From Paracyclopina nana (taxonomy: Eukaryota > Arthropoda > Copepoda > Cyclopoida > Cyclopettidae): a DNA stretch of 64,000 bases. A program made the position numbers and the translations under genes. Numbering within the stretch: the stretch's first letter is position 1; each line of letters begins with the position of its first letter. Below the pieces are notes generated by a model. The model did not search any database, had not been told where the DNA came from, and worked only from the letters and a program-made list of their open reading frames with translations. The DNA lies in assembly GCA_019096065.1 (NCBI GenBank), contig JAGUCH010000001.1, positions 17,298,001 to 17,362,000 on the forward strand, written 5' to 3'. Positions 1 through 64,000 of the stretch are shown piece after piece.

Positions 1-2130
1 CACCAATTTCCCAGTCAGCCTGAAACTTTACTAGTTACTGTCAGCATTCACACTGGGAAAATCTGACCCTAAAATATTTTTAAAAAAATTGTACTTTTTG
101 GCTATGAAATTCATTTAGAAAATTGTGAATGAAATTCATTTTGTGCATTTTAAAATTGGAAAATCAGCATTATTTGCTGGTTTCCGGTCCAGTCCCATAT
201 TTTAAGGTTTGAAGCTTGGAAAAAAACAGCTGAATTGTGTATGGCAGCTGCTAGCTCTTCTTGAAGAAGAACAAAGCCAGGATGATGATGATGATGATCG
301 ATGCGTGGTGGTCATTTTAATAATGCAAAACTCGCGAGGATGAACATGAAAAGACGCAAAAAAGCCTGAATATTTAATATCGAATTTTTTGGTGGCCCAG
401 TTCAAAAGTGATTTGCTCAAGTTAACCGCCTACACAACAAGCTCAAGAGATTGCAGCATAAAAAGGTCGACAGACATCCCACCGACCGCATCAAATCGGT
501 GAGCACCGATCCATTTTCACACCTGGACACCTACAGCCATTATCAGCCCAATAATGCATGCATAATCAAAATGGCGACCTTCCATGTGAAAAATACCAAA
601 AAAGTGCTTTTATGAATGAGTTGACTCGTAAAATTACAGCCCTCGCTGGCTCGGGCTAGTAAAGCATCACTCGCTTTAATCCATTTTAAATTCTTTTTTT
701 ATGTTCCCCAAATAGATAAAAATAGATATGTTGCACTGTTTTCTGGGGCAAAAAAAGCACTCACTTTCACTCTAAATAAAAACAGCAATAATCTTTTTCT
801 TTTTATGTACACTTCATCAGAGTGATTAAAGTTAATAGTCTGGTGATCTGGATTTTCCAGGGTAGACAGACTTTTTTGTGTGTGTCTGCTTTGGATTGAA
901 TTTCGATGTCTGAACATAAGTAATTTGAATTTTAAAATTATGCTGTTCACTTTGGGTGAGTAATGCCAAAATGCACTTTTTGTGCAATTTTCAGCCAGTT
1001 GCTGCCTTGAAGTTGCTCCACGCTTCATTAAAAGTGCAAAACAACAGGTACTAAAAAAGGGGACTATTTCTTTTAAAGCCACTCTGAAAAGAGTGACAAA
1101 GCTCAATTCTGGAAAAATGCATTTAACTAATTAATTAATTAAAAAAGGTTTTTTAACAAAGTCAAGTATCTCAAGGCTACAATGATGTTTTGTTTAAAAA
1201 ATCATGAAAAAGCTTTTTTTAAATAAATAATTATGAACCTAATGAAGATTTTAGTGGGCACTTTTAAAAGGAGATTTTTGAGGGTTTTTTTTGGTGCAAT
1301 ATCCCCATGTGCCAAAGGGATTAAATTCTCACAAAAGGGAATCCTCTCATCATGGGTGGGCAGACAATTGTTCTGACTGTAATGGATTGAGAAAAAGAAG
1401 TTGCTGTACTATCCTGAAAAAAATATGGCCTCAAATGACTGGAACAGACATCCTTGCTAATTGAAAACCTTCCATTTTCGGCTCGCCATAAAAGGTTTCG
1501 CTACACGACGCTAAATTGCAAAATTAGCAATTTGGCTACTCGTTTTTTCAGTCTGCTACATACATAAATGGCTAGTTTTAATCATGCTAATGAACTAATC
1601 CATTAATATCATAAGTAAATCTTGAGAGTGGGGAATTGTCACTCTGTGAGATTACCAAAAAATGCATTATTTTGCTTTTTTCTTGCATTTTTCATTTTTT
1701 TTTTCTGATGTCATCAAGAGGCAACAACAAACAGGAGAAGAGGCCAAGTTTTTTTTTCCTTTGATGAATCAGTCTCAAATCTCAGCTTGGCACTGACAGT
1801 GAAAACGTCTTTTCAAAAGAGGGAAAAAATCTCATTTTCTGTTTGCAGTTGAAGAAGAAGAAGAAACCAATCTTCTTCCACAGAGAAAAAGAGCATCATA
1901 ATTGGTTTGGCACACAACAAAAAATCGAATGCTGCCATTATAAATGTATGGCTTTTTTCATACACCACAAGTACTGTGTAAGACATTAATTGGATTGTCC
2001 CTCTTTTCGACCTTGCAGCACACATTTCACACATGCCAATTTGCTGATCACGACGAATGGCAATTGCAATGATGTGCCGCGAAATTGATCCAAGACTGAA
2101 ATTAACCACCATTGTGTTATGGACAATATT
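1..2130. other. AT-rich non-coding sequence
   Basis: No open frame here looks like a conserved protein; the longest frames are interrupted by homopolymer-rich AT sequence. A short (GAT)n-type microsatellite lies at about 282-298, and a copy of a dispersed repeat lies at 635-665 (listed separately). If the CLCA-like exon at 2871-3149 is real, this stretch is probably part of its downstream intron, since no further CLCA exons are visible on the minus strand before the window edge. Confidence 0.5.
635..665 (+). repeat. Dispersed CTCGCAGGCTCG-type repeat, copy 1
   Basis: A short block reading CCTCGCTGGCTCGGGCTAGT then AAAGC. Closely related blocks occur at 28841-28943, 29493-29593 and 30817-30848, always preceded by a TACAG or CACAG-like run. 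This is the most diverged copy and lacks the longer downstream homology shared by the two copies near 29 kb. Confidence 0.5.
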
Positions 2131-2284
2131 AGCCCGGTTCCAACACGGGATATCAGTATAGTATAGTACGGTAAACCAGTTAAGTCAGGTTGAGCTGAGC
2201 GCGCGAGCTAGCTGTGACCTGACTATGCTAATAAGTCAAGTTACGTCTCCTGACTTAGCAGATTTTCCTTGTTGGAACTGGGCT
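2131..2284. mobile_element. MITE-like element with terminal inverted repeats (copy 1)
   Basis: The left end AGCCCGGTTCCAACACGG is matched in inverted orientation by CCTTGTTGGAACTGGGCT at the right end (about 16 of 18 positions pair). The roughly 154-bp interior has no coding capacity. A second element with the same terminal sequence lies at 59647-59783, so this is a small non-autonomous DNA-transposon family. No clear target duplication is seen for this copy. Confidence 0.6.
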
Positions 2285-2580
2285 ACTAGCTTTGATTCTC
2301 CATTACAACAATCACTAATCAAGCTTTTCTGCTGAAGGATCAAATGACTCCTTTGATGGATTATATGCTCTGAAAGGAAGCCATAGCAATTTAGCTGAAA
2401 GGTGCTAAAAAGCAATATGGCTGAGCTTTGCATTCAAGCAAAGCGGTTTTGGTATGAGCTACCCATTTGTTTTTATCCAATGCGATGACTGGTCTCCTCT
2501 AACATTTTGACGAAACCCTTACAGAAGTTTAAGTTTGCTCCAATCAAAAGATTGTAATTGTAATTATTTTCAAAAATGTT

Positions 2581-2723
2581 CTTGAGCGGACTCGAACCCC
2601 ATACTATATATAACTGCGCGAGAGTAGAGTGCTATAACATTTAACGAAAATGCTCTTAAGTGGGCTCGAACCACGTACTAACTGCGCGTGAGTAGAGTGC
2701 TCTAACAGTTGCGCCACCGAGAT
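2581..2723 (-). repeat. Tandem tRNA-derived SINE-like unit
   Basis: Read on the minus strand, 2723 to about 2650 has an A-box-like GGTGGCGCAACTGTTAGAGC and a T-arm/B-box-like GTGGTTCGAGCCCAC. A second module, about 2640 to 2581, repeats ACTCTACTCxCGCGCAGTTA and ends with GGGGTTCGAGTCC. The two modules share both the central and the B-box blocks, so this is a duplicated tRNA-derived sequence. It is not a working tRNA gene: the acceptor stems do not pair convincingly and the anticodon arm is disrupted. A degraded tRNA pseudogene pair is the alternative. Confidence 0.55.
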
Positions 2724-2870
2724 ATTGCGACAAATTAGCAACAATTAATAGAGCGTACTAATTTAACACCACTTCTCAAATCATCCGAGGCGGTGCTTCA
2801 CAGCTTTCCACCTTGGACACCTAACTAGATCATATATTGAAGATGATTTATTTTTTTCCTTGTTGCTTAC

Positions 2871-3149
2871 CTGAAGTCGCTGCAAAATGTCTTCACACGA
2901 GTCTTCTGGGACTTCTTCACTGATTTTCACAACAATACCAGTATAGCCACCATCTGTGACTTCAATGGCCGCTTTCGATGAAATCACCAACAATAAAAGG
3001 AAAACCAGGCTTGATTCCAACATGCTTCTGTTTTTTTCTCTCTGTCTGCTGATGATCTACTTTTTTCTCGTTGGCTGCAAGAGATGTCTCTTCATGTTCA
3101 GAATTTCGATGATGTCTCCAGATAATGTCCAATAGTCTTGACTGATATG
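2871..3149 (-). CDS. CLCA-like chloride channel regulator, N-terminal exon (partial)
   Basis: Minus-strand exon; coding from ATG at 3021-3023 to 2871 (51 residues), ending CAG before a GTAAGC donor. The residues form a clear signal peptide (M1 to about A18, rich in Leu/Val) followed by a segment with GGYTGIVVKI and VPED. That matches the start of the CLCA N-terminal domain in calcium-activated chloride channel regulators, secreted metalloprotease-like proteins that modulate surface TMEM16A-type channels. Upstream, an acceptor TTTTTTGCAG lies just above 3149, so about 126 nt of 5'UTR are in this exon and an untranslated exon lies further upstream. Later exons are not seen in 1-2870 and must lie beyond the left edge. 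The call rests on a short segment, so family identity is moderate. Confidence 0.6.
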
Positions 3150-6100
3150 CTGCAAAAAAAAATGGAAAAAATATTTATTTATACATCTTTTAAAGAGAAC
3201 TATTGTTGTCTGAAGCATCGTGAGGTGCCTCACTAGCTCCTTTTGTCATCTCTTTGCCCCTATTGTGAAATGCAGGGCAAGAAATCTGCCCCAATTTCTA
3301 AATAACCTATTCAAAGTCGACTTCACCATAGGAAAAGTTCATCTACTATTAAAAGAAAACGAATTCCATGATGTTGAATTAATTTCCTTTTTTAAAACAA
3401 ATTCCAACTTCAGATTTTCAGAAAAATATCGAATATATTTCAGCATGAATGAGTAGGAGGTGAACACCGCATAAAGCTGAACAAAAGCACTTGTAAGGCA
3501 TTAAAAAGTGCGCGTAAATTCAAATGCGGATTATCTTTTATGCGCGGCTGTTAAAAGAAGAGAGGCTTTAAAAAAACAGACACTTTATGACTTCAGGTTC
3601 ACTAGAGGAATTTGACGATTTCCTAATGGCTAAAATAGTCCGAAAAATTATTATTTGAGTTGGAGGAGGTGAGAAAAAGCGACGTGGAACGAATGCGAGT
3701 TTTTAAGCCACCAAGCCGGTCTTATCAGATCTTGGGACCTTGAAATTCAATCATGGCGGACAAAGTGGCCAAATATTGATTGAAATGGCCACCCCGGGTC
3801 AGAATTCAAGCGGCCATAAACCGTTGTGGACCAACTCCAATTTGTCGCGAGTTTATAGACGTGTCATGTTACTTCACACCCAAGTAAAATGCAGGGAAAA
3901 ATTCCAAAAGCCAAATACTCTTGGTTGGTGGGGCATTTCAAAGGTTTCCAAGCTTTTTTGCGCGAGAGATGGAGGTGTCACTCCCCCACTGAGCAGAGCT
4001 GGCTGCATCAGAGTCGTGACACAGCAAAGAATTGATCCTTGTGCTTCATTAGAGAAAAACCAACGAGCCTTTTTTATCTCGGGTCATATCCGACCCATTA
4101 GTTCATGTCATCTCGGCCAGCCCCACCAAAAAATATTTTTGAGATCTTTTTCTAATTTTTAAAAATGTCCTCATCGCAGGATATTTCATTGGCGCCGGTT
4201 TTTACTCCCGCAATGGATACAAATAGATATTCAGTTGGAGGTGCCTTAACTCAAAAAGGAATCAGCATGAATAAAAGTTCCTTTTTCAGTTAACGTCCCC
4301 ATAAATCAATTCTTTGCTAAAATCCTATTTTTGGTGGGGTAAAAACAGATTGTTTAACCGAAAATTGAGCTTACTTTGAATTATTAGATTTTTTAGATTT
4401 TTTTAAAAGCTTTTGACTGAAGAAAATGCATGGATTTCCGTGAACCATATGGAGGGGAAAAAACCTCCAGTAAAATGCAGTTTTCTGCGAATATAGCATA
4501 AGCTGCCATCAAGATAAACCTTATGGACTTCTTGGAATGCTAATCACTTGTTTTGCCATTTGTCTCCCATTCGAAAATAATTCAGACTATTGACTATCTG
4601 CAAGGTGATCACACTTGTAAAATTCGAAATAAAATAATTTCAGCTCTAAGATTGTTGACAGTGCAAATTGAATGGAGGAAATGGGATTTCCAGCCAAATA
4701 ATAATGGCAGATAACGATTAATTGTTGAGTGGTGGAAAGTTGTTTACCAATTGGTCAATGCTCGTAATGGCTCATTAGGCAAACTTTTGAATAGCAGTCC
4801 AAGATAAGCTATTAAATTCCTTTGTTGTTGACCCAGATTATTTTGCTCAACTGAAAACGCTCTGAGTGAAAAAATAAACTATGACTCTAATAAACTGTGA
4901 ATGAAGGCATTATATGAAACAACAAAGGTGTGATTGTTATTTGGCGTTTTTGGGCAATTTTCCGGAGGTTTCCTTCTCGGAGGAACAAATACAGCAGAAT
5001 TTGGTGTGTATTTTACTCATTTCCAAAATACAAACATTTTCCCCTCAAGTTGCGCTTTAAATCCGCAGCATGTTGAGGCAGTGCATGAATATTCAGCTCA
5101 CGTTTTTGACCAGAGTGAAAAGATTGACTCCTAATTTTACAGCTATGCTCAATTTATTAGCACCAGAAGATTCTAACACAACTCAAAACTCACAGCAACA
5201 AAATGGCTACACCCTGGCTTCAATTGTTACCAAAGCTGCAAAGTGGCTTTTTTTCAATGGAATTCGGCCGAAATCAACTGCTGCTGTTGACCTAGATGAA
5301 AGTAGTGAATACAGTAAAGGGTGTCGTCAACTCAATTGCATAGAAGTAAAAGCGAAAAATCAACATCAATCAAGTGTTTACCTACATTTTCCTGTTTGAA
5401 AACAGCCCTAGCTTGCATGCTTGGCCACAGTGGGGCAAAAACTCAACAAAACACCCACTGTGACTTATGGCAGTGAAAAAATCAATGTTTGGGGCTGTAA
5501 AATCCGACATTGGAATCTGACAAAGGAATGGAAGAAGGGCTTGTGAGAAAATTCTTATATTACTACTTCATGGACTTATAAGGCAAGTTTGGAAAGTAAA
5601 TAAGTGACCTCCCGCTGATTGAAGAAGCTTCTTGGACATTTGGACGATTTAACCATGATGAGCTGCTCAGCCGTGCGTGGATGCCAACAAGAAGCCACTG
5701 CACTGTGGCACCAAAAGACCTCCCAACAAAGTATGTCACACTGCCATTTTCAGTGTGTGGGCAATGAAAAATCCTATCAGAGCTGCTTGCAGAATTTGAC
5801 CGCTAGATGGCGCAGCGATTTGTTTTGGCGGGAAGGGCGAGAGAGACGCAGCGTTTTATCACCGCTGGGCCGTCAAAAATGCCAAAACAGTAATACTGCT
5901 TAAAAATCCACTTCTGGTATTTTTGTGCCTACTTGGTACCCAATATTCAGCACTTAACCTACAATTCCAAACACCCATTCTTTAGATATGCTCTATTCAA
6001 TCAAAAGTTTTGAATTTCTAATATTTTTTTTCGTTAGTTATTTTTGTAATTTGTCATCCTGAAGCTTCGCAAGTTGGAGTGGCAACAACGGTTTTTCTTT

Positions 6101-9090
6101 CTTCTTCTCTTTTTGCCTATAATTCGGCTCTGTCATTATCCTAAATATGGATTTTGGCCCATTTGAGCCAAAATGTATCATCAAGGCCAATGAATGCGAA
6201 GATGACAATGCAAAACTATGAATAAAGAGAACAAAGCTGTTTCTCAGCAAAGAAAAAAATCCAGTTGATTAAAATAGGGCTTTTTTGCTGTTTTTCTCTC
6301 ACTGTGAAAGATGCTGCTTAGGTCATCGCGGATAGGAATCACGAATTGTCTCCTATTATTGGGGTCATGACAAAAGTTATGCATATTGTTCACAGGGTGG
6401 CTCTTTCTTGAATACAATGGGGCAAACCCACTCAGCTTTAGACACTGTGAGCCAAAATTGAATTTTACTGCACACACGACTTCCTACAGAGCAAGTCCAA
6501 GCTGAATTATCATAAAGTCTGGCCAAAAGTGCATACATTGACCAAAAAAATTCAATTTCTTCCATAAAAATATTAGGTTTAAGAAAAAAAAACTATTTTG
6601 AGCTTGATTAATGACCAGGGATGCATATAGCAGTCAAAACAACAACAGTCTGGTTTTTTTTAATACAGATGCAAAAAAGCAGCTTTGGAAATAATAATAA
6701 TAATGGCTGTACACCTAATCAAAAACGAGATAATAACCCGCCCTGTTTATCAGCTTCAAGCAGAATTTGATGCAACAATGGATTATAAAGGGAATTTTCA
6801 ACAGTCCCCTTATGCTTATTTTGATGATGGTACAAGTTCATGGTCAAATACTAAAAATCCGCCCCAAAAAAAAAATATGCAGCTTGTGCCATATGGACAA
6901 TGGCTCATTTGCATTGTTTTGCCTCCCAAAATATCTGGAATGAAATTAACTGACAGTATATGAGCCTCAACAAAAGAGCTTTTATGCCATAAAATGACGC
7001 ATAATGATGATTGCGGTCGAATTTACAAGCCCCACGTGCTTTTAAAGCCAGGAGGATGTTAATAATAATCACAACAATAAAAGTGCGTCAATTCGGAATG
7101 CAGAAAAAAATAAATTGCAAAATTTTATAGCAAACTCTCATGCTGAAAAATTCTAGGTGATTTTCTAGTTTAGGACGAATAAGTGCATGCTCGTAATTGC
7201 TATACAACAAGTACATATAAGTGTGGTTGCATGCCATAAAGTTGTCGGGCTTGATGGCTGGCTGTCACCTTTATTGCAGCCTAAGTAATGGTTTTTCTCC
7301 AGCAGTGTCACCCACATCACTATATATATATGAAATGAGTCACGTCTTGGATGGCAATTTAGCAAATAAAGACTAACACACAGGGGCAGCAGCCATTTTG
7401 AATAAGGAAAAAATGGCTGCTAATACATCAAGCTGAGAGGAAGGGGGTGTCAATGTTGGCCTTTGTTTACAACTACATGTGTTCATTAAGCTTGCAGATT
7501 TCCCTCTGTAGATTAGTTAGTACTACAACAACTACTCAATAACCTGCATAGCTGAGCTTTCCTGCTGAGGTCTTCTTGGATATATTGCATTCCTGTGCTA
7601 AATACCTGTGATGCTACTTGAAGGCAAGGGCTATTGAACTTTTGACATAATGTGGTCAACATTGTAGTAATGATGGTAATGCTGATTACTGCACCCACGC
7701 GCGCGAAAAGCTACATAGCAGCTGCACTCCATGGCAAACTATACCTGGCTTCTATTTTTTCCTCCTCTCTTCGATGATGATGCTCATCATAAATACCTTT
7801 TTCGGAGCAAAATGGAAAGGTATACACACACACACATGCAACATATTTCACATATGGTCTGAGACACTAGCAATACCAGAGTAGAAAGTGCAGAACCAAG
7901 ATGGATTGGCAAGCCTTCAAACACTATTAAAGCTTGGCCATAAAAGGACACATCTGGTATTCTGCCACGACGCGACGCCGCTGCAAAGTGGGAGTTGGAG
8001 CGGGCCTTTCTTGTCATTTGACACCACATCAGTCTCTGCTAGAGGCTCCAAAGGCGAACCTATTGAAAAAGCCATATTGCTTGGCTTGCAACAGGTGCTT
8101 AGCGCGGTGTCGTGTTCTATGGCGCACTAAAAATCAGCCAAAAGAGTGCGCAAAACAGCCGCGCACAATCTTAGCATTATTTCTCCTCCTAACTAGCAAG
8201 GTTTCCTTTTTTCCACGCTAAAGGAAAGTCGGCAGTCTCGGTTAGGGACACATTTTCCATACCTGGATGCTATTTTTTAGCTCCTATAAAACATGACTCA
8301 CAATATGACATAAGGACAGCGATGAATGCTTCGAATTATAAGGATGACATGTGTGTGTCTTTTATTGATCTATCAACAAGATATTACGTTATTATCGCGG
8401 CTTTCACTATATTATATCGCCAAATCAGCCCTTGCTAATGCCAGATGTTCTCTTTGACAAATGTGAAGGGGCTCACCTGCTGTTTTGTTTGGTGCCAAAC
8501 TCAACCACCAGGAAATGCTCTCATTTAGGGCAAAAAAAAAAATATTGAAGAGCACCCATTTGTTGCCCTGACAACTTGAAAGCCATCTTGCTTGATGAAA
8601 AAGCTTTCATTTTTGTTTACATATATTATGGGAAACCACCGTTCATTTCAGCTAGGTGGGAAATTATTGAGGAGCTTTGAACAGTTGTTCTCTGGGAAGA
8701 AAAGTAATAATCATATGAAGAAGAAGTGTCAGGTTTCCCGAAAAACATGCAAGCCAATCGATACTTTGTGCTCGAATGGCAGAAGAAGATGTAGAAATGC
8801 TACATGTTCAGAATATTTAACGCGTAACTTGAAACCAAGGCGCATAATGCAAAAATCCGCGAAAAACTCTCCAGGGAAATTATAGAGACAAGGGTTGAAA
8901 TATTGGACGCTAGGGGGAGCTGCTAATGAGCTTCGACTTTGGGCTTATTTTGGGAGATCCTGCCATAGATGATCATGGTGTCAAAATATTTTGCACCATC
9001 ATCCTCCAGGGGTGTCAAGGGACTCTTAACTAGACAGAAATTCCCTCGTGGCTAAAAAGTTCAAGGGGAAAAACGGCTCATTTTCTTAAC
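3150..9090. other. Non-coding region, no gene recognised
   Basis: AT-rich sequence with scattered short open frames on both strands (longest about 140 codons near 3740-4162). None shows protein-like composition, consistent splice sites or a recognisable motif. It is upstream of the CLCA-like exon and may include its promoter and untranslated first exon, but I cannot place them. Confidence 0.5.
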
Positions 9091-9094
9091 TGCT

Positions 9095-9440
9095 GACTCT
9101 AAACAATTGGCTAATGTCTTCAAGCAAAGAGCTGACTAAAGCCAAAAATTAATTTTTTTTATAGGCAGAAAAATGGCTCTTTTTGGAATTTATGGCACTA
9201 AACAATAGACTAATTTTTTCAAGCAAAACGCTGACAACAAGGCAAAAAATGGCTCTATGAGGAAATTATGGCACCAAGCAATTGACTAATTTTTTCAAGC
9301 AAAGAGTTGACAACAGACAAAAATCAAGATTTTCTTTAAGGCAAAAATATCCCAATTTCTAACTCCGTAATTAAACAAATTCCTTAAAAGCAAAGAGCTG
9401 ACAATTGGCAAAAATCAAGATTTATCAACTGCAGGAAAAT
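9095..9440. repeat. Degenerate tandem repeat, about 70-85 bp period
   Basis: About four imperfect units each contain a block like CAATTGACTAATTTTTTC followed by AAGCAAAGAGCTGACAA and then GGCAAAAATCAAGATTT. Units start near 9105, 9195, 9275 and 9365. Spacer lengths vary, so this is an old, diverged array and not a microsatellite. Confidence 0.6.
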
Positions 9441-12400
9441 ATTCAAGCAAATATCTGATTTCTTTTGGTAGATCTTTGTGTTTAGGCTTTAGCTTTGCTC
9501 AGCATAAAGGCTGAGTGTTTTGCAAATTAGAAAGTGTGTTGCTGCTGACCTTTTGCCAAAGTTCAATGGAGTGTTGTTCGCAGTGGTTTCCACTCTGTTG
9601 GTCATCAGTGCAGACTCTTTTAATTGCATGACTGTATAAAGGAGAGCCCACATTTCATAGTTTGATTGTTTAAAAAAAAACAACGGCTCAAATGTGTAAT
9701 TACTGCCATGGCTATCATTTTTCAGTTGATTAAACAATAGCATCCAAAAAGTGGAGGCACACTGGGCGCCATGAAAAGAAAAAAAGATTAGCAAGTCAAG
9801 ATGATAATCAGAAAATTTAACACACATTTTGAGGCCGGGCAAAATCTCCATAGAGTGCACATACCAACAGAGAAAATGGAAATGGAAATGAAGCCATGAT
9901 TGCAGCACACACGCCTGAGATAAACGTGCCTGATTGGAATGAGATCTCACAAAATTGAAAACAGACCTAAAAAGTTAAAAGGCTCCAAAAGAGTGAAAGT
10001 CATGTTGATGATGATCTTGGCCATCCATCAAGCATGGAAAATTTGTCTTCTCTAATGGCAGAGCCTCCACAAAACCTGGAATTATCCACACTTCACACTC
10101 GCGATTTTCCAGGCGAAAAAAGGCCATTTTTAGTATCTTTTTTCTAAAAGAAGATCAGCACGACCAAACGTGTTCCAAATTAAGCCCTTATTACGAGCCT
10201 TTTGAGCATAGGAGTTCAAGTGTCAAGTACGTTTTCAAAGGGAGAAATAATAAATTCCATAAATGCAAAGAGATGCTAATCTGGATCATAGCAAACAAGC
10301 CTTTGCGAAATTTCTCAGGTTTTCAGCCGAATTTAATCCGATCATGAGCAAAAACATTCTTTGCTGAACAATGGCCAAACCGAAATTTCCAAATGATGAC
10401 AGATCCAACGAGATTATTGTCGTGTGAAAATCCCCAGAGAAAACCATATAGGTAATCTTTGGGGTGGATCTTTGGGCGGACCAAATGGCAGGATCGTCTC
10501 ATTTTTTCGGCCCCATACGGAGCGAGCATTAAAAGGGTCAAATCCCAGCAGTAAATTGTAATCAAGGGGTTTTCACTGCTCAACTCAGGCCCAAGATTGA
10601 ACGTCAAGCAGATCGCTATCTTGGCCGTGGTTGAACCGCAAATTTGCATCAGCGTTTTGACATCGCGCCGTAACAGCCCGCTAATTACCGCCGCCTTTCA
10701 AAATCGCAGCCTTATTAGCATTTTCCAGCTACTAAAAACCAAAAAAAGCCAGCAATATTGTGAAAAAATCGAGTGCACTTCGTCTTCGCAAAAAAGGACA
10801 TACCAAACCTGTTGCGGTAAGGTGTGCAAATTCCCAGAAACATGATGCAGCAGGTGCGGCAAAACGTTATTTTTTTTAAATCAACAAATGGCGATATTTG
10901 ACGTTATTTCAAGTGAAAATGATGCAGTGCTCATGACTTTGCCCATCTACCTTGAATGGCAGCCATAATTCACATTGTTTCATGGCAAATCTTTCAAATT
11001 CTCCAAAGGACTTAAGTGACGGCAAGCTTCTTACCTAGTTTATAACGGCGGCGGAAGCTGATGTGGACGAAACCGGTGCAGCACTTAACGTAACTTAAGA
11101 ACCAGCAAAAATTGTCAGCGGCCTCTTCAAAAAACTTGACACTGTGTTTAGCGCGCGGTTTCCTCAACAGAACTGAGAATTACTGAGGCAGTGAACGGCG
11201 GCAGTCCAAGCTGAGCGCGCGGCTTCGTGCATACGGATTACGGACGTCGCCATAAGTAACGGCGAACGCGCGCGTAACCACGCGAGCATCTCAGTTTTTG
11301 GACTATCTGTAAAAACGTCAACATTCAACAACAGGTATATGCTGCTTTCCCATCCTAGCTAATACAATTACATGACTCACCATGTATCACGTGAGTGATC
11401 CAGAATCTGGAGAATCTTGCATACCTGATTATTACGGCATTTTTTTACGCATATAAAGTTCGGTATGTTCTTTTTTTCCCCGCGCGTACATGGCTTTTTA
11501 TTCAAGGCGGGCAACAAAGGGCTTTTATGCAGTTTTATTAGCGCAATTTTGGCCGCTAAAAGCTGGTATATCAAAGGAAGTAGGCTGACATAAGAACTAA
11601 GAACTAAATAAAAAGTAAGTAGTGTGTGAATTTCAATGATTTTGCTGCTTGCGGTCGCGAGTTTTCTCTGAGGAGATTCAACCACAGAACGGTTTAGATA
11701 AACCGAGTGCACATAAACTCGAGATACAGAGATAATTTGCCATTAGCATTTAGTAGCAGGCTTTTAAAGTGCTCCACAGCTAAAAGGAAGTCAACGTTTC
11801 ACTTGAACGAATGGCAATAAAGCACTTGTAAAGTAACCACCTGTTTTTTTAAATCAAGAGTGGCTGGAGATTCTTGGATTTTTTTCCAAGCCAATTTTGC
11901 CTCACACACTGAAACAAAGTGGCAATTAATCTACTTTTTCAGCCAGTGAAACGGGAGCCCCGAGGTGACTTTAGCCAGGGCCTAAAACCTTTTTTTTTTT
12001 TTGATGTCGGGAGATTGAAAACATCTGTGAAATGCCTTGGGAGCAAGAGCAATTTTGTGAAATCTCAATTAGGTCACACAAAAGCAACAGGAACGATTTG
12101 TCAAGGCAGTTTTCGCTGAGCTTATCAAAATCCATTATTTCCAAATGGCGATGATGGGATCAAGCCAGTGTGATGACGCCCATCATCATTGGCAGCTCAC
12201 TAATGATCACTATATAGAAATCATGGAAAAATGCACTGTGATTTGAGCGTTTTCACTCATGAGATAAAAATGCCCATTTTGGCTGTTCACACACAATTCA
12301 TTACTGCTGATAAAAAAGAGCTTAACATTCTTGAGCTTCTAAAAACTGAAAATTGGTGGGCCTTGATGAAATTGGCTGCCTCTTCATCGATTGCTGCTAG

Positions 12401-13952
12401 CCAAGGTCAAAAAGTTGGTTTTTATGCATTTTTCTGGTGCATTAGAGCCAAGCCCAATCTGGTTTCCTGCAGGGAAAAAATCCTTAAAATGCATTTTGAG
12501 CTGCAATCCTGAGGGATTCTTAGTTTTTCAAGAACTGCCTTGATCCTTAAATCAGATAAAAATGGTAGCAGCTACTCAGTGGCTTATCCATGTTTTGGGC
12601 CACATTTGTCACAATAAAAGTGGACTGACTTGATTTGGGAACTTCAAAATGTCCACTTACAGCAACCACCCAAAGATGGTAATTCTAACGTTTTCCATTA
12701 CTATTTAAAAAGGTAATGGGAAAATGAGAGACTGCTCGCGTCCTAATGAGTCATTGCCAAGTCATGACCAGGCTAAAAACGGTCTGGCTTGACTGGCAAT
12801 TTCTAATTGTCAATTTGGGAGAATTTCCATGGCGTTTTCACATGCAAAGTCCACACAAATGAAAGTGATCTTGGCCAAGCATTTTTTTTTGCAAATTCAT
12901 TGCTACATGTGGTTGCAAAAAGAGAAAATCAAACACTATACTAGAATTTGTAATTTTCCAAATTGAGGCCAAATTATTGTAAGTATGTAGAGGAAGCCTT
13001 TCAAAAGAGCTTCTTCACTGCATTCAGCTTGTTGAGTAACTTAGTATTGATCAAACTGTAAACAAAAAAAAGGTGGTAAAAGCCTCTGCACACCTTACAA
13101 CAACAGCCCTATTATTGTGTACGTGTTGTAGCAAAGCAAAAGGGAAATGAAGTCACATGGGTTAATTTGCATTTTAAATGAGGAAATCATCCATCTTTGA
13201 GCACCTTGGAATGATTGATTAAATTAGCATGATCATAGTGGCAAATAGTGGGATTTCAAGATTTATCTGCCAAGTGTCATGGTGCAATTAGTTCCAGTCG
13301 AAATGTAGCATTCAGTTGTCTTTATGGCCCATCTCTGTCATTCCTTATCAGATCAGCTGCTCAGATTGTCACACACCTACTTTTTACTCCAATGCACTTT
13401 ATGATAATACCTTCTCTAATCCAATTGAAGAAAATGACTCAAATGGAGGGTGTTGCTGCTAATTAAAGAGATCTTCACACCCTCTACTTTGCATAATTGA
13501 TTGCCTTCCTTGATTTTTGTGCCACCACATAATTAATTCACCAAATGACAGAGCAATTTCCAAGGATTTCTGCCTGAAGAAAAAGAATCTGCCAGATAAT
13601 TAAAGGCAAATCTAAAGTACCTGAAAAGGCGCATCAGAGGATCTAGTCACACTTCATGCAGATTTCTCCAAGCAGAAAAATATTTCTTTCTTCAAAAATC
13701 CTAGATGTTAGATTACTTGTAGTATTTTCCGCTATCTTTCAGGGTGGCGCCACTGCAGAGGGGTCAAAATCTGCAGAGGGTCAAAATTTCCAGAAGTGGA
13801 TATTTTTGTTGTTTCATATTTTTGGCTTTTTCCGTGTGCAAAAGGCCAAAATAGATTGTTATTATACCCAATTGCCGCGAAAACAAATCCTTCAGTCATA
13901 ACAATTTTTCTTTTGTAAGAAAGTAAACAAAAGCAGTTTTTGACAATATTCA
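9441..13952. other. Non-coding region with a CpG-rich patch at 11035-11335
   Basis: No gene is recognised. At 11035-11335 the composition switches to CpG-rich sequence (GGCGGCGG, GCGCGCGGTTT, ACGCGCGCG) and ends in a donor-like ACAG followed by GTATAT at about 11335. This could be a promoter with an untranslated first exon on the plus strand, but no matching acceptor or coding exon was identified. The rest is AT-rich. Confidence 0.4.
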
Positions 13953-19315
<5,363 letters not shown>

Positions 19316-20029
19316 GTTGCCAGTCTGTGAGCAAACAGGGAACTGAAACCACAATCGTGACATCAACTCATTTGAGTACGGATGGGAGGGGAAACTAATC
19401 AATTTTAAAGCCGCAGCAATTTGTAACAGATAAAGCTTCAAACTTTTATAACTGTAAACATTACAGCAAATTGCTTGGTTCTATGTTAAAAATGGATCAT
19501 TTTTCAATGCTGATGACTTTCCTTTACTTATTTTTGTTATTATGAGTAATGAATGATTGGAAAGGTTGCGTTTTTGGAAGAACGGAAATGTTCCGCGAAA
19601 TTCGCATTCCATGGAAAAAAATTGGGCGAAAAAGCAGGATGTTACGCGCTCGCACGATAGCCTTCAAATTTGAGCTAACTAAACCGTGTATCTCTTTTGA
19701 GTTAACGCACCTTAAATTGTCTGTAAACGGTCAACCGCAAGATAACATAAAAGAAGCGATTTAGTTATTTTGAGGCATTCAAAAATGCTGAAATACAAAC
19801 AAAATTCCTGTTTTTGAGCCATTATACTTAACATAAACTCATTTAAACTGTTTTAATAAAAACAGTAGGCATTTGGAGTAAAAATTGATCAAATAATTAA
19901 AAGGTTTGTTTGAAAGAAGTAGAATCTGATGTGCATCGAGGCTAATGTTCGAAGTGTCACCAGCATCCCCGTGTCCTCGAAAAATTCCAGCCCAGAGAAT
20001 TTATTTTTATTGTCTACCGCTGGAATTGG
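19316..20029. promoter_or_regulatory. Divergent intergenic region between ABCC and ROCK
   Basis: About 700 bp separate the ABCC start (minus) from the inferred first ROCK exon (plus). It is AT-rich and no clear TATA element was identified. Both genes must start transcription within or next to it, so shared regulatory sequence is plausible. This is inferred from arrangement only. Confidence 0.35.
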
Positions 20030-20149
20030 TGGCTTGAAGCCATTCTAGATCGTTAATCGAATTTTCTCGGCCATTTGTGGAGCCGACTGTTCGAATTGGG
20101 GCAGTGATCGACGGCCATTTTGTCCGGTCTGAAAGATTTGAAGTAACAG
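20030..20149 (+). other. Probable untranslated first exon of ROCK
   Basis: The sequence ends GTAACAG before GTATAT, a good donor, at 20149/20150. An acceptor TTGTCATTGCAG ends at 20549, and the ROCK ATG follows at 20568. The 5' boundary is a guess. An alternative donor (AGAAAG before GTGAAT) lies near 20307. Confidence 0.45.
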
Positions 20150-20567
20150 GTATATACGGGCCGCGACTGCTGCTGCTGCTGCTGCTGATCTTCAGTGTGC
20201 CCCAACCCATTCGAAAATCGAAAAAAGACCTTGAGGAGTTGGTGAATTGTGTGCAAAATGAGACAAAAGAAGAAATTGTCGCCATCGCACTGAAAACAGA
20301 AGAAAGGTGAATAGTCGTAGACATTTGCTAATTTTGACAGGGGGAAACAACTTTTACAACGTTTGCTTACTGCTAAGCTCGTCGTTGATAAAAGTCTTTT
20401 TATTCGGGATTTTCAAGGATCCCTGTCAGCCCTGTTTGCTTTAGAAACCCTTGTTTGCGTTCCGAGGCGTCATAGATTCTTGGAAATTGATGGTGATTTC
20501 AACTCCAGTCTGAGCTGAAAAAAGGCTAAAATGGTTGTTGTCATTGCAGCGTGAGAACAATTGAGAA

Positions 20568-27372
<6,805 letters not shown>

Positions 27373-27704
27373 GATTTATCCGAGATGATGATCCATTCCA
27401 ATGAGACAGCGAAGAAGAAAGCTACCACTGCATGCATTTACGCGATTTTTTGTGCCATCCTTTCCTCCTCAAAAGAGATGAGAAAAAAAAACAAGTCTGT
27501 GGTGAATTAATGGAAGCAACGACAATAGAGAGACACACACTTCTTCTGTGATACGTGGAGGACAAGATTAATTGCTGCTACTTAATTAATGCTAATTATT
27601 ATAAATAATAACTACTACGGCTCTTGTTGATGCATTTCTCCTGCTTGATCGTGTGGGTGCACACACACACCAACAATTCCATGATGATGAAGATGATGAC
27701 AATC

Positions 27705-27710
27705 AATAAA
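27705..27710 (+). terminator. Polyadenylation signal of ROCK
   Basis: AATAAA about 330 nt after the ROCK stop codon, the first canonical signal downstream on this strand within an AT-rich 3'UTR-like stretch. Confidence 0.55.
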
Positions 27711-29263
27711 TTTTCCCCAAAAAATTATATTATCTATATGTATATTTTATTGGAGGATTGGTGAGAAAAATCGGAGCTTTCTTATCATATTTTGCTTTTA
27801 TAAGTGTAAATCCAGAAAGGGAATTTTTCTTCTGCAATTTTTCGCGTGGGATTTTACTTTTCTGTTTGCTTTGGTTTGAAGCAAAAAGTAGCACTGTCAG
27901 GGTCACATTCTGATGCAGAGGAAAAACTCTGCACTAGGACCATAAATAATTCCTTATGGACTCTTGAGCAACTGGAACTTGTCACCTATGTTGCACACAC
28001 ATATGATGCAGATTGCACAAAGAAAAGTGCCAGAAATTTTCCCACACCAACCAGAAGAGACAATTTTTTGCAATATATACATATATATATGCATGCTTCA
28101 AGTGGAGTTATTGCGTTTGGGAAAAAATGGAACATTGATTTACATATTTTACACACATTTTTAGTGCGGTTAAATTCATGCGGTGAACTATCCACCGTGG
28201 TGCGTTATCGTGTTCAGTGGCAGTGAATTTTACTTCATGAAAAATAGCGCGTAAAAGTCAGCTAAATAAAAGTGCATATAATTGCGGTTCAATTATAATG
28301 GCATTAATTTCTCGCGTGGAAAAGCCAAAAGTGCACGGAGTTCCGCAAGAATATTGGCATTGTGTGCGTTATGTCTGTCAAAAAGAATATAGTATGTAGA
28401 ACAATTTCATGTCCTTGCTGATTTGAGGGCATTTTTCTGGCACTTGAGTGCCGACGTCGTCCACTGTTCGCAGTTCACTGAATTTAGCCGATTGTCAATT
28501 GCAGTCATTGGCCGAGTCTTTACACGGCTTTTTCAGAAGAAGCAACTGCTATTTTCCAAATCACAGAAAACAGCAAAAATGGCTCTCAAAAATCAGCATC
28601 AAATAAAGCTTTTAAAAAACTGCCTGAAGGAATTGTTTTTCATTAAAATATGCCAGAACTGATCTTTTTAATAGCCTTAGATTCCACCAGTGACATTTGA
28701 AATATGTCTATTTTTGCTGATTTTACCTTTTATTTAAAAAAAGCCATTCTAGCTGATTTTTTGTTTATATACTAAATTACCTAAGCGAAATATGTTAATT
28801 TGCAAACTTTTTACATGATTTTTGTGATTTCCCCTAGAAATTACAGACCTCGCAGGCTCGACCTAGTAAAGCTTCATTAGGGTCTTTCCAAGTCAAAATC
28901 CTTTGTATGCAATCTTAAAAATAGCCCGGATTTACATTCCCGTCCTCTACACAAATGAAAGTAAATTCTCGAGTTCATTATAAAAAGCAGTGTACATAAC
29001 GAGCCTCAGCTAAAGTTGTATTGCACGAAAACGCGTCGTAGCGCATCGAGTTGCGTCGCGCGCGAGCCAAAGTCGCGCGCACATGGCAAATCGTAGAAAA
29101 CCAATTCAGTTGATTGACGAAATCCGTAGAGTGAAAAATACAATGTGATCCATTATTGCGGAGCAAGGTGGCGAATTCATCGAGCGTGTTGTATCGATTC
29201 CAGTTGCAAAACAACCTTGGAAAAAAGGCCGGCGATCCGGAAGTCTTTGAAAAGGTCGCGAAA
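27711..29263. other. Intergenic region between ROCK and tetraspanin
   Basis: No gene is recognised. It includes one copy of the dispersed repeat at 28841-28943. The last 250 bp (about 29020-29263), with CpG-containing sequence such as GTCGCGCGCGAGCC, are probably the tetraspanin promoter and 5'UTR. Confidence 0.5.
28841..28943 (+). repeat. Dispersed CTCGCAGGCTCG-type repeat, copy 2
   Basis: About 100 bp starting TTACAGACCTCGCAGGCTCG and ending ACATTCCCG. It is nearly identical along its length to 29493-29593, with only a few substitutions and small indels. The pair flanks the tetraspanin first exon. Confidence 0.75.
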
Positions 29264-32200
29264 ATGCCTGCGAAAATGGGATGGCTGAGGCACGTCCTCA
29301 CCGTTCTTTCAGTCGTCATTTTTGTAAGGACCTTTAAAATTCACCTTTTTACCTTAAAGCCATTATTCAAAAAACAATGCCAAATTATAGACAATCTGCG
29401 GTTGAAGAAAAGGAAATGCTTTTTGCTCTGGGTCAGCCTTTTATTTAAGTGAATTTTATTTGCATTTTAAAATTACATTCAAATCCTACTTTTTACAGAC
29501 CTCGCAGGCTCGACTTAGTAAAGCTTCACTAGGTCTTTCCATGTCAAAATCCTTCGTATGCAATCTTAAAAATAGCCCGGATTTACATTCCCGTTTTATT
29601 TTTAGTGAATTTTATTTGCATTTTAAAATTGCATTCAAATACTACTTTTTTATAAGGTCTTTTGAAAATGCCATCATTTTCATGCTACTAAAGTTCCCAA
29701 GGTCTCAAAAATAAAACCTAATTGCCTACCATCATGTCATTATCCCTCTAGATTTGGATTTGGGAAAAGTATTTAGGAAATTTCCTCCCATTCATTCTTG
29801 CATAGACCAAATACTGCTACGTACGCATATGCCATCAATTTGGCAATAAGGAACTTTGGAACAGATCTCAGCGCATATGGCGTTTTTATGTATGTTCTCA
29901 CTCAGAGAAACCGCGAAGCTTCATTGCAATTAGCAGCACAACTGAATTCTTTTCTTTAGGGCGAAAATAAACCTTGCTTTTAAGGAAGTGCACTTTTTTC
30001 TGATTAATGTCAAAAAAAAGTTGTCAATGTATCGAGGAGGAATTGAGCAATTTCCGGAGCTTATATGCCCATTATGGGATTCTTAAAGGAAATAGGCCAA
30101 AAAAGCACAGTAGCTTATTTGGTCTCATTTACATTTATTATCTTTTATTTTAATAATTCACAAAAGAATTTTTTAATTTTTGGATTTGAAAGTAGTTTTC
30201 GGGTGCATAATTCAGTTTATCGATTCGCCTCATTTTTTCAGCCACATACACATATAAATAGATATTGAATTTTAATGGCAAAATAATCCTCTGTGGAAGC
30301 AAAACCAACACTCCAGCTTCTTCTACCCACAACTTCTGCCAATTTTTTGCCTCACATTCATTGTTATTGATGGCTGCAATGAGGATGTAATTGGTAGATA
30401 TCGTGCCACCAAAAAAGCCCAGCTGTTAAATGTAATACCTTTTCATCTCAATTGCGTTATGGGCATTACAACGAGATATCTTGCACCATTTTTCACGAAT
30501 TGCTTTGTTTTTAATTGTTACAAAAGCAGGTGCATCCTCTGCTTGTAAAGCTCTGGTGATCACGAATTATGAAAAAGTTTGAATAGATAACATGATGCTT
30601 AATTGTCTCATCATATCTAGGCCAAATTGCATATACTTTTGTTTTACTATGTGGAAATTCTCGTCAAAGTGTTGAACCAGATTTTTTTGTATAGTAAAGC
30701 ACGCAAGTTCCCACGCAAGTAAAAACAAAGGGGCATAATTAGGTCAGTGTTATAGTACCAAGGTGTCACAGTAAATATTTATATCGAGCTGGGGATCATA
30801 AAGTAGGGCCGTAAAATCACAGTCCTCGCAGGCTCGGGCTAGTAAATTTGAAAATCCTCTCTCTTAAAATAAAAATGATATAACACACAAGGGAATTTTT
30901 CTTGGAAGTCTTCTTTGGTTTTTTGGCAGCTTTGCTTCATTTAGCCACGGGAATCGCCATTGACTCACATGAGCAATTAATGGAACTTTCCTTGGTAAAA
31001 GTCCAGCATTTTCCCTCTGGCGAAAGTTTTCTTCTTCTCGCCGTCGTCGTCAGCAATTATGTCCGCTATAATATAGCACAACTACTTTTTTCCCACAAAT
31101 AGAGAAAATGTAAATTCACACATATGTGATCATTACTACATAAAAGTATGCTTCAAATGGGGAAAGTTGTCAATAATCTGAGTGTACCATCGAAAATCGT
31201 TAATTAAAGATGAATTGGCTTATATAAGGGAAATCTAAAAAATGAAGCCTTACTTCAGATTTCAAATTATAGAAAAAATGTATTGAAAAAAGCAGCGAAC
31301 CGACATATTTAGGGCCTATCGTCTAATTTCCATTTTTAGGCACCCGGCTTGACTTACCACTCGATCCTCCGAGTCCATAGCATACTTTTATAAAAAAAAA
31401 TATTTTTTTTGAAGGGATGGCCATCTGTTACTCTCATTTTATTGAGTCATACTTTACTATGAAAGTGGTATACTTTTACCAGCATAAGTTTCGGATTAGA
31501 AAATCCCTTTGCTTTAATCTCGGTGAAAACCATAGAAGTTTAGCTGCAAATTGTGTGAAATGCCAACTAAATGGGAGAAATAGGACTGCATCAATAATAA
31601 ACTATAATCTTGAAATGTGTCCATTTTCAAGCTTGGAGAAATCGCAGATAAAAACATGTCATTAGAGTTTGGACAGGATATCGCAAAACCTGACGTCTTT
31701 GATATTTGGCTTTGAAAATTTGTTTACTTTTTTTTGCAGCTGATTGGCTGCATAATTATTGGATACATGGCATGGGTCTTGGCCACTTCTGTCACCGTCA
31801 GCAAATTCCTCGATGGGAGCTTGGTGAGGCTTGGAATGATAAAAAAGTTTAATAATATACGAATTTCGGTTTCACTGCAGGTGTTCACCTACATTGTCAT
31901 CACTCTGGGCTTCACACTGTTCTTCTCTGGCCTCATAGGCTGGGTTGGAGGGGCCTCAGAGAGCCCGTGCCTCGTACGATTTTTCCTGTTTGCTGTGGTC
32001 ATCTCCATGGTGGCGGAAATTGGCGGCATCATCTCCCTTAATATAGTCAAACTGGAAGTGAGTAGCGTCATGCCATCTGGCGGCATCTTAAAGAAACACT
32101 TGGGAGCTACATGAAGTTGAGCTGAGGCTACTTTTTTATATATATTATATGTTCATAAAGCTTCATTGATGGGCAATAAGTACATCATGTCTCTGGTGCA

Positions 32201-35200
32201 CGTTACGACCAGAATAGGACTTGATTGGACCCCTCCAGTGGAACCTGTGGAAACCGTGGAACCCGTGGAGCCACCAGAAGTCCGGAAGGTTGCCCATTCA
32301 CCGCTACATCACTACCTCAAAATCACAAAACCTCCTTACTCAAAACCACTCCAAACACCCTTTTTCATCTCCTCCAACTCTCTTATTATTGCTGCTGCTG
32401 CTGCTGCTACCTATGCGATTCACCTGACCTTGAGTGGAGAAGTCGCTAGCCATTGTGTGGAGGAGTTGCTAGCTGCTTCATAGAAGAGGACCTGCAGCTG
32501 CATAAGAACGGAGAGAAGCAGATGGAAGCTGATGGAACTTTCTGCAATGCAACGAGTGGAGAAGAAGGAGAAGAGTCGGGGAGTTCGAGGGGGGACTTCA
32601 GAGAAACAAGACATGGACCGAGTGCACATGGCCCATTGAGTGAGCTCTGCCCTGCTATTGTCCCACCAAAGTTCTCCAAAGTGTGCTGAGGCATGAAGAA
32701 GATGGCCACAAGAATATTTACTGCAGTACTTAATTCTTTGTATTTGCTGCCATTAATTTGTGTGGTGTTAAAAGCCGAGTGAATAAGACAACCTTGTTGA
32801 ACTGAGTTTGACCATAACTTGTATAGAGGTATCCTGGGCAGTTATGCACCCTAGTCTGGGGCTGTTGAGGCCGTTGAGGACGTGGGTAGGAGGCCCGACC
32901 ACTGGTCTACAGCACTGAAGCTTGCCATGTGATGTATCTCGCCATAGTTGGAGCACCGAGGCTGCGGCTTTGGGTCCAAGGCGGGTAGACATCCGGCCAG
33001 CACCCGGAGGCTGCGAACGGTACCGCGACCATGAAGCCGATGCTAACCATCCTAGGCTTCAGAGGGTGTGACCGTCGCACACCATTTTGGAGGCCCCGGA
33101 GGGATTGAAGGCCACTCTCTCTCCTAAAGGTTTGATAACCAAAACCCCATGAAGTCCCGGAAAATGTCTTGGTGTGGATCAGGATTCCTGCTCTGCGGCG
33201 CAGGTTGGGCCGCATGCTGATTGCGATCAGGGTGTGTCTACTACAGTACAAAAGCAAAATCCCGAAGGCTGACGAGCCGATGGGGGTCACTCCGATGGCA
33301 TTTGGGCCTATGTGGTGCGTAGGCTTTAGATTCCCTTAGGCCCAAATTGCGCATTGATGCCGTTGGCGGGTTGGAACTGGCGCGCGGGGAGTGCAAGAAG
33401 GTACAGGCCGTGACGTACCACCAGCCCGTTGATGATGTCTTCCATGGACCATTGTTATGATGATGGGCCTACACAAAGTAACAATGACACTGTCTTTCCC
33501 GGAGGTGAATGCATGCGTGCAGGCTCCGCATGGCATAGCTTGGAGTATGGGTGCCATGGCAGCCGGAAAGCCAGCCAAGGTGCAGGTTGCGACCTGAGCC
33601 TCTGTTGCCTATCCATAATGGGGCGAGTGAGCGCAAGAGTGTTGCGACACTAGTGGGTCTCGTCCGTGGGTTTGGCCACACAGATGGAAGAAGATGATGT
33701 AATCTATGACTTGCGAGTCAATGAACCCCAAATAGGCCACGCGTGGAGCCAGAGTGGGAGCCACAAAGGAAAATGCGTGTTTGGGGCCCAAAAAACTGGC
33801 TAACCTTGGACAAGTTGCCGAGGGCACAGGGAAGGTTGGCCGGCCCGCAACTCGAGGAGGAGTGGGCAAACTTTTATTTTTTCATTCACTGAGTCGACAC
33901 TGGTTGGCGAAGTGGCATACCTTTTTTGCGTAAAAAGTTGATGCACCTTTGTTTCAGAGACTTAGAAGAAATTACCATCCATACACCTGTTGGCACCAGT
34001 AGTGCCAAATTTTACTCCATCTTTCATATTGTAATAAGTGAGTGTGTGTATTTGTGCGTGCGTTTGTGTGTGTGTTTTGTCTTGGCCGCTCATAGCCTAG
34101 ACAAAAAATAAATAAACGAGCTTAGCAACTGCAACCTTTTTCTCTGTGTCACTTGACGCGGCGTAGTAATTAGGACAAGCTTCCCTGTGCTTTGAACAGC
34201 GTATAGCTTTTAATTCGGTATTACCGAATTTAGTACACACAGTAGTGTACTAAGACCAGAATATTGCGTGTGACTCCGTTGCACCTCTAAGAGATAAGAA
34301 ATAATTCGTGTGACTCCGTCACGCTTTTTACAAGATAAGAATGGCTAATCAGGATTCTAGGATCACTGGACCTACTCTGGCTGAGGAAGTTACGAAAGTA
34401 AAGGATCGATTGTTGCAACATCTTGGGATTAGTGAGGACACTTTTCAAGGGTACTTATCCCAATGCCACCCAAATGGGACCAGCAGGACTGTCTTGCAAA
34501 GATTTTTGCCACACGTTGCTTACCCTGAAGCACTAGAGTTTGTTACGGTAACCCCAGCACAAATAGCAGCTGTCTGGGATAGGACTCGGATAGTAATTGT
34601 TCCTAGGGAGCCAATTAGACCGTTGGATGATCATATTACGGCAATCATTAGGACTATGCCTCTTAAAGATCCAGTAGGCCAGGTTGTAAATGTGGTTAAA
34701 TATATTGATGCACTTGACCCTAATTCATTGACAAGCACGACCTGTGCTTTATTATGCATTTGTTTTGGTCTGGATGAGTTCCTAACTCGTATTGAGGAAA
34801 AGAAAGATCTGCAGCGTATCCAAGAAGTTGATGGAAGCTCCATGACCTACGCAATGTCAGGGACGCATGAAATGGTTGCGACATTGATATCCAGGAATTG
34901 GCTAAAGATACGGGCATTTGGAGATGGATTTTCTATTGTAGCAAGGCTTTATGGCCTACAAATCGATTATTTCCTAAATGAGCCGCTTAACCTGAAGCCA
35001 CAGAAAACTTCAGGCCAGAGTGTACATTTTCCAAACAATGAGACGAGTAATGCTGTTCCAGATATGTCCTCGATAGCAAGTCCACCTGGGACTAACCATC
35101 ATGAGTTCACTACAGGTGTTGATCTGAATGGCCAAAATAAGTCAGTCCTAACCTCGACTAAAATGAATCCTCGTGATTTGCACAACTTGACTAATTCTGT

Positions 35201-38200
35201 CACGCTTCCTCCAATGGAAGTTGTACATAGGATGGTACAAAAGATGTTGTCAGGAGGCCATTTGAATATTCAGGAATTGAACACGGTAAAAGCTTACTAC
35301 ACGAAAATGCATGATGCAAGCACGGCAAATAAAATCATTGCCTCTGCACAAATCACGGCTAAGCACATGGTTGGGGCAAAAGTAGAGTCTATCTTCAGTA
35401 AGAATTTAGAAAGAACCTTAAGCATAGTAGATGCTGCGACGAAGGAAAGAATGGTGCCGGAAACTGACGTCATCTACGATGAGTCTGCTCCGATTTCAGA
35501 GAGGCTGAAGTTAATTAACACCGACGAGATTAAGGATGTGGAATCAGCCAGACGAGTAATCCTTCAGATGGTTGACCCAAACTTATCCTCAGGAAAGAAA
35601 TTGATTGAGATGCAGAAGCTCTTTAGTGTACTTAGCACGAGGGACGAGTTTACTTCTCTCCAAAAGCAGATATTGGCAGAGGGCTACTTGAAGACCCCTG
35701 AAATAAGTGTGGCCGCTGGAGTATCAGCTGACACTTCTAGGAGCATTTATGATCCGACTACCATGAGAGGTTACATCGCTGCACCTACGAATGGCCATGT
35801 TAAGTATGCAAGCTCACAGTCAATGAAGGAGATTAGGCACAAATATACTAAAAAGTTTGATTTACATAGTTCTTCATTAACTGCTGAGAATATAATAAAT
35901 TTTCTGGACTATATGGCGAACGAGGCTGGCAGACAGCATTGGTCTCATGCAGCTTTGTTAACAGCCATGTGTGAGGCTTCATCCCAGAATACTAGTGAGT
36001 ATTTTAAGGGGATGGCTGGAGAAGGAAAAGATGGTATGGAATTGCTATGGCAAGATATCTTTAACTACACGCAGTTTGTGCGTAAAGAGGATCCATATTT
36101 CCTCATTCAGGAGATGATCCGGAAGCCTACTGAGTGCTTCACTGCCACACTTAAGGCAATTCTTCGACTGCGAATGAAGATACACAGCACAACCATTGGA
36201 GATGGCGGAGATGCCCATGCAGTCTCTGAAGCCATCTCTGATGGTTTTGCACTTCTAGGACGTCATTGGCCTCAGAATTACCAGTCATTAGTAAACAAAT
36301 ACAACGACTATCTGCTGAGAGCGAATATACCTGCTAGGAGTTTGCACGCCTACAATATCATGATGAACTTGATTGGCAGTGACCTAGGTACCTATGTGCC
36401 AAGGGACGTGGATAGGGCTCATAAAGAGGAGAGGCTGCCAATGGTACCCAATATGCGTGCCAAACCTAGAATTGCTATGGTTGAAGCTACTGAAGAAGAG
36501 GTGTTAGACAGTGCTAGCACTATGTCGGCAGCCTCTGGCCGTAGTCAACGAAGTGCTAAAATAATAAATGAGCTACAAAGCGAGTTGGCTCGAGCAAATT
36601 TTGAATTGAGTAGGCAAGCTGTTGAAGTAGCTATGATGAAAGCTGAATCACCATCCGAGAAAATAAATAGGCTGGGAAAAACTTTTAACATAGATACATC
36701 TAAGTTGCCTGAAGGAAACCCTCTTCAGACTAATGGGTGCTTGTTCTGCAACCAATTGCATTACGCTACACAGTGTACGAATTACCCGAACACGAATTTG
36801 ACCTCAATTAGAAACGATGGCACATTGTGCCCGTTGTGTAAAGGATTGCACCTTGAGTTTAGGGGAGAACAGTGTTGGAAGACACGACCTGCTCGTAAAC
36901 AATAATGGGACCAAGTACAAAAACTCCCAATAAGAATGATAAAGATAGTTACATCTTGCCTTCATTTATGAGGGGAGAATGTAACAAAGAAGTAGGACGA
37001 GCTTACTTTGATTATTTAAAGGAGCAATCTGTGAAAAATGCCGAAATTATGACTCGTGGAAGTGAGGACAAAAAGGCTCTGGTCCTTGCAATAAGGGGTA
37101 GAAAAAGTCGGTTTGTCCATCAGCATACTATGACTGTAATTGAGATTAGCATAATACTGTTTGCAATAACAATATGTCAATATTGCTTATTTGGTTGGGA
37201 TTATTGGCCAATTACAGTAATCTGTAGTGGAGCAATAATAGCTTTATGGTACTACCTTGTAAAAGGTAGCACGAGTGATGAGCAAAAAACTTGTAGTAAT
37301 GATGGTATCGTTACACATCTGGCCTCAGTAAATGCTAATGAAGCAGAGCCAGTAACACATTTTGAACCTTTACCGAATCCGGAACTTGAAGATGACGTGC
37401 TGAGCATATACTCATTAAAACTACATAATGTTTGTGAAAGGTATTTTATACCAGTGGAGATAACTGGAAAAATACGTTTGCATGCTTTATTTGACAGTGG
37501 AGCAATGGTGCAGATAATATCACGCACTCTTGTAAAACTGATCGAAGACAAAATTGGTTACACTCTACCTCGGGTCGAAACTAATTATGTAATTAAGAAC
37601 TTTAATGGGGAAGAATTCCCAGGGAATGAAGCTGTCTCTATTCAAGTTGCATTTGGGAATCGTGTTTTAATCAGACAGGCTGTTTTCCTTGTATCTGATT
37701 GCGATACACTATTAATGATAGGAAACTCGTTATTAGTGGACAATAATGTCCGGATGACTAGTAAAGATGGAAAGCACTTTATGGATTTCCCTGGAAAGTC
37801 CAAACATAAGAAAATTCCACTCTTACTATCAAAAGAGGCTTTCTACCCAGTTGCAATAAATGAAGGGATCACTCTACTCCCTGGAGAAGAAGTGACCACC
37901 ATGGCTAGTTTACCTCATGATTTACCTGTCATCAGTAATGACATCCAAATAGATTCTGACTCTGACGAAGATGACGACCTTGGTCGTACTCATCACCAGA
38001 GAAATGTTTATTCCGGATTGGTGGATAAGTACTTAAACTTTATGCCTAGTAACGAGTACCGCGGAGTGACCTCTGAGGGGGCACTTACTGCAGTCACTCG
38101 TAAAGGTACTTTCCCAGTAAATATTGGGAATAATACTGAGGATCCCATCTACTTAAATGCACATGCAGTGATTGGGCGAGCCAGGATTGTCAAGAAACAG

Positions 38201-41200
38201 AAATTTAAGAGTACGGTTGCAGCCCATGTGGCTAACATTAGTTTAAAGGCCCTGGAGCATGAAATGGAGTCATGTTACTGCAATTATTTGGATTCGCACG
38301 TAATTGTGCAGTTTACGGATATAAATGGTCTTTCTTTACTGATATGCATTTTTTCAATGCCTATGAGCCATTAAGGGAAGCCACAAGCCCTTGATTAGTA
38401 GAAAAGGAAATTACGTATTTATCTCAGCTAACCAAAGTGATGGTTACGAAGAGATAACTGATGTGATAATTAGCAAATTTATGAAACGAGAAAAATGGGA
38501 TGAATTACCGTGGGCTGTTATTGTCCCAGGGCATAAACTTTTGTCTGGCGAACAAAAGCGCATTGTAATAAAGATGAATATGATGGTGGATAAACTCAAA
38601 GTAGTATGGCTAAAATATAAGTATATTTGCCCACCATGCATGACCATTGCCTTGTGTCCTATTGAATCCTACCTCAATGGGATGGATAGGGTCATAATAA
38701 CTATGATGATACATGAGTATGAGAATTACCCCCTTGCTTATCAAAGAAATGAACTAGATAAGTATTTTGAACTAAATGTTCTTGGAGCTCATGGTATCAT
38801 GTTTAAGTTGTCCAACAATGTTGAGTTAATATTCCATGTCCCTAGCGAACATGCTGAGAATATTGGCTACTTAACCACGCTTATGTACATAATAATTGGT
38901 CAATTACGGTACCAAAATGTGGCCGACGACGTGTGGATCAGAACACTTATGGATGGCGATGTGCATGTAGGTGACCCACTTTGTATGGCAACCACCGCTG
39001 CATTGCTAGTGTTATCTGGGTTACAAATGTACCCTGATGACCTTACCAAAGAGGATATAAAGACAAAATTTGGTAAATTTATACCATTTGTACTTGAACC
39101 ACATGGTTGCTCGTGCAAGCCTTGCTTGGCAAAGAACATGGGCATCAAAGTGCCACTTAAGAGCTTCACTACTATTTACGAAGGTCCTATTGTGGATACC
39201 AGTGTCAGACAAACAGTTCTAAAAAGTCCTTCTGAACTAGACCTCGTATCAGCTAGCCTGGAGCTTTCTAAAGATGAGAGAAATAACCAAAAACTATATG
39301 ATGAGGTTTATAATCTCCTTTTGAAATTTCCAAGTGAATTTGACCCCCTCCGTGTTTTAAATGGAGTAGCAGGTTATACATTTCCATTGAAACCAGAAAC
39401 GATCCTGAGCATGGATCTAGAACACATTCCGGATGAGGTCAGAGAAGACTTTAGGGACCTCTTAATAGAATATAAGACTATATTCTCGGAGGATCCTAGA
39501 TCATATAGGCTATGGAATGTCGAACCCATGAAGTTCCAGTTAAAGGATGATAAACCATTAGTGCCAAAAGTATTTAACATGTCGGAGTATGAAACTACGC
39601 AGGTTGACCGTAAAATAGCATTAATGCTGTCATCTGGATTAATTGAAATTGTGGATAAGTCACTTAATAGGTACTCGGCTTGCCCTTGTTTCTTGACTTC
39701 AAGGCCAAATGATGAAAAGCTGCCTATGAAGCAACGCAAGCCTCGGCTACTAGTTGACTTAACATCTTTTAATAAAAATCTGATATTTACGACTTCGGAG
39801 CACATAGTGCCACCTATCCCTACCTTGCTAGGGATGTTATCTAATTCGTGTTTAATGTCATCTTTCGATGTAACATCCGGATACGATAACTTACCTGTGG
39901 ACTCTGATAGTGCTGATATGTGCTGTTTTGCAGTAACGTCCCCTCGCAGTATATATAGATCAGTCTTTCTGAAAAGTAAGTCATGCCTACAAGGGATCGC
40001 CATTGCTCCGAGAATGTTCGCAGAGCTCCTCCAACAGGCCCTTAACCCTGAGATATTGCCCTTTACATGTGTATATGTAGACGATTTGGTTGTGGCCTGT
40101 AAGAACCTTGGCAAGCCTAGGCCTGCTACATTGGATGATTACATACGACATTTAGGTGATCTGAGGAAGTTGTTTCAAAGCCTCAAGGACTTAAATGCCC
40201 TATTACAAATTAAAAAGACACAATTAGGAGTTAAAGAAGCTACAGTCTTAGGGCACCTAATATCTATTGACGAAAATGGGATTATGACTATGCGAATGCC
40301 CGATAAATTCAGGTCTGCATTTGATGATTTCCCTATTCCCACAACCAAGAAACAGCTGCAAAAGTTTATTGGAATGACAAACTGGTTAAGCCAGTACTGT
40401 CCTAATATGGCTACATACACAGCTCCACTGCTAGATGTATTACAAACAGCGCAAGGGAAAACAGGAAAGTTCACCTTCACTGCTTTCCAAGAAAAATGTT
40501 TCTATAAAGTAATAGACGAGATTAAAACAGGTATGTCACTGGCATTGCCACGTTTTAAAGAAGGTTATTTAGTGGTTGATTCTGGGGTAATTAGCACCTC
40601 AGCTTTATTAATGGAGGTGAATGAGGATGGTAAAGCTGTGTGTGTTGGTGCACACAGCGCACGCTTTCCTTTATCAGTTTGCCTCTCGTACCACTCGTTT
40701 CAGCGTGAAGCATTAGGAGTTTTAACAATGATAAACCATTTTAAAAGCATACTATTCGCCTATGAGCGACTAGTCATAGTTACGGATTGTCTATCAATAG
40801 CCAGCGTGCTGGCTAGTTCATTTACTGGTAAAGATGCCTTCACTCATAGACTAGCAGCTCGTATTTATTCCCTGCCTGTAGCATGGAAATTGAGAGCTGT
40901 ACCTCGCACAGAGGTAGAAGTAGTTGATGTATTATTAAATAAGTACCATCAAACGCCAGAAGGTGAAACTATATTTTATGCGCCCTACTCTATTGCGGGG
41001 CAGGTTACGAAGGATATTTATGCAAATAAGTACCCTCTGCCCGATGCAATCAAAGATAAGGTGCTAACGACACAGGAATTACTTACACATGTGTATGATA
41101 CACTTGTGAATTCTGGAACTATGAGTAAGACTCTACTCCAGAAAAGGTTGCATTGCCTAAATGACAAATGGGTTGACATGATCGGCACGAAGCCGCCATT

Positions 41201-44200
41201 TGTGCACGACGACACGTCAACCTTACTTCAAGCAAAACATGATGATGATGAATTTCTTGAGGACGAGATACTTTCAAAACTATCTCATTCGTTTCATGGG
41301 GAAGCTGATTTTGACTCACCAGTAAATCATATAGAAAATAACTTAAGAGTAGATACAGTAACTGTTAAACGGCGAATATCGCCACATTTACCAGGAATTA
41401 CACGCAACCTACTCATTAAGTTGCAACAAAATTGTGAAGAAACACAAAAGATAATAAATCTAATTATGCTTTCGCCTCCAGAGAAAGTACCACTAGATGT
41501 TGCGGTAAAATATCGTGTCCTTGACGGTGCCCTGTTGGTCATTCGCAAGAATGTAAAGTTACCTTTTAGCGTTGCGACCAATACAAAGGTATATATGAGT
41601 ATGCCCAACTGTGTGTACCTGATGGCATGTATACATTTGCTACATAACCATTTGGGAAGTAAAAAGACTAATACTCTTTTTACCCACTCTATGTATTCAA
41701 CTTACTCAGCCAGAATCAGTCGTATTATTATGGGTGCGTGCATGCATTGTGCTTTATACCGCCAAGCTAATACTAGGTTTGTTGGGAAGGGGCGTTTCCG
41801 CATCCCGACTCAGCCATGGGAATTGGTAATGATTGATTTGGCCAAGTTCGATGACACTTTAGTCAAAGGGTCTTCCGCAAAAGACCTGTTAGTATTTGTC
41901 GATGTTTATTCTAAGATGATAATTGCTAAACCACTATTGGATGCTAAATATAAGCAGGTAGCGAATGCTATGGAAGAAGTAATTTCTTTGTTTGGGGTGC
42001 CAAAAACATTACTTGCAGATAATGGTGCCCAGCTAACGACTAATAAGGCCCTCCAACGCCTTGTTGATCGTTATAAAATTAAGGAGTTATGTCATTACCG
42101 AACTTTATCGCCATACAAGCATTCGAATGCTTACGCTGAAAATGCTATACGAATAATAAGGAGTGCATTAGTCCTAAACTCTAACTCATACAATATGAGG
42201 TTATGCGATGTGTTTAAGACTTCTATTTACGCAATAAATAATCGCCCTCTTACTTATTTGGCATATACTGATGATAAAGGGGTGAAGATCACCCCCACAC
42301 CTTTTTCGTTATTTTTCGATAAAATGCCGTTCTATCATTTAGGACGGGATGTATTTGAAATACTTAGTGAAAGCGAGGACAAAATTCATAAAGCCGAATG
42401 GCGTCAACGCATGCGTGAATATGATCTAGAAGAACAGTTCCACTTAGAAAAAATGAAGGCTACTGAAAGACCTTCCTTTAAACCAGAGATTGGATCATTA
42501 GTGTTAGTTATAAAACATCCCATAAATAAACAACGGTATAAATTTATGGATGATTTGTTTGAAGTTATTGACATTGGACAGCATTCGACTGTGACTGTAA
42601 AGCCATACCTTTATGATGGGCTTACTCGTGAAGTAAGCTTAGATCATGTCAAGTTATATCGATTCCATGAACTATATAGATTTCTTCCGGAAAAGTTGTC
42701 CAACCTCTTGAAACGACCTTACACTCCGGAAGAAATTCTACGTAAAAAAGCAAGGAATGAGGTTATCGAATTTCTTGAAGGGGCAGCCCTGAAAGTCATG
42801 ATTATAGTTTGCGGGTCATACAAAGGCCTCTAGTATAGTGGCCTCGCAAAGTTCATTGATTTCACAGTCCACATCAATGGACACAGAGCCAAGTGCGATT
42901 CACCAAACCTATAAGCGCTCTGGTTCTATCCTCATGCAAAAGGCAGCGAGCTTGTTTAAGCCCTCAGATATTTTGCGAATACAGGAGGAAAATAAACAAC
43001 TCGTGCAAAAGCAGTGGGAACAATATGACCGTAAGAAGTTAGAAGAAAAATACCTAGCTGACAATGCTGGTAATAATATTCTCCACAAAGAAGCAAGTGA
43101 TTCTTTGTCTGACACTGGCACTGATGATTTTATTGAACAAGCAATTGCACTAAGTGCAAATACAGGGCCCAATGAAGCATTTTATGAGGACATGCTGGCC
43201 TTGAGCCAACGTGGCCCTCCTACTTTTGCTGAAATGGCCCAACAAGAAAGATTATACCCGAATTTACCAAGTGTCAAACCTGACCATATTAGTACTCCTG
43301 ATCGCTCGAACGTCAGTGAAGGGACACTTGCAGGGGTCAGCCCTGTAAAGTGGGCCTTTCGTGGCCAATACCGTGATCAATGTGTGCCAGATATACCTGA
43401 AAGTCCGGAGAAATATCACACTCCTGACCAAAGTATGTCTGCAACTCCTAATAAGGACAATGATAATATAGAGGAGATTGTTGAAAAAGCAGCATCTTTC
43501 ATCGCACCTTCCAAATTTGACACTGACCTAGAATCTTTATCTGCTGGCCTGGAAAGTATGCAATTAGCACTGCCTACTGATCCATTCGGCGGAAATACAC
43601 ACGATGATGAAAATGAAAGTAGTGATAGTGATGACACAACTACAATTTATTATACTGCTCGTAAAAATCTGCGGCGTACACCGCTGACAAAAAGCATTAA
43701 ACAGAATGTTCAAAAAGCAATCGATATTGTACGACGCCAGTTAGAACTCTCACCACGTAAACGGCCTCCCTCTCCACCAATCGATAATCCTATGGAAGGG
43801 CCCAGTGCCCCGAAACCGGAGATTTATGGAGCTGAAGGAGGGGAGCCTCAAGTTCGGTATACTATAATGAAAAGTCCGGTCAGACAACCTGATTTGCAAC
43901 CAAGAAATAGTGAGTTACCAAATGCGGGAGTACCACAAACGGTGCCAAGCACAAACGTACTTGAGCACTTTTCGGCAAAGGTTACACCTTTGGGTGACCT
44001 GGCTATGACTGAAAATGAGCACCTTGCTCATCCATCTACTCCTGAGGTTACACACCCCACTGTCAGGCTAACCAGCCCAGTAGTTCCACAACCGGGTACT
44101 CAGAAGCCACCTGAGGCTGCTGTACGAGCTCCGTATGAACCAGAAAAGTTGTCTCCATTACGTTTTCTTCCTCATAACCTAAGGAGAAGAAAAAACGTTA

Positions 44201-47200
44201 ACTATCGCTCCCTGGCAGGGTTACGAGAGTATAATAAAAATAACGTACCTGCGGGTCCTCCTGCGATTGTTCAGCCTGATCCCCTGGAAGCATTGACTCG
44301 TCCGGAAGCAGCATTGACAGCTGAACAGAATACAAGTCCTTTACAGAATGTTCAACAGCTTCTTGATCAGCCTAGTAGCTCGGCAGCCACACCAATTGCC
44401 GGATCAAAGGAACCAGAATCCTCGGCCGCTGTCCAACCAACAGTTGAACCCGAGATTAGTGAGCCCACTCCAATACGGATCCTTCCCAGACGACAACTGC
44501 GGGAGAGAAAGGAAACTGTAGATTACAGGGAGTTAGCGGGCATAAGAAAGTATGGGAAAGAGAAGAGCAAAGCTGGTAAAGCACAAAAATACTTTCCTAA
44601 TATTCCACGAATAGCTCCTTTAGATCGGGAGGAAAAGGAATTCGCCCGTGTTAGGTTTACAAATACGAACCAAAGGCCAGACCAAAAAGAGAGAGAGTTA
44701 CTAGAAGAGGTAATTCCTAATTGGAAACTGAATAAAAACATGGCTGCAGTCCATGATTATATTCAGTTTCTCAAAGCGACTGGCATGGATCACCAAGATG
44801 ATAGCAACATAAATGAAATGAAGAAGCTGCGTCTCACCTATGATGAACTATACAAGCTAGCTTTTAAGAAGTTTAAATAGAAGTTTTGTAAGTAAGGACG
44901 TGATGACGGTAATCGTAGTTCAATTTTATGGGATAACTACCTTTACTTTGTCAGTCCAAAATGGGCGCACCGTTTTACCAACCAAGTGCACCCAAAATTA
45001 TATTATGTAATACGTCATGCGGACTTCAAGTTGTTCGCTTGACAAAAAGATCATACAATACTAACGGGCAATATAACTTCGCATGCCCGTCAGTAATTTA
45101 CGATATTCATAAAGGTAATGATAAGTTGCTGAAAAATACATTGACAGCAAGAAAACGACTAACGAAACATACTTTTTGCAGTTCGTTAGCGGTTCTAAAA
45201 GTATGTATAAAAATGATGGAAAATGATGGATGCCACAAGGCATTGGATTTGGACTTCCTCTAAGGCTTGTTCAACCCTTCAACAAACCAAACCTCGCTTG
45301 TTTTGACAAAATAAATGAAGTTTGTGTAGGTTCTTTTTACAGTATTGATATTGATGGGACAAATAATTTTGTCCTGTTTCCTGACAAATACCGATGCAAA
45401 TCACGCGTTGACCGTTACTTGCATGTGCTTGCCCCATACTACTATAGTAGGAGGTCAAGCTTACGATAAACAATGGGCCGATTGGCCTGAATAAAGTTAA
45501 GTGTTATATAAGTTATATAAAGAAAATAATATGAACACGCCATGCAAGAGGGAAGTTGCAGATGGGCGTCATACCAGAGGGGCGAATGCCCCTTCTGAAT
45601 AAGTTATGTTTTGAAAACTATGGTTAAAGCTCCACTGAGCTATGTCCAAATGAACTGCTATCCACTCCATGCCTCGCGTGGGTTGATAGCTATTGGGACT
45701 TTCGTACCTAAGTACAGCAAAAGTTGGCACTAGGCACTGTGCAAGTGGGACACAATAACCCTCACAATACGTAAGAGGACTTGTGTTGGCCGCATTATTG
45801 TATAAAATCTTGGAACGATATTGAAAAACTCTCAAACGAGCTGACGAAAAGTTGCACACCCTCTGAAATGAGGAGTGGGCATAGAAAAAAAAGAATGATT
45901 ATAAATCACACAAGTTCTGGCATGGAAACGATACCACAGTAGTATATGCCATAAAACACAAACTCTGTTGCAACGACTACTGTGCCTATAATATCAGAGT
46001 GTCTCGACCATGACCTGGTTGCATAACGCAGGTCTAGTCGTGACGCCTCCAGACTTTGAGAAGGATGGAACATGGAAATCTGTACAAAAATGGGATTCAT
46101 CTCCCTAAAAAGGGATTTTGAATGAAATACTTAACACAGTTTTTTATGCTTGGATGAATAAAAATGCCCATATGCTGGTGAAACCATCAGCTTTGGATAC
46201 AACTGGAATATCTTGGAGGAGAACAAGTGTTTCCCCATAAAATACCATTTTACATTTCATTTGCCCAAACATTTTTTGTGTGGCAAACGAAATTGTAATT
46301 ATAAAAGAAAATAAAGTTCAATATATGCCGCCTTTTTCTTCTTACTAAGGCACGATTTAGTTATTGACATCATGGATGGTGCCCGCAGGCGCCATCGATT
46401 AAATAAAATTGAATAAAATTAGCCTAACCGCTAAGATCTTTTATAGTTAAAGATTCGAAAACATACTTACCTGAATTTTGTGTGACTGCTCACTGCAGTT
46501 CCCACAAAATGAAGAAAATTGTGGCGGGGGGGGGGAGTATATATACGTAACCGCAGGAAATGCAGCCTGCGCCCCAAAAATTTCACAAAATTTGAGCGCC
46601 CTCGTGCTCTGAGAAAGTATTGTAAACAAAATTTCTAGAAAAAACTGGAAATGGCAAAACTATGAACCGGAATACTAGCACATAAATGTCGCAAAATCTG
46701 CTTCATATATTATTATTAGTGCTAACCGAAATTAGCTGAAAAGATTGGTGCTGATAACCTCAATCTTTTAAATCAATTTCGGTTACGAGCACCCGAACTT
46801 GATGCACGCATCAAGACCGAGCTGGAATGCAGAGCTATAATAGCGGTGCAATTCAGTGATAACAGATAAAAAATAACCCATGAGTCTGTTCAATATGGCT
46901 AGACAAAAAACTTTTGAGCAAGATCAACTGAAATGTGAGTTGCATTGCGCAAAGACGCTGAGCCAGCTTTTGTCGAACAGATACCCGACTCCAAGGGGGG
47001 CAAAAAGTTGTTATGGAACAAAAGATCCAGAGACGCTCCTAAACTAGAAAAATCTAGTTTGAGCGGCTTCGCTTGGAGACGTAGAATGGTGGCGCCACCA
47101 TGCGCCTAACCACAAACTAAAAACGTTTTGCCCAAGGCTAAAACGAACAATGAAGATTGGAACCGCCGGTGCACCTACAATTCACCTGGGAAGGTTTTTG

Positions 47201-50200
47201 AACCGAGCTAAACTCAAATTATGGCCACACTCGGCTCGAGTGGTGATTCAAATTCCGTGATTTATTATGCGAGTACAAGGAATAAAATAAAACGTTGCAT
47301 TAAAGTCAAGAGAATCAAAATGACTAATGTTATAATGATACCGCTAATGACCGCCAGATGGACCAACAGATGAAAAGGTTCAAAGTGCACAAAGATTAGG
47401 CATATTGTTAAATAAAATAAGTGATGAAATTCGGCTATCTTGCAGTCGCCACATGACTCCCCTCTTTTTTGATGGAGAATTTGAGTTATGCTAAACACAG
47501 CACTAGCAAAACAAGCTAGGTCAGCACAAATTGTAGACTGACATGTGAGAAAATGAAAAATACACGTCTTCTAGCTTGATATGGAAAAGAATATTGTGCC
47601 ATTGCCTAGTGCTTGAGCTTGCTTTTGCTATGTGCAATGACATACGGCCGGTTTTCCAGTCCTGTGGGGATGATACGAATCCCAAGCCACCTTCAAGGCC
47701 TAGCTGGAATGCGGGACAATTTCCCTTGCATCAAGGCCGAGCCGGAATGTCAATGGAAAAAATGCTGCTAAAAAGCATTGATACCCCATAAGCACCAACG
47801 CTCGGCCGGTAGTAATCGCAGACACTCAAGTATGGTGCTGCATCAAGCCCGAGCTGGAATGCAGGGCTATAATTAGTCCTCATGAGACTGTTCTTGAACA
47901 TTGAAGCATCGTTTGCAGAGTCAAGGCCGTCAAGGTCGAGCTGGAATGCTAGCTTATTTACAGGCCCGAATCTGTGGATTTGGGCCGCTAATGATTAATT
48001 ATGCAACTAAGATGCAATTCTTGGCACCTGATACTTGTTATTCGCGGTCCTCTTGGCCGTGTAATGTAAACTAATTGAGATAATTAGCTAAGTTCTGTTG
48101 GATTATGCTGAGCTGCTGAGCTATCTACTGAGGTAAACGCGAAATGAGTTGCGGCAAACACAGTAGACACAAAAAGTACAAAGGACGTGGACTTTTATTG
48201 TCCCATAAGGGAGGCCTCCTGGCTGGTGGGGGTGGGCTGGCCTTGGGCCACGTAGGGGCCAGCCCTGGCCGGTGCGGTGGCCTACCGATAACGAGACGAT
48301 TTCTGCAAAAGATAAGATGAATATAGTGAAGCTGTGATAGCTTAAGTGAATAAGTTAGACTTACTAGACGACTCCTTCGAGGGGGTCCGCCTCCGCCACG
48401 CCCAAAAAGCGGAGGACCCACGCAGAAATGCGGGGGAGGTCCTCGGGCTCCGCCCACACGCGGCTGACGAGCCGATAAAGGCCTCGCGGCCTGGTCCGAT
48501 GGACCCATACGAGGGCGGGGAGCACCACCACGTAATACGTGGCCGCCCCTGCCACGTTCAGGGCCACGCCCTAGAGGATCTCTTCGGCCTGTAATACGAG
48601 AAAAAGTCGAGCTTTGATCACATAGATAACAAATAAGTGCACTTACGAAGCCCTGAACGGGGCAGGGAGGGCACGCCTCCTGATGGCCCAAAGGGGCTGC
48701 GGGCGGGGCCGCAGGTGGCTGGGGCCACCCCGCCGCGGACTCGGCCGCGGGGGGCGCCCCTACGGGAGCCTCGGTGGCCGGTGCCACCGTTGTGGTAGAA
48801 GGATTCTGCATTCCCAATGAAAAATATACAGTTTAACGAAAGGATTCACCGGATTTTAATCGAAATAAAAACTTACGAACAAGCCGTGGAGAAAGCCCGC
48901 CATGTTTTGGACTTTTTAGTAAACAAGGCGCGCTACCAGACAAATCCGGTCTGAAATCGGCCAAATTACGTGTGAAAAAGCCTCTTTTTATTACGCACAT
49001 CTACGTAAAGTCTGGGAGCGCTGTTCGATGAAAGGTAACGGCTTCGCTAATACCTGCTACCCCACTTGAATTCGAATTCTTTATTACATATATATAGAAT
49101 ACAAGTACTATAGTATATACTCGAGTATATTGGAAGCTTTGAGACCAAAATAAAAACAAGACGAGTGCAAGTGCAAAAAGCCGGCTTTAGAAAAGTCTGC
49201 GAAGCCTCGAAAAGTCTGCAAAGCCTCGAAAAGTCCGCGAAGACTGCGGGAAATGCAAGTTATAAAGTGAGAATTCGCACGCGATAAGAAGGACAAAGTG
49301 CAAAAGTTACAGAAAACGCGCTTAAATACGTGCGAAAAGAGAGCGATCTTCGTCTCGCAAGTTCGTGGCGATCCTTAGTTGGCATCGCTGTTGACGTCTT
49401 GGGAAGCCTTTGATCCAGCTGAATCCTGGTCCTCATCTGCGATTGAGAGAGGTTCAGTCTCATTGACTTCGTCTTTGTCCGGAATGGACTCTGCTGCCGA
49501 ATCCAAGCGACGGTTTTCTCGGGCTCGAGCCCGGCGAGATCGTCTCTTCAAAGTCCGCGGTCCGCACCCTTCAGTAACAGGTACCTGAAAAGGTGCATGG
49601 AAAAGAGTACATGAGTAACCTGTTTACAGTTCATAAATTGATAGGTCCTTACCCAGCCCTTGGGATTAGGGACGTCATAGATGTGGGCCAGCCCTGACAT
49701 GATGCTGGGGTTCCGGCGTAGTGTCCCATAGGGGTCCATGGCAGCCATTGCCATTTGGAGCGAATGGACATCAGGGTCACGCATAGTCGGGGCTGGTGGC
49801 AAAGCTCGGACCTCTGGTGTACAGCAGTGAAATACCGCTGCATGCTCAGATGGGGCCTTTGTTGGAAGCATTTGCATGGCTCCACTGGCAGCCGCTGACT
49901 CCGTACGAATAGCTCGAAACGTGGCCACGAACCTACGGCACCATCGTGATGTCCACACGCAGAAGTACACCAACATGCCAAGCAAAATCTGTAAGGAAGA
50001 GGTGGTAAATAAAATTTGGCCATAGTTGCAAAACTAGCCATAAAGTTGAACTTACCAAAGCCATCCCAATGGAGGCTCCAAGACCGATCCACCCCATTAC
50101 ACCGTATCGGTGGTAATTGAAAACCTCATCGATCCAGTCCCTCTGAGGGGCAATGGGACGATAACCATTTGGTACCGCTGGCATTAAATCTCGGGGGTCA

Positions 50201-53200
50201 AACACCTCCACTTCAAAGGGGTCGACAGGAGCTGGGCCAAATCCAGGTCCACCCTCGGCTTCAGAAATGCCACTCTCAGGAATAGCAACAGTAGGACCTA
50301 CTGGGCCCGTGGTTTGAGAATCCACTAGCGCAGGATCCACCATTGATGGCTGGATTGGAACCTCAGTGGGAGCCTCTGTAGAGCTGCCCTCTGGAGTTAG
50401 AGAAACCCAGGCTAAAATGACCATCGCGAGTTGATTGGGATTGGAATATCTCTAGAAAAGTGACCAGCTTGGACGAAGTCCGATGGGAGAATGATCAACA
50501 TTAAGTGAAAGCTGAGAGTTGCAACTGCCTGTTGCACCCTCGCTACGTTTCTCGACCTAGGAAGTCAAAAATGTCCGTGCAACTCGACGATGAGCGTGCG
50601 CGCACGCGCCCATCTTATAAGGAAGTGGTATAAGTCCTGTTAACTTGTTCTTTTTTACCTAGACAAAAAATGACCTTGGGTTTTTTAAAAGGGACAACCC
50701 ACGCATTTAAATGCCCGAGAGTGTGGGGCATACCTGTAAAGATGTGTATAAAAAGGGCAGGTTACGGCCTTACAGCAACAGTCTGGAAATGAGCGATAGC
50801 TTGAATAGCCTCGATAATCTAAGGATGTCTCTGATCACCGAATCCATGGAAGGAGAATCTGCATTGGTCTCTATGATGGAGACTGATAAGACTGGAGAGT
50901 TCAACGAACAAGAGGTTAGTGAGCTCCTAAAGGATGATGAGCCAGTTATGGATCGCAACATGCCTGCTGTCAATATTGAGAACCAAGCCCAGAATCAGAC
51001 GACTAGGCACCAGGACCAAGAGGAACCCCTCGAGGTCCCATTGGAAAGGGTATCCTCCAGTTTGGGGTACCCATTGCCATTTGAGGATTTGATCAGGCCT
51101 CCCCACATGGAGGGTCTACAGGCCTATGCGAGGGAGGCGAGCCGGACCAGAGCTACTATACAGCAGCATTATGATGCAAGCCTGTTGAAGATAGCTACGA
51201 AAGAGGTCATGACTGTTGGAAAGGAGGTGCCTTTTGACCTAACGATTAGGATAAATGGAGAACCCTATGAACGGACCGAGCCTCGTAGGCCATTGAAGGT
51301 GAAAAACTTTGACTGCATTGAATTGATTATCGAGCCAGTGAGTAAAGGAGGGGAGATTCCCGATTTTCTTGTTATATTTCCGATGCTAGACAATCTACCA
51401 GTCTACAATTTGCCTGACAAGATGGAATATGACGAGAATGTCCATAAGTTGGCCAATGTCAGAAGTTGGTCTGCCGTCCAGAGCCCAACAGCTGTTGGGT
51501 ATTATGTCCATGGAATCCGTGGACAGGGTGGAGCTCAACTCCCTGTAGTAGTCTCCAAACATTATACCAAGCGAGGCTGCATTCAGATCATGCCAACATT
51601 GGACTCATCATTTTGGGATCCGCGGATGTTCCATGATTTGACGTCGCCTTACTTGCAACTGTATGTGGGACCGCCGTCCTGCCTTAACAATGGCGTGGCC
51701 CAAGCACCACGAAAATTGGACGTGAAGATCGATATGACCGCACTTCTGCCTACCATGGTAGCCCAGTTTGTGGATCGAGCCATTGGAACGTATCCGCAAT
51801 GCGTTAGGTACACAGCCGGGGCCAGGCCCCAAAAACTAGCCGCGTTCGTGGAGAAGTCTTGGCAACAAAAACCAAGGCGAGGACCTAGACTGTACGCCGA
51901 TGTAGCGCGCGGGCGCCCTTTTGGCGCAGGAACGAATGGACCAGACATTTTGCACGCTAAGCGCTCCAAAGTCGATAAGAATAAGGAGCGTGTGAACTAT
52001 CTCCTCCAGGCTAAAATGGAGGAAATGACCCCCAGCGACATCAAGGTATTCACTGAGGCGATTAATGGATTTGTCGGGCAGTTCTAAAAAATGAAATTAC
52101 CCTTCAGAATCGAATTGTACATATTGATAAAATACTTGGTTGTGGGCCAATACTCTTAACTTTTTACCATACATGTCGACATGCTATGATAATAAAAAAC
52201 CAATGGAAAAAAGCAAAGAGTGTCTAGACATAGTAAGGTGGCGTGCCCACACTTGTCTGGGTTTATAAGGAAAGTTAGCGGTCTTGGGGCCCATATAGTT
52301 TCTGATCAGAATTTGTGCTGGTAAGATGTTGTTTGAATTGGTCTTCATACTCACCCTTTTGGGATCTGGCACTTGGGGCCTGTCCAACTACCCAAATACT
52401 CAGTTCGTACTGGATGAGGCACTTTGCCATTCCGGACATGCCCTAGTTCCAGTTAGAGTGGTCCACCATCCTAGAATGGTGAAAAAGGCTATGGTGTTAG
52501 ATACGAAGGATTACAGTGGCCTTTTGCAATCAACAATTGGCGTCCTGAATAATATTGACACCGTGGTAAAAGAAGTTAAGGACAAGGAGGACTTGGTCCA
52601 TATTGGGAATATGTTGGCAGTTGGTGAAGAGAGTACCCCTAACACCATCGACAAAGCTTGCTCCAAACGTCAAGGGTTTGTACCATTTGCCCCTAAAACT
52701 TATGAAGACATGGACGTTTTTCTAGAACTATTACGTTATACGGCAAAGGAAAGCCCTCTTGCCACTAAGGTGACTTTATGTGCAAAGTTTCGAATTGTCA
52801 ATGAGGTACCTATGTCCTTGGATGGGAAAACCACATTTCCTCAAGTGGGGTATGAGAAAAAACCAGACGATGAGATAATTGCAGGTTACCCGTGTATCAC
52901 GGGGTATTTCACTGTGGGACAAGGGCCGAGGACCATGACGTCAGTTAAAGCCCATGCACCACACAGTGATGGGAAGGCAACGATATGTGTCCAAAATGAC
53001 TTTGTCATCACCCATAAGGACTTTGTCAAATCTGAATTGTCTGGGAGGAAAAGTTTCCTTGAAAAGGCCTACAACGCCGTGATGGCCCTAGCAGAATCAG
53101 GTAAATCGACGAAATTCACCGATGGCATGATAGCAAATACCACTCCACTGAGAGTACCACCGAAAGTTTCTTTGGCCTTTCGACTACTGAAAGGTTTTAG

Positions 53201-56140
53201 CAAGGTATTTTTGAAGTCTGGATTATTACCAAATGATCTGCAGCAAGTATTGTCATATGCTGACACAGTTATGCAATTTGCCAGAAATTTTGGGCAGGCA
53301 GGCACACGGTTCAGCTTACCAACTCTGGCGCATAATAGTGACAGAAATGCGGCCACCATTACTAATGTTTATGAACCGTTGGCGAACACTGAGCAGAGTG
53401 GAGACTTTGTCACTCAGGGAATAGTTGGGTATAAAGAAATGGACCCTACCCCTGAGGTCACATATCATATTGTGTCACGAAGCAAAAACGGATTCTTACT
53501 GCATGATAGGTATTTGACCCGCCGAAATGATCTAGTGTTTGTGTCTCGGGAAATACCCATCTATAGTGATTGCTTCGTTCATGACCATAATTTAACCGTG
53601 TGTGAAAACAAGGACTTTGACTTGACAGAAGGAGTCCAACACTGTGCTAAAGTACTTTTAGGGCTAGCTCTGGGTGACCCTTTTGACGCCTGTGAATTAG
53701 AGCCACTCAAAACTAACACGCTCACTGATGTGGGATGTGCTAATTATAAAGGGTTCTTAAATTTGGTCTCAAGTGCAATGATTAATAGGACTTGTTTAAA
53801 TGACTTCAAGAACTCGATGGTATTGGAACCAGGATCCTATCAGATCCTTAGCAATTGTAAGGTTTCCCTTGGAACTCAAAGTACTGGATACGAGGACTCT
53901 CCTTGGGAAAGTGATATGGTGAAGTTCTTTACAAAATTCCCTGAAGATGAACTTGGAGGTTTATTCAATAATTGGGAAATAATCCTGACGGTGAGCCTAT
54001 TGTCTGCAGCACTGGGATTCACGTGTATGGGCATATTGATTTGGAAAAGGCGGCGAGTATGCAGCCGATGTTATGATGATGGAGGCTATGTGAGACCTAA
54101 TACATCCCGCTCACGGCTTCGCTACAATAGAGGAGATCGCAAGAAAGATGCTGACCAAAATCAGCGCCTTACTGTGCGAATGAGTGGCCTGGGAGGCGCA
54201 ACGTTAGTATAATAACTGTATCAACCTTAATGTGATGTAAGCGATCAATGACACCTTTTTTATATTTTTAGAGCTTAAAATATTTCAAAAGCTGAAAAAG
54301 TTAGGGCCGGGGAATGATGGGCAATAAGTACATCATGTCTCTGGTGCACGTTACGACCAGAATAGGACTTGATTGGACCCCTCCAGTGGAACCTGTGGAA
54401 ACCGTGGAACCCGTGGAGCCACCAGAAGTCCGGAAGGTTGCCCATTCACCGCTACATCACTACCTCAAAATCACAAAACCTCCTTACTCAAAACCACTCC
54501 AAACACCCTTTTTCATCTCCTCCAACTCTCTTATTATTGCTGCTGCTGCTGCTGCTACCTATGCGATTCACCTGACCTTGAGTGGAGAAGTCGCTAGCCA
54601 TTGTGTGGAGGAGTTGCTAGCTGCTTCATAGAAGAGGACCTGCAGCTGCATAAGAACGGAGAGAAGCAGATGGAAGCTGATGGAACTTTCTGCAATGCAA
54701 CGAGTGGAGAAGAAGGAGAAGAGTCGGGGAGTTCGAGGGGGGACTTCAGAGAAACAAGACATGGACCGAGTGCACATGGCCCATTGAGTGAGCTCTGCCC
54801 TGCTATTGTCCCACCAAAGTTCTCCAAAGTGTGCTGAGGCATGAAGAAGATGGCCACAAGAATATTTACTGCAGTACTTAATTCTTTGTATTTGCTGCCA
54901 TTAATTTGTGTGGTGTTAAAAGCCGAGTGAATAAGACAACCTTGTTGAACTGAGTTTGACCATAACTTGTATAGAGGTATCCTGGGCAGTTATGCACCCT
55001 AGTCTGGGGCTGTTGAGGCCGTTGAGGACGTGGGTAGGAGGCCCGACCACTGGTCTACAGCACTGAAGCTTGCCATGTGATGTATCTCGCCATAGTTGGA
55101 GCACCGAGGCTGCGGCTTTGGGTCCAAGGCGGGTAGACATCCGGCCAGCACCCGGAGGCTGCGAACGGTACCGCGACCATGAAGCCGATGCTAACCATCC
55201 TAGGCTTCAGAGGGTGTGACCGTCGCACACCATCATTTTGATGGTTTATGATTTAGGAAAGGTCAAAAAAGCTTTAAAAATTGATAGATTGGGTCTTTAT
55301 CCAGCAGGAAAAGCTCAGACGAACTGATTTATGCCTTTTTCCGTTTGCTCCCAAGTGTTGCCTCAAAATTCCGCTAGGGCTCCTCTTCATCAAATATTTC
55401 ATCCAATGCCGTTGTTTACATGCTAAGAAGCTTAATTAGCCCTTAATTTTTCTACTCCTTCTTTGCTTAGAAGCCAGGAGCTGGAAATTGAAGTGCATTT
55501 CTCACTTTATAATAATGCTTTTTTCCAGTTTGACGACATTTTGGAATTTGGCTGGCAAGAGGTCAACCAAGGAACGAGGAACTTCATTCAGCAGAAAGTG
55601 GGTTAAGAAAGTTAATTTTTCCGCGAATGCTGATCTCTACTTAACCTGTTTTCAGCTGAATTGCTGCGGTTGGGATGGTCCCAAAGAGTTCGCGTACAAT
55701 TCCGAGCCCATCGATGACACTTGCTATGAAAACTCTAATTTTCTCAAGTCTCTAAAGCAAGAAGACTCATTCGCAGCCAAGAAAATGAAGCAGGTATAAA
55801 ATTATTTTCCCCCCTACATAATTATTTGATATAATTTAATAGGATGCTTGTGGGCCGAAACTTTTCTCGTGGTTCGAAGATAACAAGATTACTTGGGTAA
55901 CAATTTTGGCCTCGGTAGCCGCTTTGCAAGTCATGTGCATCGGCATCGCCATTTACATCTTGTCCAGAATCAAGAGACTGAAGAAACTGAGGTGAAATAA
56001 TTTTCGTAATAAGTTGACGCGCTTTAATTTTCTCATCTACTCGCAGAAATTCGCGGACGGCCTCGAAACGAAGATTGTACGACAATTCCTCGGATTCGAG
56101 TGGAACGAGCCACAATTTACATCATCACAACAGAATCTAA
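29264..56140 (+). CDS. Tetraspanin, host gene interrupted by a 23-kb intronic LTR element
   Basis: Four-pass membrane organiser protein. Seven coding exons, all GT-AG with matching phases: 29264-29323, 31740-31823, 31881-32057, 55529-55597, 55656-55793, 55843-55991, 56047-56140; about 256 residues. Exons 1-2 encode TM1; exon 3 encodes TM2 and TM3; exons 4-6 encode the large extracellular loop with the diagnostic CCG (NCCGWDGP) and further Cys residues; exon 6 encodes TM4 (WVTILASVAALQVMCIGIAIY) and a basic KRLKKLR tail. Intron 3 spans 32058-55528 but would be only about 400 bp without the LTR element and one copy of its target duplication. The element has the same orientation as the gene, so its LTR signals could truncate the host transcript. 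The reading frame itself is intact. The subfamily was not assigned. Confidence 0.88.
29493..29593 (+). repeat. Dispersed CTCGCAGGCTCG-type repeat, copy 3
   Basis: Second near-identical copy of the 28841-28943 repeat, in tetraspanin intron 1. It is bracketed by a duplicated AGTGAATTTTATTTGCATTT-type block (about 29448-29490 and 29604-29650), so the local sequence is a nested duplication. Confidence 0.75.
30817..30848 (+). repeat. Dispersed CTCGCAGGCTCG-type repeat, copy 4
   Basis: A short copy reading CAGTCCTCGCAGGCTCGGGC then TAGTAAA, in tetraspanin intron 1. It shares the core with the copies at 635, 28841 and 29493 but lacks their long 3' part. Confidence 0.5.
32163..32166. repeat. Target site duplication, left copy (TCAT)
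   Basis: TCAT lies immediately before the TG of the 5' LTR and is repeated immediately after the CA of the 3' LTR (55233-55236). A 4-bp duplication is normal for Ty3/gypsy-type integrases. Confidence 0.85.
32167..33084 (+). repeat. 5' long terminal repeat
   Basis: 918 bp from TGATGGGC to CACACCA, matching 54315-55232. It contains four near-tandem copies of a CCnGTGGAA word at about 32235-32269 and a (GCT)6 run at about 32391-32408. No convincing TATA box or AATAAA was identified, so the U3/R/U5 limits are unknown. A degenerate AATAAG lies near 32781. Confidence 0.95.
33088..33105 (+). promoter_or_regulatory. Primer-binding site, tRNA-Thr-like
   Basis: Three nt after the 5' LTR the sequence reads TGGAGGCCCCGGAGGGAT. 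Its reverse complement ends GGGGCCTCCA, which resembles the 3' end of eukaryotic tRNA-Thr (acceptor strand, U discriminator, CCA). The match further into the T-stem differs at about two positions from the vertebrate form I know, and the host tRNA sequence would decide it. Confidence 0.7.
34037..34043 (+). promoter_or_regulatory. Candidate major splice donor in the leader
   Basis: A GTGAGT hexamer starting at 34038 after AATAA. It is the best donor-like match I found in the leader. It could feed the acceptor-like sites placed just before the ATGs at 42877, 44961, 50789 and 52326. Confidence 0.4.
34212..34252 (+). promoter_or_regulatory. Two abutting perfect stem-loops upstream of gag
   Basis: 34212-34230 is a perfect palindrome, AATTCGGTA-T-TACCGAATT. 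It is followed directly by TAGTACAC-ACAGTA-GTGTACTA at 34231-34252, with 8-bp perfect arms and a 6-nt loop. The position, 90-130 nt before the gag ATG, is where dimer-linkage and packaging stem-loops sit in retroviruses. Confidence 0.7.
34267..34341 (+). repeat. 40-41-bp direct repeat ending at the gag start
   Basis: CGTGTGACTCCGT occurs at 34267-34279 and 34307-34319. AGATAAGAA occurs at 34292-34300 and 34333-34341, the second overlapping the A of the gag ATG. The two units differ only in the connecting sequence. Confidence 0.7.
34341..36905 (+). CDS. gag: Gag-like polyprotein
   Basis: 854 residues from an ATG in strong context (AAGATAAGAATGG). The C-terminus holds two zinc-knuckle-like clusters: CxxCxxxHxxxxC at residues about 800-812 and CxxCxxxHx7C at about 830-845, followed by a basic TRPARK tail, fitting a nucleocapsid. 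A Gln/Glu-rich helical stretch precedes them (about 735-780). The long N-terminal and middle part should contain matrix and capsid, but no motif is recognised by eye. It is longer than most Ty3/gypsy Gag proteins. The stop codon overlaps the next ORF's ATG in TAATG. The role as the structural protein of the particle is inferred from position and zinc knuckles. Confidence 0.85.
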   Translation: MANQDSRITGPTLAEEVTKVKDRLLQHLGISEDTFQGYLSQCHPNGTSRTVLQRFLPHVAYPEALEFVTVTPAQIAAVWDRTRIVIVPREPIRPLDDHITAIIRTMPLKDPVGQVVNVVKYIDALDPNSLTSTTCALLCICFGLDEFLTRIEEKKDLQRIQEVDGSSMTYAMSGTHEMVATLISRNWLKIRAFGDGFSIVARLYGLQIDYFLNEPLNLKPQKTSGQSVHFPNNETSNAVPDMSSIASPPGTNHHEFTTGVDLNGQNKSVLTSTKMNPRDLHNLTNSVTLPPMEVVHRMVQKMLSGGHLNIQELNTVKAYYTKMHDASTANKIIASAQITAKHMVGAKVESIFSKNLERTLSIVDAATKERMVPETDVIYDESAPISERLKLINTDEIKDVESARRVILQMVDPNLSSGKKLIEMQKLFSVLSTRDEFTSLQKQILAEGYLKTPEISVAAGVSADTSRSIYDPTTMRGYIAAPTNGHVKYASSQSMKEIRHKYTKKFDLHSSSLTAENIINFLDYMANEAGRQHWSHAALLTAMCEASSQNTSEYFKGMAGEGKDGMELLWQDIFNYTQFVRKEDPYFLIQEMIRKPTECFTATLKAILRLRMKIHSTTIGDGGDAHAVSEAISDGFALLGRHWPQNYQSLVNKYNDYLLRANIPARSLHAYNIMMNLIGSDLGTYVPRDVDRAHKEERLPMVPNMRAKPRIAMVEATEEEVLDSASTMSAASGRSQRSAKIINELQSELARANFELSRQAVEVAMMKAESPSEKINRLGKTFNIDTSKLPEGNPLQTNGCLFCNQLHYATQCTNYPNTNLTSIRNDGTLCPLCKGLHLEFRGEQCWKTRPARKQ
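36905..38374 (+). CDS. pro: Membrane-anchored retropepsin-like aspartic protease ORF
   Basis: 489 residues starting at the ATG inside TAATG, in the -1 frame relative to gag. Catalytic motif ALFDSGA, with D197-S-G-A, and a downstream hydrophobic LLMIGNSLL match the retropepsin fold; DSG in place of DTG occurs in many retroelements. Two hydrophobic segments lie at about residues 77-97 and 102-120, upstream of the catalytic domain, with few charges, so the enzyme may be anchored in a membrane. An acidic stretch (DSDSDEDDD) follows near 355. The C-terminal part has the spacer-like sequence often found between protease and RT. The frame ends at TAA 38372-38374, just after the pol frame opens at 38367. 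Confidence 0.82.
   Translation: MGPSTKTPNKNDKDSYILPSFMRGECNKEVGRAYFDYLKEQSVKNAEIMTRGSEDKKALVLAIRGRKSRFVHQHTMTVIEISIILFAITICQYCLFGWDYWPITVICSGAIIALWYYLVKGSTSDEQKTCSNDGIVTHLASVNANEAEPVTHFEPLPNPELEDDVLSIYSLKLHNVCERYFIPVEITGKIRLHALFDSGAMVQIISRTLVKLIEDKIGYTLPRVETNYVIKNFNGEEFPGNEAVSIQVAFGNRVLIRQAVFLVSDCDTLLMIGNSLLVDNNVRMTSKDGKHFMDFPGKSKHKKIPLLLSKEAFYPVAINEGITLLPGEEVTTMASLPHDLPVISNDIQIDSDSDEDDDLGRTHHQRNVYSGLVDKYLNFMPSNEYRGVTSEGALTAVTRKGTFPVNIGNNTEDPIYLNAHAVIGRARIVKKQKFKSTVAAHVANISLKALEHEMESCYCNYLDSHVIVQFTDINGLSLLICIFSMPMSH
38367..42833 (+). CDS. pol: Pol: reverse transcriptase, RNase H, integrase
   Basis: Open from 38367 (after TGA 38364-38366) to TAG 42831; the first in-frame ATG is only at 38481. 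Because it lies +1 to the protease frame with an 8-nt overlap, it is probably made by +1 frameshifting near the CAT TAA stop. Residues counted from 38391: about 1-370 unrecognised extension with an HGCSCKPC cluster; RT with YVDD at 562-565 and the connection-like KFIGMTNW, typical of Ty3/gypsy; RNase H with D730, E773, D799; integrase with a His/Cys zinc-binding region ending CMHC, and catalytic D1149, D1210, E1250. D-to-E spacing is 39 residues, longer than the usual 35. Makes and integrates the proviral DNA. All catalytic residues are present. Confidence 0.92.
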   Translation, partial: AIKGSHKPLISRKGNYVFISANQSDGYEEITDVIISKFMKREKWDELPWAVIVPGHKLLSGEQKRIVIKMNMMVDKLKVVWLKYKYICPPCMTIALCPIESYLNGMDRVIITMMIHEYENYPLAYQRNELDKYFELNVLGAHGIMFKLSNNVELIFHVPSEHAENIGYLTTLMYIIIGQLRYQNVADDVWIRTLMDGDVHVGDPLCMATTAALLVLSGLQMYPDDLTKEDIKTKFGKFIPFVLEPHGCSCKPCLAKNMGIKVPLKSFTTIYEGPIVDTSVRQTVLKSPSELDLVSASLELSKDERNNQKLYDEVYNLLLKFPSEFDPLRVLNGVAGYTFPLKPETILSMDLEHIPDEVREDFRDLLIEYKTIFSEDPRSYRLWNVEPMKFQLKDDKPLVPKVFNMSEYETTQVDRKIALMLSSGLIEIVDKSLNRYSACPCFLTSRPNDEKLPMKQRKPRLLVDLTSFNKNLIFTTSEHIVPPIPTLLGMLSNSCLMSSFDVTSGYDNLPVDSDSADMCCFAVTSPRSIYRSVFLKSKSCLQGIAIAPRMFAELLQQALNPEILPFTCVYVDDLVVACKNLGKPRPATLDDYIRHLGDLRKLFQSLKDLNALLQIKKTQLGVKEATVLGHLISIDENGIMTMRMPDKFRSAFDDFPIPTTKKQLQKFIGMTNWLSQYCPNMATYTAPLLDVLQTAQGKTGKFTFTAFQEKCFYKVIDEIKTGMSLALPRFKEGYLVVDSGVISTSALLMEVNEDGKAVCVGAHSARFPLSVCLSYHSFQREALGVLTMINHFKSILFAYERLVIVTDCLSIASVLASSFTGKDAFTHRLAARIYSLPVAWKLRAVPRTEVEVVDVLLNKYHQTPEGETIFYAPYSIAGQVTKDIYANKYPLPDAIKDKVLTTQELLTHVYDTLVNSGTMSKTLLQKRLHCLNDKWVDMIGTKPPFVHDDTSTLLQAKHDDDEFLEDEILSKLSHSFHGEADFDSPVNHIENNLRVDTVTVKRRISPHLPGITRNLLIKLQQNCEETQKIINLIMLSPPEKVPLDVAVKYRVLDGALLVIRKNVKLPFSVATNTKVYMSMPNCVYLMACIHLLHNHLGSKKTNTLFTHSMYSTYSARISRIIMGACMHCALYRQANTRFVGKGRFRIPTQPWELVMIDLAKFDDTLVKGSSAKDLLVFVDVYSKMIIAKPLLDAKYKQVANAMEEVISLFGVPKTLLADNGAQLTTNKALQRLVDRYKIKELCHYRTLSPYKHSNAYAENAIRIIRSALVLNSNSYNMRLCDVFKTSIYAINNRPLTYLAYTDDKGVKITPTPFSLFFDKMPFYHLGRDVFEILSESEDKIHKAEWRQRMREYDLEEQFHLEKMKATERPSFKPEIGSLVLVIKHPINKQRYKFMDDLFEVIDIGQHSTVTVKPYLYDGLTREVSLDHVKLYRFHELYRFLPEKLSNLLKRPYTPEEILRKKARNEVIEFLEGAALKVMIIVCGSYKGL
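42877..44880 (+). CDS. Retroelement accessory ORF 4, disordered Pro-rich protein with internal duplication
   Basis: 668 residues from ATG 42877. The frame is open from 42808, overlaps the pol 3' end, and is +1 to it. A splice-acceptor-like TTGATTTCACAG ends at 42867, 9 nt before the ATG, so a spliced mRNA or reinitiation are both possible. An N-terminal helical, charged segment is followed by a long Pro/Ser/Glu-rich region with low predicted order. Near nucleotides 44148-44235 and 44461-44550 a 30-residue block is repeated: P-hydrophobic-R-x-LP, then LRxRK, then YR-x-LAG-x-R-x-Y. The C-terminal 100 residues are again charged and helical. I recognise no family. Position after integrase and the basic repeats would suit a nucleic-acid-binding or assembly role, but that is speculation. 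Confidence 0.7.
   Translation: MDTEPSAIHQTYKRSGSILMQKAASLFKPSDILRIQEENKQLVQKQWEQYDRKKLEEKYLADNAGNNILHKEASDSLSDTGTDDFIEQAIALSANTGPNEAFYEDMLALSQRGPPTFAEMAQQERLYPNLPSVKPDHISTPDRSNVSEGTLAGVSPVKWAFRGQYRDQCVPDIPESPEKYHTPDQSMSATPNKDNDNIEEIVEKAASFIAPSKFDTDLESLSAGLESMQLALPTDPFGGNTHDDENESSDSDDTTTIYYTARKNLRRTPLTKSIKQNVQKAIDIVRRQLELSPRKRPPSPPIDNPMEGPSAPKPEIYGAEGGEPQVRYTIMKSPVRQPDLQPRNSELPNAGVPQTVPSTNVLEHFSAKVTPLGDLAMTENEHLAHPSTPEVTHPTVRLTSPVVPQPGTQKPPEAAVRAPYEPEKLSPLRFLPHNLRRRKNVNYRSLAGLREYNKNNVPAGPPAIVQPDPLEALTRPEAALTAEQNTSPLQNVQQLLDQPSSSAATPIAGSKEPESSAAVQPTVEPEISEPTPIRILPRRQLRERKETVDYRELAGIRKYGKEKSKAGKAQKYFPNIPRIAPLDREEKEFARVRFTNTNQRPDQKERELLEEVIPNWKLNKNMAAVHDYIQFLKATGMDHQDDSNINEMKKLRLTYDELYKLAFKKFK
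44961..45263 (+). CDS. Small sense ORF 5a of the retroelement
   Basis: 100 residues from an ATG in strong context (CCAAAATGG), 6 nt after an excellent acceptor-like CTTTACTTTGTCAG (ends 44954). Cys-containing and basic, with no recognised family. An overlapping ORF in the -1 frame (45230-45469) continues protein-like sequence. A GTATGT donor-like site at 45201 and TTTTTACAG acceptor-like site ending 45342 lie inside, but joining them gives a stop at once. Whether the two ORFs form one product is unresolved. Confidence 0.5.
   Translation: MGAPFYQPSAPKIILCNTSCGLQVVRLTKRSYNTNGQYNFACPSVIYDIHKGNDKLLKNTLTARKRLTKHTFCSSLAVLKVCIKMMENDGCHKALDLDFL
45230..45469 (+). CDS. Small sense ORF 5b of the retroelement
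   Basis: 79 residues, overlapping the end of ORF 5a by 34 nt in the -1 frame. Composition is protein-like, ending with an aromatic and basic tail (YYYSRR). A poly(A) signal AATAAA follows at 45490. It may be the C-terminal half of the ORF 5a product after frameshifting, or a separate protein, or chance. Confidence 0.35.
   Translation: MPQGIGFGLPLRLVQPFNKPNLACFDKINEVCVGSFYSIDIDGTNNFVLFPDKYRCKSRVDRYLHVLAPYYYSRRSSLR
45490..45495 (+). terminator. Sense-strand polyadenylation signal after ORF 5a/5b
   Basis: AATAAA about 20 nt after the ORF 5b stop, at the boundary where coding switches to the minus strand. If used it would also end genomic transcripts early, so its activity is uncertain. Confidence 0.35.
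45569..46104 (-). CDS. Antisense gene C of the retroelement, two coding exons (tentative)
   Basis: On the minus strand, an untranslated exon ending CAG before GTAAGTATG (46471/46470) could join the acceptor TCCCTTTTTAG at 46105, placing ATG 46100 four nt into the next exon. That frame is open to about 45906. A further strong acceptor CTCATTTCAG precedes 45862 and an open frame runs to 45569, with Cys residues (YCEGYC) and N-glycosylation sequons (NTS, NHS, NIT), as in a secreted or envelope-type ectodomain. The donor joining the two coding exons is not certain: the only phase-compatible one seen is a weak GTATCG. No minus-strand AATAAA was found nearby. Function unknown. Confidence 0.45.
46105..46545 (-). 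promoter_or_regulatory. Candidate promoter, first exon and intron of antisense gene C
   Basis: TATATATA at 46538-46545, next to a run of ten or more C on the minus strand, lies about 70 nt upstream of the donor CAG/GTAAGTATG at 46471/46470. A start about 30 nt after the TATA box would give a short untranslated exon of about 40 nt. The intron would be 46105-46470, which reads non-coding. Confidence 0.4.
46808..47950 (+). repeat. Five dispersed copies of a 20-22-bp motif
   Basis: Consensus TCAAGGCCGAGCTGGAATGC, often preceded by GCA and followed by AGRGCTATAAT. Copies at about 46808-46830, 47692-47713, 47728-47750, 47840-47863 and 47929-47950, each with one to three differences, in an otherwise non-repetitive stretch. 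They lie between antisense genes. Protein-binding sites, RNA structures or relics of a decayed tandem array are all possible. Confidence 0.7.
47265..47498 (-). CDS. Antisense small hydrophobic ORF (tentative exon)
   Basis: About 77 codons on the minus strand encoding one or two strongly hydrophobic segments, with a run of Ile/Leu/Val over the last 35 residues. No ATG starts it, but the acceptor-like TTTCTCACATGTCAG near 47540 lies in the open frame, so it may be a last exon. The stop codon overlaps an AATAAA poly(A) signal (47261-47266), an economical arrangement that favours a real 3' end. The upstream exon was not found. It could encode a small membrane protein; chance is the alternative. 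Confidence 0.35.
   Translation of the reverse strand: MFSITQILHQKRGESCGDCKIAEFHHLFYLTICLIFVHFEPFHLLVHLAVISGIIITLVILILLTLMQRFILFLVLA
47500..48180. other. Non-coding spacer in the antisense block
   Basis: No convincing ORF on either strand. It contains four of the five copies of the 20-22-bp dispersed motif. Confidence 0.5.
48194..48903 (-). CDS. Antisense gene B: spliced single-pass membrane protein with alternative acceptors
   Basis: Exon 1 48903-48877 (9 codons, ATG 48903), exon 2 48805-48647, exon 3 from 48570 or 48588 to a TAG at 48364-48366, then a further GTAAGT donor at 48364 and an acceptor TTATCTTTTGCAG before 48302. AATAAA lies at 48194-48199. The donors of exons 1 and 2 are GTAAGT, all in phase 0. 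With the acceptor at 48570 the product is about 130 residues: short N-terminus, Pro/Ala/Thr-rich ectodomain with a CPPC, a hydrophobic segment (ATYYVVVLPALVWV) and a basic tail. With the acceptor 18 nt earlier, a TAG enters after five codons and the membrane segment is lost. Splicing of the last intron would make TAA at the junction, leaving the protein unchanged. GC-rich, unlike gag and pol. No family recognised. Confidence 0.72.
48904..49074 (-). promoter_or_regulatory. Intergenic spacer before antisense gene B
   Basis: 170 bp between the poly(A) signal of antisense gene A and the ATG of gene B. An AATAAAAAGAGG-like A/T element lies at about 48985-49000 on the minus strand and could serve as a TATA-like box. 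Nothing else is apparent. Confidence 0.3.
49080..50424 (-). CDS. Antisense gene A: three-exon single-pass membrane protein, 304 aa
   Basis: Coding exons 50424-50056, 49988-49653 and 49584-49375, all phase 0. Donors are GTAAGT and GTAAGG; acceptors are CACCTCTTCCTTACAG and CACCTTTTCAG. AATAAA follows at 49080-49085. The exon 1 frame reads a Thr/Pro/Glu-rich extracellular-type region of about 90 residues and then the first half of a membrane segment (VMGWIGLGASIGMAL). Exon 2 starts with its second half (ILLGMLVYFCVW), so the helix is only complete after splicing, strong support for the intron. The tail is basic (SRWCRRF), then Pro-rich, and exon 3 is Arg-rich then acidic. The ATG sits after an in-frame stop, and an acceptor-like CTTTTCTAG occurs 27 nt upstream, so an untranslated exon is possible. 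No signal peptide is obvious. No family recognised. Confidence 0.82.
50425..50788. promoter_or_regulatory. Divergent promoter region between antisense gene A and sense ORF 6
   Basis: A palindromic TTATAAG at about 50615-50621 reads as TATA on both strands. On the minus strand a TCATCGTC initiator-like site lies about 30 nt downstream, 160 nt before the gene A ATG. On the plus strand TATAAAAAG at 50747-50755 lies about 30 nt before ACAGT at 50778-50782 and just before ATG 50789. An acceptor-like CGGCCTTACAG ends at 50775, so splicing is an alternative route to the same ATG. Confidence 0.5.
50789..52087 (+). CDS. Retroelement ORF 6, unknown 432-458-aa protein
   Basis: The frame is open from ATG 50711 (458 residues). 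I prefer the internal ATG 50789 (432 residues) because a TATA-like box and an acceptor-like site both lie between the two. An acidic, Ser/Glu-rich N-terminal 110 residues is followed by a compact central region with beta-rich composition and several Pro/Tyr motifs (about residues 150-370), then a basic Arg/Lys stretch (KPRRGPRLYADVARGRPFG) and a short helical C-terminus. No signal peptide or membrane segment. Order before env is like regulatory or accessory genes of complex retroviruses, but no family is recognised. Confidence 0.7.
   Translation: MSDSLNSLDNLRMSLITESMEGESALVSMMETDKTGEFNEQEVSELLKDDEPVMDRNMPAVNIENQAQNQTTRHQDQEEPLEVPLERVSSSLGYPLPFEDLIRPPHMEGLQAYAREASRTRATIQQHYDASLLKIATKEVMTVGKEVPFDLTIRINGEPYERTEPRRPLKVKNFDCIELIIEPVSKGGEIPDFLVIFPMLDNLPVYNLPDKMEYDENVHKLANVRSWSAVQSPTAVGYYVHGIRGQGGAQLPVVVSKHYTKRGCIQIMPTLDSSFWDPRMFHDLTSPYLQLYVGPPSCLNNGVAQAPRKLDVKIDMTALLPTMVAQFVDRAIGTYPQCVRYTAGARPQKLAAFVEKSWQQKPRRGPRLYADVARGRPFGAGTNGPDILHAKRSKVDKNKERVNYLLQAKMEEMTPSDIKVFTEAINGFVGQF
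52260..52270 (+). promoter_or_regulatory. TATA-like element before env
   Basis: GGTTTATAAGG at 52260-52270, 56 nt before the env ATG. An acceptor-like TTTCTGATCAG ending at 52309 lies between it and the ATG. Only one of the two, if either, need be used. Confidence 0.35.
52326..54212 (+). CDS. env: Envelope-like type I membrane glycoprotein
   Basis: 628 residues. N-terminal signal peptide (about 1-18, with a LVFILTLLG core), a large ectodomain with about 15 Cys and N-glycosylation sequons (for example NTT, NLT, NRT), a single membrane helix at about 551-573 (starting EIILTVSLLSAALGF) and a roughly 55-residue basic tail rich in Arg. The position directly before the 3' LTR and this topology fit a retroviral envelope protein that would allow transfer between cells. 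I could not place it in a known fusion-protein class: no obvious RxxR site followed by a fusion peptide is seen. The reading frame has no break. It may have been acquired from another virus. Confidence 0.8.
   Translation: MLFELVFILTLLGSGTWGLSNYPNTQFVLDEALCHSGHALVPVRVVHHPRMVKKAMVLDTKDYSGLLQSTIGVLNNIDTVVKEVKDKEDLVHIGNMLAVGEESTPNTIDKACSKRQGFVPFAPKTYEDMDVFLELLRYTAKESPLATKVTLCAKFRIVNEVPMSLDGKTTFPQVGYEKKPDDEIIAGYPCITGYFTVGQGPRTMTSVKAHAPHSDGKATICVQNDFVITHKDFVKSELSGRKSFLEKAYNAVMALAESGKSTKFTDGMIANTTPLRVPPKVSLAFRLLKGFSKVFLKSGLLPNDLQQVLSYADTVMQFARNFGQAGTRFSLPTLAHNSDRNAATITNVYEPLANTEQSGDFVTQGIVGYKEMDPTPEVTYHIVSRSKNGFLLHDRYLTRRNDLVFVSREIPIYSDCFVHDHNLTVCENKDFDLTEGVQHCAKVLLGLALGDPFDACELEPLKTNTLTDVGCANYKGFLNLVSSAMINRTCLNDFKNSMVLEPGSYQILSNCKVSLGTQSTGYEDSPWESDMVKFFTKFPEDELGGLFNNWEIILTVSLLSAALGFTCMGILIWKRRRVCSRCYDDGGYVRPNTSRSRLRYNRGDRKKDADQNQRLTVRMSGLGGATLV
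54301..54314 (+). promoter_or_regulatory. Candidate polypurine tract
   Basis: AGGGCCGGGGAA immediately before the 3' LTR. It is purine-rich but interrupted by CC, so a weaker tract than usual. Position is the main support. Confidence 0.4.
54315..55232 (+). repeat. 3' long terminal repeat
   Basis: 918 bp, same sequence as 32167-33084 on block-by-block reading, including the (GCT)6 run. Identity between the LTRs implies little time since insertion, since they are made from one template at integration. Confidence 0.95.
55233..55236. repeat. Target site duplication, right copy (TCAT)
   Basis: TCAT directly after the 3' LTR, pairing with 32163-32166. The pre-insertion intron would read AAGCTTCATTTTGATGG here. 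Confidence 0.85.
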
Positions 56141-56938
56141 TAGCTATTTTTAACAGCCAAAGTCACAGAATCTGAGTTCTTTTTATAGCTTTCTTTTTTT
56201 TTGGTGAGAATCTCGCTGTGTTGTGCATAAAAAACCATGCTGTAAATAAATTATGACAAATCACTATGCTAAGAAAAGCCCATATGGCATAGCTATGATA
56301 TTTTTGCTCTAATTTTGTACTTTCTGAGAAAGTGCACTTGAAAAATGATTGCAAACACTGCATAAAAATATGTGTGGAGCAAAAAAAGGTAATTGCCAAG
56401 CAGATGTTGAAAGCTTGTGAAAATTGCTACTACATAATTTCCACACAAATACCGTGCGCGCTCTAATTAAAAACATCTTAAAATTTTCATTATTCACAAA
56501 ACGTTGACCAAAAACCTATGAAATTTCCAATGAAATATGTAATTCTTTTAAAAGGCCATATTTGAAAGAAAAACTATTAGTGAAATTGATTGAAAATCAC
56601 ATTAGGTCAACTTAAAAGCTTTTTATCTAAAACTTTTATAACAATTAAGGAAAATATCAATTTGAAAAAGGCTCAATGACTGCGAATAATTGCATTGTGG
56701 TCGAAGACAATTAAAGATTTTTGAACACGTGTTTCAAATTAATTTCGCAGTTAAATCACAGCAAGGTGATGATGCTCAGAAAACCGCACCCGTGCAAGCG
56801 CGCTTTTCGCCCATTTTCCCCCGCAGTGACGCGGAAAGGTGCGAAATATCCTTATCAAAACCTTGTGTAGCCAAGATATCAAAACTCCTTAAACGTGGTC
56901 AGTATTAAATTGTTAATTACGCGGAGTGGACGGTAAAA
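56141..56938. other. Intergenic region
   Basis: AT-rich sequence after the tetraspanin stop. No coding frame is recognised and no clear AATAAA was located close to the stop. The final 150 bp (56790-56938), with GC-richer sequence, probably include the promoter of the next gene. Confidence 0.45.
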
Positions 56939-57607
56939 ATGCACTGCAAGTTGTTTCTACTGTCATTTTTGGCGCTTTTCGCGCTAGCCAAAAGTGTTGA
57001 CATTTTCACCCACGTGTCTGGCAAGCATGTCGCCATTGCCAAATGCAGACTAACCTGTCCGAGCGAGGCAGCTGATTGCTGGAACGCGTGCACCGCCCAA
57101 AAGCAGAAAAATGCCGAGAAAAGCGGCGAAGCAATCCCGATGAAAAAACCGAGGCTGTCCATCAGAGGCTGCAGCCTCGTTTGGCACCTGTCAAGCCAAT
57201 TCCCGGATTTGGGCGAAAAAGTCATTTTCCAAGTTTATGCCCAAGACGCGAAGGGAGCCTGGCATGACGAAGGCCAAACCGGCCAGACTTGGATCAACTT
57301 GACGCCAGCGGCCTTGGCTCGCACAAAGGCCATCAAATTGATGGCAGTGACTGGCGGTAGCAGCCTCGAAACGGCCTTCATTCCCATGCTGGACCACGTG
57401 GCGGATGAATGCACCAATGAGCGAAATGCCCGAGCCCAAAATAACTTGGAGGAAAGTCGTGAGCAACAAGTTGAAAGGCCTTGGAATAAGTGGCCTTTTT
57501 TGCTGCTTGGTGCCACACTGGCCGTCGTGGTGGGATCCGCCATTTTGGCTGCATTCATCATCCTCATGAAACGATGCAGGCTAACCTCTACGGATCATCC
57601 AGTGTGA
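56939..57607 (+). CDS. Single-exon type I membrane protein, possibly anosmin/FN3-like
   Basis: 222 residues. A clear signal peptide (about 1-19, FLLSFLALFALA core) is followed by a small Cys-rich segment with spaced Cys (CRLTCPSEAADCWNAC), a roughly 90-residue beta-sandwich-like region with Trp/Leu spacing like a fibronectin type III domain (SLVWHLSS ... VIFQVYAQD), an acidic/Gln linker, a membrane helix at about 184-210 (FLLLGATLAVVVGSAILAAF) and a short basic tail. The Cys-rich plus FN3 order recalls anosmin-type extracellular proteins, but the match is by feel and the protein is short. AATAAA at 57616-57621 supports this as a complete gene. No introns within the ORF. Confidence 0.7.
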   Translation: MHCKLFLLSFLALFALAKSVDIFTHVSGKHVAIAKCRLTCPSEAADCWNACTAQKQKNAEKSGEAIPMKKPRLSIRGCSLVWHLSSQFPDLGEKVIFQVYAQDAKGAWHDEGQTGQTWINLTPAALARTKAIKLMAVTGGSSLETAFIPMLDHVADECTNERNARAQNNLEESREQQVERPWNKWPFLLLGATLAVVVGSAILAAFIILMKRCRLTSTDHPV

Positions 57608-57615
57608 TATTCAGA

Positions 57616-57621
57616 AATAAA
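57616..57621 (+). terminator. Polyadenylation signal
   Basis: AATAAA 9 nt after the stop codon of the type I membrane protein gene. Confidence 0.6.
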
Positions 57622-58803
57622 ATTAATTTTGGGCCTTTTATATAGAGAGAGAGCCTTCTCGAAGCCTTTATGTACTATAATATATAGTGCGCGAGCTTGC
57701 TACGTCAAACAGAGAAGAATGAATGGAAAGCCTTCTATTTCTGCTAAGAGTACTATACATAAATTAAATTTGACATAGGAAGTGAGTCAGTTTTTCTTCT
57801 GAACCTGGGAAATTAATTCATTTTTGAGCCTTATACCCACTTATCCCATGGGATACTCATTTCGTGTGTATATATACAAAAATACACATTTTAAGTGAAG
57901 CTTATACTATGGAGAGCTGAGCTGCTTCTTAGCATGGAAAGCCACTATAAAAATAGATGTATACCACTCGCGTAATGATATTTATGGCATTATTTAATGA
58001 AGAGCAGCCTCGAAAAATACAATAATATCCTAATCCGGATTACTTCATCAACGCAACATAATTAAATGCATATGGCTCTCTTTTTTTTATAAAAAAAACC
58101 GAATCAATTTAGTCTTTAGACAGCAAGGGAGCAGCAGGGATTTTCTGTTTTATGTACTATATGTACTGTTTGTGTGCCTATATAATAACGAGTCTGCAGC
58201 AACACCTCGCGATGAAGAAGATCGAAGAAGAGGAGAGAAACTTACGTAGTACTCGCGCGCGCGCGCGTAGAACTCAGAGAGAGCGAGGGCGCGCGGCCTC
58301 GGAGGCCGGTGGTGCCTTTCCTTTGAGTGGGCCTCGATCCTTGTACCATATGGTGTTGTCGTACTCGTCGTCGACCAGTCACAAGCATTGTCATCAGCAC
58401 TGTTGCTCAAGCTGCTCCACTCCAGCATTGGCATCACCGCATCCACATCCGAGGACATTACGTAATCCTGGTCAAGTTGGGCTAAACGTACGGAGCACGT
58501 GCGCATTTGACCTGTCAGTGTCAGAAAATAATATATACATTTACATAGCTGTACTATACATAACGCCACTTGTTGTCAGTCACCGTGACCAAGTCATCTT
58601 TTAGTGCATCAGCAGCTAACCTGACTGATTTTCAGGCCAAGCCAAGAGATCGGGCCTTCTGGTTCTTATCTCGCAAATGACCACCAGCTGTTGATATGTG
58701 TTTAGAAAGCCACATGTTGAAGAACAGCACTTAGGCAGAAAGGAGTGAAAGCCGGAGTGACGATCCCAATGCTGGCCGGCTGAGGCCTTGAGAACATGCT
58801 CAG
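57622..58803. other. Intergenic region with a (GC)n tract
   Basis: AT-rich, with a CGCGCGCGCGCG run at about 58254-58266. Open frames overlap on both strands near 58150-58600, but none is protein-like. It probably contains the promoter of the gene starting at 58804. Confidence 0.4.
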
Positions 58804-60959
58804 ATGTCGGGTCAAACTAAGCAGCAACTAGCTTGGAACGTGAGCAGCAATCAGTTCAGCAGCAGGATTTGGCCAAGGTCTGGAGCGCCCCAAAGGGGAA
58901 GAGTCTCTTCTGGATTCCGGTCTGGATACAATGGAAGAGCAACGAGCGTTGTGGTGAGGAAATTCAACGCTTCCAATCCTCCGCCAACGCACTCGCTTGG
59001 AAGATCCGGAACGCCGATCCGGCTGCACGATCGCGGAAATTTCAATGGCAAAATTAACAAGCCCAAGCTAGAGATCTTCTCCAAGCCATTTGACAACCCT
59101 GCAGCGGTCAAGGATAGCTGCGTGGAGCTCATTGAGCAGCACCAGCACATTTGCCAGCTCCACAGTGACATTTTGGATCGGTGCTTCGACAAGTCCGGAG
59201 TCTACGTGTGCAAATCCTACGGACCCCGATGCTTCATCATCCAAAAGGTAACCCCACACTTTAAATGTCACCTTTAATTTCCCAAGGGAACGAAATAGGC
59301 TTTGTGCTCTTCAATTAGGAAGCTCTTAAGAGCAAATGCAAAAAATCCCCATTTTCTCCTTTTGAAATTAGGCTCATTTATGATTTTGAAGACTGAAAAA
59401 GTGAATAATATTGTTAATTGCGTGCGTTTTTTGGGTGAAAGAACCATTTTACTACTCGGTTTCATGCTTTACATTTACTTTTTTCAGAGACAATTATGGT
59501 TTTTGCATTCATTATTTTTTTAAGCTGCTTTATCACTTTCTGCACGTGACATTAAGAATATTGATAGCTAAGGGGTATTAAAAGCAATATTTCATGGCAA
59601 CCCAACCGTAGATTGGAAAGCTTGTAAAAATCTGCAAGACTACTTAAGCCCAGTTTCAACAACGAAATTAGTTAAGTATAAATAGGATTAACCAGAACAG
59701 TTTAGCTAGCAATGGCCATACTTTACTTATAAGCATAAGTAAGGTTTCTATACTATACTAACTTTCACTGTTAGAACCGGGCTTACAGTCCTATTCTTAG
59801 AATTCCAAATGCTTTCAAAAAGTTAAGCTTTATGGCATAAACTAAATGTTGCAGCTGTCAATTTTCATTTAGCAGAATGAGGAAAAATATCCTATTATTT
59901 GAAATCATTACTCCCTCCAAAATGCAAAATAGAAAGCAGCATAACAACAACTTTCCGAAATAAATTTGCTACCTTTCCTGTTTGAAAAGCAAGAATTGCA
60001 GGTGTTTTCTAGCACCAATCCCGTTCAGCAAACTTGATTCAATTAAAAAAGTTATCATTCATATGAAATAGGTTGATCCAAGAGTTGCATCGACTGGAAA
60101 CCTCAAGTTGATTGAATCGTCGGGCATTCAAACTTTGGCAGGGAAGCCATTGAAGAATCACGCGACGATCACTGTTGAAGAGGACCTGGTGACATGGCAG
60201 TCCTCCCATGACAAGTGCACTTTTTTCCGAGGCCAAGCATCCACTGAAGCAAGCATAGCTTGCACCAAGTGCTCATCTGCTTTTGACCAGGACACAAGTG
60301 AACCTGTCAAGACCATCAAATTGCCACCCATATCAATACCCCAAATATCAGAGGGCCCTTCCAAGCCTTCCACGCCCACAGTTACTTGTACCCAGAGTCT
60401 CAATGGAACTCCATATCAGGTACAATAATTTATTACAAAAATTCTAACAAAATTGAATTGCTTTGATAATAATATTATCTTTAAAATTCATACAATTTTT
60501 TAAAAAACCAAGCATTTCTTAGAATTAACATTTGACATTTAAAGCGCACATCACACATTTTAAAAATATTTAAATTAAATTTTTTTTCAAAATCATAATT
60601 CAAAAATAATTTTTAAAAAATTCCAATTTTTTGCAAAGGTGAAAAAGCGCCCATTGATCAATACCAAGCCGAGCATCCCAACATCCCAGAGCCTGAGCAA
60701 GTCTTCAAGCGTGACCTCAACAACGCCTTGCCACTCCTTGATCACGACCTCAAGGCTGACGCAAATAAGCCCCAAGAGGCTGACTGGCAATGGCCTTTAT
60801 CGCACCATATCTTCGCCCTCTCTCAGCAGCAAGGTCGACTTGAAGGCCAAAATCACGCGCTCCACCTCCAAATTGGAGCTGAAATCAGGCAAGTTCATTT
60901 TTGTTGCTGTTATTATTGTTGGGAGTTGGGAGGCGGCAAAAATTCGAATTTCGAATTAA
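58804..60959 (+). CDS. Unrecognised intracellular protein, three visible exons
   Basis: Exons 58804-59247, 60072-60419 and from 60639, all joining in phase 0 (AAAAG before GTAACC; AATAG before GTTGAT; CAG before GTACAA; GCAAAG before GTGAAA). The N-terminal 85 residues are Gly/Arg/Ser/Asn-rich and disordered. A compact region follows with conserved-looking Cys/His residues (CVELIEQHQHICQLH ... DRCF ... CKSYGPRC), continuing in exon 2 with CTKCSSAF. Exon 3 is Ser/Thr/Lys-rich. The frame could end at TGA-free sequence to 60959, which would add a hydrophobic tail, or splice at 60890 through a GC donor (CAG/GCAAGT) to an exon I could not find. No family recognised and no poly(A) signal seen. Confidence 0.6.
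59647..59783. mobile_element. MITE-like element with terminal inverted repeats (copy 2)
   Basis: Starts AGCCCAGTTTCAACAACG and ends with the inverted counterpart TGTTAGAACCGGGCT; the pairing extends about 30 bp with mismatches. It is flanked on both sides by TA (59645-59646, 59784-59785), suggesting a TA target duplication as in Tc1/mariner-like elements. Same family as 2131-2284. Lies in the first visible intron of the unrecognised gene. Confidence 0.65.
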
Positions 60960-61687
60960 GATGGGGCGTTCATTGATGACGAAATTGCGCGTCCCGACTC
61001 GGCCTTCGTAGATTGTAATTTTTGTAGCCTCCCGCCGAGAAATTGGGAATCCGTCACATGAATGTAGCCAAGGGGTGAGTGTGCTGTCCGTCGACGTAGG
61101 CAAGTGCGGCGAGGGTTGAGGGATGCACGTGATACAGAGCGATATCGGCCGCGACCAGGTCGTGAATCTAGCTGCTGTTCCTCTGGTGCCGTCGCGCCCC
61201 TTACTTACTTCTGCCCGAACGGCCGCTTTTGCAGCCGGCCAGCGCAGCTTCGGTGATTCGACTTATTTTTCGTCAAACCGAACCACGTTAAAATCGGGCG
61301 CACAAAACTCGCGAAATGGCACGGGGCATAAACAAATTGGCCGCAATGAGCGCAAATCAACACGCAATTGGCCTTTGTGATCATTGCGCCGCGTGAAAAG
61401 TCGATTTTTGAGCAACCACAGTGAAATTCGCCGCTTGTCGGCCTGTGGAATGAAAAGTCGGGCTCTCGCGCCGATCCCACATTCAGGCCATTTGCCCACG
61501 AGTCTGGTGCGCTGCAGCGGCCATCTTGTGCTCACTACTCACGAAATAACACATCGACTCTCTCGAAGCCCGAATTCGGCCAGTGTGACCGACGAAGGGG
61601 CCTCTTTTGGGCACGCAGGTTGTGCGACCCTCCCACCCACGTGCTCGATCCCCCGCGCCGCGCTGCTACGTGCGAACTCCATGATGA
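60960..61687. other. CpG-rich region upstream of the LARP4-like gene
   Basis: GC- and CpG-rich (TCGGCCGCGACC, GCGCCCC, CGCCGCG) compared with the flanks, with no convincing ORF. Probably the promoter and 5'UTR of the next gene. Confidence 0.5.
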
Positions 61688-61808
61688 TGGAGTGAAACAG
61701 GAAAATTAAAAATAAGAGCCCCTTCCTCCACCGCCCCGCGAGTTTGGGAAACGAAGCTTTTTCCCCCGAAGACAATCTCGGCAGTTGCACGACGAAAAAC
61801 CAGACCAG
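61688..61808 (+). other. Probable first exon (5'UTR) of the LARP4-like gene
   Basis: Ends ACCAG before GTATGA at 61808/61809. The next exon starts after CAACGCCTAG at 61927. The frame continuous with the protein has no ATG here, so this exon is probably untranslated. Its 5' limit is unknown. Confidence 0.45.
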
Positions 61809-61926
61809 GTATGATAAAGGCCAGCAGCTAGCGAAGGTGCACGTGTTCTTCTATGAAGGAATTCTTGGACACTTGCCACGGAAGACTTGCTGTAGCTTTT
61901 CTTAACCTTTTCTCATCAACGCCTAG

Positions 61927-64000
61927 GTTGCCCCAAGACTTTGGCCGTGAATGGTTCCAGCTTGCTGCCATCATCGCCGACCAATGCCGACGACCACCCC
62001 GGAGCCTCAGGGAATCTAGACGACATTTCGACTCAGAATCATCCAGCAGCAGTGAAAAGCAGGAAAATGCAGTCCGCTCAGCCTCCTCCTCCAGCCTCGC
62101 AGCAGATCGAGTACATGCCCATCCACCAAGGGGACTACGGCATGGACCTCTCCAGCCAGATGGCCATGATGCAGGCCCAGCAGCAGCAGCAAAGTGTGGC
62201 CAACGCGCCGCCGCCGCCGCCACATGGCGGCCACATTCCCTACATCCCCTCGCCGCAGTTCGCCATGCCCAACGCGCACTACACGGTCGTGGCCTCGTCC
62301 GCCGGCGGCCAGTTCGTGACGACCTCGAACTACGTGAGCTCCGCCGCCGCCGCCGGGCTCCACCCCGGCGGCCACATCCAGTACGGAGGCCAGACGCCGT
62401 ACGTGCACCAGCCTGCGGGCGTCGTCTCGCAGCAGCCGCCAGGGGGCATGTCCTTCGAGGGCATGATGATCGCGCCCATGATGCAAATGCAGGTGAGCCC
62501 TGCGGTGACCAACAACTCCGCCTACGACTCCCCGCCACGCCTCTCGGCCGCCGCCGACGGCTCCGCCGTCGTCGTCGCCATGAACGGGGGTATGTCCATG
62601 GAGGACCTGAAGGCCAAGCTCCAGAAGCAGCTGGAGTACTACTTCAGCCGCGAGAACCTGCAGCACGACTCCTACTTGATTTCGCAGATGGACTCTGACC
62701 AATTCGTGCCTATCGCCACCATTGCAACATTCAACCAGATCAAAAAACTCACTAATGATGTTCAGCTAATCACTCAAGTGCTACGTGGTAAGATCCTCTT
62801 GATTTTTCGTCTTGATTTCCGATCATCTTGATCTTGTGAGCTCTTAAAGTCTGTGTGGCAATTCTAATAGTAAGAGATTAGTTAAAAGACTTTTTGGCTT
62901 TCACACTTTCAATGCTGTTTTTTTGCAGAGTCTCCTAACGTTCAAGTTGATGCCGAAGGAATGAAAGTTCGGCCCAATCATTCTCGATGCACTGTGATAT
63001 TACGAGAGATTTCCGACGACACCAAGGTCGAAGAAGTCGAGGTATGATGACGACCCTCTACTATTTATTTTTTTGAATTTCCACTAATTCTCCACTTGCA
63101 TAACAGGCATTGTTCAAGAATCCCAAGTTCACGGGCACCTTGGTCAGCACGGACTTTGCGACCAACCAAACTTGGTACGTCACCTTTGCCACCGAAGACG
63201 ACGCCCTCACAGCCTACAACTTCCTTCGTGATGAAGTGAAGGTGTTCAAGGTACTGCTCTTCATTTATCAGCAAGGGCCTTTCCATGTGCTCACTATTTG
63301 ACCATTTCTTCCATTAACATCCTTTTTTATGTCTCTATCAAAACCGGGGTGTTATTTTTTGTGCCTGTCAAAAACGGATTTCCCCTTCAAAAACCGTTTC
63401 TTGTCCCATCGAAAAAACGGTTTTTTGTCCCATAATAGAGTTTTAGGTTTTTGTCCCCTAACAGTTAAAACCGTTTGTGACGCTATTTTATTTCATACGC
63501 ACTTTAAGAAAATGTTAGTCAGAATTTTATTATAAGTTTTCTGATTGTAGGGCAAGCCCATAATGGCGAGAATCAAGCCGAAGCCCATGATGCACAGGCC
63601 GTCGGTGGTGACGCCCTCCTCGCTGGTCCAAGAGGCGACAACCTCAATGCCCAACTCGAGTCCGCCTTCGACCTCGGCGGCCACGTCGAGCTCATCGAAA
63701 AACGGCTACGTCGTGGGGGGATCGCCGAGGGGCGTGACGGCCGCAAACACCACCCAGCCTCAGCCCTACTTTGTTGTCATGCCTCAGCAGCAGCAGCAGC
63801 CAGCCTCGGTGAATCACCAGGCAGTGCAGCAACAGCCTCAGGCACAACCGCCTCAAGCCGTTAACGCGCAGCCCAACTCCGTGGTGCAGCAAGTGGCCAA
63901 CAGCCTCAACCAGGGCAGTTACTACAACGCGGTGACAGCAGCCACACAGGCCAACCCGCAGCAATACCAAAACGCCGGTCCACAGGCGATTTTCTACGTG
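61927..64000 (+). CDS. Larp4B: La-related protein 4 (LARP4/4B-like), 5' part
   Basis: Cytoplasmic RNA-binding protein that stabilises mRNAs through poly(A) and poly(A)-binding protein. Exons 61927-62787, 62929-63042, 63107-63250 and from 63551 past the window edge, with GT-AG junctions. The first in-frame ATG is 62067; the frame is open further upstream without one. A Gln/Pro/Met-rich N-terminus (about 150 residues) is followed by the La motif ([20 protein letters not shown], then [13 protein letters not shown]) and an RRM-like domain split over exons 2-3 ([18 protein letters not shown], then GKPIMARIK). After that comes a long Ser/Pro/Gln-rich region. The C-terminus is missing because of the window end. 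A PAM2-type motif was not identified with confidence. Confidence 0.9.

Follow-up and report, generated by a model that had tools for sequence, protein, structure and literature searches.

Organization of the element

The window, that is, the whole 64,000-nucleotide stretch of Paracyclopina nana DNA that was analysed, contains a complete LTR element, the features of which are collected in Table 1. An exact direct repeat is present in the window sequence (32167-33085 and 54315-55233), and the two LTRs delimited within it, read as TG...CA, differ at 0 positions over 918 bp each and enclose an internal region of 21,230 bp. Together with the 4-bp TCAT duplication at the borders, this bears out an earlier note on this DNA, made from its letters, which had described two identical 918-bp LTRs around 21.2 kb. 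The first 20 bases after the LTR, where the putative primer-binding site begins, are identical in all ten copies that were fetched from the genome.

The insertion is flanked by two Tetraspanin matches of the same orientation (31716-32114, E 3.2e-7, and 55440-55799, E 0.023, both under the curated cut-off), one on either side, and thus the element apparently sits inside an intron of a host tetraspanin gene, in the same orientation as that gene. The window also contains a host gene that encodes a protein kinase domain along with an extended coiled-coil-like part (20686-27404; Rho-kinase-like by eye), an adjoining ABC-transporter-like gene (by eye) at 13.9-18.5 kb, and a La-domain gene at 61.9 kb. 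A search of Rfam gave no match.

Table 1. Features of the LTR element and its borders (positions in the window)
Feature	Position	Strand	Basis or remark
Target-site duplication TCAT, left copy	32163..32166	.	Matches right copy
5' LTR, 918 bp, TG...CA	32167..33084	+	Direct repeat
Putative primer-binding site, begins TGG, 3 bases past LTR	33088..33105	+	Sequence
gag-like ORF, 863 aa, first ATG 34341, two CCHC-like zinc knuckles	34314..36905	+	Motifs
pro part of polyprotein, DSG protease motif, two hydrophobic segments	36899..38374	+	Separated from pol here by a frameshift
RT-RNaseH-integrase part of polyprotein	38367..42833	+	A second frameshift separates it from ORF4 here
ORF4, C-terminal 690 aa of polyprotein in other copies	42808..44880	+	Frames elsewhere
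Less conserved region between ORF4 and R2	44881..48363	.	No gene support
R2, predicted 3-exon gene, 130 aa	48364..48903 (exons 48903-48877, 48805-48647, 48570-48364)	-	Splice sites, frame, dN/dS
R1, predicted 3-exon gene, 304 aa	49375..50424 (exons 50424-50056, 49988-49653, 49584-49375)	-	Splice sites, frame, dN/dS
Stretch between R1 start and second possible ORF6 start, divergent; proposed internal promoter	50425..50788	.	TATA element
ORF6, 458 aa, second possible ATG 50789, no known homologues	50711..52087	+	ORF
env-like gene, first ATG 52326	52299..54212	+	Hydrophobic segments, Cys, glycosylation motifs
3' LTR, 918 bp, identical to 5' LTR	54315..55232	+	Purine-rich AGGGCCGGGGAA just before
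Target-site duplication TCAT, right copy	55233..55236	.	4 bp

The gag-like gene and the polyprotein

The gag-like ORF gave no match to Pfam, and the first of its two knuckles has the pattern CX2CX3HX4C, which we take to be of BEL-like type in gag. The BEL/Pao elements are associated with the Pfam domains Peptidase_A17 and DUF5641; no BEL-type Pfam domains were listed for the present element at E up to 1. The gag stop overlaps the ATG of the pro frame (TAATG). The two hydrophobic stretches of the pro part are located at the N-terminus of the polyprotein, ahead of the protease, which is an unusual site for a membrane anchor.

In the window copy the frame downstream of gag is broken by two frameshifts, and copies in which it is open exist elsewhere in the genome. 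A genome search with pol, in which 31 of 508 candidates were scored, placed 12 of these 31 matches in stop-free frames of 2646-2669 aa, and in the corresponding search with ORF4 (64 of 137 candidates scored; 58 of 68 rows used for gene order) the matches at those 12 pol loci report identical frames. Since these long frames are shared by pol and ORF4, and the lengths of the three parts sum to 491 + 1488 + 690 = 2669 aa, pro is included as well, and pro, pol and ORF4 are one polyprotein of up to 2669 aa in other copies. The main catalytic motifs, which the earlier note had described as intact, are indeed present, although the polyprotein that carries them is not intact in the window copy. The same note had listed gag, pro, pol and at least three extra sense ORFs. 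The first three stand, and ORF6 is the only clearly separate extra sense gene; ORF4 turned out to be the end of the polyprotein, and a small ORF at 44937-45263 gained no support.

Pfam matches and motifs identify protease, reverse transcriptase (RT), RNase H and integrase in the Ty3 order. The curated Pfam cut-off was passed by RVT_1 only, the integrase match scoring 31 vs. 32.6 and those of protease and RNase H also remaining below. ORF4 gave no Pfam match at all. The spacing of catalytic residues counted in the integrase is D-60-D-39-E, that of Ty3/gypsy integrases being D-D-35-E. In a comparison of the RT with solved structures, the RT of Ty3 was the first of 12 matches (1.6e-22). Among 7996 scored candidates of the protein database, pol has 20 distant relatives of 20-26% identity, and judged by these few and remote relatives the pol lineage is divergent; no relative was found among the viral contigs searched. 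Only transposase-type matches, located in the integrase, were obtained with NCBIfam (best 4.9e-8, far under its cut-off). A tRNA-Asn gene called by ARAGORN at 44398-44478 on the reverse strand lies within the ORF4 coding sequence and is probably a false positive.

The predicted spliced genes of the reverse strand

R1 and R2 are predicted to encode single-pass membrane proteins: R1 has one hydrophobic segment, which extends across the exon 1/2 junction, and R2 has one that is only moderately hydrophobic. Neither has a known homologue in Pfam, and the part of the element at 44.9-48.4 kb is largely poorly conserved. Both observations would be compatible with reverse ORFs that are chance shadows in a region serving as a spacer or as a sense regulatory sequence. 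The conservation of splice sites, the distribution of stops and the pattern of substitutions all speak against such an explanation, and we regard it as very improbable.

We aligned 21 copies (the one of the window and 20 fetched ones), most of which are close relatives. The GT and AG dinucleotides at all eight splice sites of R1 and R2 are kept in each of them. The predicted spliced frame is open in 17 of the 21 copies in the case of R1 and in 19 in the case of R2, and broken in the remaining four and two; in the R2 genes of copies L018 and L030 the exons have odd lengths, and the frame is open only in sum. The ATG of R1 is kept in 21/21 copies and exon 1 contains stops in 0/21, while intron 1 varies in length between 61 and 73 bases and contains an in-frame stop in nine copies. 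Intron 2 of R1 is roughly as conserved as the R1 exons. Splice sites of close copies are partly kept by descent, and therefore the weight of the argument is carried by divergent pairs.

The dN/dS ratios were calculated for seven R1 and seven R2 copies out of the 21, which were picked for open frames. For R1 of the window copy compared to those of the divergent copies L026, L028 and L029, they were 0.18, 0.09 and 0.15, with changes concentrated on third positions; dS in divergent R1 pairs is 0.6-1.5, near saturation for the method, which makes these ratios rough. Three close pairs of R1 gave values of 0.21-0.35, and seven pairs of R2 gave 0.04-0.21. When R1 exons of the window copy and L028 were read in the five other frames, each frame contained 8 to 17 stops, so that only the R1 frame is stop-free; the dN/dS was above 1 in four of these frames and 0.25 in the one whose third positions coincide with those of R1. 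As judged from these substitutions, the reading frames of R1 and R2 show protein-level selection. Coding by the reverse-strand block of genes claimed by the earlier note is thus supported by splice sites and dN/dS, but in the form of two predicted three-exon genes and not of a run of plain ORFs.

It may be asked whether antisense transcription itself matters here, rather than the proteins, in that it would supply a regulatory or silencing RNA by which the element is controlled. The accessible part of a relevant paper (PMC7264820) considers regulatory roles of antisense RNA in plant elements and in others. The strong constraint that R1 and R2 show at the protein level would be unneeded for such a role, and we consider it unlikely as the main explanation; RNA and protein functions could also both hold.

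Within the poorly conserved region upstream of R2 on the sense strand there is a conserved patch at about 46.6-47.2 kb. Its section 46562-47161 retains 66-82% identity even in L030, a divergent copy, and might have a regulatory function or act as an RNA element.

ORF6 and the env-like gene

ORF6 is preceded by a gap of 5.8 kb after the polyprotein, and the env-like gene begins 7.4 kb after the polyprotein. Hydrophobic segments at both ends of the env-like protein correspond to a signal at the N-terminus and an anchor at the C-terminus, and the protein contains 16 Cys residues and four N-glycosylation motifs. A genome search (69 of 123 candidates scored) yielded at least 71 env matches, 34 of the 71 covering residues 1-637 without a stop; in the search with ORF6, 92 of 111 candidates were scored. 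The dN/dS values of 0.12 and 0.11 in the two computable pairs of env-like genes indicate that this protein is constrained, two remoter pairs being saturated.

Homology searches did not associate either product with known proteins. No protein-database match was found among the scored word-sharing candidates, which numbered 7995 for env and 4450 for ORF6. No Pfam family was assigned to either of them, and for seven env proteins neither the F-type Env characteristic of errantiviruses nor any other family matched below E 0.15, although a remote structural relation to such an Env may exist. A search of solved structures with the env profile gave unrelated matches only (best E 0.023), and one with the ORF6 profile gave no match. 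Single-sequence structure predictions of ORF6 and env had pLDDT of 32-33. The name env, as well as all roles proposed for these products, is based only on position and hydrophobic segments.

Copies of the element in the genome

The assembly that was searched comprises 92 Mb in 10 contigs. It gave 80 matches to a cuticle domain of arthropod type, which points to an arthropod host, and no match to two nematode markers, SL1 RNA (Rfam, 50 of 27,226 candidates scored, and a pattern allowing 2 mismatches) and cuticle collagen. The LTR search, in which 40 of 126 candidates were scored, so that its counts are lower bounds, revealed at least 41 LTR matches; all 41 were used for pairing and form at least 18 pairs. 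The spacing within 15 of the 18 pairs is 21,990-22,637 bp, and in the remaining three it is 28,087, 29,068 and 48,135 bp. Both LTRs have equal bit scores in 16 of the 18 pairs. Each of the ten pairs that were fetched has TG...CA termini, 0 mismatches between its LTRs and a private 4-bp target duplication, which rules out an assembly join as the source of the family and indicates that the family moved recently. Copies of the element in the genome number in the dozens. Several copies of both this family and the sister family described below are clustered at C4:857386-888212 and C8:6607282-6676000, some of them in opposite orientations, and these are likely nested or clustered insertions. Searches for the element family gave 0 matches in 14 control genomes, in a series that had no positive control.

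To compare gene order, we used 55 of the 71 env matches, having dropped 12 that belong to the sister family, two on C10 and two extra pieces of one locus. R1 lies at most 8 kb from env and opposite to it in strand in 53 of the 55, and on the same strand in none of them. The same 53 have ORF4 upstream on the env strand, and the two exceptions are devoid of both R1 and ORF4. Conversely, a search with R1, in which all 88 candidates were scored and 56 of 83 matches were used (one per locus), found an env partner for 53 of the 56. The copies lacking the genes at 42.8-52.1 kb, which the earlier note had named as grounds for refutation, are therefore at most a small minority of these loci, and its other concern, namely that the two LTRs might belong to separate elements misjoined in the assembly, is answered by the shared spacing of LTR pairs and by their matching duplications.

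A unit of this size, well over the usual 5-10 kb, might still be considered an artefact, in which assembly error or nesting has joined one element to another or to an insertion nested in it, and the LTR pairs at 48 kb (one) and at 28-29 kb (two) suggest that nesting probably did occur in some copies. The uniform spacing of most pairs, the private duplications, the gene order common to almost all env loci and the presence of reversed genes in the sister family are all contrary to this explanation. We take it to be extremely improbable, and for the family in general it has been refuted. As proposed in the earlier note, the element is a single unit, about 23 kb long and with genes on either strand, and many copies share this arrangement.

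The sister family

The sister family is 43-45% identical to the main one in env, 46-49% in ORF6 and 76% in pol. In four of the six sister stretches analysed, the C-terminal domain of R2 was found reversed in the same gap, with 64-72% identity. The fifth contains two short R2 matches (E 0.002), and the sixth, L036, none. Matches of R1 at E below 1e-4 are present in two of the six stretches, and exons arranged as in R1, including a hydrophobic stretch where exons 1 and 2 join, are recognized by eye in five, neither R1 nor R2 being recognisable in L036. The latter stretch (C7:5678550-5688549) contains a long degenerate tandem repeat at the expected place of R2, upstream of an ORF6 with stops. The reversed R2 and R1-like exons of the sister family suggest that the two-strand layout probably predates the split of the two families.

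The origin of this layout is a separate question. The block of R1, R2, ORF6 and env could be a cassette acquired from another virus or from intron-bearing host DNA, which would make the element a composite and would be compatible with the model proposed below. The introns and a separate promoter region suggest a source in nuclear-transcribed DNA, and the difference between the conservation of pol and that of env and ORF6 indicates that the modules evolve at different rates. On the other hand, the block is old enough to be common to both families, and homologues of ORF6 and env outside this genome were not found among the scored candidates, so a donor cannot be named. We hold such an origin to be a tentative possibility, somewhat short of an even chance.

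Proposed expression and exchange of the reverse-strand genes

The stretch between the R1 and ORF6 starts contains the TATA element TATAAAAAGGG at 50747, which is kept in all nine copies displayed (of the 21 aligned), and a minus-strand TATA-like site for R1, kept in seven of those nine. Divergence of R1 differs from that of its neighbours: between the window copy and L026, dS is 0.91 in R1 and 0.10 in R2, and six copies whose env genes are 91-97% identical have R1 genes of only 59-63% identity. Variants of R1 appear to have been swapped between copies by recombination, and such mismatches would be expected from template switching between element genomes.

We consider it highly probable that the locus contains a recent, 23-kb LTR element, likely of Ty3 type, with two reverse genes, predicted to be spliced, between the polyprotein and an env-like gene, and that it is likely an endogenous retrovirus expressing both strands. 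The promoter of the 5' LTR would give rise to genomic RNA, from which gag and the pro-pol-ORF4 polyprotein would be made, the latter possibly by translation starting anew at the TAATG overlap. A divergent promoter inside the element (50.43-50.79 kb) would drive ORF6 and env rightward and R1 leftward. The introns of R1 and R2 would be spliced in antisense RNA only, and the sense genomic RNA would retain the cassette, including the introns, through reverse transcription; as their orientation implies, this would allow intron-bearing genes to survive that step. Being small single-pass membrane proteins by prediction, R1 and R2 may act with Env and ORF6 in particle assembly, exit or entry.

A broader proposal is that the element represents a lineage of ambisense animal retroviruses, in which a reverse operon of spliced membrane-protein genes is driven by a bidirectional internal promoter, the orientation preserves the introns, and R1 surface variants are swapped between copies. 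We see this proposal as evenly balanced.

Transcription, reverse transcription and packaging have traditionally been considered to keep LTR retroelements within about 10 kb, as stated in the part of PMC6431247 available. In the present family, elements of 23 kb have transposed repeatedly and recently within a genome of 92 Mb. The family may also serve to test directly whether an element that passes through RNA can keep intron-bearing genes by reversing them, and which function small membrane proteins encoded on the reverse strand have in a retrovirus. If the above model holds, the usual descriptions of retrovirus-like elements in animals would be exceeded here in both size and two-directionality, the extra genes likely serving particle building or spread.

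Comparison with known elements

Traits of the Ty3/gypsy group include LTRs of TG...CA type with target duplications of 4-6 bp and the order protease-RT-RNase H-integrase. With duplications of 4 bp in ten of ten pairs and domains in this order, the element described here is, on the basis of its sequence, likely of Ty3 type. Its TG...CA ends and 4-bp duplications differ from the CG...CG termini and 3-bp duplications of Troyka, animal LTR elements that were once put in Metaviridae/Gypsy (PMC12440569, partial text).

Among elements of arthropods, the errantiviruses (gypsy, ZAM; Metaviridae) resemble it in host, in Ty3-like pol, in LTRs and in an env-like gene before the 3' LTR. Insect endogenous retroviruses are described in the available part of PMC12992720 as encoding gag, pol and an F-type Env. 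In contrast, the env-like gene of the present element is without a Pfam match and lies 7.4 kb past the polyprotein, with R1, R2 and ORF6 in between. In size it is closer to the planarian Burro elements, which exceed 30 kb and encode, besides accessory ORFs, a single huge polyprotein whose region of env homology is placed between gag and pol; they are likewise gypsy-like giants of an animal and are thought to be proviral (PMC6431247, partial text). The in-frame env between gag and pol that is typical of Burro is absent here, the env-like ORF being the last one before the 3' LTR, and reverse-strand spliced genes are not mentioned for Burro in that part of the paper, the text of which nowhere uses the word antisense.

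Extra ORFs in antisense orientation, located downstream of pol and before the 3' LTR, have been described in plants and a fungus, and a promoter upstream of gene23 has been reported in Grande (PMC7264820, partial text). The plant elements Grande, RIRE2, Retand and PvRetro13 have an antisense gene in the same interval as R1 and R2, and in the copepod element, too, an antisense coding ORF is kept there in most copies (53 of 55 env loci, in addition to the dN/dS data). However, the antisense proteins of plants are described in the same source as having no clear similarity to others, and some of them are nuclear, whereas in our case there are two genes with introns for predicted membrane proteins, placed beside an env-like gene. 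The mussel Steamer-like element MchSLE-1, with gag-pro-pol only, produces antisense RNA from its 3' LTR and has an antisense ORF of 67 aa (PMC10974842, partial text). This LTR retrotransposon of an animal resembles the present element in having an antisense ORF, and its two strands are both transcribed, as is proposed here.

Foamy viruses have an internal promoter and make Pol apart from Gag, and we know of no reversed genes in them or in foamy-like elements. The HBZ gene of HTLV-1 is a spliced antisense gene that overlaps other genes; R1 and R2 differ from it in occupying a stretch of their own. The HBZ antisense RNA begins in the 3' LTR (PMC10974842, partial text). Fish foamy-like endogenous retroviruses reach up to 17 kb and, as in our case, are enlarged by accessory ORFs (PMC6431247, partial text), but the RT of the present element is closest to that of Ty3 among solved structures.

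The earlier note had contrasted the size of the element with the 5-10 kb normal for Ty3/gypsy elements and had placed multiple extra genes on both strands outside what was known for metazoan LTR elements. Given the parts of the above sources that were available, gigantism is not new, having been described in Burro, and neither are antisense ORFs, as shown by the elements of plants, a fungus and a mussel; it is their combination that stands. In the literature searched, no element of an animal was found to combine env with neighbouring reverse-strand genes that are spliced and conserved, but the partial coverage of that literature makes this weak evidence of absence. The novelty of the present element beyond the known ones is the conserved, intron-bearing pair of reverse-strand genes beside an env-like gene.
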